Below, one piece after another: positions 1 through 64,000 of a DNA stretch of 64,000 bases. The stretch's first letter is position 1. Each line of letters starts with the position of its first letter. Location of the stretch: NCBI GenBank assembly GCA_018350325.1, contig JAEVLN010000014.1, forward strand, positions 124,001 through 188,000. Reading direction: 5' to 3'. This DNA is from Globodera rostochiensis. Its lineage: Eukaryota > Nematoda > Chromadorea > Rhabditida > Heteroderidae. The position numbers and the translations under genes were made by a program. The notes under the pieces are model-generated. The model did not search any database, had not been told where the DNA came from, and was given only the letters and a program-made list of their open reading frames with translations.

Positions 1-1420
1 TGCTTATTGCGCGCCATGCTGGACAGGAGGCGCTGCGCCTTACGCTCCTGCGAGTTCAACGAGTCCACGGCGGCGCCATTCTGCAACAACAGCAGAAATT
101 TAAATCACAATATTCAATTTATTTAAAATGCCATAAAAATGAGTTAAGCCCAGTTTGGTAAATTGCCCATGCATGCCTTTCCATTGTTGTTGTTGTTGTT
201 CTCGTCCTTCGCGCTGCTTTCGCAACTTGATGACGAAAAAGCATCAAAATCGGCACTGTCTTCCACCGTCAACAATTTCTGTTGTTGTTGCTGCTGCTGC
301 TGTTGCTGCATGCCCAAGTCCATCGCTTTGCTACGGCTGTACTTGGACACCACCCGAATGCCATGGGTTTCTGAAAAGGTCAACAATTTTTGGAATATAT
401 TATGCTATTAAAACCGAACGTACTCGCCACGTGCCGGATCAAGTCCGCCTTCCACTTGCTGGTCCGGTTACAGTATTTGCACTTGAAGGGCTGAAAACAT
501 GACACTTTGTGATAAAAAATTCTTCAAAATTTAAAGGGTTAAATATTTTTTATTTAATTATTAATTAGTGCCAACCCTGTCGCTGGTGTGTACGCGCTTG
601 TGCCGGATCATCTCGGACACCCACTTGCCCTGGTAGCCGCACACGGAGCACATGCGCGTGCACACGTCCGGGTCCGCCTCCATTCTCTGAAAGGTTCAAA
701 AAGTTTTCCAAAATTTGCCTGGCCTAATGCCTTGCCTTCGTCTCTAACTCGTCGTCCGGCAGTTCGATGGCCTCCGTCTCACTCTGGTAGCGCCGCTTCA
801 TCGGCATTTGCTCGGCCCGTTTGGCCACCAGGCCGTCCAATGTGTTGTCCAGATTGGCCACCGCCCGACGCCGGCGGCGTGACGAATTGTCCCCATTTTG
901 GTCAGCACAATTTGGAGACGATCGGTCGGAAGGAGAGGACAAAAGCTGAATTATTTGCATAATTTAAACATCGGGCATATAAAATAATTCATTATTTTAA
1001 TTTTGGAATATAAATATAATTTAAAGCGCAACATCCAATTACCTTATTCATTTCCGGCACACTTTGTTGCGCCGCTTTGGCGTTGTGAAGCGCCGCCGCC
1101 TGCTGGCTCTGTGCCAGCATTTGAGCCTTGGCCAAAAGGTCCAGAATTTGGAGCTGGGCCAAGTTTTGAAGCGGACTCATTTGGGCCATCAACAGTGATT
1201 TCGGAGGGAGAAAACCCTGAAAATTCAAAAAATGATTTAATTTTAGTTTCAAAAAACCAACATTTAAGCCATTCGGAATCAATCTGGCAGACGGGCGTTG
1301 AACATTGTAGCGATCATTGTTGGCCGGCATCATTTGCCTGATCATCAGATCGGCTGACGACAGTGGAATTTCGACCGTATTATTTGAAGGTACAGAAGAC
1401 ATTATGGAATCGATCGACAT
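1..1420 (-). CDS. C2H2 zinc-finger protein, 3' end cut by window edge
   Basis: Read on the minus strand, seven exons join in frame: 1262-1420, 1043-1216, 736-945, 576-686, 424-490, 177-370 and 1-80 (continues past the edge). The product is about 331 residues so far. The N-terminal half is rich in Gln, Ala and Met. The middle has a basic run (SSRRRRRAV) that could be a nuclear localisation signal. Two C2H2 fingers follow: CSVCGYQGKWVSEMIRHKRVH, joined by the classical-type linker TSDRPF to CKYCNRTSKWKADLIRHVAKTH. After them come a poly-Gln run and a poly-Asn run. The start at 1420 is chosen because a TTTTGAAATTCAG acceptor lies two bases upstream, as for trans-splicing. Two of the six introns use GC donors (AAG|GC at 735 and at 176), and only these keep the frame. 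It is probably a DNA-binding regulator; I do not recognise the orthologue. Confidence 0.8.
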
Positions 1421-1436
1421 TTCTGAATTTCAAAAT
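1421..1436 (-). promoter_or_regulatory. Putative trans-splice acceptor of the zinc-finger gene
   Basis: On the minus strand TTTTGAAATTCAG ends two bases before the ATG at 1420. No upstream exon in frame is visible, so this 3' splice site is best explained as a spliced-leader acceptor. Confidence 0.55.
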
Positions 1437-1440
1437 TTGA

Positions 1441-3414
1441 TCAGTGCATTTTTGAAATAAATTTTGCAGAAAATCCGTATCCTAAAACAGAGAGTTCGGG
1501 AATTGTAACGGATTCAAAGGGTTCTGAACCATATTCATGTATATTTATGGAATTTCACATTTTTGTAGGAACATGAAGCCTAAAATGTACAAAATATTGT
1601 TTTAGAGTATTCAAAAAAATTTTTTGTAAAATTTTCAAGCAAATTTTCCCTCAAAATAAAAATAAAAAGCCCATATAAGCCGCCCGTTCCTTATCAGAGA
1701 GCACCAAAACAATGACGACGACAACAACAACATGACGATTCCAAGGGGCCAGAAGTGATTGAAATTGCAAAAAAAAAAAAAGAAAGAAAAAGGAATAAAC
1801 AAAAATAGGCCCCGGGGCAAGCAGCTGTGCTGGTTGTACTTCATTATTAAACACAACAAACATCACTTTTTAAAGGGTCAAAAACCACCTCCAATGTAAT
1901 TAAATAATAATATTTATTATTATTAAATTTGCTGTCTTTCAAAATCGTTTCGCCGCATTGTTTTGCTTTCTGTTTGGTGGACTTTGTGATGACTCAAGAC
2001 AGGCTTATGATGACAAAAAAATTGGACCAGAAAATTGGTTTGTGAGACGCAAAATGATCACACAGATTGATTTCGAGAAAAGAAAATGATCAGCAGAAGG
2101 AAGGCTGGAAGTTCGGCAACAGACAAGTTGAATCACTCAATAACCTTTTTGTTAATTAACCAAATCAAACAATTTTAGTAACTTTATTTTTGATCAAGCA
2201 AAATACTAAGCGATCTTAAAAGGTTGTAAAAATCGCAAGTTTTTGTGCCAACTTGGCGTGCCAAATTAATAATTTCATTAAATTAAGTTGAATCGCCTAG
2301 CTCCTTATAGCATTTACTGACAAAGTGCTATCGAACGGTAACAAAATTGTTTGATTTCATTAATGAACAAAAAAGTTATGATGTTTTAAACTTGTCTGTT
2401 GCCGACTGTACACCGACACACCAAAAATGAACAAATTGATTAGGAAAAAATGATTAGAAGGAATATGATCAAATGGGGTTTAGAAAAGAAGCTGATCAGT
2501 CAGAATTTGCGGAAGTGATGAATGATCCATTTGGCGTAGAAAAACTAAATGATCGGGCTAATTGTAAGTCAAATCAAGCGTTTTCAGGCACTAAATCAAC
2601 GATCTGACAGAATTAAAAAGACGGATCAGACAGTTCAAGCCAATTTGCATGGCAAAACATTGGCACGAATTTAAACAATGAAAGCTCAACTCTATGTGGC
2701 CGAATGTTTAGATTTTGTGCCAATTATGAAGACAAACATTGGCACATAACGCGCTGAAGAAGCCTTACTTTGGCCGTCCGTCCGACCGCCCAACGGAAAA
2801 CGATTTGTCAGAATGGGCGGGCACACATTTTGCCAGCCCCCCCCCCCCCGAAGGGACGTCCAATCCAAAATTTGAGCGCAAAAGCATTACGGTAGCGGCG
2901 CCCCGGGGGACAATTTTCCTCCCTCAGGCGGAAGGCCGGATGTTCAGCTAACATTTTGCGGCCAATTTTCGTTGGATTTTTCTGTACACTATTTTTGGCA
3001 CAATTAATTAGTGTGTGCCAAAGTTTTTCGCACAAAATCTGTCGCTGACATTTCAGCAAAATTACAGTGCACAAGTGCTCAATTGTTTGATCCGTTTTAA
3101 TGCTTAATTAAAACTAAAAGTGCACAAATATTCAAATGTTGTTATTCTTTAGCGGTGCATTTTTGGCATTTACATATATATTTAAAAACTAAATAAAAAG
3201 ATCAGTCTTTAGAGGAGGGGGGGGGGCAATCTTTCAACCATTTTAAAGCATTTTCATTAAAAGCACAAACTAACAAAACAATACGTAAACGTAATAACAA
3301 AAAGTCGCTATTTAATAATACCGTTAAATAGATAATAAAATTATAAAATCGAGTTTGATCGTTGATGCCCTAATTTGGCTAATGTTGGTCTTTGGTTTCT
3401 ACATGTGTTCTTAG
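1441..3414. other. Non-coding intergenic DNA
   Basis: AT-rich sequence with no supported gene. It holds scattered degenerate copies of TGATCA-containing phrases (about 2050-2620), a C10 tract near 2840 inside a small GC-rich patch (2760-2945), and a G-rich tract near 3216. Confidence 0.5.
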
Positions 3415-3515
3415 TTCTCTCGGAATCTCCGAATTGTTCCGTCAAAATGACGGGGTTTGACCGGGAATGGCAAAAGCTCGGCATTTTCACTCCAACGCCA
3501 ACTGATCCATTCTAA
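3415..3515 (+). CDS. Possible orphan terminal exon
   Basis: After an acceptor ending TTCTTAG the frame reads LSESPNCSVKMTGFDREW, continues QKLGIFTPTPTDPF and stops at 3513-3515. Base composition is far more balanced than the flanks and the residues look protein-like. No partner exon is certain. I do not recognise the family; it may be a gene relic or chance. Confidence 0.25.
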
Positions 3516-3687
3516 ATTTTGGCTTCTACAACTCTTTTCAAATAAGATTTAAATTTATAAAAAATCCTTCAAAAAATTGGCCTTTAATAGGGCATTCTTG
3601 TCCAAAATGCATTCTTGTCCAAAAAATGGATGCTCAATTTGCTAAACCCGAAGCAATGACGTCCCGATGTTGTCGGGGAAGTCACTG

Positions 3688-4025
3688 AATTCTCAGAAAC
3701 TGATGAGGCAAATGATTTTGGCGCATATTTTTTCCCTTCATATTGCCACGAACGTCGCGCGCCGTCAAAGTGAGTAATTTGAAATTGGCATTAAAGTATA
3801 TGGCATTTTTCTAGATGAAAACATTGGGTACAATTGAATGGGTGGGGGGGGGGGAGGAGAAGGGGGCCGGCACAAAACCTTCAGCGGCCATTGTGCCCGC
3901 CGGTGATAATCCGTGCGGAAATTGTGCCGTCGTTGACGACAATCGGCCGCTGCTGTCGGGGCCGGCTGCTGATGACGAAAATCCGCGCCCGAGGCGCCAG
4001 GAATTGTTTCTTCTGTCTGGGTCTC
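3688..4025 (+). CDS. Possible coding exons, unrecognised
   Basis: Two open stretches have splice-like edges. The first starts after ATTCTCAG and reads TDEANDFGAYFFPSYCHERR up to AAA|GTGAGT at about 3770. The second starts after TTTTTCTAG at 3815 and reads MKTLGTIEWVGGG, then a Pro/Asp-rich stretch, in a GC-rich patch. It contains an 11-base G tract that would encode Gly. There is no recognisable domain, and the reverse strand is open too, so this is weak. Confidence 0.2.
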
Positions 4026-4199
4026 CCACATGGGCACGGGGAAGTGGGTTGGGCTTCGGGAGAAACCCTGGAGGGGAAAATAGGGCGGGGGGGGGGGGGG
4101 GGAGTTGCATAGAAAAAATAAAAAATTTTAAGTTAACCATGAAAAATTTTCAATTGAGTACGTGTGGAAAAATAAATAAATAAATTTTTTGACATTTAA

Positions 4200-7165
4200 G
4201 AAAAATTCGAATTGTTTGAGTTATGCGTAAAAAATTATTAAAAATTGAACGGTGACTCACTGGAAATTAAAAATTTTCTTAAAATTTTGTCCATCATTCA
4301 GTAAGAATTTTGCCAAATATTGAATAGCCAAACGCATAAACGCTCCCCGGCGGGTAAAGCCCTTCGGGGGATTTACGAGGGATTAGCAAAAAACTTTTCG
4401 TTGAAGCCGACACATTGCCCGGAAAATGCCACTTTTTGCCCCGTCCCGTGTTCTCCCCAGGCTATATCAAAACCATTTGCGCCCCGAGGGATGAATGTTT
4501 GGAGAGCAATTCTTTTTTTCAGGTTTCAGTGTTTTGAAAAAAATGCCAAAAAGAAAGGCTTCTCACACCGGTGCGGACTCGAACCAGCGCTGCGTAACTT
4601 GCCAGATCGGACGCAAACATTGCAACAAAAAAAATCATAAAATTTTCATTATTCTTTTGAAAGTTTTGAAACAATGCATTCAAAATTGAAACCTATAATA
4701 ATTTAAGAATATTTGAAACATTTAAAAAATGCAAAATAATGTTTAATAAAAAGGCATTAAATTGGAAAAATGGTGTAAAAACAGTGAATAAAGTGACCCC
4801 AACCACCGGTCCGTGGGTCGATCCGTCCAACAAAAACACTCCACGGACTCCCACCACCTTTTATCATCGACGGACACAAAAAAAAAGTGGCGGGGCGGGG
4901 GACGGGGAGCGAATGAAAATGCTTTCTGAGCAAATTTTCGAGCAAATCGGAAGACGGACACGGACATGGACACGGAGTGAAGTGAAGTGATCGACCAGCC
5001 GATCCGATCAATGCCTGAGCTTTTTTTTCAGAGTGGGAATCGTGGAGGGGTGAGGGGGGGGGGGCGGAGGGCGGACACGGACATGCACTGAAGTGATCGG
5101 CGCCAGCCTACCGAGCGCGCCCTGGAATGGGCTCTCTCCTCTATTTGGACAAGCTGCTGCTGGACGAGTCCGGGAACTGCTTGGTACCAGCCACTTGGCA
5201 CCGGCTGTCCCCAACAACATTCATGGGCTGAGGGGGACGGGAGGACGGTGGGTGGCGGCGGGGCGGGGGTCGATGGCGGAAGAAATGATCCGTCCGTCCA
5301 GACGCAAACAAACACTGCCTCTGTTGGGGACAACGCGTCAGGGGGAGCTGGGGGCGGGGGGGCCTCCCGGCTGGCACTAAAATGTGCACGCTCGAGGGGG
5401 TATTTTGATCGCAGCATACACAAAAGTGAATGCATTGAATGAATGAATGGGTGGCGGGCGTTGTGGGGGGGGGGGGGCGGCGGTTGTTATCATTCCGTTG
5501 CCAGGGCCGCTCTGATCAGTCAGCTGATTGCTGCGATAACATATTGAGAGAGTATGTGCAGGCGCTTGCCTGTACGTTTCAGAAACTTTTGTACATGCAA
5601 AGCGTGTGCTTTTATTTTGGACAAATTGCACTAATTTTGTCGGTGCCTAAATGTGTTGTTGGCTCAAAAAGTTTTGTGTTATCAATGAAATAGAAAGCAT
5701 CAGATGTGTTCTATTAAAGAAAGGACTTGAGGGTCGATCGAGAATCTTGATCGGTCCTTATCTAGTTTCTATGTCCTTTTAAAAAATCGGAAGACACAAT
5801 AAATGTATTATTTAAATTAAAAAGTTGTAAATATATAGAAATTTTTTTGAAAATTAATATTCATCAACGGGAAATTTTCGAAATTTATAAAGTGTGGAAA
5901 CCACTGCCGATATAGTATCCTGAAATAATCGTTGACTTTTTTGTGTGTGTTTACAACCTGCCGAAGAATAAAAAAGTGCCAAGTTTGAATATGCCCCCGG
6001 CGTCCACTTTCTGGCCATATATGGTAAATGTCGCCGCGGGGGGATTATGTGGACAAGCATTTGGAGCTCTTAAAAGTATGCAAACAAATTATGTCATCCC
6101 AATGCACACTTTTTCTTAGAGTAATCAAAAAGTTCATACCATCCATCCATTTTTGGGGGTTGCGCGGTGCCGCAAAAGTGACACGGACGGACGGCATTTC
6201 CGCTTAATGTCCGAGTGCCGAACCGTCATTTGTAAAAAAACTGACTTCTAATTACTTTAAACTCAGCCGATTCAGGTGATAAGCATATTAAATGATAGCT
6301 AACATTCAGAAGAAGCTTTCCTCAAACAGAAGCTAATCGATTGTATAAGCTTCAAAAAAGTTATGCCATCAAAATTGGGGTTTTTTTTTTTACTTTTTTA
6401 GTCATAACTTTTTTGAGCTTTGTCCAATGATAGCATCAACTAACTCATCGAGAGATTCATTGGTATAATGTTCGACCAAATCAGTAAACAGTTCGGCCTG
6501 GTTTTTTTCTTATTGGCAAAAATAACGCTTTTATAAATTAAAAAAAAGGAGTCGGGTTTCGCAAAACCATTTCATTTTAATTGTTGATGCTTTATCAGTA
6601 TAAAGCCCAGATTTATATTGGTAAAAACCATGCGTGATGAACATTGGCAGGGTTCAAACTCTGGAGGTGAGCGGGGGGTCGGGGTTGAGACTGAATTTGT
6701 GCTGAAATTATCCTTTATATGATTCCTCCCGGGGTTTTTTAAAATTTACAAATCTTCATTTTTGCCAGTTTGTCCCGGTTTTTGGCCTGGAATTTGGTCA
6801 AATTTTCAGCTTAGAAAATGCCATTTTAGTTGATTTTTGATCCCGATTTTTTTTCTTAATCCCGATGCCGCTCAACTCTAGTTTGTGAATGTCAAATCGG
6901 ACACTCCGAAAGGGGATTTACACACAAAAAATGAAAATTTCTGTTTTTGTTTTTGCAAAATTTGGCTCCCATTTGATGGGAGTGGACGGGGGGACCGGCG
7001 GTGGACCCTTTTGGTTGGTGGCAGTCCGTGTCCGGCGCTGACGCGGAAGAATTTCCACTCATTCGTCGCGATCAGCGGCCGGGCCGGCTTGGCTGAGCAA
7101 ACAAAAAATTTGGGTGGCGAGGGGGGGGGGGGGGAAAGGTTGTGAAAAACACGGGAATGAGTGAG
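4200..7165. other. Intergenic DNA with G/C tracts and repeat relics
   Basis: No gene is supported. A GC-rich stretch at 4790-5480 has runs of G (near 5056 and 5466) and gives many open but repetitive frames. Around 6360-6440 the phrases AAGTTATGCCATC and GTCATAACTTTTTTGAGC form part of an inverted repeat related to the fold-back sequence at 53226-53560. At 6652-6880 a decayed element ends in CCGCTCAACTCTA, like the hAT-type termini elsewhere. Confidence 0.4.
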
Positions 7166-7500
7166 TTGGGGGGGGATGAAAAAAAATAGGAAAATTTGGT
7201 TGGACGTTGAATTTTTTAATGAATTTTTCAAAAATTAATTTTTTCGACGACAATCCTTGGGAATGGAATTTTTTAAAAATTTTAAAATATCAGAGACCGG
7301 TCCTATTTCCCCAAAACTCACAGTTCGCTCGGGGGGGGGGGAATAAAAAAAAATCGGAAAATTTGGGGCGAATTAGACGTTGATTTTTTAATGAATTTTG
7401 CTTGATTTTTCGACGACAATTCTTGGGAATGGAATTTAAAAAAATTTGAAATATCAGAAACCGGTCTATCTCCTCCCCAAAACTCACATTTCGCTCAAAA
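7166..7500. repeat. Two-copy tandem duplication, about 165 bp per unit
   Basis: Copy 1 (about 7166-7330) and copy 2 (about 7331-7500) share in order: a G tract, AAAAAAAATNGGAAAATTTGG, TTTTTTAATGAATTTT, TTTTTCGACGACAATNCTTGG, GAATGGAATTT, ATATCAGARACCGGTC and CCCCAAAACTCACA. Divergence is moderate, with several indels at homopolymers. Non-coding. Confidence 0.8.
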
Positions 7501-9326
7501 ATTTTTTTGGAAGCCAAATCTCAATCATCGCGTCCAAAAATTTCACTTATTAACACATCGCCTCGAGGGATGACGCAAATTGTAACTGCCCTTTTTGTGT
7601 ACATTTATTTTTCTGTGTATTTTGAGGCTGTGCGACTTTTAATGAATGTTTTTAAGGCATGAAAAGGAAGTAAATCGGTGTTCAATTTTCTCATTAATTT
7701 TGGCACTTTTAAATACACTTTCACAGTTCAGTGAATTGCCAAATTCATTTTCTCGGCGCGTTTTTGAGGGATTTTGGCAATTTCTCTTTATGAAATGCTA
7801 CCCGAGAAGCCCGTTTTAAACACGGTATTTTTCGACAGTTTAAATTGTTTTAGGAAAAGCTTAAAATTTTGAAATTTTGCAATGACGTCAGTCGAATTCG
7901 CGCATTCGGTTGAGGCCATAAAAACATTGACGCAAATTATACCGTATTTATAAAACGGCAACAGATTGTTGGCGAAAAGGTTCTCAGAACATTTAGCTGT
8001 GTGTGCCATTTGGCGCGGATTCACCATTTCATATTTTTTGAATCCTGAATATGTTTGGCGAAAAGTGACGTGCCGCCAAATTCAAAACTCAAACTGGTAA
8101 CGGATTTATTTGCATTTTTCCAACCATAAATTTTTGCGCGAAGACCTTCTTTTCATCCCGGGCAATTAGAGAATGGCAGATTTGTGTGCGGCAAAAGTGC
8201 CAAAATTGGATGGGATTAATTGGAGAAGAAGAAGCCTCTCTCTCTCTCTCTCTCTCTCCAGCATTGGAGCTAAAAAGTTCACATTACGCCAAATATACTA
8301 CAAATGCGATAAAACAAACAGGGCAGTTAGTGATGCAATTCGGGAACAAATATTTTTAATTTTATGTAGAGAAAAAAGCAAGGAAATAAAATTAAAATGT
8401 TAATTATATTTTGAATTTATTTAAAAATATTAATTTAGTTTATTATTTTGTAATTGATTTTACTTTTATTTTGTAATAAAAAAATTAATTGATTATACTA
8501 TTATTTGAATTTATAATTAATCGATTTTAGCATAATTAATTGATTATTTATAATTACAAAAATAATTAATAAATTTTAAATAACAAAAAAACATTTAACT
8601 TGGAATTGTGCTCTAACCATATTTGAAATAGAAATTAGTCCCCAAAATTTGTAGCATTGTTTCAAAAAATATTTGTAATTTATAGCAATCTACCTAATCC
8701 TTTGAATTGTTTTTCAAACTTCAAAAATGTATAATTATAATTTCAAAATTAAATATTTTTTGGGAGGTTTTTTGTGTCCCCCAAATTTCTTCGTCGACCT
8801 TCGCAACTCCGCCAATCCGTCCGTCAAAAACTGGTCTTCCCCCCGTCTTCGTTTTCGTCCCGTGACTGTGGCCGCCGCGCGGCAACGACCAGCAACATAA
8901 AATGATCAAAAGTCCCTCGCCTCTAAAATCATTTGCAAATTTCGCTCACCAATAATTCAGCAAAAAAATTTCTGTTCCAAATTTTGCCGTCAGAAAATTG
9001 GAAATAAATTTATTGGACAAATAAATTGAATATATAGGAAAATATTTTCAATTTTGTTTTATTTCGCTATCCATTTATTTGTATTAAATTTATTCTTTCT
9101 TGATTTATTTAAAGTATTCCACCAATTTTCAGGGAGTATTAAAGAGTTTATGAAATTGACATTTTTTAAATTTCCAAATTTAATTCGAGTATAATTTAAA
9201 ATATTCAATTATTGCAATTTTGTAAAGCATTGGCAAAATTTAATTATTTTTTCTTAATTAAAATTGCATAAAATTACTTGTGACCCTTTCAAAACCTTCC
9301 TATAATCCAAAAAATCATTTCTTTCG
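7501..9326. other. AT-rich intergenic DNA
   Basis: No coding region is supported. The stretch 8400-9250 is very AT-rich, with TTAATTAAT-type words and no complex open frames. Confidence 0.5.
8236..8260. repeat. (CT)n microsatellite
   Basis: An uninterrupted CT dinucleotide run of about twelve repeats inside otherwise AT-rich DNA. Confidence 0.9.
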
Positions 9327-9931
9327 ATGAATTGTAAATCGGTTGTTGTCATTTTATTGGCGATTGTGCTCGTTTTTGACGTAATTGCGGCGGTCGAAGA
9401 AAGTCCGTGTGCCGACGCGCCAACGACGGCGGTAAATTTAAAAAATTTACATTTTTTAAATTTTATTACCATTTTTAGATTCGTAAATATTGTGAGCAGC
9501 TGCACAAAAAGGACGAACAGCAAAGAGTCTTTTTTTATATAAATTTTTAATTTATTTAAAAAATGTTTAATAAAAAATTAAAATTATCGTTTACAAAGAA
9601 AAATCAACATAACTTTAATTTAAAAACCTAATATTTGTTATTTATTGTTAAATAAAAAATATACAATTAAATCAAATTAACAAAATAATAATTGAAAAAT
9701 AAAAAGAGAATATACAAATAATTAATTATCGAAATTAAAAACTTAAAATTTTTTCGAAAAAAAGGCCGCGCACGCCAAGCAACATCAGCACCAAAACAAT
9801 GGCATCGCCGTTGGAAGTCCGTGCCAACTTATCCTATCGATGATCGCCGTGGCACCGATGCTTTTGCTCCACCATTTCCAATGAATGTTTTGGGCGATCG
9901 AATCGACACAAAATGGAAGACGGAAAAATGA
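9327..9931 (+). pseudogene. 5' fragment of a tyrosinase-family gene
   Basis: Exon 9327-9431 encodes a signal peptide (hydrophobic core VVVILLAIVLVFDVIAA) followed by CADAPTTA. After a 47-base intron, 9479-9526 encodes IRKYCEQLHKKDEQQR. Joined, this matches the N-terminal motif of the four intact genes downstream (for example [20 protein letters not shown]), but here an extra intron splits the motif. The copper domain and ShKT domains are absent. A further open frame at 9767-9931 (ARQATSAPKQWHRRWKSV and onward) has coding-like composition and a stop, but I cannot join it in frame. Either this is a decayed gene copy, or a short secreted peptide built from a tyrosinase leader. Confidence 0.6.
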
Positions 9932-10789
9932 AATTAAAAACATTTTTTAAGTTCACAATTAAATCATTTTTGGTTGACATTTATTGCTGGGTTTAAATCA
10001 TCTGACAAATAAAACTGGGTTAATTATTTTGTTTAACAAATTTGTTTAGTTTATTAAAAATTATGGCGCTTCCGTACCGAGTCCAGACCGGGGGCAATAA
10101 TTTGCCCGGAGGCAAATCCCGATTTGGGGCCTTTCTGGTCATAACTTTTTTTTAAATTTGTCTAAAGAAAACATTATAATTTCATAATATATTTTATTTC
10201 TAAAATTAAATTTCGATTATATTTTTTAATAAATAGTGCATTCAATTAATTATTTATTTTGCTATTTTTTGAGTGGCTCGTCCATTCCCATTCCTTATCT
10301 TAACTAGAATAGCTGCTGTGAATTGAATGACAGTGACAGGTTGAATCATTCAGTGCAATATAACGGATAAAATATTAAACAAACTTTGCTAAAACAATGA
10401 TCAAAATCACCAGACAGTTTTTGATTAAAAAATATCACCTCAGTTTAAAGCAAAAATTTTATTAACAAGCTTAACTTCTCGAAACATGCTTAAAATTCTT
10501 TTTAAACTGATTTTTTATTATAGTACTGCACAAAATTTTATATAAATGTTTTTTTCATGAATAACTTCCAAATTAGTCATGTTTTTAAGCGCATACCCTT
10601 TTCAAAAATGTCACAAAATTGATTCGTAATTGTAACAGTCTAAGGATATTCATAATTCATTTCTTCCCATTTCCTGATCAATCCCCGGTGAAAGTCAATT
10701 GATGGCTTTCTCACAGGTTCCGATCGCTTATCTTGCATTCGCCGATTTCAGTCACACCCATTAGTAACTTTCCCACGTATGATGATTGC
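9932..10789. other. Intergenic DNA before the satellite
   Basis: No gene is supported. It contains one copy of the phrase GGTCATAACTTTTTTTT (10137) that recurs in fold-back elements of this window. Confidence 0.4.
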
Positions 10790-13700
10790 TAAGTCTCAGC
10801 TAAGCGCTTCTTCTAGAATGCCTCGTTCCGGTCAATAAAATTTTTTAGCAGTCCAAAATATTTTTGGAATTTATCCGAAAATGGGGATAAAAAACGGCTA
10901 ACTTTCATTTGCACTTAGAAGTCTAAGTCTCAGCTTAGCGCTTCTTCTAGAATGCCTCGTTCCGGTCAATAAAATTTTTTAGCAGTCCAAAATATTCTTG
11001 GAATTTATCCGAAAAGGGGGATAAAAAACGGCTAACTTTTTGCACTTAGAAGTCTAAGTCTCAGCTTAGCGCTTCTTCTAGAATGCCTCGTTCCGGTCAA
11101 TAAAATTTTTTAGCAGTCCAAAATATTCTTGGAATTTATCCGAAAAGGGGGATAAAAAACGGCTAACTTTTTGCACTTAGAAGTCTAAGTCTCAGCTTAG
11201 CGCTTCTTCTAGAATGCCTCGTTCCGGTCAATAAAATTTTTTAGCAGTCCAAAATATTCTTGGAATTTATCCGAAAAGGGGGATAAAAAACGGCTAACTT
11301 TTTGCACTTAGAAGTCTAAGTCTCAGCTTAGCGCTTCTTCTAGAATGCCTCGTTCCGGTCAATAAAATTTTTTAGCAGTCCAAAATATTCTTGGAATTTA
11401 TCCGAAAAGGGGGATAAAAAACGGCTAACTTTTTGCACTTAGAAGTCTAAGTCTCAGCTTAGCGCTTCTTCTAGAATGCCTCGTTCCGGTCAATAAAATT
11501 TTTTAGCAGTCCAAAATATTCTTGGAATTTATCCGAAAAGGGGGATAAAAAACGGCTAACTTTTTGCACTTAGAAGTCTAAGTCTCAGCTTAGCGCTTCT
11601 TCTAGAATGCCTCGTTCCGGTCAATAAAATTTTTTAGCAGTCCAAAATATTCTTGGAATTTATCCGAAAAGGGGGATAAAAAACGGCTAACTTTTTGCAC
11701 TTAGAAGTCTAAGTCTCAGCTTAGCGCTTCTTCTAGAATGCCTCGTTCCGGTCAATAAAATTTTTTAGCAGTCCAAAATATTCTTGGAATTTATCCGAAA
11801 AGGGGGATAAAAACGGCTAACTTTTTGCACTTAGAAGTCTAAGTCTCAGCTTAGCGCTTCTTCTAGAATGCCTCGTTCCGGTCAATAAAATTTTTTAGCA
11901 GTCCAAAATATTCTTGGAATTTATCCGAAAAGGGGGATAAAAAACGGCTAACTTTTTGCACTTAGAAGTCTAAGTCTCAGCTTAGCGCTTCTTCTAGAAT
12001 GCCTCGTTCCGGTCAATAAAATTTTTTAGCAGTCCAAAATATTCTTGGAATTTATCCGAAAAGGGGGATAAAAAACGGCTAACTTTTTGCACTTAGAAGT
12101 CTAAGTCTCAGCTTAGCGCTTCTTCTAGAATGCCTCGTTCCGGTCAATAAAATTTTTTAGCAGTCCAAAATATTCTTGGAATTTATCCGAAAAGGGGGAT
12201 AAAAAACGGCTAACTTTTTGCACTTAGAAGTCTAAGTCTCAGCTTAGCGCTTCTTCTAGAATGCCTCGTTCCGGTCAATAAAATTTTTTAGCAGTCCAAA
12301 ATATTCTTGGAATTTATCCGAAAAGGGGGATAAAAAACGGCTAACTTTTTGCACTTAGAAGTCTAAGTCTCAGCTTAGCGCTTCTTCTAGAATGCCTCGT
12401 TCCGGTCAATAAAATTTTTTAGCAGTCCAAAATATTCTTGGAATTTATCCGAAAAGGGGGATAAAAAACGGCTAACTTTTTGCACTTAGAAGTCTAAGTC
12501 TCAGCTTAGCGCTTCTTCTAGAATGCCTCGTTCCGGTCAATAAAATTTTTTAGCAGTCCAAAATATTCTTGGAATTTATCCGAAAAGGGGGATAAAAAAC
12601 GGCTAACTTTTTGCACTTAGAAGTCTAAGTCTCAGCTTAGCGCTTCTTCTAGAATGCCTCGTTCCGGTCAATAAAATTTTTTAGCAGTCCAAAATATTCT
12701 TGGAATTTATCCGAAAAGGGGGATAAAAAACGGCTAACTTTTTGCACTTAGAAGTCTAAGTCTCAGCTTAGCGCTTCTTCTAGAATGCCTCGTTCCGGTC
12801 AATAAAATTTTTTAGCAGTCCAAAATATTCTTGGAATTTATCCGAAAAGGGGGATAAAAAACGGCTAACTTTTTGCACTTAGAAGTCTAAGTCTCAGCTT
12901 AGCGCTTCTTCTAGAATGCCTCGTTCCGGTCAATAAAATTTTTTAGCAGTCCAAAATATTCTTGGAATTTATCCGAAAAGGGGGATAAAAAACGGCTAAC
13001 TTTTTGCACTTAGAAGTCTAAGTCTCAGCTTAGCGCTTCTTCTAGAATGCCTCGTTCCGGTCAATAAAATTTTTTAGCAGTCCAAAATATTCTTGGAATT
13101 TATCCGAAAAGGGGGATAAAAAACGGCTAACTTTTTGCACTTAGAAGTCTAAGTCTCAGCTTAGCGCTTCTTCTAGAATGCCTCGTTCCGGTCAATAAAA
13201 TTTTTTAGCAGTCCAAAATATTCTTGGAATTTATCCGAAAAGGGGGATAAAAAACGGCTAACTTTTTGCACTTAGAAGTCTAAGTCTCAGCTTAGCGCTT
13301 CTTCTAGAATGCCTCGTTCCGGTCAATAAAATTTTTTAGCAGTCCAAAATATTCTTGGAATTTATCCGAAAAGGGGGATAAAAAACGGCTAACTTTTTGC
13401 ACTTAGAAGTCTAAGTCTCAGCTTAGCGCTTCTTCTAGAATGCCTCGTTCCGGTCAATAAAATTTTTTAGCAGTCCAAAATATTCTTGGAATTTATCCGA
13501 AAAGGGGGATAAAAAACGGCTAACTTTTTGCACTTAGAAGTCTAAGTCTCAGCTTAGCGCTTCTTCTAGAATGCCTCGTTCCGGTCAATAAAATTTTTTA
13601 GCAGTCCAAAATATTCTTGGAATTTATCCGAAAAGGGGGATAAAAACGGCTAACTTTTTGCACTTAGAAGTCTAAGTCTCAGCTTAGCGCTTCTTCTAGA

Positions 13701-16700
13701 ATGCCTCGTTCCGGTCAATAAAATTTTTTAGCAGTCCAAAATATTCTTGGAATTTATCCGAAAAGGGGGATAAAAAACGGCTAACTTTTTGCACTTAGAA
13801 GTCTAAGTCTCAGCTTAGCGCTTCTTCTAGAATGCCTCGTTCCGGTCAATAAAATTTTTTAGCAGTCCAAAATATTCTTGGAATTTATCCGAAAAGGGGG
13901 ATAAAAAACGGCTAACTTTTTGCACTTAGAAGTCTAAGTCTCAGCTTAGCGCTTCTTCTAGAATGCCTCGTTCCGGTCAATAAAATTTTTTAGCAGTCCA
14001 AAATATTCTTGGAATTTATCCGAAAAGGGGGATAAAAAACGGCTAACTTTTTGCACTTAGAAGTCTAAGTCTCAGCTTAGCGCTTCTTCTAGAATGCCTC
14101 GTTCCGGTCAATAAAATTTTTTAGCAGTCCAAAATATTCTTGGAATTTATCCGAAAAGGGGGATAAAAAACGGCTAACTTTTTGCACTTAGAAGTCTAAG
14201 TCTCAGCTTAGCGCTTCTTCTAGAATGCCTCGTTCCGGTCAATAAAATTTTTTAGCAGTCCAAAATATTCTTGGAATTTATCCGAAAAGGGGGATAAAAA
14301 ACGGCTAACTTTTTGCACTTAGAAGTCTAAGTCTCAGCTTAGCGCTTCTTCTAGAATGCCTCGTTCCGGTCAATAAAATTTTTTAGCAGTCCAAAATATT
14401 CTTGGAATTTATCCGAAAAGGGGGATAAAAAACGGCTAACTTTTTGCACTTAGAAGTCTAAGTCTCAGCTTAGCGCTTCTTCTAGAATGCCTCGTTCCGG
14501 TCAATAAAATTTTTTAGCAGTCCAAAATATTCTTGGAATTTATCCGAAAAGGGGGATAAAAAACGGCTAACTTTTTGCACTTAGAAGTCTAAGTCTCAGC
14601 TTAGCGCTTCTTCTAGAATGCCTCGTTCCGGTCAATAAAATTTTTTAGCAGTCCAAAATATTCTTGGAATTTATCCGAAAAGGGGGATAAAAAACGGCTA
14701 ACTTTTTGCACTTAGAAGTCTAAGTCTCAGCTTAGCGCTTCTTCTAGAATGCCTCGTTCCGGTCAATAAAATTTTTTAGCAGTCCAAAATATTCTTGGAA
14801 TTTATCCGAAAAGGGGGATAAAAAACGGCTAACTTTTTGCACTTAGAAGTCTAAGTCTCAGCTTAGCGCTTCTTCTAGAATGCCTCGTTCCGGTCAATAA
14901 AATTTTTTAGCAGTCCAAAATATTCTTGGAATTTATCCGAAAAGGGGGATAAAAAACGGCTAACTTTTTGCACTTAGAAGTCTAAGTCTCAGCTTAGCGC
15001 TTCTTCTAGAATGCCTCGTTCCGGTCAATAAAATTTTTTAGCAGTCCAAAATATTCTTGGAATTTATCCGAAAAGGGGGATAAAAACGGCTAACTTTTTG
15101 CACTTAGAAGTCTAAGTCTCAGCTTAGCGCTTCTTCTAGAATGCCTCGTTCCGGTCAATAAAATTTTTTAGCAGTCCAAAATATTCTTGGAATTTATCCG
15201 AAAAGGGGGATAAAAAACGGCTAACTTTTTGCACTTAGAAGTCTAAGTCTCAGCTTAGCGCTTCTTCTAGAATGCCTCGTTCCGGTCAATAAAATTTTTT
15301 AGCAGTCCAAAATATTCTTGGAATTTATCCGAAAAGGGGGATAAAAAACGGCTAACTTTTTGCACTTAGAAGTCTAAGTCTCAGCTTAGCGCTTCTTCTA
15401 GAATGCCTCGTTCCGGTCAATAAAATTTTTTAGCAGTCCAAAATATTCTTGGGGAATTTATCCGAAAAGGGGGATAAAAACGGCTAACTTTTTGCACTTA
15501 GAAGTCTAAGTCTCAGCTTAGCGCTTCTTCTAGAATGCCTCGTTCCGGTCAATAAAATTTTTTAGCAGTCCAAAATATTCTTGGAATTTATCCGAAAAGG
15601 GGGATAAAAAACGGCTAACTTTTTGCACTTAGAAGTCTAAGTCTCAGCTTAGCGCTTCTTCTAGAATGCCTCGTTCCGGTCAATAAAATTTTTTAGCAGT
15701 CCAAAATATTCTTGGAATTTATCCGAAAAGGGGGATAAAAAACGGCTAACTTTTTGCACTTAGAAGTCTAAGTCTCAGCTTAGCGCTTCTTCTAGAATGC
15801 CTCGTTCCGGTCAATAAAATTTTTTAGCAGTCCAAAATATTCTTGGAATTTATCCGAAAAGGGGGATAAAAAACGGCTAACTTTTTGCACTTAGAAGTCT
15901 AAGTCTCAGCTTAGCGCTTCTTCTAGAATGCCTCGTTCCGGTCAATAAAATTTTTTAGCAGTCCAAAATATTCTTGGAATTTATCCGAAAAGGGGGATAA
16001 AAAACGGCTAACTTTTTGCACTTAGAAGTCTAAGTCTCAGCTTAGCGCTTCTTCTAGAATGCCTCGTTCCGGTCAATAAAATTTTTTAGCAGTCCAAAAT
16101 ATTCTTGGAATTTATCCGAAAAGGGGGATAAAAAACGGCTAACTTTTTGCACTTAGAAGTCTAAGTCTCAGCTTAGCGCTTCTTCTAGAATGCCTCGTTC
16201 CGGTCAATAAAATTTTTTAGCAGTCCAAAATATTCTTGGAATTTATCCGAAAAGGGGGATAAAAAACGGCTAACTTTTTGCACTTAGAAGTCTAAGTCTC
16301 AGCTTAGCGCTTCTTCTAGAATGCCTCGTTCCGGTCAATAAAATTTTTTAGCAGTCCAAAATATTCTTGGAATTTATCCGAAAAGGGGGATAAAAAACGG
16401 CTAACTTTTTGCACTTAGAAGTCTAAGTCTCAGCTTAGCGCTTCTTCTAGAATGCCTCGTTCCGGTCAATAAAATTTTTTAGCAGTCCAAAATATTCTTG
16501 GAATTTATCCGAAAAGGGGGATAAAAAACGGCTAACTTTTTGCACTTAGAAGTCTAAGTCTCAGCTTAGCGCTTCTTCTAGAATGCCTCGTTCCGGTCAA
16601 TAAAATTTTTTAGCAGTCCAAAATATTCTTGGAATTTATCCGAAAAGGGGGATAAAAACGGCTAGCTTTTTGCACTTAGAAGTCTAAGTCTCAGCTTAGC

Positions 16701-19413
16701 GCTTCTTCTAGAATGCCTTGTTCCGGTCAATAGAATTTTTTAGCAGTCCAAAATATTCTTGGAATTTATCCGAAAAGGGGGATAAAAAACGGCTAACTTT
16801 TTGCACTTAGAAGTCTAAGTCTCAGCTTAGCGCTTCTTCTAGAATGCCTCGTTCCGGTCAATAAAATTTTTTAGCAGTCCAAAATATTCTTGGAATTTAA
16901 CCGAAAAGTGTGATAAAAAACGGCTAATTTTTTGCACTTAGAAGTCTAAGTCGCAGCTTAGCGCTTCTTCTAAAATGCCTCGTTCCGGTCAATAAAATTT
17001 TTTAGCAGTCCAAAATATTCTTGGAATTTATCCGAAAAGGGGGATAAAAAACGGCTAACTTTTTGCACTTAAAAGTCTAAGTCTCAGCTTAGCGCTTCTT
17101 CTAGAATGCCTCGTTCCGGTCAATAAAATTTTTTAGCAGTCCAAAATATTCTTGGAATTTATCCGAAAAGGGGGATAAAAAGGGCTAACTTTTTGCACTT
17201 AGAAGTCTAAGTCTCAGCTTAGCGCTTCTTCTAGAATGCCTCGTTCCGGTCAATAAAATTTTTTAGCAGTCCAAAATATTTTGGAATTTATCCGAAAAGG
17301 GGGATAAAAAACGGCTAACTTTTTGCACTTAGAAGTCTAAGTCTCAGCTTAGCGCTTCTTCTAGAATGCCTCGTTCCGGTCAATAAAATTTTTTAGCAGT
17401 CCAAAATATTCTTGGAATTTATCCGAAAAGGGGGATAAAAGCGGCTAACTTTTTGCACTTAGAAGTCTAAGTCTCAGCTTAGCGCTTCTTCTAGAATGCC
17501 TCGTTCCGGTCAATAAAATTTTTTGGCAGTCCAAAATATTCTTGGAATTTATCCGAAAAGGGGGATAAAAACGGCTAGCTTTTTGCACTTAGAAGTCTAA
17601 GTCTCAGCTTAGCGCTTCTTCTAGAAAGCCTCGTTCCGGTCAATAAAATTTTTTAGCAGTCCAAAATATTTTGGAATTTATCCGAAAAGGGGGATAAAAA
17701 ACGGCTAACTTTTTGCACTTAGAAGTCTAAGTCTCAGCTTAGCGCTTCTTCTAGAATGCCTCGTTCCGGTCAATAAAATTTTTTAGCAGTCCAAAATATT
17801 CTTGGAATTTATCCGAAAAGGGGGATAAAAGCGGCTAACTTTTTGCACTTAGAAGTCTAAGTCTCAGCTTAGCGCTTCTTCTAGAATGCCTCGTTCCGGT
17901 CAATAAAATTTTTTGGCAGTCCAAAATATTCTTGGAATTTATCCGAAAAGGGGGATAAAAACGGCTAGCTTTTTGCACTTAGAAGTCTAAGTCTCAGCTT
18001 AGCGCTTCTTCTAGAAAGCCTCGTTCCGGTCAATAAAATTTTTTAGCAGTCCAAAATATTTTTGGAATTTATCCGAAAAGGGGGATAAAAAACGGCTAAC
18101 TTTTTGCACTTAGAAGTCTAAGTCTCAGCTTAGCGCTTCTTCTAGAATGCCTCGTTCCGGTCAATAAAATTTTTTAGCAGTCCAAAATATTTTTGGAATT
18201 TATCCGAAAAGGGGGATAAAAAACGGCTAGCTTTTTGCACTTAGAAGTCTAAGTCTCAGCTTAGCGCTTCTTCTAGAATGCCTCGTTCCGGTCAATAAAA
18301 TTTTTTAGCAGTCCAAAATTCTTGGAATTTATCCGAAAAGGGGGATAAAAAACGGCTAGCTTTTTGCACTTAGAAGTCTAAGTCTCAGCTTAGCGCTTCT
18401 TCTAGAATGCCTCGTTCCGGTCAATAAAATTTTTTAGCAGTCCAAAATATTCTTGGAATTTATCCGAAAAGTGGGATAAAAAACGGCTAACTTTTTGCAC
18501 TTAGAAGTCTAAGTCTCAGCTTAGCGCTTCTTCTTGAATGCCTCGTTCCGGTCAATAAAATTTTTTAGCAGTCCAAAATATTTTTGGAATTTATCCGAAA
18601 AGGGGGATAAAAAACGGCTAACTTTTTGCACTTAGAAGTCTAAGTCTCAGCTTAGCGCTTCTTCTAGAATGCCTCGTTCCGGTCAATAAAATTTTTTAGC
18701 AGTCCAAAATATTTTTGGAATTTATCCGAAAAGGGGGATAAAAAACGGCTAGCTTTTTGCACTTAGAAGTCTAAGTCTCAGCTTAGCGCTTCTTCTAGAA
18801 TGCCTCGTTCCGGTCAATAAAATTTTTTAGCAGTCCAAAATTCTTGGAATTTATCCGAAAAGGGGGATAAAAAACGGCTAGCTTTTTGCACTTAGAAGTC
18901 TAAGTCTCAGCTTAGCGCTTCTTCTAGAATGCCTCGTTCCGGTCAATAAAATTTTTTAGCAGTCCAAAATATTCTTGGAATTTATCCGAAAAGTGGGATA
19001 AAAAACGGCTAACTTTTTGCACTTAGAAGTCTAAGTCTCAGCTTAGCGCTTCTTCTTGAATGCCTCGTTCCGGTCAATAAAATTTTTTAGCAGTCCAAAA
19101 TATTTTTGGAATTTATCCGAAAAGGGGGATAAAAAACGGCTAACTTTTTGCACTTAGAAGTCTAAGTCTCAGCTTAGCGCTTCTTCTAGAATGCCTCGTT
19201 CCGGTCAATAAAATTTTTTAGCAGTCCAAAATATTTTTGGAATTTATCCGAAAAGGGGGATAAAAAACGGCTAACTTTTTGCACTTAGAAGTCTAAGTCT
19301 CAGCTTAGCGCTTCTTCTAGAATGCCTCGTTCCGGTCAATAAAATTTTTTAGCAGTCCAAAATTCTTGGAATTTATCCGAAAAGGGGGATAAAAAACGGC
19401 TAACTTTTTGCAC
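10790..19413. repeat. 131-bp tandem satellite array, about 66 units
   Basis: The unit starts near CTAAGTCTCAGCTTAGCGC and repeats every 131 bases, with a minority of 127-130-base units. The shorter ones have lost one A from GATAAAAAACGG or TAT from AAAATATTCTTGG. Most units up to about 16650 are nearly identical. Units after about 16650 carry shared variants (GGCTAGC, CTAGAAAGCC, AAAGTGGGAT, CTTCTTGAATGCC) that recur in blocks, so the distal end has higher-order structure. Each unit holds two short inverted repeats (CTTAGAAGTCTAAG and CTAAGTCTCAGCTTAG) and the palindrome TTCTAGAA. The last unit stops at TTTTTGCAC. There is no open frame across units. Confidence 0.97.
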
Positions 19414-19613
19414 GAACTGAAAATTCCGGTGGCATTTAATGTGCCGAAAGCGTACGGGTTGGATTTGCCTTGTTCGTCGAACGGAAAATCCACGTCTTCA
19501 TGAAGAAAATGTTAAGTCGAATTGAGTCGAAACAAAAAAAGAGAGATGCGCCGATAATGCAGGAATTTCGTAAATTGCCGGTGGAACCTCCGGAAAAAAT
19601 GCTGGGATTTTAG
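19414..19613 (+). CDS. Possible coding remnant at the satellite edge
   Basis: Directly after the last satellite unit the DNA becomes coding-like. One frame reads ELKIPVAFNVPKAYGLDLPC and stops at about 19500. The overlapping frame reads LFVERKIHVFMKKMLSRIES, continues KQKKRDAPIMQEFRKLPVEP and stops at 19611-19613. The two may be one exon with a frameshift, truncated on its left by the satellite. The protein is not recognised. Confidence 0.3.
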
Positions 19614-19652
19614 GCCATAAATTTCAATATTTTCGAAATGTGACGACGGCAC

Positions 19653-20252
19653 CAGGGATGGGCAGAAATTTATTTTTAAAAAACGGAAATATTTAACGGA
19701 AAATGGACAAAAAGGGCCAAAAACAACGGAAAACGGAAAAATTTTCAAATGAAAAAAAAAATTATTTTTTTAAAAATAATTTATTTTAATAAATATTTTT
19801 TGAAATATTATCATTCACATTATTTTTAAGGATGTCTTTTGTCCGCACCCTAGTCGGCGGCGCCGATAAGCGGCGCCGGAAAAATTTTTGACTTAATTTG
19901 TTAAGAAATTTCATCAAAATTTTAGCAAAATTATGAAAGTATTTTTGAAAAAATCAACACATTTTTCTGAATTTTTCAACAAATTTTTTAACAAAGATTG
20001 CTAAATTTTCATATTTTTCTGAACTTTTTGGTTTAAGTTTGTAACAAAGACTTGATTTTTTTTAATTTTTCTGGCGGCGCCAGCGGGCCTCTCCCATTCC
20101 TAAAAAACTTCAAAAAAAGTACCGTAATTTTAAAATTTTGTTGCAAATCCTAGGGGTGTATATTTTTTCCGTTTTTTCCGTTAAAAAGGGCATTTTAACG
20201 GAAAACGGAAAAGGCACAAAACAACGGAAAAACGGAATTCCGCCCATCCCTG
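19653..20252. mobile_element. hAT-like MITE, CAGGGATGGGC termini
   Basis: The element starts CAGGGATGGGC and ends in its exact complement GCCCATCCCTG. Subterminal regions are packed with iterated ACGGAAAA on both sides. Two copies of a GC-rich hairpin (19853-19879 and 20072-20090) sit inside in opposite orientations. No clean target duplication is visible, so the limits are less certain than for the elements with one. Confidence 0.6.
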
Positions 20253-20343
20253 TTGCCGACTTCTTCCTCCAGGTCCGTCCATCAGTCCCTTCCTCGCCCC
20301 TCCCCCAAATTGCCGTCACATTCCTTCCGTCCTTAAGCGTTAC

Positions 20344-20512
20344 TAGATATCGCTAAAATAAAATTTCCGGGAACGGGGTTTTCAAAAAAGTACGGGGCGG
20401 GAATCCGTCTTTTTCGCGTTCCCATAAAAAATCCCGCCCGGCAAAAAAGCCGGGAACGGGACCGGGAATCCCGTACTTTTCCCGCGGGAATCCCGTTCCC
20501 CGCCGATCTCTA
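20344..20512. mobile_element. hAT-like MITE, 169 bp, 8-bp target duplication
   Basis: It starts TAGATATCG and ends CCGATCTCTA. The flanks AGCGTTAC (20336-20343) and AGCGTTAC (20513-20520) are identical 8-mers. The interior is iterated GGGAACGGGA and CCCGTTCCC, giving strong self-complementarity. No coding capacity. Confidence 0.85.
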
Positions 20513-20559
20513 AGCGTTACTACCGACAGACAAAAGTCGAATTGGTTGGTTCGTTCGTT

Positions 20560-20940
20560 GGTTGTTCATCAAAGCTTTGACCGATTCGTCGATATGTTTT
20601 CCTCCCCAATTTGTTAGCGCCTTATCGCCGCTGTAGCCTTTTGCCTCTGTACAGCCATTTGTTCGAGACGCTTTCTGGCCTCGTCTCAATTCGGGCCCTC
20701 CAAATCACGCACAGGCATTTCTCATTCCAATTAAAAAGAGAACTCTTCTTAGAAGTGCCGAGACCCATCGACTATTTTGACCCCATAATCTTTTTTTTGA
20801 GTCTTAAGAATTGTCTGTCCGACTTTGAATGAATGCTCGCCCCTTTTTCAGATTTTCCTCGTTGATGCGCGACCGTTTAGAGTAGGGTTGAGCCTCGACC
20901 CCGAGCCCCAGAATGCGTTCAACTTCATTATTCGGCCTTT
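20560..20940. other. GC-balanced segment, possible gene relic
   Basis: On the minus strand a short frame near 20626-20690 reads EARKRLEQMAVQRQKATAAI and then stops. Composition resembles coding DNA but no splice context or family could be assigned. Confidence 0.15.
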
Positions 20941-20961
20941 AACATCCTTCGGAACGAGTGG

Positions 20962-21042
20962 GGGTCTTTTCGGCCCCGCCGTTTCGGCCCCGACGTTTTG
21001 GCCCCGGGACGTTTCGGCCCCGGACGTTTCGGCCCCACCCTG
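20962..21042. repeat. GTTTCGGCCCCG minisatellite
   Basis: Five imperfect copies of a 14-17-base unit (CGTTTCGGCCCCG, CGTTTTGGCCCCGGGA and similar). A related motif, CCGTTTCGGCGCC, recurs near 53670-53712. Confidence 0.8.
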
Positions 21043-21065
21043 CAATTTCTTTCTTGCATATTCAC

Positions 21066-22131
21066 TAGAGAACGGACTTAGGGATCGATCGAGATTTCGA
21101 TCGAGATTCTCGATAAAGCTCGAATCTCGAAAAATCTCGAATCTCGAAGATCTCGAAAAAATTTCTTCGATCGAGATTTCGATCGAGAATCTCGATAAAT
21201 CTCGAATCTCGAAAAATTTAACGAGATTTTTCGAGATTTTAATATTGTAATTTGTTTTCAAAACTCAGAAATTGTTTGCCTTTTTCATGTTCGCGCCCCC
21301 ATCCCTCAAAAACAATGACATTTTTTAACATCAATTCTCCAGCAGTCCTTCAAAATAGGGTTCCTCCCCGACCCCTCGGGGCGGGAAAGTCGGGGGTCGG
21401 GGAGACCGGGGTTGGCCATGTCGGAGGTCGGGGACGACCAAATTGTCGGGGTCGGGGGTTAGGGTTGAAGAAAATCTGTTCATAAAATTTTTTTTGATAA
21501 AAATCTCAGCATTTTTTAAAATAAAAAGTTGCAGGAAAAGGGAATTTTGTAATTTCTGAAAAAAATGGAGGTCTCGTCATGTTTGACTCTGCCCAATAAC
21601 TCAGAATAATAGAAATCATCAAAATTTTTCGGAAGGCGAAAACTTCTCCAAAAATCTTGTTGTGGTCAAGTTTTGCTTTTCTGAGCAAATTTTGATCAGC
21701 AATTTAAAAAAAAAAAGTTGAGAGGAGGGGGGATTGGCGCGAGAGAATATTAGAAATTTTGTTGGGATTTGCAATCAAAAAGTTAAAAAAATGTGTGTTT
21801 TTAGAAGCTTTTTAGGAATGGGAGGAGTCGGCGGTGCCGATAGGCGCCGCCGGAAATTTTTTTTGAAGATTTTAGCAATGTTCGTTAAGAAAATTGCTTC
21901 AAATTAACAAAATTTATATCTTGTTGAATTCTCAAAATTTAAAAAAACAGATCAATTTTTTCGATCGAGATTCTCGATCGAATATTTTTCGATCGAGATT
22001 TCGATCGAGAATCTCGAAAAATCTCGTTCAAGCCAAAATTTTTCGATCGAGATTTCGATCGAGAATCTCAAAAAAATCTCATCGAGATTTACCGAGATTT
22101 CGATCGAGAATCTCGATCGGTCCGATCTCTA
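21066..22131. mobile_element. hAT-like non-autonomous element, 1.07 kb
   Basis: It starts TAGAGAACGGACTTAGGG and ends GGTCCGATCTCTA. The flanks ATATTC AC at 21058-21065 and 22132-22139 form an identical 8-bp duplication. Both ends carry iterated TCGATCGAGATT words. The interior contains a nested GGGGTCGGGG-type element (about 21350-21475), the shared GC hairpin at about 21826-21853, and no transposase frame. Confidence 0.85.
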
Positions 22132-22394
22132 ATATTCACCGACCAATTTTTATTCAGAAATTTTTTTCAGATGAACTAAAAAATTATAATCAGAAAATTT
22201 GCAAGAAATTTAGGGGCTCATTGGTAATTACTAGAAACCCAAGAAGAAATTCCAAAAATTTTGACGGGTAGAATCCGATTCTTCAAATTAAAGCCCAGGC
22301 TCAAATCTAACATTTTTTCAAAATTCAAAAATCAATTTTGACCTGCAATTTTGGGTTTTATTGCATTTTTCTTAAGCAATTTTTCGGGGGGAGG

Positions 22395-22450
22395 GGGGGG
22401 AGGCGGTGCCGATAGGCCCGCCGAGAAAAATTTTTAATTTTGACTCAATT
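22395..22450 (+). repeat. Shared GC hairpin module, copy outside a delimited element
   Basis: GGCGGTGCCGATAGGCCCGCC forms a stem-loop and is followed by the GAGAAAAATTTTTAATTTTGACTCAATTTGTTAAG-type tail (given here in outline) seen next to the other hairpins. Confidence 0.7.
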
Positions 22451-22968
22451 TGTTAAGAGATTTGAACCAAAAATTTAAAAAATGTGGTAATTTTTAAAAC
22501 ATTTTTAGAATGGGAGAGCCCGGGAAAAAAATTTTGAGGATTTTAAAAGCAATTTGTAGAAAAATTGGTCAAATAAATGACCAATTTTGTTCTTCCTCAC
22601 TTTTTCGTACAGAAACGTTTTCCCGACAGGGGCCGCCCTCGATGTTCTTCGCCAATTAAATCAAAATGAATTCATTTGCTCATAAACCTCAAACAAATCC
22701 CCGCAAAGTCGAAACAGTTAGATTTTAATTCATAACTCGGTTTTCCGAAATTTTGGTCCAAAGCCTCGGGTTCAAAACACTTCAAATTCATGTATTTGAA
22801 TTATCGCTATCCTTAAAAAATGTTTTCTAATGAATGGGAAAACAAACGATTTCACTTTACGCGCCTAAAAACTCATTTCTTTTTTTTACAACAAAGCAAC
22901 AACAACAAAAAAAGGGGAACGGATTGTTTCCCAACTCAATCAATGTGACGGTGGTGCCCTCTCCGCCA

Positions 22969-23876
22969 TCATTCGGCGCTGCCGAAGCGCAGCTCTGAAG
23001 CAATGCGGTCCGAGTCCTTCTGGCCCTAAAGGAGTTGCAAAAACATTAATTGCTCCTATCCCCTAAACATGCGAATGTTAACTGGAATCCAATAAATTGG
23101 GAGGAGAGGGGAAGTCCAGATTTTTTTGGTTTGAAAAAGGCCATATGTGAAGGGAGAAAGCGCAACTCAATAATGCCCAAACGTGGACTTTAGATTGGAT
23201 CGGAAGGGGTTCCGGAAGTAACACGAGTTACTCACAACCGGGATTCAGAAAAAGCGCGTCATCAATGAGTCTTATTTGTTAGTTCCTCCAGACTCTAAAA
23301 GCTTGAAACCTGTTTGGTCAGTTTGCGCCCGCCGGTGGCCGCGTCTTTCTCCACCCATTTGAGCTCTTCCAATGACTGCAACGTCTTGCGAATGACCGCG
23401 CCGGACGCCTTGGAGAAGTGGTTGGGCGCCACCCCGCGACGCTTGTTCCCGCCGTACACCTTGCGGAACGAGCCAACACCGAAAAATAGCAGAAATTTAA
23501 TTTTTCAAAAAAAATATCGTCTTAATTTCAAAAAATCGTTGCGCGTTGAAGAACTCAAATTTGGTTTGTTTTATGATTAAAATTCAATTTGTTCAAAATT
23601 GGCGTGTAAGACTGACAAGCAACCAAAAACTTGCTTTAAAATTTCAATTTTCTAAAAAAAACCTGTCGATGAGCGAATGTAAAGACGACGGGCCATGGAT
23701 GCCACACGCACGTAGTACCAGTCAGAGTTTATTGGCGCCAACTATTTGTTTTTGCCCAGCTTCACCAGGTCCACCCAGTCAGGCAACTTGATCTTGCCAC
23801 TCTTCTTCAGAAAGGTGGCAACCGACTGCACAATTTCATGCTGATCAACGTCCTTAACACTCGTTGGCTTGCCCAT
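22969..23876 (-). pseudogene. rps-19: Ribosomal protein S19 (eS19) pseudogene
   Basis: Exons 23663-23876, 23310-23479 and 22969-23025 on the minus strand total 441 bases, or 146 codons plus stop, the usual eS19 length. Recognisable blocks include [92 protein letters not shown] and DSDRIASEL. Two lesions are visible. TAG stands in frame where the family has Glu (KNK*LAP, near 23743). The acceptor of the second exon reads TTTTTCG instead of TTTTCAG (23480-23481). Introns are retained, so it is not a processed copy. It would be a small-subunit protein needed for 18S maturation if intact; a sequencing error cannot be excluded, but two hits argue for decay. Confidence 0.85.
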
Positions 23877-24546
23877 TAATCAGCCCAATTTTTGTAGTTG
23901 ATCAAAATAATAAAAGCAATTAAAATGCACTGATAAATAGGAATCTAGCAGAAAAAAACAATAAATTTTGGAAACCTTTCAGCGTAAAAACTTTTGACGG
24001 GTTGACTGAAAAACGTATGCTGCTTTTGTTGGTATTTTTGCTGGTTTATTCACATTTTCGGTCAACATAGGCATGGGAGTACGAATTCCTAGTCTTATAT
24101 TACAGAATTTCACACAGTTCTGATGAGTTTTGGCAATTTTTGTTATCCACACATTTTGGATTACCCAAAAGCAAGCGAAACTGCGGAATCTCGATCAGAT
24201 AATCCAATTTGTCTATTTAAAATAAAGCGTTCGTTTGTTCAACAAACAGAAAAGTGAAGTACGAATAGTCGTTCATTTTATGCATTTAAAAAAGCGCCAA
24301 TAACAATATACGGTGGCAATTAATGGCAAAGTGTTGTTTTTCTATTTTTTTCAATTGGCCACTTTTTGATATTTTTTCCAATCAAAACTTTTAGCTCAAC
24401 AATAGGTTCTTCAGCTCTCTTCGATAACCTTTGGCTTTTGTTTAAACCTCCCCTATGTTCCGGGCTTCAACCTAGGTATCCGCCTTCCTACGGCGGCTAA
24501 AAAATCATCAGCCAAAAGTAGAAAATTAATCGTTTTCGTGCTTTCA
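23877..24546. other. Intergenic region upstream of the VPS-like gene
   Basis: No gene or repeat of note; AT-rich and able to hold promoters of both neighbours, which diverge from it. Confidence 0.4.
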
Positions 24547-24556
24547 GAAAAACTAA
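24547..24556 (+). promoter_or_regulatory. Putative trans-splice acceptor of the VPS-like gene
   Basis: GCTTTCAG ends nine bases before the ATG at 24557, with no upstream exon seen. Confidence 0.5.
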
Positions 24557-26338
24557 ATGCCCTTTTTGGCAATAATTTATATTGGGGTTGTCATCGCCTT
24601 CCTATGGTGGCTGCCTCCACCGCCGCCACCACCGCCACCCGCCAACAACAACAACAACAATAACAATGACGCTGGTGGTGGTGGTGGAGGTGCTGGTGGT
24701 GGTGGTGGCGGTGGCGGCGGCGGCGGTGGCGATGGTGGTGGCACATTAGCGCAGTACAGAATTCAACGACAGGAAAATTTCGCCCACATGCAGGCCAATA
24801 CCAACGCGGAATTCGCTGCGGACTTTGACGCAGTAGATTTCAATTTTATTCAAATGAAATTTAATATTTGATAATAACGATTAATTTTTTTTAATGCTTA
24901 TGAATCATCCATTTAAAAATTTTAGAACATGCTACCGTTTCCGGGTGAGCACATCCATCAGCAACAGCATCATCAACCGAACTCACTCTTCGAACTCGTC
25001 TCCGTTTCTGCCGTTTTGCAAGTGAACGCAAAATAATAATAATTGGAGTTTTTCGATCAAAACTTTTGCAAAAACAATTTAAGATTGAAGAACAAATCGA
25101 AAACGGGCGAATGGACGAGGATGAATGTTGCGCAACACTTTTCCGGTTGAGGATGGCATAAAATTGGGACATGAAAAGGGAATCAACCTATTTTTAGGGT
25201 CAAAGAGTACTCGCAAATGGCCATGCTGTGTTATTTGGACGCCCGAATTTTTGATTTGGTACTTTTCCATCCATCCAATCCTTTCTTCGGTCTAAAGAAT
25301 TATTTCAGAGCTTTCCGTCGCTGCACAACAAACTGCTCGAGCTGTACGTGCACTTTATCCGCGAAAACATTGGGGATGAGCAACAACGGGAGGGAGGAGA
25401 ACATTTTGCTGCGGCGTTGGCGGACGAATGTCGCCAGAAATTGCGCCAGTTTCTGCTCTTTTCCGCCTATTTCACTGCCGAGACGGCGTCGGCTGCATTT
25501 GCTGGAGACGACAAATTCCGCACCAAAGCCATTTTGGCAGAAGCAAATGTATTCAAATTGCGTTTATTCGGGATGAACTCCAAAAAAGAGACACAAATAA
25601 TTATTTTAAGTTTCAGGAAAATAACGCGGTGGACTGTCTCCAGAGATTGATGGCCATCGTTGTCGGCACAAATGATGCCGGTGTTGATCAACTGGAGGAC
25701 GTCTTCTCCGCCGGCCAACGCCTCTGCACGCGCTATCCGAGCCCTGAAATGTTGACGACGATGCTGACGTTGCATTTGCGACTTTCGGGGTACAAAAATT
25801 CCGCAGAATAGAACGAATCGGACGAAAATTGGCTTGGCTAACGTACGACCCCTCCCCCTCCCCCCCCCCCCCCTTGGAGGGAAATATTTTAGTCCGACAG
25901 ACGAATTGGGTTTGAAACCTTTTTCTTAGCTCCAACCCGGCATTTCGTGCACATACCGCGCACATTTTGGCACTTTTGGACAGTGCCACCCTGTTTCGCA
26001 ATGTGCCGGACGATCTCCGTTTTTCCGCTTTCGTGCGCAGCTTTCTCCGTCGCCATGTCGCGCAGCGGACGAACGCCATGCAATGGGGCCAAATGCGTTG
26101 GTTTTTTTAAATTTTAGATTAATAAATGCCTAAACTCGACGATCCAAAAAATTTGAACACAGGTCACGAGTTGGCCGCCATTGAACAAAGCCGCGCGATG
26201 TACGATTTGGGCACAAAATCGACGGGCGCCAAATTTTGCGTGGACGAACAAGCAAAATGCGGCACTTGCGAGCGCCGACTGAAAGCCGACGACGAATTTG
26301 TGTGGCATCCGCTGAACGGCCAACTGACGCATTTGTGA
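24557..26338 (+). CDS. VPS39/TGFBRAP1-like endosomal tethering protein, remodelled
   Basis: Eight exons join in frame: 24557-24832, 24926-25021, 25084-25145, 25198-25258, 25309-25548, 25617-25789, 25930-26096 and 26163-26338, giving 416 residues. The N-terminus is a hydrophobic segment (FLAIIYIGVVIAFLWW), then runs of Pro, Asn and Gly. From about residue 140 the sequence fits the helical part of Vps39-family proteins (SLHNKLLELYVHFIRENIG; later FSAFVRSFLRRHVAQRTNAM). The end holds a zinc-ribbon start, CGTCERRLKADDEFVWHP, then LTHL and TGA. In the family this part recruits HOPS or CORVET subunits in endosome-lysosome fusion. The usual N-terminal CNH propeller is absent, so exon 1 may be captured or may belong to another gene. 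The last zinc ligand falls just after the stop. Confidence 0.6.
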
Positions 26339-26380
26339 TGCTTTGACACGAATAAAGTGTCCGCTGATTGACCAAATCTG

Positions 26381-26484
26381 ATCAAATCAAACTAGCAAAG
26401 AACAACAAATTGGACATATTAATTAATCAAATCAAACTAGCAAAGAACAACAAATTGGACATATTAATTAATCAAATCAAACTA
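26381..26484. repeat. 45-bp tandem repeat, about 2.3 copies
   Basis: ATCAAATCAAACTAGCAAAG and the following 25 bases repeat exactly at 26381 and 26426, with a third partial copy at 26471. It lies just 3' of the VPS-like gene, probably in its 3' flank. Confidence 0.9.
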
Positions 26485-26489
26485 TTATC

Positions 26490-28455
26490 TGTTTTTTTAT
26501 TTGAATCTCACTGCCATTGTGATTTGTGTTTTGAGGAGTTTGCATATGTGCCAATTAAAATTGATGTTTTTTTTGTGCTACTCTTCCTTTACTTGGGACA
26601 TTTTTGTTCGAAAGCTCAATGAGTTGAACCAATGTCGGGCACAAGCCAAGAACGTTTGAAATCTCCAAGAAAGTTACCCCGCCAAAACCCAGTCAGTGGA
26701 ATTTCTAAAAAGCCTCAAGAAACCTCATCAAACTCCAAAAAACCACAAATGAGGCTAAAACCTCAGATCTGGGAACCCTGGTTTTGCTGCTTTTGCGACA
26801 CATTTGTTTGCCATTTTTCTAACAATTAGAGGAGGAAAAAATGGTCGCATCAAATTCCATTTTTGAGATTTTGCCAAATCCTCTCCCCCCCCCCCCGCCA
26901 ATCGGCACTTTTTCTTTTGCGTTAGTTCCGGCACATTTTGTTTGCCCAAATATCAATTCTCGTTAAGTGAATGGACGGGGGGGGGATGGGATGAGGCGGA
27001 AGAAAATGGGTTGGATTGTGGCAGGAGTGAGCCAAGCGCAGCCATTCCGTACGAAGAAGAATGGCCCTAAGACGGAAATGGCGAGACGGTATGTAAATTG
27101 TGACAAAATGGGGGGGTCCCCCCCCCCTGCCCGCAAGGGCAAATTCCCGCACAAACCCTTCCAAACCGGGGAACGGGGATCCCCGTACGGGGATGGGCAA
27201 AATCCATTTTTAGGGGTGCATTTTTGAAAAAATGTAATTTTTTGGGGGACTTTTTTTTTAAAAATCGAAATTTCTTCTAATTAAAGTGCACCCCTAAGAA
27301 AAGGCTTTCTTATGGTAAATATCCACCCCAGAGATTTAATTTTTTTGCGCCCGTCGTCGCCCATTTCTGGGATTTGCAGAGTCGCAGTTTGCCTGGGCAA
27401 ATCGAGGAGTCGGTGGCCCATTAGTACGACTGCGTGTGAAGGAGGGCGGCAAATAACAACACTTGATCGGCTAATCATTGAGGCCATCCTGGCATATATT
27501 CGAATTAATTTCGTTAAATTTGGACAAGAATGACACCTTTGATTCTATGACTTATGTATGTACTATTCGCATGACTGTTTGGTTTTTAAAAATAAAATTG
27601 CAATTGCTTTTCTTGGTTTTAATTAAATTTATTGGGTTGAGTTTTAAAATGTCTCTTTAAAGTGTCTGGATTTTTTAATATGCTCAAATTCGGTAACTCG
27701 AGCCCGTTTTACTTATTTAACTCCTAAATTTAATAATTCCCGAAGCGCAGACGACTTGCTCCAATCGCTTAGCACTTGCTGGGCTGGGACCCATGCACGT
27801 TTTGTTCTCTACAACTCTGTAGAACATCAGTTTGCTCTAGAAGCAAAACCCTGGTCTAAAATGCCAAAAATTGCTGGGTGATTTTTGTCCCTAACATTTT
27901 TTAGTTTGACCGCAGCGCTTAGCAATGTTTTACATTGTTGTAGAGCTTATTAAGCTGCATCGAATGCTGTTTAGATTGTTTAGAAATTTTTTGAAATTTT
28001 TGAGCTAGCCCCCTCAAAGCTTTTTCGGTTTTTTGTCACTAACTTTTTTTGGATCAAGTTTCAGTAATTCCAACGACTCGGCAAATTGGCCACTCAATTC
28101 TAAAATGGGGAAAATTATTTTTACTAACATACAAACATTCACAATTAAAATTGTCGTCTCAAATTTGTCGTTTGTCGTCTGTAATTTATCGTTGCCGTTT
28201 GTCGTTCGTAATTGTGATTAGCCCCAGGCTGGGATTCGACGGGGGGGGGGGGGTTCGGACGAGGGATCTGAATGCCCTATTTTTAAGGCAAATGCCATCA
28301 TTTTGGAAATTTTCCATAATTTTAAACTTTGTGAAAATTTCTTATTTTTTGAGAAAAAAAAGAGGATTTCCCGAAAATTGTGCTCATTGCTTCGTACAAT
28401 TTGAAGTTTTTTGGTTGCAAATCCCTTAACAAATTGAGTCAAAAATTCAAAATTT
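26490..28455. other. Intergenic DNA with C/G tracts and one possible coding relic
   Basis: No firm gene. C and G runs stand at about 26885, 26980, 27110 and 28240. On the plus strand 27300-27424 reads SYGKYPPQRFNFFAPVVAHF, continues WDLQSRSLPGQIEESVAH and stops at TAG. This looks like a coding relic but has no partner exon. Confidence 0.3.
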
Positions 28456-28490
28456 TCTCGTCGGCGCCTATCGGCACCGCCGACCCCTCC
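28456..28490 (-). repeat. Shared GC hairpin module, minus orientation
   Basis: TCGGCGCCTATCGGCACCGCCGA is the complement-side version of the hairpin found inside several MITEs, flanked by TTGAGTCAAAAATTC on its left as expected. Confidence 0.75.
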
Positions 28491-28499
28491 CCCAAAAGT

Positions 28500-30170
28500 G
28501 AAGCAGAATTCTCAAAAAAAAATTTGATTTTTTGAAAATTCCTCAAAAATGCCATATTTTTGACCTCTCGATGTCATAAAAATGCATATTTTTGGAGCCG
28601 GTTGCCATATTTTATCGAAGGTGATCTGAGATCCCCGTTTCGGGCCTGAAGCGAAATTGGCTTTTAGCGCGCACATTAATTAACGATTGCATTTTTACTA
28701 TTTTTATTAAATTGTTTTTTAATGCCAAAAATGCTTCAATCATCTTTCCTTCCGTTTTTAACAATTTTTTAAACTACTTAAACGTTATATTTTTAATGAA
28801 TATAAATTTGAGAAAACATTATATTATCTCTCAAAAGCTTTGAAATTAATTTAAATACACATTTTTTCTCATTATTTCGCTTTTAATATTCCATGCAATT
28901 CAAAGTCGCAGGCTTTTAGGGGTGGTACATTTTGCTAATTTTGTAACGTTCCATTTTTTCTGCCGGCCGCTAATTTCTTCCGCTGGAACACAGCAAAAAC
29001 ATTATCAAATCGACGCACCACCACCACAACAGCACAACAACACGTACACACATTGACTGAGCAGCACAGCTTTTCCTCCTCACATGGCCCGTAAAAATGT
29101 GTCCGTCCAGCCAACCCAACGAAACGAATTAGACGAAGAATTTGGGCGACCATTTTTTTTTCGCGCGCGCGGTTTGTTCGTCTCCATACCCCCCATCTAC
29201 ACATATATGGTCTGTCCGTCGTTGAACCACCCACCAACCCCCCGACGTCAATGAGTAATGGAGTAATAATGTAATTTTGATGTTTGCTGCTGCAGTTGTT
29301 CAACAACGACGGGTTGGGAGGGGGGGGGGGCGGGTTGTTACAAAAATGATTGGGGGTCCGGGGTCCGGGGCCACGTACTCTCCGAATTGGGGGGCCTCCA
29401 ATACCCAAAACAATGGATTTTACACAACCACCAGCAGTTTGTGGCCCCGACGGGGGTGGCCTAGGCCCCGTCGTCTCTGACCCTGTTAATTATTTGGCCA
29501 TTGTGTCACGACGGAATGAGGTTGGCCGGAAAGCGTCGGCCTCGTCATGTCGCGCGGGTCTCGTTTTCCTAACCATCAATCATCTGCTTGCTCTGAGGAG
29601 TTCAAGAAGTTGACCCATTTTTTAGACGACCGATCCAGAAAAAGTTTTGTTCGGGTCCCGTCTTTGGCTGGTCTGCATTTAAGAATTGATAGAAGATTCA
29701 TTTTAATATTCTGATCCCAACCCGTTTGGTCCTGAATGATTGTATTTATGGAAGGATCCTTTTTTAATTATTTTGATCTTAACCCGAGCTATTAAAAGTG
29801 ATCAATTCTGTCTTTAATGGGTTGGTCTTGTGAAGTGATTAGACTCTTTTTTATGTTTTGATCCTGATTTGATTGTATTTAAGAAATGATCAGACTAGCA
29901 TTTCTTTTACAAATTGGACACAATTTTCTGAGCTCACAAGCTTTCTATCTCCAGTCTTTTAAATTATAGTTTTATACAGAGAAAATTAATTATTTTTATA
30001 AATTTTCAAATAGTGGCGGGCCATAATTGCTTTTGTTTGACGCGCATTTTGCGTCCACAAGCGCACGCGCATCGGCTGCAATTAGAGGAGGCGACAAATT
30101 TATATTTTATTTCCAAATATTTATCATTTCATTTAGTAAAGGAATTAATTTGATTTCCTTTTTTTTAAAT
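28500..30170. other. Intergenic DNA upstream of the tyrosinase cluster
   Basis: No supported gene. A short plus-strand frame at 29084 (MARKNVSVQPTQRNELDEEF) lacks further support. A G-rich patch spans 29318-29475. From 29600 to 29930 there are diverged TGATCTTAACCCG-like repeats. Confidence 0.35.
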
Positions 30171-30191
30171 TTTCAATTGAGGTCCTTGAAA

Positions 30192-33100
30192 ATGAGAAAA
30201 ATTGAGCAACTATTTTTATCATTTTCAATATTTGCCAAAATTTTTGCGATTGCATTTGGCCAAGAGAATTGTGCAGAAGCGCCAAACGCGGCCTTGCAAA
30301 AAGTTTGTGAACAACTGTATCGGTGGGACAAAAAAGCGAGGGTAAATTTATATTATTTTTATTTTTTAAACATTTTCATATTTTTAGGAAGCGCCGCCGG
30401 TGGAAGAATCCATTGTGCTACCGCCAGCAATTCCTGGACTTGAAAGTGTGAACAAACATTAAGCAAATAAATGATTAATATGCATATTTATTTATAAAAA
30501 TTAATTTATTAATAATATTAATTAAAAGAAACGATTTTTGATATAATTTAGCGCCACTTTTTGCTGCTGAATTGGCCCCAATTGCGACAACGCCTTACCA
30601 ATGCATGGATTTGGGCTGTCTTTGCTCGTATATGGGCGGTAATAAATTTGTTTAAATCAAATTTAATTAAGGCCATAAATTGAAAAAAAAATGATTGCCG
30701 ACATTATTTGGATTGGAAAGAAATTTTAAATTTTAAAATAAAATATTTCTTTTTAAAATAATTTTGTACAGGCAGCGGCCAACAGGGCTCAAATGCTTGT
30801 CGTCTGCCAAACGGGCGGCCCTTAAACAAGGCACTCCGACGAGAATATCGAATGCTCAGTGATGAGGAACGGGCGCGATTTGTAAAATTTTAATTTTTTA
30901 ATTAAAATTGGTTATTAATGTTTTAAAATTAAAGTTTATTTAAAATTAATCCATAAATAAAATTGGAGAAATCGAATTTTATGGATCACTAGAGATTTCG
31001 ATCGACTCGAAAAGTCTCGATCAAAAAACACCAAGATTTCGATTTGAAATTCTTGAAAAATCCCGTTTTAAAACCGAGAATTTCTTTTGTTCGATCTTTA
31101 ATTATAAAATGGGTTTAATTACGAAATATTAAATTGTGCAGCATTCCGCACTGTTGGCCATCAAACAAAGCGGCGAATACGATCGCATGGCCGCATTGCA
31201 TGCCCAATTCGCAACGTCCGGCAGTGCGCATTCCGGGCCCGGATTTTTGCCATGGCATCGCGAATTTACTAAAAGGTACATTTTAAGCAACAATTTCAAA
31301 ATTTAAGCAAAAAAACATAATATTTTAAATAAATATTAATTAATTAATTTTTCTCCCATTTAACAACATTTTTCTTTTATATTATATTTTGAATAGTTTA
31401 TAAAAATGCTTTAAAATATTATTTAATATTAAAAATTGTAGAGTTGAAATTGCACTTCGTCAAGTCGACCCGACAGTGGCAATTCCGTACTGGGATTCCA
31501 CCTTGGAATCGGCACTTCCAACGCCAAGCGATTCGCATTTGTTCACGGCTGAAGTAAACATTAAAAAAAATTTATATTTGTTTAAATACATAAATTTATT
31601 TTTTATTTTAATATAGGTTAAATAAAATAAATATAAATAAAAAGAGTAACAAAAAAGTGTTTATTTTGTTAGTTTATGGGGACAACCGACAGCTCTGGGA
31701 ATTTGATCACAGGCGATTTTGCCGGTTGGAGAACATTGGATGTGCGTATAATTTTAATTTTATTAACAAAATCATTTAATTAGTTATTAAAAATTAAAGT
31801 GTTTTTAATCGATAATTAATTAATTATTTTTCAGGGCCGACCTAATGTGATGAGAAGTGTCGGCACAGATGGGACTGCTTTCAGAGAACAGGAGTGAGCA
31901 AATTGAATAATGAATAATACTTATTATTTAAATCGGAAATTTTTAATTATTGTAATTAAATGATTAAAAACATTAAATTAATTGTGCCCCCAGCCTCCAA
32001 TGGTTCCTGGACCAAAATTCCATCGAAATGATCCTTGGCTTCACTGCACCCAGACAGGTTAAAAATAAACCTATTTTGTTTGAATTGTTTATAAATTTAG
32101 GGATGCCAAGATCGGTCCAGCTGGAATTTGATGGAGGTGGGCAAGATTTATTTAAAAAACAGATATAGATAGCTATGTATATTGTAATAATTTAATCATT
32201 AAATTTTGTTTCTAACTGCAATTTGAAGTGGCATTTTAAGTGAACAATTTAAATTGAATTGTCTAACAAATTTATATTAATTTTTTTTTTGCCATTTTCG
32301 TGTGTTCCCCTATTTTAGGCATTTTTCCGAAAATTTCTTCAAGAAAAATGCAACAAAAACGAAATGTACGCTTAAAAATTTCTTACCCAAAAATGGACCA
32401 CAAAAAATAATTTTTCTTGGACCAAAAAGTGCATTCCTAAATTTGTGTTAGAGAAACTTTTAACGCATAAATTGACTGGATTCGGTCAGTTAGCACATTT
32501 TAGTCCTTATTTTGCCACTTTTTTGGGGGGTTGAGCCTCTATTTGGGGGGATTTTTAGTCGCTAAAAATCCAAGCTCTATTAATTAACTTTTAATTAATT
32601 AATGATTTGATGGAAAGGTCCATAAACAAATAAATGTTTACAGTATACCCACGGCAATGTTCACGTGTTTATCGGAGGCGATATGACTGATCAGTCCACG
32701 TCAGCAAATGATCCAATTTTCTTCATTCACCATTCTTTTGTCGATTTGGTCATTTTTTTTAAATAAAATAAAATAAAATATTTACATTAAATTTATTTAT
32801 GTTTGGGCGTGCAGATATGGGAAACGTGGCGCCAAACCAAACAGACGCGGAGTGATCGTGAAACAATTTATCCGTTGGATATGCAGGCAAATTTAATTTG
32901 TTTTTTTATTATTTAAAATTGTTGGATATATAAAAATAATTTAATATTTGTAAATTTGCCTTTTAGAAACAATTTTAAAATATTTAACCTGTCTTTAATA
33001 CAGCTATGTTCTGCACCACAACATTTTGGCTCTGGCTTAATGAGGCCATTTCAGGCATTTTATTTTTAATTTAGTTGGCACCTTGACGTCTGGGGTTGAA

Positions 33101-35941
33101 AATTGCAGGGTCGGGGGTTTTTCGGGGGTGGGACTGCCGGGGTCGTGGTCGGGGTTACCCAAATCGGTCGGGGTTGGGGTTAGAAATGTCGGGTCGGGGT
33201 CGGGGAAATTCCCGAAAAACGGCCTAAATTGCGGGGTCGGGGTGCCAACCCTAAATTTAAATGTTGAATTAAATATTTATTAAAATTTTCTTAAGCCATG
33301 GCGGAACACGGATGGCTTAAACAATAAATACACGGACAATTTGTATGAGTACGCGCCAAGGCCGTCGTGCCGGGACGGGTCAAATTGTGGATCAAAGTTA
33401 ATATTTTAAACAAATTAGCGTAATATAATTTAATGTAATAATTAATTATTAGGGAATTTTATTTTAATTTAAGGTATTTGTTTTGTGATCGTTCCCACGG
33501 CAATTCGCGTTGTGCAGCCAAAGTTCGGCAGGGCGGCAATTGTTTGGGATTTTCAAATGGTATTTATCTCATTAAATTTAAATGTTTTTTAAAAAATTAT
33601 GCAAAAATATTAAAATTTGACAAAAAAAATATGACACTATTCAGGCGAAGATGTATGTCTGAACGGACAATGTCAGGGTGGACGATGTGTACAAACAAAT
33701 AGAGTATTTAAATGATTTACCTAATTAATAATTTAGTACTATTAATTTGATTGATTTTAGAATTTAATTATATAATTAATTTAATTATGTTTTTGAATTT
33801 TAATTAAAATTTATTTTATTAGCCTTCGCCTTCGCCTTCACCTCCGCCTCCGGTAGCTGTTCAAACTCAAACTGTGCCTGCTCGGCCTAGGCCAACAACG
33901 CAAGTAAATTCTGATCAATGATTATAAAAATTGTTTATATTTGTAATTTAAATAATATATTAAGATTTCTTGCTTCAATGAGCATGAATGCTGTGAAGTC
34001 TGGTCACGTAAAGGTGAATGCCAACGAAATCCGACCTATATGAATGCGTGGTGCAAGGCCAGCTGCAGGCAGGTGGCATTTATATTAATTTTTAATTTTT
34101 AATAAAACGTTTTAAGCATTTTTAATAATTTAAAATAATAAATATTATTTCTTCCAAATTTATATAAATATGTTTAAATGTTTTGTGTAATTGAAAGGAA
34201 AATTTTAATTAATTTGTTTTTAAATTTTTATCAAAATTAAATCATTTAAGTGTCGCGTTGACTACGATATGTTCATCGGTAAGGAATGTGTTTATTTTAC
34301 ATATTTTTAACTTTGTCTGATCACTCTGATCAGAATGCAACGATCGCCACGTGAACTGTGCCCAGTGGGCAAAGAGAGGCGAATGCACACGGAATCGATT
34401 TTGGATGGTTTAAAATTAATTTAAAATTAAATTTTAACACAAAAAAATCAAAATTTAAGGCAGAAAATTGTCGTCAATCGTGTGACAAGTGCCAAGTGAC
34501 AAGAGCACAAGTGTGTAGCGGTGGCAGCGAAAGTCGAACCAATCAGCGTATTATTATTATTATTAATTAATCATTTTTGATTTAGAAAAATTAATAATCA
34601 AATAAATTCAGACCGAATTACTGCGCCAACACCTCGCAAATCGCGATGTTCATCAACTGGATGCTTTAACGAAAACATTTGCTGTCAGGTCAACAAAAGT
34701 TTTTTAAAATTAAAAATATATAATTATATATTTACCTAATCATTTTTTATTTTTGAGAACGCTTTTTCTTTTTGCGTGAATTATTAATTTCTCTAATTTA
34801 GAAATCCGAATTTTACAATTTGAAATACGTTTAATTTAGTTTTGGGGTTTGATGGGCGAATGCCGCAAAAATTCGGCATGGATGACCTGCAATTGTCGCG
34901 TCAGTTGTGGCGCTTGCATTCCACAAGGCTACGATTTTGGATGTAAATTTGTTATATATTATTATATTAAAATATATTTTTAAAAAATAATTAATAAATA
35001 GCCTGCTCCGATTACCATCCGGAATGCCGTCAATGGGCCATCAGAGGCGAATGCCGACGCAACGCGTGGATGTTGGAGAATTGTAAGCGAAGTTGCGAGA
35101 GTTGTGTCAGCTTCAGGGAGCTCAGACAGGTTGGGGGGGGGGAGTGCCAAAAAAATTTAAATATTTTATTTTAATACTTCAATTTCAAAATTTTTGGACC
35201 AGAAAATTGCACAAATTTGGGAGGACTTTTTTTCTAATGTCGAAACAAACCGGTATTCGAAATTCGTGAAGTAAAAGTAGTGTCAAAGGCTTGTTTATTA
35301 AAAGCATTCGTGTCTAAGAATTTTAGCTGTTCGGGATTTCAAAAACGAAATTTATGCTTAAAATTTAGGAAAGTGTTCTCGGATGTCTAAAAAAGGAATT
35401 TCAGTCTTCACTTAAAATTAATTTTTAAAGATTTGCCGCGGTCGACGTGCCGGCGGCCCAGTCAAACGCCGTCGTGCACGGACATTTGGCAAATTTTATT
35501 ATGACGACGGGTCCGTCCACGCAGAACAATTCGAAGATGCTGGAGCACTGCGTTTCGACACGAAAACATCAACATCATCACCAACAAGTTCAATGTTACT
35601 CCGTCATGTGCGCAATGTTCAAACGAAAGTGACGCCAAATGGGACGGCGGGTAAAAAAACATTTTGAATAGAAATTAATCTATTTAATATTTTTGGATTA
35701 AATTTTAAACTATTTGAAAAAATTTATAATGATTAACAATTATAAATATTGGTGTTTTAGTTAAAAATTAAAAAAGGAATCATTCTTAGTCAAATAAATA
35801 AGCATTTAGTTTTGTTTTTAATTTATGTTAAATACTTGGTTTTAAATTCATTTGATAATTAATTAAATTGTATATACAAATTACCAAAATTTTATTATTT
35901 TAGAGAAAATCGGGCCGCCCTCACATATGCGAACGATGTAA
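30192..35941 (+). CDS. Secreted tyrosinase with four ShKT domains (copy 1)
   Basis: Twenty-six exons join in frame to 765 residues: 30192-30341, 30388-30445, 30552-30638, 30772-30881, 31142-31275, 31442-31553, 31673-31741, 31835-31893, 31994-32057, 32101-32136, 32644-32748, 32815-32886, 33004-33054, 33296-33396, 33474-33559, 33645-33703, 33823-33903, 33965-34072, 34251-34278, 34334-34407, 34460-34547, 34612-34688, 34840-34942, 35002-35129, 35431-35650, 35904-35941. A signal peptide is followed by [20 protein letters not shown]. CuA His are in [21 protein letters not shown]; CuB His in YTHGNVH and [10 protein letters not shown] Cys-rich module, a Pro-rich linker ([10 protein letters not shown]) and ShKT domains with NEHECC, DRHVNC, NENICC and DYHPEC starts follow. 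Introns after exons 12 and 13 use GC donors. The family oxidises phenols with two coppers; secretion for cuticle or eggshell tanning is inferred. An acceptor 10 bases upstream of ATG supports the start. Confidence 0.92.
33072..33253. mobile_element. GGGGTCGGGG-type repeat in a tyrosinase intron
   Basis: Inside the intron before exon 14 of the first tyrosinase. The right end reads GGTGCCAACCCTA and the left end TAGTTGGCACC, so the termini are complementary with one gap. The interior is iterated GGGGTCGGGG. No clean 8-bp duplication is seen. Related sequence lies at 21350-21475 and at 59783-60450. Confidence 0.5.
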
Positions 35942-37160
35942 AAGCCTTTAAATGATGAAAACTTGACAACGGAATGCCATTTTTTTAAATATATTTTTAT
36001 TTTTCACATTTCGATTACTATTTTTATTTTACAAATGCAAAATCCCAAATGCTGTTTCAACACCGGTGATACCTAAACAAATAATCGCTTGAAGGAAAAA
36101 GTGCCAAATTCAAATTTGCTCAATTAAAAGAGAGTAAAAAGCTTTCTATTAATAGATTTTTTTGTTAATTTAATTGATATAAATTTAAATTAAATAGAAA
36201 CATGCAAGTTTCTGAACACGGGTGGCGAATATCCCAGATTTTTTGTAAACCTTTACAGAAACAATCTCAATTCGGCAGCATCAAAATAGTAAAAATTAAT
36301 TGAATTTTTACTTTTATGTCCAATAATTGTTTTGTGGCCTCGCGCGCGGCCAACCAAAAACGGGCCCCCCTCAAAACAATCGGCAAGATTATTTCATCGG
36401 CGGGCCCGGGAGGGGAATTGAACCTGTTTGTCGCCCCGAGCGATTTGAGACGTTACAGCCCCCGCCCCAATTTTGTGTTGACAGTGTTCCCCCCCCCCCC
36501 CCCCCGCCGAGTCGCGTGAAGTGCCACCCCCCCCCCCCCCAACCCCCAAAGTTCCCCAGAATTGAGCGAATTTGGGCGACGGGGCACAAATTTGTATGTG
36601 TCATCATAAAATCAGTTTTTTTTTACCAATAAACCAATTTTTAAAATTAAAAAAACCCCATCTTTAGTCTTTTATTACTAATGTTGTTGTGCCCGAATTT
36701 AATTGTTATCATGACAAAATTTTGCTCAAGTCAAAAGATTGCATTTTCTGGAATTTAAAATTTCCAAAAGCAAAAATTTTGTGCCAATTTCTCCAAAGTT
36801 TCTTTGATTTAACGCGTTTTCGGATGAACAAATAAAAACGGTCAAGGCACGCCATTTTAAAAATATTCAATCAATTTATGAAATGGACTATTTCTTCTAA
36901 AAGATTTTTTCTCCGACAAATTTGTGAGCACAAATCGCTTTAAATCATTTTTTGGTGAAAACAAAAACATTTTTAGTTTATTAAAATTCAAAAAACATTG
37001 ATTTTATGTTTCCTCATTTAAAGTGGTGCCAGATTTAGTGATTGGCATAATAACTTTTTGTTGTTGTTGCCATTTTGCCAATAAAATATATATTTCGGGT
37101 AATAATTTTTTTCGGCACGTTTAAGCAACCCAAAAAAAATATTGGGCGCTAAAAATTAAA
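35942..37160. other. Spacer between tyrosinase copies 1 and 2
   Basis: No gene. A GC-rich patch at 36340-36600 holds two long C tracts (about 36489-36506 and 36525-36540); the remainder is AT-rich and should contain the 3' end of copy 1 and the promoter of copy 2. Confidence 0.5.
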
Positions 37161-37175
37161 TGTTTTTAGCCTAAA

Positions 37176-40100
37176 ATGTGGTTACATTCACTGTGTTTGC
37201 TGCTTTTTGCACTGTTTCCAATTCAAAATGCACAGAAAAGCTGTGCCACCGCTCCAACGAGCGCGCTAAGAACGTTGTGTGAACAATTGCATCGGTGGGA
37301 CACAAATGCTCGGGTAGGCGGCAAAACGCCAATTATGCCAAATTTGAATGCGTATAATGAATTGTAAAATCTTTACTTTTTAATAGAGTAGGACGGGATC
37401 GGGATTTTGGGAAAAACCGGATCGGGATTAAGAAAATGAAAACACCGGGATTTTATGAGTGGGAAAATTAATCAAATCCCGGTCCAAAAACCCGGGAATA
37501 ATGGTCAAAAACAAAGATTTGAAATTTTGAAAAAACTCCGGGATTTTATAAGGGGGAAATTCAGTCCCTAAATTGGAGACTTCAGTACCAGTCCCGATTC
37601 CGTCCTACTCTACTTTTTAAAACCCCAAACATTATCATCGTTGCAACAAAATCAAAATTAATTTATGTTTAAAAATTTTAGGCTGCCCCACCAGTTGAGG
37701 ACAAAATTCCACTTCCTCCCGCCATTGCGGGCCTTCCCGGCAATTTACAAAATTTTTTAAAATTTAAAAACCCGCATTTTTTAGCGCCAACTTTGGCCGC
37801 TGAATTGGCCCCAATTGCGACAACGCCTTACCAGTGCATGGATTTGCCGTGTCTTTCCTCATATCTTGGCGGTAAAATTTAAACAAAAATTGGGCGGTTA
37901 AAATTAATTAAAATTTAAATTGTCGGTAAATTTTTGAATTTATAATTTACTAAAAAGTGAAGAAGCCTTTCAGGAAAACAAGCGAATAAGGCCATACGCA
38001 AGGAGTACAGAATGCTGTCCGACATGGAACGCTCCAGATTCGTAAACATTTTTATTTTATTTTTTATTTCTTAATAAATTTGGCCATTTTTAGCACGCTG
38101 CCATGAAGACAATAAAGAAGAATGGGGAATACGACAAAATTGCCAGAATCCACGCCGACCCAACCATCGGTGGAGGGGCCCATGGCGGTCCGGCATTTTT
38201 GCCATGGCATCGGGAATACATCAAACGGTGAAATAAATATTAAAACTTCCTAAAAATCTTTGAAATATGTTCAACTTAATTAATTAAACACTCAAAATTT
38301 GAAAGATTGGAAATTTCGCTTCGCCAAGTGGATCCGAGCGTGGCATTGCCTTACTGGGACTCAACGCTAGAGGACCACCTTCCGACGCCCAAAGATTCTC
38401 ATCTTTTCACGACCGATGTGAGAATAAATAATAAATTAATAAAAAACTAATTTAAAATGAAATAATAAATTTTAAAAAAAATGATTAATAAAAAAACGTA
38501 TTAAAATTTATTTTACAGTTTATGGGTGAAACGGATGCGGCCGGCAATTTGGTGAAGGGCGACTTTGCGGGATGGCAAACCACCACCGTAATTATATTTA
38601 ATTAATGAAATTTTTAAATATATTGTTTAATTAAATTTGAATTTGTTAGTGCAGAAATTCCATTTTAGGGCAAGGCAAATGTACTCCGAAAACTCGGCAC
38701 CGATGGGCACGGCTTTCGCGAAACGGAGTGAATTAATTTTACAGAAAATTAAATTTTATAAAAATTCTAGGATGATTTAAATGCTTCATGTATTAGCAAA
38801 AATATATTATTTTTTTAATTATAATTAAAATATTAAGAATTAATTGGTTCCTGCAACAGACGACGCCGGAAATGATTTTTGGCTATTCCGCCCCTCAACA
38901 GGTTTTGGGCTTTTGAGTAAATATAAATTTTATTTATTTAATGCATTTTGCGTTTTAAAATAAATAAATTCATTCGTTTTTATTCCCAAAGGGCTGCACA
39001 GTGACGACCAACTACAATCTAATCGAGGTCGGTCGGCTTACATTTTGTGTCCGGGACCAAAATGCTGCCCATTTTTATTTGTTTAATATTTGATTAATTT
39101 TAAACGAGTTTTAATGAATTAAATGTTTAAATATTTATTTTTAATGAATTAAATGTTTAAATATTTATTTTTAATGAATTAAATGTTTATATTTATTTTT
39201 AATGAATTAAATGTTTAAATATTTATTTTTAATGAATTAAATGTTTAAATATTTATTTTTAATGAATTAAATGTTTAAATATTTATTTTTAATGAATTAA
39301 ATGTTTAAATATTTATTTTTAATGAATTAAATGTTTAAATATTTATTTTTAATTAAATGTTTAAATATTTAAAATTCAGTACACACACGGCAACATTCAT
39401 TTGTTTATCGGCGGCGACATGGCCGAACAGTCGACGGCCGCAAATGATCCCATTTTCTTTCTGCTCCATTCTTTCGTGGATTTTGTAATTTTTTTTATCC
39501 CTTAAATTTAATAATTTTATTTATTATTATTATTATACAATAAAAATAAAATTCTTAAAACATTCATTATGTGGCAGATTTGGGAAATGAAACGCCAACG
39601 GCAAGGTCAATTTGAGCGCGAATCACTTTACCCAATGGATAATGCGGTATAAAAAAGCAAAAATATATAATTTAAAAATTTGAAATTTATTTATACAAAT
39701 CAAATTAAAGTCCTTTTTAAAATTGAATTAAATTAAAAAACAACATTTAGCAATGTGCCAGCGCACTTCACTTCGGCTCTGCCCTCATGAGGCCATTCCA
39801 AGTTAGGGCACCGAATTTGTTTTGAATATTGAAAAAAAATTTGTTATTAGCCATGGCAAAATCGTGACGGCATGAGCAACAAGTACACGGACAATTTGTA
39901 TGAGTATGCGCCCCGTCCGAGCTGCCAATCGGGACCCAATTGTGGATCAAAGTGGGTTGGGGCGAAAACTTTGGAATTTATTATTATTATTATTATTAAT
40001 AGGTACTTGTTTTGTGACCGCTCGCACGGCACTCCCCGTTGCGCGGCACAGGTGAAGCCGGGCGGAAACTGTACTGGATTCAATAATGGTGAGCTTTATT

Positions 40101-42658
40101 AAGTTAAATAGTTTTGGTGAAATTGGTAAAAATATTGCAAATTTAAATATTACGAAGAAATAAATTCCTTTTTTAATCATTTTTTGTCCAAATTAACAAA
40201 ACAATATTTTTTGTAATTCTAAGGCGAAGACGTGTGCCTGAATGGCGAATGTCGGGCAAACAAATGTGTCCAAACAGAAAAAGTGGATTTAATTATGTTT
40301 AATTTGCATTAATTTAATTATTTAAGCAATTTTATCGCGTTTTTCAATAAAATTATCACTAATTTTTTTGAATATCTTTAGGCAAAACCCACACCAAAAC
40401 CGCCGCCCTCCGGGTCGACCGGTTCGCCGTTGAAACCGGTCCATGTAATAAATTTGAATATTTATTTTAATAAAATAATAATTATTTTAATTAAAATATC
40501 TAGGTGGCTTGCTACAATGAGCACGAGTGCTGTGCTACGTGGGCCAACAAAGGCGAGTGCCAGCGAAATCCGAGCTATATGAATGCGTGGTGCAAGGCCA
40601 GCTGCAAACAGGTGCTAAATAATGCAATTAAAATGAATATTAAATGACATTTTACCGCTTTTCTAAATTTATTTTGAATATTATTTTTTTTATTTCTTAT
40701 ATTAATTTATTTTAGTCAAAACTCTGTTCATTTAATAATTTTTATTATTTTAATATATTAACTTTTATAAATATTTAACAGTGCCAACCCGACTATAGCA
40801 TGGCTACAGGTAAACAAATAGAATTTTAAATTTAAATTTAAAAAAATGTATTTTTTAGAATGCGCAGACCGCCACAAAAACTGTGGCCGATGGAATGGAC
40901 AGGGCGAATGTAACAAGAACTTGTTTTGGATGGTAAGATTTATTGTGATAGTTTTAATATTAAATATATTTTTAATGCCTTTTTAATCATTTTTATTAGA
41001 TATTAAGTTTAAAAAATTAGACAGAAAATTGTCGAAAATCGTGCTCAAAATGTGGTGTGGCCAGAAGTCAAGTGTGCGGCGGTGGTGCAGGAAGTAAAAC
41101 AAACCAGAGTAAGAATTTGTTTTTTTGCCAATTTTTTTTATTATTATTATTTTCAATAATTTTATTTGTTTTATTTTGAAGACCGTGTCACAAAACCGCC
41201 ACCAAAGCAAGCCAAATGCACGTCGCCAATGTGTTTCAATGAAAATTTGTGCTGCCAGGCAATTTGAATTATTTTTAATTAGTGCTAATTTATTTTAATT
41301 ATATTAAAAATTTGCAGAATTACGCGCGGATTTATTTTGCATCTAATTGCCAAAAATAACTTTAATAATTATTTCTAGGCCCGTTCACATTTATCGAATA
41401 AATAAATTAATGAAATTTGAATTTTTAGCTTTGGGGTTTGATGGGCGAATGCCGCAAAAATTCGGCATGGATGACCTGCAATTGCCGCGTCAGTTGTGGC
41501 GCTTGCATCCCACAAAATTATGCGTTTGGAGGTGCTGACTTTATTTGAATCTTTTTTTATTGGCACAATTTTTTGTTTTGCCTTTGGCATTTTGTGAAAA
41601 ATTTGTTAGCGCCTTTCACTTTTGGCATTTTATTATGTTTTAGCGTGTGCCGATTATCATCCCCAATGCGGGCAATGGGCCGGGCGTGGCGAGTGCCAGA
41701 AGAATGGGTGGATGTTGGAGAATTGCAAGCGAAGCTGTGACACTTGTGTGAGCTTCTGGGAGCTCAGACAGGTTGGGGAGTTAATTTAAATTATTTTTAA
41801 TTCATAATACATATAAAATATATATTTTTATTATTTATGAATAGGTAGTTTATGTATAAACTTAAATATTTGGACAATAATGCCAAAAAGGAATATACTC
41901 AAAACAGATTTACATTTAAATTTTTTGCCTTTTTATTCGTAAAATATTATTTAAAAAATGTTTATATTTACTTTTTCTTAAAATAATTTTATTCCAGCTT
42001 TTTGGAATACTTTTTTCTATTGACTAAAATATTAAATTTATGATCTAAATTTATTAAATTGCATTTATTATTTAAAACAAAAAATTTTCTAAGTCATGTC
42101 GCGGAAGACAAAGCGGGGGGCGCCGTCGGCGGTCCACCGCTGCGCCGGCCATCGAATTTAACGACGATTTTGAGCCCATCGGACTGTTGCGAATGGTCCG
42201 GGAAGCCGCAATTAATGGTAAAAGTTTTGTTTTTTATTAAATATTAATTAAAATAAAATATTGATAATTTTTTTGTTGCAATTTTTACAGAGTCCTCAAC
42301 GGCAATTCCACTCAAGGGCATCAGTGTTGTGGGCGGTGACAGTGGAGGGAAAATCAAAAATTTATTCGGCGGTACATTTTTATGAAACTATTCATTTAAA
42401 ATTCGAAATCGGACTTAGGACCAATCGGGATTTTGATCGAGAATCGCAGAAAATCTCGATCGAAAACGCCGAGATTTCGATCGAGAATCTCGAAAAAGCA
42501 TTAAGATCTCGTAACATTTTATCGATCGAAAATCATCCGATCTCTAATTTTAAATATATTAATTATCTATTTTAGGGGACGTTGGGCCTGCCAAACCACC
42601 AGCAAAAGGTGTTAAAAAGCGTGAATTGCCCGAAAGTCGTGGGATGCCTTCAAATTGA
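37176..42658 (+). CDS. Secreted tyrosinase with four ShKT domains (copy 2)
   Basis: Twenty-seven exons join in frame to 750 residues: 37176-37313, 37682-37739, 37785-37871, 37974-38041, 38094-38227, 38306-38417, 38519-38587, 38669-38727, 38838-38901, 38992-39027, 39380-39484, 39578-39646, 39751-39801, 39851-39951, 40003-40088, 40224-40282, 40382-40444, 40504-40611, 40782-40809, 40859-40932, 41021-41108, 41182-41258, 41429-41531, 41644-41771, 42094-42217, 42291-42371, 42576-42658. Signal peptide [20 protein letters not shown]. CuA His in [21 protein letters not shown]; CuB in YTHGNIH and FFLLHSFVD, where the usual HH doublet is LH. Exon 4 is 42 bases shorter than in its paralogues and a Cys of CMDLGCLC is Ser here. 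Introns 2 and 22 start with GC. A tail rich in Gly, Pro and Lys follows the fourth ShKT. Intron 1 carries a MITE, as does the last intron. TTTTTAG lies six bases before the ATG. Confidence 0.92.
37384..37612. mobile_element. hAT-like MITE, 229 bp, in tyrosinase intron 1
   Basis: It starts TAGAGTAGGACGGGATCGGG and ends CCCGATTCCGTCCTACTCTA. The flanks CTTTTTAA (37376-37383) and CTTTTTAA (37613-37620) are identical 8-mers. It is the same family as 54647-54879. The interior has iterated CCGGGATT words and no coding frame. Confidence 0.92.
39099..39366. repeat. 30-bp AT tandem repeat in a tyrosinase intron
   Basis: About nine copies of TTTTTAATGAATTAAATG plus TTTAAATATTTA in the intron before the CuB exon of copy 2. 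Copies are nearly identical, with one shortened to 26 bases, so expansion is recent. Confidence 0.95.
42402..42546. mobile_element. Small TCGATCGAG-type MITE in tyrosinase last intron
   Basis: Same terminal family as 21066-22131: left CGGACTTAGG, right CCGATCTCTA, with iterated TCGATCGAGAATCTCG between. The flanks ATTTAAAA and ATTTTAAA match at 7 of 8 positions, as for an old target duplication. Confidence 0.65.
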
Positions 42659-42659
42659 T

Positions 42660-43760
42660 GGGGGACGGGCAATGTATGGCGGCAACCAAAGATACCGTAT
42701 CAGAAGCAAGTGTACGGATTTACTACCGTATACCTAGTTGATAAGGCGAGATGAGATGATCACTAGTTTTGTATACCATTTGAGGAGATTAATTAATTAA
42801 ATTTGGTTAAATATCCGGCATTCCAACGCCACAGCAAATCCGAAAATCGAAATTCGTTATATATTCTTGTTTATAATAGACTCATTTTTTCAAAAAAATT
42901 GAGGTCCGCCATAATTGCTAATTCTGTTAACGGATCCCGGCTGCTTTCTTAATTTAATTTGGATTCATTTTAGGAAAAAATGTAATAAAAATTAAGGCTT
43001 TTACGAAAAACTTTCACAATTCCTGCTCCTCGCCCGCCAAAGGCCTTTTTCTTCACAGTTTCAAGACTTTATAACCCACAACACAAATTGTGATTAATTG
43101 AACCGTTTGCCGAAGGGCGTGAAATGGTCGTCATAAAATGAATGAATGAACGAACCTGTCCCCCCCGGCGTTAATAATCAAAAAAATTGTCGGGCATTTC
43201 TTCTCGTCGCGCACCGTCAGAAGCAAATTCTCATATTTTACACAACATGGAAGGAAACGACCGAGCAAAAATGTTTTCATTATGGGACAAAACGGGACGA
43301 GTTTTGAAACCATTTTATCGTCTTACAATTTTTTTTTTTGTCAATCGATGCGTTTTTGATTTTTTTTTTTTTTTGTCAAACTGTTAATGATACCGATTAA
43401 AGAGTTTCAGCTGTTTTTGCTAAGTCCGAGAGAATGAATTTTGCTGTCAATGAATTCATAAACTTGCAAATTTTTTATGTTTTTTGATTTGGCTAAGTTT
43501 GCAGAGACACATTTTATCAATTCTTACGCATTAAGAAACATTTTTGTCTGCTCGTCAATGAAATTAATTCAAATATTAAATTTAAATATTACGACTTTAA
43601 TTTTAGATTGCTTGTTTCTCAATTTTATAAATTTATTTTATTCTTATTTTTGAATAATTGTTTATGTTATTTTGAATGATAAACACATAAGAAATAAATT
43701 TGTTTTATTTTACTGAATGTTGATTTTTTCCCAATTTCCAATTTCATTTTTTTATTAATT
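42660..43760. other. Spacer between tyrosinase copies 2 and 3
   Basis: No gene supported. T-rich homopolymers at 43328-43340 and 43362-43374. A short frame MEGNDRAKMFSLWDKTGRVL at 43247 has no splice or family support. Confidence 0.4.
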
Positions 43761-43773
43761 TGCATTTTAGGAA

Positions 43774-46700
43774 ATGGCGACAAAATGGACAATATTATTA
43801 CTCATTATTTGTGCTATTCAGCTCAAAGTGCATGGCCAGGATGAGCTTGAAAAATCGGGGAACAAAAGCTCTTCCGCCGCCATCGACAAAAGCGAACTTT
43901 CCCCTCCGGCATCGACAGAAAATTCCGAAAAATCGGAAAAAGCAAAAGAAAGTGATAATAAAAATGACGACGGAAAGAAGCCAAACCTTGAAGAAAAAGC
44001 GTCAAATAGAAATGACAGTACCACAACAACAGGTGTCTGTTTAAATAAAACTTTTAATTTTTTGGAATATTTTATTTTAATATAAAATAGGCGACGGCAG
44101 TGAAAAAACTTTGGGCAAAACGCCGCCGCCCGATTTGGCGGGCGACTTGGCTTCGTCAGGGGGTGTATTTAAAATTAAAAATAAATAAATTTAAAAATGA
44201 AATTAAGGCACAACCAATTCTTCTGGGCCAGTGCCACCGCCAAAAAGTAAAAAAATTATACAATTATTAATCTTATTTATTCCAAATAAACTCAAATTAA
44301 AATAAAATAAAAACCCAAATTAAAATAAAAGAAAATTCTGCAAAATCAGTGATTTAAAAACCATAATAATTAGACACGGCATCCGGTGAGGACCCCTGCG
44401 CCAAAGCGCCAACAAAATCGTTACGAATTGTCTGTCAACAGCTCCACCGATGGGACAAAAATGCCCGAGTATTTAATTTATTATTAATTTCTTTGTTTTT
44501 AAAAAGCATTTTAAATTTGAATTATTAGGAGGCGCCTCCGGTGGAAGAAGCTGTCCCAAAAATGCCATCAATTCCCGGATTAGACAGTAAACAAAATTCA
44601 CAAATCAAATCAAATCAAATTATTTAATTTATTTTGGATATAAATATTTTAATTAAATGTTAAATGAAAAATTATTTTTTAAGTGGGCCTTCTCGCCGCC
44701 GAACTTGCGCCGATCGCCGCATCGCCTTACCAATGCATGGATTTGGGCTGTCTATGCAAATACATGAATGGTAATAAAATTAATATTAAAAAATTTTCGC
44801 GAAGTTTATTTATTAAATTTGACAGGAAATGGCCAAGAAGGCTCAAATAATTGCCAACTTTCTGATAACAAACCGTTGAAAAAGGCAATACGCAAGGAAT
44901 ACCGGATGCTCAGTGACCAAGAACGAGCAAAATTTGTATATTTATCTATTAATAAAATTATTTGGGGCTAAGGATTTATGAATTTTTGTTGTTGTTAAAG
45001 CATGCCGCGATGAATGCCATCAAAAAAAGTGGTGAATACGACAAAATTGCGGCACTCCATGCCGCGTTTGGCCAATCCGGCGCTGCCCACGCGGGCCCGG
45101 CATTTTTGCCATGGCATCGCGAATTAATGAAAAGGCAAAACTTTTTTTTAATGGGTTAAAGTGATAAATCATTGTTTAGGAATTTGAGACTTTTTTTTGT
45201 TTAAATTTAAATTTAAAGAATTTGTTAAAATTTCTACAAATTTGGAAGTAAATGCGATGAGATTAATAAAATTCTTTTTTAATATTTAAGAAATAATTGT
45301 CTATTTGGAAATTTAGGCTAATCTTCATTAATTTAGGCTTGAAATTTCATTGCGACAAATGGACCCGTCAGTGTCCGTGCCGTACTGGGATTCCAGTTTG
45401 GAGGCACAATTGCCAACACCCGGAGACTCCCACATGTTCACGAAGGATGTAAATTTTGTTTATTTTTTAATAATTTAAAGAAAAAATACGCCAAAAAGAT
45501 GGAAATAATCTCGGGTTCGGGAGTTCATGATTAGTCAAAATGGATTTTGAGTTTAATTTTAAGACCCGTAAAGCCATAAATAAACGTTTATTAATCTTTT
45601 AATAAAATTAAGTTTATGGGCGACACGGATTCGCAGGGCAATTTGGTGGTCGGAGATTTTGCCGGATGGAAAACACTTACCGTAATAAGCTCATTAATAT
45701 TTAATTAATTAATTATGTTAACTTTTAGGGGACGCCAAATGTGATTAGACATGTCGGCCAAGGGGGCAAAGGCTTCACAGAGAATGAGTAACAAATTAAA
45801 TAATAATTTAAACCATTAAATATTTGTTGCAGGATCCAATGGTTTTTGAATCAGCGACAACTTGACAAAGTTTTCGGCTACAGCTCACCACAACCGGGGG
45901 TTATTTATAAATATATTTTTTTAATTTAATTATTTATTTGTATTTAGTTATGCCCCATGGAACTTGACTATCAATTAATTGAGGCACGTTTTGGAATTGA
46001 TTAAGCAACAAATCATTAAGCAATTAAATGTTCATCTTAAATATTAATCAATAACAGAAATATTAATACATTTGCATTTTGATTAATTGCCCATCCAATT
46101 TCTAATTGAATTTTAGGTGACTCACGGCAATGTTCATTTATTTGTGGGCGGTGAAGAAGCCCAACCGGCCGGGCACATGTCGGACACGTCCACCTCCGCC
46201 AACGACCCGCTGTTCTTCTTGCACCACGCCTTTGTTGACTGCGTAAAATTTGAAAATTTATAAAAATAGCAAAAAAAAAAATCCTAATTAAAAATTTATG
46301 AAAATAAAAACTAGAATTAAAAAAAGAGTTTTGGATAATTTTACATTTATCGACATTGTTTTTAAGATTTGGGAACAATGGCGACAGTCCAAGCAAAATC
46401 GTAATGATCGAGAAATTGCGTATCCAATGGATAATGCGGTAAAAATTCTATTTCAAAACATTTTCAATATTTAAATATTTTTTAAGCAATGTGCCAGTGC
46501 TATGCATTTTGGCTCTGCGCCAATGAGACCATTTCAGGTCGATTTGGGGAGACATTTTTAAATTTTACGATTAAGAGCTATTATTTTATATAATTCTAAA
46601 TTAAATTTGATTTGATTTAAGTTTTATTGAAAATGTCGGTTTTGCCTTTTTGAAATAATTATTTTTGAATTTTTAGCCATGGCGAAATGTGGACGGGCTG

Positions 46701-49700
46701 AGCAACAAATACACGGACAATATGTTCGAGTATGGGCCACGGCCGAACTGTCAGATGGGCCCAAACTGCGGGTCAAAGTGAGTGCGCAAAATTCAGCAAA
46801 AATATACGGGTGAAATTAGAGAGTAGACTGATCGAGATTCTTGATCGAAATCTTGACGAGATTTTTTCGAGATCTCGATTGATCCTAAAGCCCGATCTCC
46901 GGGTATTGTTTAACATTTTTTTGTCTAAAAAAGGTATTTGTTCTGCGACCGTTCACATGGCCCGCCGCATTGTGCGGCAAAAGTTCGCACGCGCGGCAAT
47001 TGCCAAGGCTTTTCCAACGGTGCAAATATTTTGAAATAATTAAATAATAAATTAATTTATTTATTAATTTATTAGACGAAGAAGTTTGCTACAACGGCAT
47101 TTGCCAAAGAGGCCGTTGTGTGGATACGAACATGGTAATAATAATAAAATAAAATTGTGAAAATCACTTACAAATTAAAGGACTAAAAAATCGTAATAAA
47201 ATAAAACGCAAAATTGGGCCAAAAAAGTGCGAAAAGTGCCAAAATTCCTAATTTTTTATCAGAATTTTTATTTAGAATTCAAAAAATTACACCGATTTTC
47301 CTCGAAAATGACACAAAAAAATTGAAAATTCCGGTGCCCGTCGACACAATTGTTTTCAATATATTCAAAATGTTCAGGAACCTCCCACAACTCGCCCACC
47401 TCCGCCAACAACTTTCCAACCGCCAAAGCAATCGCAAGTAAAATTTAATGACATTTTATAATTTAATTAATTACATTTAAAAAGGTTGCGTGTTACAATG
47501 AGCACGAATGTTGCTCACTTTGGGCGGACAAAGGCGAATGTGAACGAAACAGTGGCTATATGAGTTCGTGGTGCAAAGCCAGTTGCCGGCAGGTTAGGCA
47601 ATTTAAATTTATATTAAACAAAAAAGGAAGTGAATAAAGTATAAATATTTTAAATAATTTAATCTCAAAATTAAAATAATGAACAAGAAATGTTAAACAA
47701 ACGTGAATAGAGCTTATATATATTTTTTAAAAGTTTTAAATTTAAAAGAAGAAACAAAATAAAAAACTTTTAAACAAAAGTGAATTGAGCAAAATATAAT
47801 AAAAAGTTTAAATAATTAAATCTTTAAAACTGAACAATTAAATATTTAGTGCCAAGTTGACTATGACATGAATCAAGGTTTTTTGTTTGGAAACAAATAA
47901 ATTGTTTTCATTAATTTTCTCAATACATTTAAAAAAAGAATGCACAAATCGACATCCGAACTGTGGCCAGTGGTCAAATGAAGGGCAGTGCCAGCGCAAC
48001 CAATTTTGGATGGTATTTTTTAAATTAAATTAAATTAATTTCATTATTTATTAATTCCATTCAATTAAATTAATTTCATTATATTAATATTTTAGCAAAA
48101 TTAAATTTATTATTTTCTAAAATCTATTCAATTAAATTCATTTCATTATTATTTTTTTTAATTGTTTCCAATTAAATTAATTTCTTATTTTTTAAATTAT
48201 ATTTAAATTAATCATTTTCATTATTTTAAATTATTCAATTAAATTAATTTGCATATTTTTAAAATTCTATTCAAATAAATGAATTCAATATTTTTAAATT
48301 GTTTTAATTAAATTAATTTATTAATTTAAATAATTTTATTATTAATGCCCATGATTTTTAAGACGGAAAACTGTCGTCAGGCGTGCGGAAAGTGCCAAGT
48401 AACGCGGTGGCAAGTGTGTAACGGAGGTGCCAAAAGTCAACAGAATCAAAGTGGGGAAAATTTTTCAACAAAAAAAAAAATTTTTTTTGAAAACATTTTT
48501 TTAGACCGAATTACGCAAGCGCCCCCCGCTCAACAAGCGCCTCAGTGCTCATCGAAGGGATGTTACAACGAAAATATTTGTTGTCAAGTGATTAATTTTT
48601 TTGTTTAATATAATTTCTTACAAAATTGATCAGAGTTGATCAAATGTCTAAAAGACTCCAAAAACGGGGAGAGCACAGACAGTCAGAGTCAGAGAGAGAG
48701 AATGATTTCTCCATTTTTCCAAAAATTATTAAGAAAAATGCAATAAAAGTCAAATTTTTGAATTTTACTTGCAAGATTGAAAAATTTTCAAAGAAATACA
48801 ATAAAGTTCGAGTTTTTCTTGTCAAGATCGTTCATAGCAACTTATTATTTTTGGGATCTCGAAAAATGTTTACCAAACGCGTTGCCTGGTGGTCGTCGTT
48901 TGGTCTAAAAATATCCTTTTTTCTAAAGTTCAAAAAACTATAATTGGCAAATAAAAATGGGTAATTAAATTTTAATATATTTTATTGCCATCATTTTTAG
49001 CTTTGGGGATTGGCCGGCGAATGTCGCCGAAATCCGCCGTGGATGAACTGCTTTTGCAAAGTCAGCTGCGGAAAGTGCATTCCACAGGATTATGTGTTCG
49101 GATGTGAGCTTTTATTGGAAATATTTAATTAAACATTTTTACACGGCAATTATTTTAATTAACAACCTTTTCTACTAATTAGTAAAAATAATATATTTTT
49201 CAATTTCAATTTTTTAAATTTTAAACAAATTTTTGAAATTTGGTAAATGTTAAAATCTCAAGTCTTTGTTGTTCCGGGAATGTGTTTGTGATTCAACGAA
49301 TGTACCAGGGATGCCTTCCGATCCGTACACCGGGTTCCGTATTTTTTTGTGCATTCCATATTTTTTTGACACGGAAATTAAAATGATTTTTTTTGATTTA
49401 ATTTTAATTACCTAATTTGTAAGCTTGCACTGACTACCATCCCCGCTGTTGGCAGTGGGCCGATGCCGGCGAATGCCGACGCAACGCGTGGATGTTGGAG
49501 AATTGTAAGCAAAGTTGCAGCACCTGTGTCAGCCAGTCCGAGCTCAGACAGGTTGTGGGCGGGGGTTGCCAAAAAATTTTGAAAATTTCATTTTTTGTCC
49601 ACAAATTTTACTGTTATTTATGGACACTGGCATTTGTTATTATATCGAATTGATTTTTTGTTTAAATGTAACTTTTTTCTTATTTTTTAATGAATTTTTA

Positions 49701-50050
49701 ATAAAGATGTGCCGACGAGGTGGTCGTGGAAAACGTGAAATTGGCATGATGCCGTCAATTGAATACAGTATGCAAGCATTGAGCCGTTTTTCACGAGATA
49801 TTGACGAGAATGAAGGCAAAATTTATATATTTTTGGAATATAAATTTATTTCCTAATTTTTTTTAGAAGCCAGCGCACCCGCTGTCGCAGAATCTCGTAA
49901 TTTTTTTTTAATTTCTTTGAAATTTAATTTTTTACTTAAAAAAATTTAGTCCCAAGCCCTCATGGGCCGCCAGAAAAAGCAACCGAAGGAGCGAAAGAAT
50001 TTGTTTCGGGACAGAAAAAAATGCCGGACAGTAGCGGAATGCCAGCATAA
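43774..50050 (+). CDS. Secreted tyrosinase with N-terminal extension and four ShKT (copy 3)
   Basis: Thirty exons join in frame to 867 residues: 43774-44032, 44091-44162, 44208-44246, 44374-44468, 44529-44586, 44684-44770, 44826-44935, 45001-45134, 45337-45448, 45613-45681, 45729-45787, 45833-45899, 45948-45983, 46117-46242, 46367-46438, 46487-46537, 46677-46777, 46934-47019, 47076-47134, 47378-47437, 47485-47592, 47850-47877, 47939-48012, 48363-48450, 48505-48587, 49001-49103, 49424-49551, 49707-49815, 49867-49896, 49950-50050. A signal peptide ([16 protein letters not shown]) leads into an acidic Ser/Lys/Glu-rich extension of about 120 residues not found in copies 1 and 2. CuA His in [21 protein letters not shown]; CuB in VTHGNVH and FFLHHAFVD, with an insert (EAQPAGH) between. 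Introns 8, 13 and 28 have GC donors. An acceptor lies three bases upstream of the ATG. Confidence 0.92.
46811..46905. repeat. TCGATCGAG-type repeat in a tyrosinase intron
   Basis: TAGAGAGTAGACTGATCGAG through CCCGATCTC, a diverged copy of the 21066-22131 family without a recognisable target duplication. Confidence 0.5.
48020..48340. repeat. AT-rich imperfect repeat in a tyrosinase intron
   Basis: The phrase ATTCAATTAAATTAATTTCA recurs about six times with variation, which explains why this intron of copy 3 is longer than its counterparts. Confidence 0.6.
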
Positions 50051-50179
50051 ATAAATTTGAATTTTTTGTTTGCAACAGAATGCCATTAAAAAATGTTTTT
50101 GCTTTTAAAATGAATACATTTTTAGACACAACAAATTCTCAATCTTATAAAAAATAAATCAATTTTAGTTAAGTTATAC

Positions 50180-50616
50180 CAGGGTGCGTAACTAAAATTT
50201 TTCAAAATAAGGACATCAAGGGCAAAAAATAAGATTTTGGGGTCCGAAATAAGGACATTTTACAAAATGTTCCGAAATTTTAAAAATACGGTAATTTTTT
50301 AAAGCTTTTTAGTAATAGGAATGGTCCGGCGACGTAAGCGCCGCCGGGACAAAAATTTAACGACATTTGTGAAGAAAATTTTTTGCAATTTTTACTCAAT
50401 TTGTAGTGAAAAGTGGTCCAATTCGCTTCGAAATTTTCTAATTTTGAAATTGGATCAAAATATTATGAAAATCTTCACAAAATTCGAAAAATAAGAACAA
50501 AATAAGGACGGGGGCCTCAAAGGACAAATCTTACAAATAAGGACATTTTTAATTTATAAGATTGGCACCCCTCAAATAAGGACAAATCTTATAAATAAGG
50601 ACAGTTACGCACTCTG
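50180..50616. mobile_element. hAT-like MITE with GCGTAACT termini, 437 bp
   Basis: It starts CAGGGTGCGTAACT and ends AGTTACGCACTCTG, complementary with one mismatch. The flanks AGTTATAC and AGTATAC differ by one base loss. ATAAGGAC is iterated near both ends. The shared GC hairpin lies inside at about 50327-50347. No open frame. Confidence 0.75.
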
Positions 50617-51664
50617 AGTATACATATAAAAAATAAAGATTTTGATGGTCAAATAAAGGACACATTTTTAAACAAATTATTCATTAGAATGTGCATATTT
50701 TTTGCTTGAAGTGATTTTTCAATAAATTTTTGTTTCCAAGCTTCGGCGATTTTGAGCTTTCGAGCTTCGTGCTTTGGGTAGATACCCGAAGTTTCGGCTA
50801 AAATACACCTGCAGGGGTCGCATCAAAAATTTTCCAAAATAAGGACAAACTTTCAAAACGTTCTAAAAAAGCTTTGTCCTTTGGGCTGGAGAACAGGGAT
50901 GGGCAAAATTCGGATTTCGTGTTTCGGAAATACCGGGATTTTTGGCTTTTCGGATTTAAAATCGGTTCGGATTTTTAGAGGGGATATGTAAAGATTCCCC
51001 AGAGACCGATGTGAGGGCACAGTGTGCTCCAATTGCAAAAGTTGCACTTTCAAAAGAACTCGTGTAACAATCATTGCATTTCTCCACCGCATTCGCCCTC
51101 TGTTCAAAGCGGGCATCGCCTTTAAGGTTACCGATCGCCGGTGCTTAAACACATTGGCTGATCAGATTCTTCCGTTCGTCAAGCTCATCATCAACAACAT
51201 CACCCTAATGCATTTTGGCGATTTGTGAGCAAAAATAAACAATTCAAATTTGTTTTTGAATTTTAAACAACAAAAACAAAATCGTTTCCCTCTTCACAGT
51301 CCCTTCTCGAATGGTGTTGATGAATTGTGCCAATCTCCGAATGATCTATTCGATGTACTTTTTTCCGATCGGCCAACCGATGTTCGATTGGCTTCACACA
51401 CCGCGCAAAGATGGCCGTCCGAAGGTTTTGCTTTGTCCATTCGAGCGTGCGACGCTGGTCAAACTCAAAGAGGTGGGCGGGCGGAAGATAGTGCCGGGAA
51501 TTATAATGGCACTCTCTAATGATGGCATCATCAAGTCCCTATTTCAATGTCCGGAAGGCCAAATGTTCGAAAACTCCTTTAAAATGCCATTTAAAATGCC
51601 ATTGATTAAAATGTTCGGCGCCATACTCAATCGGCCGGCCGACCATCATTGTTAGGGATGGGAT

Positions 51665-52506
51665 TAGGGTTGAGCGGGACCGGGACCGGGACGGGATTTC
51701 CCGGTTTTTTCAGGTCCCGGTCCCGGTCGGGACGGGACTTTTTAAAATCTGAAAGTCCCGGTCCCGGTTTTTTGGTCCCGCCGGGACCGGGACCAACCGG
51801 GACTAAATTTACACCCCTAATGATGGCATCATCGAGCGACAATTTCAATCTTTTTTACAAGTGCTCCCCAAAGAACTCGGTGTCTTAGTGGTTTGTCTTC
51901 CGGCAAGTCAAATGTTTCTGTCGGGTTAGAGTCCGCTTGAGTACAAACATTTATTTATTCTTTTTCCTTTACTCACATAATTTTCTTCCCCTAATAATAA
52001 CAATATTTTAATTTTAAATATATATACTTTTTTAAATTAAGCTAAAACAAGAATTTTTGAAATAAATTAAATCACATCTTCCTGAATTTTTGCTTCAATT
52101 TCCTTAACCGTAAACCAGTTTTTTTCTCTAAATTTCGAAGCAAAATACATAATTTTGCTAAAATTTTGATGAAATTCTTTAACAAAATTGAGTCAAATTT
52201 CAAAAATTTTTCTCGGCGGCGCCTATCGGTACCGCCGACCCCCACCCTCCCTAAAAGTAAATCTCAAAATGATACGATAAAATTGAAGTTAAAGACAATG
52301 AGGAAGATATTTTGAATAACAAAAAATTTTTTTGTTTTACTATTGAACATTACAAAAAAAATTTTCCCTTGAAAAGTCCCGGTTAGTCCCGGTCCCGGTA
52401 CCGGTCCCGGTTGAAAATGTTGGTCCCGGACCCGGTCCCGGGTTTTCTGGTCCCGGGAAGTCCCGGTCCCGGTTTTTCCCAAAAGTCCCGGTCCCGCTCA
52501 ACCCTA
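51665..52506. mobile_element. hAT-like element, 842 bp, GGGACC-type termini
   Basis: It starts TAGGGTTGAGCGGGACCGGG and ends CCCGGTCCCGCTCAACCCTA. The flanks GATGGGAT at 51657-51664 and 52507-52514 are identical. Both subterminal zones consist of iterated GGGACCGGGAC words. The middle is AT-rich, carries the shared GC hairpin (52213-52240, minus orientation) and has no transposase. It lies in an intron of the F-box-like gene. Confidence 0.92.
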
Positions 52507-52755
52507 GATGGGATCGATATGCTCCAAAATATGCACCGAAAATGGCCACTTTTAGGCACAATTTGGTTAATACTTTTTTCCCCTCTTCTTTTAACCCAAC
52601 TCATCGCCATTTGGCCATCTCAGCGCTCCCATTTCCAACGCCGAATTGTTTTCATTTTTTTACGCGAAAGTTCAATTTTTCAGGCCTTCTTTTCGAAAAT
52701 GACTAAAAGTCCATGAATTCTTTTTCAAAAGCAGCCAGAAATCAATGATTTTGGG

Positions 52756-52872
52756 TAGGGTTGAGCGGGACCGGTACCGGGACGGGATTTCCCGGGTTTT
52801 TCTTTTTTTCTCGTGATTTTTCGAGATTCTCGATCGTAATCTCGCGAGATTTTTCGAGATTCACGATCTCTA
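52756..52872. mobile_element. Chimeric MITE with mismatched ends
   Basis: The left end is TAGGGTTGAGCGGGACCGG (same as 51665) but the right end is TTCACGATCTCTA (same as 21066-22131), with TCGAGATTCTCGATC words before it. No flanking duplication is seen. Confidence 0.7.
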
Positions 52873-53225
52873 ATGTACACCATCGCGCATTTCAGAAATT
52901 CCTCAATGCCACCGCCATTAATTCGGCCGTCTCCTGGATTGTCCTTTTCCCGTTCATTTATCCGGATGAGGAAGAGGAATTATTTGTGTTGACGAATGAC
53001 CGCACGCGTGAACGGATGACATTTGGGCACCCATTTTGGCACCTCCGTAGCGGCAATTGGGGCATTGTGCGGGCACCGATTGCGCGGGATGAGAAGCAAT
53101 GGGCCGAATGGGAGGAGGAAGCGGTGTGCGGCGATGAAACAATACGTAGAAATTGCATCGAAATTCGTATTCCCGGTGTCGACATTGAATAGGGAGGGAG
53201 GGGGACAAGCGGGAGTGTGGGTCGT

Positions 53226-53560
53226 TTGGGCCCCAGGAACTTTTGAAGTGCCATAACTCTTCTTGGAACCAACCAAACTAAATAAATTGGGTATAAATCG
53301 AAAGCTCTATATGTTTAGAAGCTATTATCTAGCATGAACTAAACGATTATTTATACCTTTAAAAAGTTATTGTTTGAAAAGAGCGAAAACATATGTTTTG
53401 TGGTAATTTTCGGTTTTAACTTTTTTGAAAAGGATTTAATCAACTGTTCATTTGAATACAAAACCTACCCAACAAAAGCTTTCGATTGATACCAAATTTC
53501 GTTTGGATACTTCCAAGAGGAGTTATGGCCCTTCAAAGGTCTCTGGGGCCCAAAAGGCGG
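53226..53560. repeat. Fold-back inverted repeat
   Basis: The left arm (about 53226-53317) contains GGGCCCCAGGAACTTTTGAA, GCCATAACTCTTCTTGGAA and AATCGAAAGCT. The right arm (about 53475-53560) contains their complements AGCTTTCGATT, TTCCAAGAGGAGTTATGGC and CCTTTGAAGG...GGGGCCC in reverse order. Arms are about 90 bases and diverged; the loop is AT-rich. Related phrases occur near 6360-6440 and 10137. Confidence 0.7.
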
Positions 53561-54055
53561 GGCCCAAACGTCCTGCTCCGACAAGCGGCGGTAGGGCGGG
53601 GTTAGGGGCGGACCGTTTGGCGACGGCCGCCGTTGTGTGAGGTAAGAAGACATTTCGCCAGGGAGCGGGGGACGTTTTGGCGTTACCGTTTCGGCGCCAT
53701 GGCCGTTTCGGCGCCAAAACCAACCAGCTATTTGTAATGCTGGTTATGCCACGACTAGAACCGATACCGAAAACCGGTAGTCGGAAACCTAACCAAATAC
53801 CGGGACCCCCGGCTTAAAACCGACCATGAATTAACTGGTGCCGAAGCGTCCCCGTCGCAAACCAGCGGTGCCGAAACGTCTTTGCCACGTAAGCCAAAAT
53901 CGGACATTTCGGCGAATAGCCAAACTGACGCCACCGGCGGGGAGAGGGGGGGGGGGAAGCTTCTATAACAGAGGAAATGATGGACTTTGTATTAATCACG
54001 GGAACTGTGGTGTGTTAATTATTGGATCCATTTGCTGAGTTTGAATGTGATCGGA
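53561..54055. other. GC-rich repeat relics between pseudogenes
   Basis: Contains a TTTCGGCGCC minisatellite (about 53655-53715), GCCGAAACGTC-type variants to 53900 and an 11-base G tract near 53948. No gene. Confidence 0.5.
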
Positions 54056-54250
54056 TGCCGCCGAACTTGGCGCGGCGATCACTGTGCTTAAAATGGCCAG
54101 ACAAACGCTCTCTCAACAGAATCCAGCCCAAAATCCACACGAGCGCTGTGCTGGCACTCTTGATGGATGACGCGGCACCGGCCAGATCAGTCCCAACGCT
54201 TGCGCATACGCATAATTGGAGCTGGTCCACAGGGCGGGGCTGAGCAGAGA
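54056..54250 (-). pseudogene. Partial duplicate of the SLC35F-type transporter
   Basis: The minus strand reads TDLAGAASSIKSASTALVWI followed by LGWILLRERL, then abruptly the end of another exon, SGHFKHSDRR in a shifted frame. It copies 57720-57836 fused to 57541-57574 of the fuller gene, with the DNA between lost. The tail of the duplicate continues into the intron repeats at 54256-54640, so a segment of the locus was duplicated and then deleted internally. Confidence 0.8.
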
Positions 54251-54255
54251 GTGCC

Positions 54256-54640
54256 TTAACAAAAAAAATTTATTTGATCACTCTGACAACTGCTTGAGGT
54301 TGATCTGATCAGAACAAATCCTAAAATTCGATCGTGATCACTGATCTCCTCCTAATCATTGGATTGATTGGAAATTTTGGAACGGTTTGAGCTTAGCAAA
54401 AAACAGATATTTATTTTATCACTCTGACAACTGCTAGAGGTTGATCTGATCAGAATAATGACCAAAATAAATTTGTAAAAGTACAAAACGAACGATCGAA
54501 GATAGAGCAAATCCTAAAATTCGATCGTGATCACTGATCTCCTCCTAATCATTGATCGATTGAAAATTTTGGAACGGTTTGAGCTTAACAACTACAGATA
54601 TTTATTTGATCACTCTGACAACTGTTTGAGGTTGTGTGCT
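54256..54640. repeat. Tandem repeat of about 180 bp, also in the SLC35F intron
   Basis: The block TTGATCACTCTGACAACTGC, TAGAGGTTGATCTGATCAGA, AAATCCTAAAATTCGATCGT, GATCACTGATCTCCTCC occurs twice here, plus a partial third. It corresponds to 57886-58190, downstream of the homologous exon, where it is again present about twice. Confidence 0.8.
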
Positions 54641-54646
54641 AAAAAC

Positions 54647-54879
54647 TAGGGTAGGACGGGACCGGGACTTTTGGAAAAACCGGGACCGGGACTAAATTTG
54701 GTCCCGGTCAAAAAAAACTGGGACTACTGGACAAAAACAAGAAAAAAAATAATTTTGTAAAAACCGGGACTTTTATAGTGGGATTTTAAAGGAATTTTGA
54801 AAAACCGGGACCAAAATTTCAGTACCAAAATTTGAAAAATTGACCATTTCAGTACTGGTCCCGGTCCCGTCCTACCCTA
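54647..54879. mobile_element. hAT-like MITE, 233 bp, perfect target duplication
   Basis: It starts TAGGGTAGGACGGGACCGGG and ends CCCGGTCCCGTCCTACCCTA; the inverted repeat is perfect over 22 bases. The flanks CTAAAAAC (54639-54646) and CTAAAAAC (54880-54887) are identical. It is the closest relative of 37384-37612, and contains no coding frame. Confidence 0.95.
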
Positions 54880-54929
54880 CTAAAAACCCTGTGCCGTGAT
54901 TCAAAATCGGTAAGGCGGTGGCCGGCAGC

Positions 54930-55058
54930 TCATTTGAGGCCAAACAACGCCCGAATTTGATCGGTATTCCTCATCTTTGGCCCCAGGCCAATCAAAAAAG
55001 CGAGCGACAAAAACAAAATGTAAAAAAGGAATAGGTGCATAATGTCCAGTGAGCAAAA
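54930..55058 (-). CDS. Possible terminal exon with a membrane segment
   Basis: On the minus strand, after TTTTCAG, the frame reads FCSLDIMHLFLFYILFLSLA, continues FLIGLGPKMRNTDQIRALFG and ends LK*. One hydrophobic helix and a short basic tail are plausible for a small membrane protein or the last exon of a larger one. No partner exon was identified and the family is unknown. Confidence 0.35.
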   Translation of the reverse strand, partial: FCSLDIMHLFLFYILFLSLAFLIGLGPKMRNTDQIRALFGLK

Positions 55059-55200
55059 CTGAAAATTTAAAATGCCTAAAATTTTTTTGGGGCAGCGAAA
55101 TTACCAATCAAAAATGAATTAAAATTTTAAAAAGTTACAAAAAACCCCTTATCAAAACTAAAGCCACAAAATGCCGCTAAAACTCAGATCTGGATAGGAC

Positions 55201-55265
55201 CAGGGCTGTGTCGAAAGTAAAAAAAAAAGTCGAAATCGAAAAATCGAAATTTTGATACAGCCCTG
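55201..55265. mobile_element. 65-bp hAT-like MITE with perfect target duplication
   Basis: It starts CAGGGCTGTGTCGAAA and ends TTTTGATACAGCCCTG. The flanks GATAGGAC (55193-55200 and 55266-55273) are identical 8-mers. The interior is only iterated TCGAAA words. This is unusually small for a mobile unit. Confidence 0.88.
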
Positions 55266-55900
55266 GATAGGACAGGACTTCTCTGCTTTTGCGCAAGCTT
55301 CATATGCAACACCGGGGGCCTGCTGAGGAGCCCTTCGACATTGGGTGAGTTTATTTATTGCTCAATAATTGCTTCAGTTAGTCCCTTTTTCTCTTTTCAT
55401 GATATTTTCACTAATTTTTCGACATTTTTCTTAATTTAGCGCCTTCGATCAGTTTGATAATGGAGATGAGGACGAATGAGCAGTGATGGAATGAGGGGGA
55501 CAAGAGGGGAGAACTGATGATTAATAACATTCCATCGAAAAAACAAATATTTTAATGATTTTCATCTTTTATTCAATGGAATTTTTTTATGCATTATTAT
55601 AAAATAAAGGCAAGGAAGCATTTTGGGCTTTTTGTTAATAAACGCATTTTGCGTTTTTAGCGATTCCAAAAATGTTCGAATTCGGCTTCTCCCGCAGAAA
55701 GTTTTTTGTTTATCATTTGCTGAAAAAACAAAAAGAGGGTTGGACGACTCTTTGTCAACGAGTTTCAATAAGTCTGGAAAGCTTCATACGCAACACCGGG
55801 GGCAACAAAAACGAAATTTATTGCAGATCAAAATGTGTGAAATTGCTTTAAACTAATTATAAATAAACATTTAAAAAATAAAAATGGTTAGGCTTCTCCT
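55266..55900 (+). other. Possible gene relic with a repeated ASYATPGA phrase
   Basis: AGCTTCATAYGCAACACCGG followed by GGGC occurs at about 55289 and 55783. In one frame both read ASYATPGA. In another frame the first reads MQHRGPAEEPFDIG up to GG|GTGAGT and, after an acceptor at 55439, AFDQFDNGDEDE and a stop. The frames conflict, so the coding status is unclear. Confidence 0.25.
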
Positions 55901-57220
55901 TCATCAATGATGAAATGGCGTTTCTTCGCATTCCTTTTCCGAAGAGCTCTCTTCCTCAATGCTTTCAGCGGCAGACATTTTGCTGTCGGCTGTTGCCGCC
56001 GAACAGAACATTTTCCGAATGGCCAATTCAATCGGAAAAGCAATTAGCACAAAGGAAATGGTTATTAGCAATGAGCCGACAAGGAAGAAGGCACTGATTG
56101 GCAGTGCGCGGAACAGAAAGTCGATGCCTTCAACAACAACAATAAAATTAAAATTAAAAACACTCAAAAATTATTTAAATTTAAAAAGGACACATCGCCA
56201 AAAACTGGGGGAAAACATCAGAGTCCGGGTAAAAAAAAATTCCGAAAACGGGAGACGGCCCGAAGTTCGAAACCCGGATTTTCTAAAAACCGATTCCGGG
56301 CCCGGTTTGATCTCTATGTAATATATAGAGCCGAGATTTTCAATTTGCGAATAGGGAAAATGAGAGAAGCACGGAAATAGCAGCGACATTTCCCCTAAAA
56401 AAATTTTTATTTATATTTTTTAAATTTTCCAAAACATGTGAAAAATAGTCCATTTCTATTGAAAACTTAATTAAAAAAAATGACGAATTTTGAAGGTTTT
56501 TAAGCAAAATATGACTGAGTTAGGTCAGTTTTTGCACATTTTTTAGTCAATATTTTGGCACTTTTTGTGGGTTTGGTCAATATTTCGCAGTTTTAGTAAA
56601 TATAAATCTCGGCTCTAGTACTAATATAGTACAAATAATGTGAAGCTTTTACAATTGGTCGGACGGATCTTAACCCGACGAGTTTTATAAGAAAAAAAAT
56701 CCGAAAACTGCTTGAAAACTCCGGTGTTTGCAAAATTCAAACTTTCTGGAAAGTTTAATTTGGTTGAAGTTTTAAAAAATTACAATCAGAAGCACTGAAA
56801 CTCGAAAAACAAAATTGAGTGGAATTTCTTACACGCGCTCAACGGCATGCCGAACAGCATCCCAATCGAAATGACCAACGGGTCGAGCAGAGCGATGCCA
56901 AAGTTGAGGAGAAAATTGAAAACTGGCAAATGTTGAGAAGCATTAATTTTTTTGTGAACAATTTGCCAATCACCGAGTCTAAGCAGTGCGGAACCGATCA
57001 ACGGTGACCAGGGAACGTGATCCCACTCGATGTGATCAAATCCGAGCTGGAGCAGAACAACCGCGACCAGTGTGTTCAACACCAGGTTGAGCACACCGAG
57101 CACGGTCATGAACAGTGACACTTGGCCTAGTGAGGCATTGCCGACGCACAATTTGAACAAAACCTTTTGAAGGGACCGATTTTTGATGTTTTTTTTGTCT
57201 GAAATGGGGTGCCGTCCCAT

Positions 57221-57372
57221 TGGCACCGAGACTCGAGACTGAAAATTGGCACCGAGGCTCGAGATCGAGCATTGGCACCGAGACTCGAGATCGAGCTTTG
57301 GCACTAAGACTCGAGATCGAGCATTGGCACCGAGACTCGAGATTGAGCATTGGCACCGAGACTCGAGACGGA
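57221..57372. repeat. 26-bp CTCGAG minisatellite in the SLC35F intron
   Basis: Six copies of TTGGCACCGAGACTCGAGAT plus CGAGCA, differing at a few positions, within the intron between 57164 and 57531. Confidence 0.92.
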
Positions 57373-57885
57373 ATTTTTTTTTGTTTGTGGACGACTACGG
57401 TTTCTGAAAGCATTGGCCATGCATGGCGGGCCTTTTGAGCACCGAGAAAAGAAATTTTGCTAAAAATTTAAGGAATTTGTGGGTAAGCAAAATGCCGGAA
57501 ATTAGACTAATTGCCCGTCAAAACCTCCCACCTTATAAAAAGCGGCGATCACTGTGCTTAAAATGGCCAGACAAATGCCCAAATTGTTTGTGGCAAATTT
57601 GTTGTCCATTGCGACCACCACAACGCCGGCCATTGCCAACAAAACAGTGACAAACTGAGCAAAAAATTAACAAAAAATGAAAATTTCTCGCCGACTTTCA
57701 GTGCCGAAAATCGCTCTCTCAACAGAATCCAGCCCAAAATCCACACGAGCGCTGTGCTGGCACTCATGATGGACGACGCGGCACCGGCCAGATCAGTCCC
57801 AACGCTTGCGCATACGCATAATTGATGCTGGTCCACAGGGCGAGGAAAAGCAACGGTTTGAGCAGAGAGTGCCTTAACAAAGAAT

Positions 57886-58190
57886 TTATTTGATCACTCT
57901 GACAACTGCTGCTAGAGGTTGATCTGATCAGAATGATGACTAAAATAAATTTGTAAAAGTACAAAACGAACGGTCGAAAATCGAGAAAATCCTAAAGTTC
58001 GATCGTGATCGCTGATCTCCTCCTGGTCATTGATCAATTGGAAATTTTAGAATGGTTTGGGCAGAGAGTGAGTGCCTTAACAAAAAACAGAGAGAATCAT
58101 AACCATTTTTGGCTCTGACAACTGCTTGAGGTTGATCTGATCAGAATGGTAGAAAGAGCATAACACGAACGATCAAGGATCGAGCATAAA
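57886..58190. repeat. SLC35F intron tandem repeat
   Basis: Two diverged copies of the same 180-base unit found at 54256-54640, in the intron between the first two visible SLC35F exons. Confidence 0.75.
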
Positions 58191-58692
58191 GTTTTGTTGA
58201 CTAGAACGCCGCCTAAACTTTATCACTGAAAAATCGATCAGTCCGTAAACACTGTAAAAGAATTCGATCGGGGATTAGCATTCTGTGGCCAATTTTAGAG
58301 GTAATCAATATGGTGATCTGATGACAAATGAGCGCGACCAATGACTGAGATAAAGCATAATCCTGATCATTGATCGATTGGCAATTTTTGTTTAAAAAAA
58401 TGCTCCCACAAAATGCCGTAATGGCCCTGTGCAGTGTGCAGCACTTTGAGCGCATTTCGTTGTTCCTGTTGCACATTCTTTCCCGACACAAATGCGTAGA
58501 GGAGTAAAACGGGCAAACAAAGTGTCATGAACAAAGTGCTGAACCACACCTAAACCATCGATCAATCAATCATTTTTGCCTTAATAATGATCAGTGACTT
58601 AAAAAAAGTTTACAAAAAAGTGCCACCAAATCTCTGATCAGTGCCCCGCTTTTGATTAACAGCTTTTAAATGTTTTTAAATGCCGATATCGT

Positions 58693-58939
58693 CAGGGAGG
58701 CCAGAGATCACTTTTGCAAAAATATTCAAAAAAAAATGACATTTATGGCAACGAGGGATCAAAAATATGGCAGTACCAAGTTTCAAAATGACAGACATTT
58801 GCGGGAAATTTTTATTTTTTTCCCTCAAAAATGCGAATTTTTTGCAACGTTCTAAAATATGGGCAAGCGTGGAAATGTGGCAATTTTCCTAAATTATGGC
58901 ATTTGCCATAAAAAATAGGACATTCTCTGGCCTCCGCGT
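58693..58939. mobile_element. hAT-like MITE with GGAGGCCAGAGA termini, 247 bp
   Basis: Left end CAGGGAGGCCAGAGATCAC, right end CATTCTCTGGCCTCCGCGT. The flanks GATATCGT and GATATTGT match at 7 of 8. The interior repeats ATTTATGGCA and CAAAAATATGGCA. No coding frame. Confidence 0.75.
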
Positions 58940-60498
58940 GATATTGTGATTAAAATGCCAACCCTGATCAATGCAGACACGCATCAACAGGGTTCAGGCA
59001 CTTTTACCGCATAAGCAGATTTCTCGTTTAATGGTGGATTGATTGATTATAAAAATGTTGAAAAGTGCCAAGCCGATTCTCGAAGGTGATCTGAGAGCCC
59101 TGACTAAGCTAATAAATCATCCATTAAAATAAAATTATTTTGATGAATTTTTTGGTAGAAGAATGTTTTGAATACATAGGTATATTTATCAAAAATCTTA
59201 TGAGCATAGTTTGAGCTTTCAATTGTTTTTTGCAACATTTTGGTTATTATGAAACTTTGTTTAGCTCTTTGGGCCATGATGAAATTTTGCAATAAATAAT
59301 AGAATAAAATGTTTCAATTTTACAACAACTTTTGAACAAATGGTATTTCATTTTTCTTCCATTTACGCCGAACTCTTTTTTTACATAAAATGAATCACCA
59401 AAAATTAGCAAAATAAATAACAAATTAAAATTTAACAATTAATGCAATTTTGTCAAACTAGACAACGCACCGGTTGGATTCGCCAATTTGTGCCTTAATA
59501 ACCGCTCAAATTTTTTGTTCAAAAATGACTTTGGACCCCCCCCTCCAAATTTTGACCAATTTTTCGAGAAGAAATTTGGGAAATTATTTTAAACCTGTTC
59601 ATGCACTCTTTTTATCAACTAGCAGGGCACAAAGTTCTGAATTTTTGCGTTCATAAAACTGCTTCCGCGATGGGCAGAAACTGTGCATTTTTATTTTATT
59701 CTTTGGACCAACGTAAATCTTTACAAATATTTATTAAATAAATGTAAATTTAAGAAAATGTTATATTTAACAATTTAAAGACGTCGGGGTTGGGAATTGC
59801 GGGGTCGGGGTTTATCAGGGGTGGTACTGTCGGGATCGGGGTTATCGAAATCGGTCGGGGCGGGGTTTAAAAAAAAAATGTTCTCCAAAATTTTAGATGC
59901 CAAATTTTTGTTTTATTAAATAATTTCCAAAATTTATTGACATTAGAGCCGATATTTTTTTAATTTGTTCTTATAAAGAAAAGGGAAGGGATCAGGGATT
60001 TAACCGGAACCCAAACAGTGTCCGAAAACCGTAATTCCTGACCCAAAAATGTCCGGAAGTTTTTGAAAATAATTGTAAGAATTTCGAACATTTGTTAAGT
60101 ATTTTGAATTTTTTTGACTCAATTTGTCAAGAGATTTGCACCCGTAAATTTTAAAAATATGGTCTTTGTTACGAAAATCAAAGCAAAAATTTAAAAAGAT
60201 GTGATGACTTAATTCAAAAATTCATTTTTTTGCACGCATTTTAATTAAAAATTTTTTTTAATTATAAAAAAAGTTCATTTTAATGGGGGAGCGAATGCAC
60301 TAAAAAAGCCGGTGTTTGCACTCACTCGATGATGCCATCTTTGGGTTGTATGTTAACCCCGACCCCGAGTCGGGGATAGAATTCGGGGGCAGGGTTGGAA
60401 GTGTCGGGGTCGAGGAAACCCCGAAAAATGGCGTAAATTTGCGGGGTTGGGGGTTCGTTCTTCTAATAATAATACGAAATAAAATAAATATTTTCTTC
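58940..60498. other. Repeat-rich spacer before tyrosinase copy 4
   Basis: No gene. GGGGTCGGGG-type segments at 59783-59870 and 60355-60450 flank AT-rich DNA and may be the two ends of one element. The phrase CTCGATGATGCCATC at 60326 is the complement of GATGGCATCATCGAG inside the 51665-52506 element. Confidence 0.45.
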
Positions 60499-60511
60499 AG
60501 ACATTCTTCTG

Positions 60512-63500
60512 ATGGATATTCATCGTTTTTTAAATTATTTTTTTGTATTTCCATAATCTTTTTTAATGGCGTAATTTCACTTCAGCCAGGCCTTAAAGTT
60601 GGCAGTGGTAAAATTTAATAAATAAAATTTGTTTAAAAGGCACAAACATTGGCGGTATTGAATTTGTGAAAAAGTTTAGCCCACAAAAATGCGCTTAATT
60701 TTTCATAACATTTTTCATAATTTTCAGAAGGCCTCCCACCAATCCCGAAAACTTCTTAACATTTTTCATAATTTTTAGAAGGCCTCCCACCAATCCCGAA
60801 AATTTATAAACATTTTTCATAATTTTAGAAGGCCCCACACCGATCCAGAAAAGTGCAGCGCCACTGCCCTCGTCCAAGACCAAGAACATCGATGGTAAAC
60901 ATCAAATTTTGGTTTAAAAAAGCTTGGCAAAATTTGAAATTGTTTAAAATTAATATTTAATACCTAATTAATTAATTAAGAAGTACCGTCTCTGCTGGGT
61001 GCTGCTGCGCCACCAGAAGTGCCATCGTCCAAGGCGGACTTTGATGCGGCAGAAAAACAGCGAAATAAAAAACAAACCACCGTTGTGGACCCGTGTGCCA
61101 CGGCACCGACACCATCGCAACGTTTTGTGTGCCAAACTCTGTTCAAATGGGATAAAGAAATCAGGGTTGGAAACTTGTTCAAACTAAATATATTGAAAAT
61201 TCAAAAAAAAATATACAGAAAATTTTTGCAGGCAGCGCCACCCCCACCACCTCCGCCACCGCCAGCCGCACCAGGCAGCGAAACTCGCGATGAATGCATG
61301 GATTTGGGCTGTTTGTGTCGGTTTATTGGAGGTCCGTTAGAATTGGAACAATTTTTTCTCGACTTTTAATAAATAATCACTGACAAATTGTTCGGGAGCC
61401 CGTCCGGCGGCACCGTCAAGTCTCAAACAATTTCTAACAGATTTTGTTTCCCTGAAGTTATAACTCAATTTTTTTTACAAATGACAACTTTAATCTCCCA
61501 ACAAATAGAGTGGGTTAATAATAGCAAAAAATAGGGTAATAAAAAAATATTAATGTTTTTATTTAAAAAATTTTAAACAGGAAAAGGCCAATATAGCTCA
61601 AACATTTGTCAGTTGGCCAATGGTCAGCCGTTGCGCAAAGCTTTGCGCAAGGAATATCGAATGCTTACCGACGATGAACGGGCACGCTATGTGAGTTAAT
61701 TTATTTATATTAGCGGTTTAGGTGCGCCTAACGGCACACCAACCGCTAGAAGTACGGATATGTTATGAACAGATTTTATTGAAGTAATTAGAAGCTTTTT
61801 ATCTTTGGCATTTTTTTCCCTTGGGTCACTTTCTTTCTTGAAATTTTCATTAGGGCACTTTCTTTCTTGACATTTTCATTAGGGCACTTTTTTTTTGGCA
61901 TTTACGCTCAGGGCACTTTCTTTCTTGGAGTTTTTCCTTGGGTCACTTTCTTGGCATTTTTTCGCTTTGGACTTTCCTTTCCTGGCCTTTTCCCTATGGC
62001 ACTTTGTCTCTTGTCTCGGGTTTTGGGGTAAAGTTGCAGTATCGAAATAATTTAATTAAACAAATAAAAACTGCATTTTTAAGCACGCCGCGTTGAAAGC
62101 GATCAAGCAAAGCGGTGAATACGATGAAATTGCCAAGATCCATGCGAGTCCGGCCATTGTGGACGGAGGAGCTCACGCGGGACCCGCATTTTTGCCGTGG
62201 CATCGTGAATACGTGAAAAGGTTAAAGAAAAGTTTAAAAAAAAAATAAATTTATTAAGCATTTTGATTAAATTTTTAATGTTTAATTTTGCTTATGATTA
62301 GGTTTTCATTTAAAAACATCAATTTTTTCGTCTAATTAATAAAATATATATATTATGACGAGAAATTAAACCTTTTAAATTTTTATTATTTTTAAAACTA
62401 ATCTTTTTCAGAATGGAAAATGCCCTCCGTCAAGTGGACCCGACCATTGCCATTCCGTACTGGGACTCGTCCCTGGAGGCGCAACTTCCCACGCCGGCGG
62501 ACTCGCATTTGTTCACCAAAGAAGTGAAATTATTTTTTATATTTCAAAAACAAAATTTGTGGCGTTTTGAATTGTTTAATTTCCCATTTTTTTGCAGTTT
62601 ATGGGCACAACAGACGAGCAAGGCAATTTGACTTACGGCCATTTTGCAAATTGGAAAACAATTGAAGTAATTATTAGGAGCAATTTTTTGTAAAAATAAA
62701 ATATAAATTAATTAAAATTAAGGGAACGAACATTCGTCGAAGGGTCGGAAAAGATGGAAAGTGCTTCAATGAAACCGAGTAGGAACAATATTTTTCAATT
62801 TAAATTAAAAATGTAATTAATATTATTAAATAACAATTATTATTCAGTTCTGCGCCCATAATATTCAAATTTTATTTTTGATTATTTTAAATTAGGATTA
62901 ACTGGTTCCTCAGCCAAGTGCAAATTGATCAAATTTTGGCGCCCAGTGCGCCAAAAGATGGGGTATTTATTTCTATTTATTCGTATTTTATTTTAATTTA
63001 CATATTTATTTTTATTTATTTATTCTTTAAATTGAACACGCCTAAACGTTTAAGTGCCCAATCGTCATGAATTATTTCTGGATGGAGGTGATATTTTGTA
63101 TACTTTTTATTAGCGATTGAACTTGAGCACCGATCGAGAATTTCGAAAAATCCGATCGAGATTTACCGATATTGATTGTGAATCTCGATCGCTTCGATTT
63201 CTACTTATTATGTATTTGTATTTATTATCTGTTTTCAAAAAGCATTGACCTTTTTTTGTTATATTGAGATTTTAGACCAAAAATAAGGATTTTTAGTGAT
63301 CTCGGACGATTTTGATCGGTGAAAGTGAACCCAAACTTTACCAAATTTTTTTTGAGACTTTAAACGATGAAATTGATTTTTTTGAATTCTCGAAATCTTT
63401 AATTGTCCTTAACTCCGGGCTCTGTTTTTTGTTAAAGCAAACCCACGGGGGCGTTCATACGTTTGTCGGCGGCCTTTTGAAGCTTCCGAATGACACCGAT

Positions 63501-64000
63501 GTAGCGGATGGCGACATGGCTGAACAAACGCGAGCTGCAAATGATCCCATCTTTTTTATGCACCATTCATTCGTCGACTTTGTAAAATAATAATTTAAAA
63601 TTTTGTTTATTTAAAATTTAAATTAAAAAACATTTTGTTTTGCCCCGTTTTAGCTCTGGGAAATGTGGCGACAATCAAAACAAACGCGCGAAAATCGCCA
63701 GACGGAATATCCGATGGACAATGCCGTGAATTTTTTGGGCTAATTATAAACAATTAAATTATTATTAATAACCAATTAATTTCATAATAATTCAATTAAT
63801 TTATCTTTTTATGCTTAGAATTGCACCACCCAGCGGCATTTTGGTGAAACTTGGATGCAGCCCTTTGGGGTGGATAAAAATGCTTAAAAATTATTATTAT
63901 TTAAAAAAATTTGAGCCATTGCAAAATCGCGGCGGTCTGAGCAACAAATACACGGACAATATGTACGAATATGCGCCACGGCCGACCTGTCAGATGGGCC
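60512..64000 (+). CDS. Secreted tyrosinase with Pro-rich extension (copy 4), cut by window edge
   Basis: Exons: about 60512-60607, 60829-60894, 60981-61165, 61232-61331, 61581-61690, 62084-62220, 62412-62523, 62598-62666, 62723-62778, 62896-62962, 63055-63087, 63438-63581, 63654-63725, 63819-63869 and 63916 to the edge. All join in frame except the start. A trans-splice-like acceptor (TTTTCTTCAG at 60500) precedes ATG 60512, but a hydrophobic leader ([20 protein letters not shown]) is open only in the next frame, the shift falling in the T6 run at 60526-60531. [20 protein letters not shown], CuA ([21 protein letters not shown]) and CuB ([15 protein letters not shown]) are present. Copy 4 has fused the exons that in copies 1-3 are 2 and 3, encoding a run of Pro. 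The Cys-rich and ShKT part lies beyond the window. Confidence 0.85.
60700..60850 (+). repeat. 51-bp tandem repeat carrying a splice acceptor
   Basis: Three copies of ACATTTTTCATAATTTT, YAG, AAGGCCTCCCACCAATCCCG, AAAA in a row. Each ends an intron-like stretch with an AG and begins a GLPPIP-type exon. Only the third acceptor (exon at 60829) leads to a usable donor. Confidence 0.85.
61795..62015. repeat. Minisatellite of TTAGGGCACTTTCTTTCTTG in an intron
   Basis: About seven imperfect units of 25-33 bases (GGGCACTTTCTTTCTTGACA, TTTTCATTA and variants) in the intron of copy 4 before the CuA exon. Confidence 0.85.
63118..63212. repeat. TCGATCGAG-type repeat in a tyrosinase copy 4 intron
   Basis: ACCGATCGAGAATTTCG through GAATCTCGATCGCTTCGAT, a decayed member of the 21066-22131 family in the intron before the CuB exon. 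Confidence 0.5.

Follow-up and report, generated by a model that had tools for sequence, protein, structure and literature searches.

The window, that is the whole stretch of 64,000 nucleotides of the Globodera rostochiensis genome analysed here, contained a GC hairpin, GGCGGYGCCGATARGCGCCGCC, inside hAT-like MITEs with different ends. At three mismatches or fewer we found five matches to GGCGGYGCCGATARGCGCCGCC in the window at four places, 19856 (+), 21830 (+ and -), 28460 (-) and 52215 (-), and none in 100 shuffles of the window; 21830 was matched on both strands because the hairpin is nearly palindromic. The elements and hairpins, including diverged copies, are as follows.

19653..20252, hAT-like MITE with matching ends CAGGGATGGGC
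19856..19877, strand +, hairpin with variant arms in the CAGGGATGGGC element (pattern match; tail matches other copies)
20072..20093, strand -, second hairpin of the same CAGGGATGGGC element, diverged and in opposite orientation (flank homology to 21765-21824 and 50275-50328)
21066..22131, hAT-like MITE with ends TAGAGA..CGGAC, composite inside, 8-bp duplication ATATTCAC
21356..21914, strand +, segment of the TAGAGA element recurring elsewhere in the genome (element query 291-849 or 850)
21830..21851, strand +, exact-consensus hairpin in the TAGAGA element (pattern match)
22356..22560, strand +, interior fragment of a CAAGGGCGTAGCC-type MITE, first hairpin at 22402-22422
28260..28640, decayed CAGGGCGGCC-family MITE, approximate borders (76% identical to the L007 element across 382 aligned columns)
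28460..28481, strand -, hairpin in the decayed CAGGGCGGCC element (pattern match; joins L007 at 100/100 in the core tree)
50180..50617, hAT-like MITE with ends CAGGGTGCGTAACT / CAGAGTGCGTAACT, imperfect duplication AGTTATAC / AGTATAC, read by hand
50327..50346, strand +, diverged hairpin in the 50180-50617 element (flank homology to other copies)
51665..52506, hAT-like MITE with ends TAGGGTTGAGCGG, exact 8-bp duplication GATGGGAT
52215..52236, strand -, hairpin in the TAGGGTTGAGCGG element (pattern match)
about 60101..60235, strand +, relative of the tail without hairpin (similarity to the tail of other copies)

The four TIR-bounded elements proposed in the initial annotation are real, with matched ends and, in two of them, 8-bp duplications; in the two elements read by hand the target duplication is imperfect in one and absent in the other, none being found for 19653-20252 between the flanks GACGGCAC and TTGCCGAC. 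Only three ORFs of at least 150 aa were present in the window, none of them within the four elements. The TAGGGTTGAGCGG element at 51665-52506 misses about 71 bp, including a second hairpin, which is present in many relatives (the copy at L040 has two hairpins). The remaining two copies, at 28460 and 22402, also resemble MITE remains. The 22402 (+) hairpin has a one-base deletion relative to GGCGGYGCCGATARGCGCCGCC and clusters in the core tree with three CAAGGGCGTAGCC-type hairpins (support 100/99), and its fragment holds a second unit, at about 22525, without hairpin. Since 28260-28640 is of the CAGGGCGGCC family and 22402 of CAAGGGCGTAGCC type, the seven places originally named represent six host families. 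All seven are hairpins, but those at 20072 and 50327 are diverged from the form first given and are known by flank homology.

The sharing of this hairpin was thus correctly recognised from the window, and it is far more widespread than had been noted: the 20-nt hairpin core was found at 4,180 places of the 92.6 Mb genome at no more than one mismatch. Its hosts were studied in a sample of 355 kb around hairpins (contig C1 from 0 to 3 Mb, and the window), in which hairpins sharing an identical 102-nt context were merged (103 to 85), at least one real copy (L044) being thereby dropped. Because the sample was chosen by hairpin, family frequencies and hairpin identity in it are biased, and the dominance of hairpin-containing pieces is partly built in. 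Forty-nine of the 85 distinct hairpins lay within elements with TIRs and an 8-bp duplication; in a matched test the count was 46 of 85, compared with 7 among 400 random control points. An 8-bp target duplication at one mismatch or fewer bordered 47 elements, against one in the block-shuffled control. The host TIRs are about 12-25 nt and all begin CAG, CAA or TAG, and the subterminal repeats are family-specific, wholly different between families. hAT-like MITEs without the core are common, as nine of 11 strict elements away from targeted hairpins lacked it.

Domain search revealed at least 100 hAT dimerisation domains (PF05699) over the cut-off in the genome, and on C67, at 2.479-2.486 Mb, two such domains were located close to a TAGGGTTGAGCGG arm. 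No Rfam model was matched at its gathering score in 100,040 bases comprising the window together with five loci, and a homologue search with a tyrosinase exon as query found none. Searched with the hairpin and tail patterns, viral and prokaryote contigs gave four stretches; the tail pattern was absent from the viral contigs and occurred once among the prokaryote ones. These were considered probable chance matches.

The shared core is composed of a G-run, the 22-nt hairpin and a tail of about 60 bp, and lies near the element middle. Its alignment spans 16 TIR types with the hairpin nearly invariant, though the copies were chosen by hairpin, and by our own grouping about 19 TIR types carry it. 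When arms (at most 151 nt each) were clustered by BLAST at E 1e-3, 37 hairpin-bearing elements, all hAT-like, fell into 13 clusters of mutually unrelated arms, the largest comprising 19 elements with GTAGCC and related TIRs. The core tree (139 columns, 84 rows, many open forks) intermixes hosts whose arms do not align. The first hairpin of a CAGGGATGTGCTC element is the sister of a GTAGCC-type hairpin (95/89), and one branch of 26 rows (94/93) joins GTAGCC-type first hairpins with seven other TIR types, and the arms of five of these show no relation to those of the GTAGCC cluster. TAGGGTTGAGCGG and TAGAGCCCGGTCG have second hairpins that cluster together (100/96), separate from the GTAGCC type, and some transfers are therefore untraceable to one donor. 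The arm clusters, the number of TIR types and the host-mixing tree support the earlier suggestion that the module was recruited by different MITE families.

The best explanation, to which we assign a probability of about 0.6, is that other hAT MITEs repeatedly took up the core of one MITE, which then amplified with the recipients' ends as a passenger. The donor would be one very abundant hAT-MITE lineage whose TIRs are of CAGGSCCGTAGCC / CAAGGGCGTAGCC type and whose members often carry a pair of hairpins separated by about 122 bp; hairpin plus tail would be its central domain. Pieces of its interior may have come to lie centrally in about a dozen further hAT-MITE families whose ends are unrelated, either by nesting of the donor in a host and later loss of the donor's own ends, or by copying of the donor interior while an excision gap is repaired. 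Each recipient family would then have multiplied with its own ends. We infer the direction of transfer, and likewise the share of nesting against gap repair.

This capture is supported by the shared core, the unrelated arms, the 8-bp duplications, the central position, two donor termini and one subfamily loss. One terminus of the commonest hairpin-bearing MITE is retained beside the core in two host families. L041 (TAGTGCTGCACGA) holds the terminus CAGGCACGTATTT with the left half of a GTA-type MITE, running into the core; L008 and L049 (CAGGGTTGCAACG) hold CAGGGCCGTAACC 164 and 160 bp ahead of the hairpin, and the partner end of CAGGGCCGTAACC was not found in them at three mismatches or fewer. 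Searches of the genome DNA scored the 40 best candidates, which favours query-like copies. Among those scored, 12 matches to L041 at 90% or more (query included) pass through the donor terminus, and relatives at no fewer than six places skip from base 277 (once 273) to 397 with the core kept; one subfamily of this family has lost the donor terminus yet kept the core. All 40 scored CAGTGTTTTCCTG copies cover the hairpin, and the core was already there before the CAGTGTTTTCCTG amplification. In some families the core is accompanied by longer stretches of the donor, of up to about 320 bp. The shared segment of the 21066-22131 element has a right border 63 nt past the hairpin that is common to 17 matches, and it stops at a base that is not a TIR, as expected from repair copying. 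Against capture, the donor terminus is kept in only two families, and no empty (pre-capture) site appeared with the joined L041 arms as query: of 136 candidates 40 were scored, and no match among 67 extended further than 3 nt across the join. This search removes the bias towards query-like copies for the L041 family only. The separate grouping of the TAGGGTTGAGCGG and TAGAGCCCGGTCG second hairpins and the choice of the sample by hairpin also count against capture.

A rather unlikely explanation is that selection maintains the core as a functional domain of hAT MITEs, which may also be the case for the central domains of SINEs, and that elements acquiring the core amplify better; a central hairpin might for example aid end pairing, stall synthesis or evade silencing. 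Recurrence in about 19 TIR types and the near invariance of the hairpin among 16 of them, in copies chosen by hairpin, are consistent with this, and so is its position: the mean distance from the centre was 0.10 of element length against 0.225 for a uniform placement, with none of 100,000 simulations as low. That null was uniform over 5-95% of element length (three nested or enclosing elements were hand-corrected), and is perhaps too lenient, since subterminal repeats also occupy space. Stem changes argue against function, 57 being single-sided (33 left-only, 24 right-only) and two double where 1.5 double would arise by chance, so there is no sign that pairing is maintained in the copies; we rejected covariation as what keeps the stem, setting aside a paired variant of different length in L013. 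Moreover, three units lack the hairpin cleanly, the core is missing from the nine strict elements mentioned above, and in untargeted sequence the coverage by fragments of the GTAGCC-type MITE is nearly as deep over its arms as over its hairpin units.

That all these families go back to one hAT MITE, which retained its centre as the ends diverged or underwent replacement, is improbable. Every TIR begins CAG, CAA or TAG, and common descent does hold inside the GTAGCC cluster; however, the other twelve clusters have no detectable similarity to it while the divergence of the cores is in places only some 0.1-0.2 changes per site, and the family-specific subterminal repeats differ completely. As for ends replaced by nested insertions in a single element, which the initial annotation had named as the alternative, nesting is likely the route in the two families with a donor terminus, but the recipients are many lineages.

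Still less probable, and very doubtful to us, is a mobile unit of about 100 bp (G-run, hairpin and tail) inserting by itself into hAT MITEs. Similarity begins within -20 to +4 of the hairpin in 2311 of 2712 pairwise alignments through it (+4 being the script limit), units are repeated inside one element, and a few copies have no recognised host ends (for example L016 and L039:6104). Flanking direct repeats are nevertheless no commoner than in re-paired controls (at least 8: 4/85, mean 5.3 in controls; at least 7: 14, against 13.15), so hairpin copies have no target duplication of their own above background; no empty sites turned up, the longer donor pieces travel with the unit in some families, and two families carry a MITE terminus beside it. 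The idea of a module moving between families by its own mobility was accordingly abandoned. A plain satellite was rejected, the units being found singly or in groups of two or three with a spacing of about 94-122 bp. Helitrons carry a hairpin close to their 3' end and have neither TIRs nor a target duplication; a Helitron terminus was rejected here, since the hairpin lies inside elements that have both.

hAT MITEs are characterized by 8-bp duplications, TIRs starting YAG or CAA and family-specific subterminal repeats. The hosts resemble them in their 8-bp duplications, hAT-like TIRs and family-specific subterminal repeats, but differ from usual hAT MITEs in the hairpin core common to families with different ends. 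Anopheles gambiae P-MITEs likewise have MITE ends around an unrelated centre, attributed in that account to ectopic gap repair, and one bears the ends of two subfamilies; its authors consider that stable secondary structure could confer a transposition advantage (PMC1562414). P-MITE interiors show no significant identity between families (PMC1562414), whereas here one core is common. Among SINEs, highly conserved domains such as CORE, V and Deu are of unknown function, and module exchange has been proposed for them (PMC6887750). They too are single central domains in families with different ends, but the present core bears a hairpin, lies in MITEs of hAT DNA transposons and is known from one genome; SINEs have a tRNA-type head and a LINE-type tail, unlike TIR elements with 8-bp duplications. 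MER6, described there as a mariner MITE carrying a piece of V-SINE, similarly took up another element's centre and amplified with it, although it joins a single MITE family with a SINE instead of many hAT families with a MITE core (PMC6887750). In the literature searched we found no example of DNA-transposon families sharing a core on this scale.

Within a single genome, one centre recurs in about a dozen families whose ends differ. Donor termini are still visible in two families, therefore capture by nesting and by gap repair can be separated family by family. For annotation, repeat clustering by internal similarity would merge unrelated families. We might speculate, as a tentative and somewhat doubtful idea, that DNA transposons have in this core a conserved central domain comparable to the SINE cores, and that it serves as an exchange hub among hAT MITEs. 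New families would be born by joining the ends of one hAT lineage to the core at a hairpin and G-run that would stall repair synthesis and attract hAT insertion, and the core would raise a new family's chance of amplification. Should the core indeed also aid amplification, DNA transposons would possess a selfish module that can be tested.

The sharing of the hairpin core in this genome is real, large in scale and orderly. Through a search of the assembly (92.6 Mb in 80 contigs, the window being G000:C6:124001-188000), a 20-nt stretch of the hairpin was found at 4,180 places with at most one mismatch, and its reversed control at none; a 41-nt stretch of hairpin plus tail was found at 1,372 places with at most three mismatches (control 0). 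The sample was drawn around hairpins of contig C1, as 30 loci (3 kb each) and 20 stretches (10 kb each), and the window was added. It amounted to 354.6 kb, overlaps included; allowing up to four substitutions, it contained 85 distinct hairpins.

The initial annotation placed seven hairpins of one form in the window. Four of them fit that form, none with more than one mismatch, a fifth fits it but for a 1-nt deletion, and those at 20072 and 50327 are diverged copies that do not have it; the form occurred 0 times in 100 shuffles. All four TIR elements described there exist, with an exact 8-bp duplication in two, an imperfect one in the third and none in the fourth, and the two copies outside these elements look like remnants, one of a CAAGGGCGTAGCC-type MITE and the other of a CAGGGCGGCC-type MITE.

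A tandem array lies close beside the first hairpin element, at 10789-19413: its 131-bp unit is repeated about 66 times, with 98% matches. Similar sequence blocks recur across 30-64 kb of the window; of eight reading frames tested, one, an exon within that region, matched tyrosinase, and we read the region as a tandem gene cluster. Position 53225-53554 is an imperfect palindrome (69% identity with its own reverse complement), and the element at 52757-52873 has ends of two families, TAGGGTTGAGCGG on the left and GATCTCTA on the right, without a matching duplication.

Searching the sample for 13-nt TIRs (up to two mismatches) flanked by an 8-bp duplication (up to one mismatch) revealed 47 distinct elements, compared with one in the control of block-shuffled window and 10-kb stretches. 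A counted hairpin was inside 35 of the 47 (37 when two manually read window elements are added), and these 35 hold 49 of the 85 hairpins; of the other 36, many lie within 1.3 kb of one known family end and some lack any. In a matched test, 46 of 85 hairpins were within such an element versus 7 of 400 random points, five of the seven falling in elements of loci L053 and L055 with diverged hairpins. The arms of the 37 elements form 13 clusters with no mutual similarity, the biggest being around the GTAGCC type (19 elements, several TIRs); our grouping on TIR alone gives 19 types. Away from the targeted hairpins, none of the seven strict elements in the 10-kb stretches contained a hairpin, and in the window two of four did. 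Of the nine without a core, seven measure 103-233 bp and the other two 493 and 690 bp; thus the core is frequent in the longer hAT-like MITEs of the sample and not general. On contig C11 (G000 C11:100852-112057) a hAT dimerisation domain occurs five times at a spacing of about 2.7 kb, each time with one TGA; we read this as a hAT piece repeated in tandem.

The consensus over 16 TIR types is composed of a G-run, GTC, GGCGGTGCC-GATA-GGCGCCGCC and then GAGAAAATTTTGAATTTTTGACTCAATTTGTTAAGAGATTTGCAACC. One and the same stem imperfection, T opposite G, is shared by 78 of the 85 copies, and this speaks for a single origin. In 2311 of 2712 pairwise alignments that pass through the hairpin, similarity begins at the G-run, within -20 to +4 of the hairpin; the ends lie 30-75 nt past the hairpin in 1468, earlier in 983 and later in 261. 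For the element at 21066-22131, 17 of the matches scored elsewhere end alike, 63 nt past the hairpin (query 849 or 850). Many elements contain two units about 122 bp apart, and locus L013 three. Over 19 TIR types the hairpin or array is on average 0.10 of the element length from the middle (0.225 if uniform), a mean distance as low in 0 of 100,000 simulations; the clearest exception is the CAGGGCTCCCAAA element, with its hairpin 30 bp from one end. tRNA-like stretches with a GGTTCGA-type B box, recognised by eye, lie beside the core inside composite MITEs:

L043:3957-4143, tRNA-like stretch beside the core
L041:4467-5523, tRNA-like stretch beside the core
L051:8114-9265, tRNA-like stretch beside the core

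In a core tree with 84 units as rows, one branch (94/93) unites 26 first hairpins: besides the GTAGCC type it includes seven other TIR types, and in five of these the arms do not belong to the GTAGCC cluster. For two recipients, TAGGGTTCGG and CAGGGATGTGCTC, the first hairpin falls in this branch and the second groups with second hairpins of the GTAGCC type (fork 87/82); TAGGGTTGAGCGG and TAGAGCCCGGTCG, whose arms are unrelated to each other, have second hairpins that pair at 100/96. These placements across unrelated arms indicate that the core was exchanged several times, and judging from the tree the donor was perhaps not always one and the same.

Nesting of a donor MITE and copying during repair may both be routes of capture. 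In the TAGTGCTGCACGA element of locus L041, the core is preceded by a CAGGCACGTATTT terminus and by the left half of a GTA-type MITE, whose right half is gone; both CAGGGTTGCAACG copies have a CAGGGCCGTAACC terminus ahead of the core, its partner end absent. Among the genome-wide matches scored, 12 L041 matches at 90% or more, query included, kept the donor-terminus stretch, and at least six places with a common junction from 277 (once 273) to 397 lost it and kept the core, one (C12:585918) with the exact 41-mer. This loss is the step that makes a nested MITE an anonymous core. With the L041 arms joined as query, none of 67 matches (best 40 of 136 candidates scored) continues more than 3 nt past the join, thus no empty site was found for that family. 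At 21066-22131 the border of the shared stretch is a non-TIR base, which looks more like copying during repair. In GTAGCC-type MITE pieces from untargeted sequence (L052 as reference), arm depth is 6-7 and hairpin units reach up to 11; with arms covered nearly as deeply as hairpin units, capture need not centre on the hairpin.

After capture, the hairpin is covered by 40 of 40 scored copies of the CAGTGTTTTCCTG family and, for the TAGGGTTGAGCGG and TAGTGCTGCACGA families, by most of the places scored. Deletion removed it from some copies (e.g. C1:2560113-2560596). The CAGGGTGCGTAACT family has the exact 41-mer between matched arms in two copies (C4:757547 and C12:797906) and a diverged hairpin in its window copy; in the CAGGGTTGCAACG family the 41-mer is in 5 of 14 two-ended elements among those listed on C1-C12. 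The hairpin is missing between intact flanks at L012:1400, L010:1565 and window 22525, as if by clean deletion. Selection on the stem in single copies was unsupported (33 left-only, 24 right-only and 2 double changes, versus 1.5 double expected). The case for a function of the core consists only of its recurrence and central position.

Composite MITEs and shared central domains are kinds already known. In the open-licence literature, judged from search listings and including PMC6887750, PMC1562414, PMC11118728 (without the word MITE) and PMC8359618, we found no report of one central sequence common to many DNA-transposon families with different ends. To our knowledge, a hairpin core that about a dozen hAT-MITE families share is apparently a new setting.

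The hairpin is itself an insertion site. There are 120 occurrences of the CAGGGTTGCAACG family's 16-nt end; of these, three stand directly after an exact copy of the hairpin's own 8 bp, GTGCCGAT, and 17 do so when up to two mismatches are allowed. The insertions include:

L008:1012-2091, CAGGGTTGCAACG element inserted in the hairpin itself, target GTGCCGAT
L026:1520, opposite orientation, one-ended CAGGGTTGCAACG element in the hairpin (fourth case), target GTGCCGAT

By our arithmetic (about 60 elements, 4,180 hairpins) about 0.003 is expected for one exact site, and three exact left junctions exist genome-wide. From these junctions, CAGGGTTGCAACG elements may prefer the hairpin as target, and such a preference, if true, would feed nesting.
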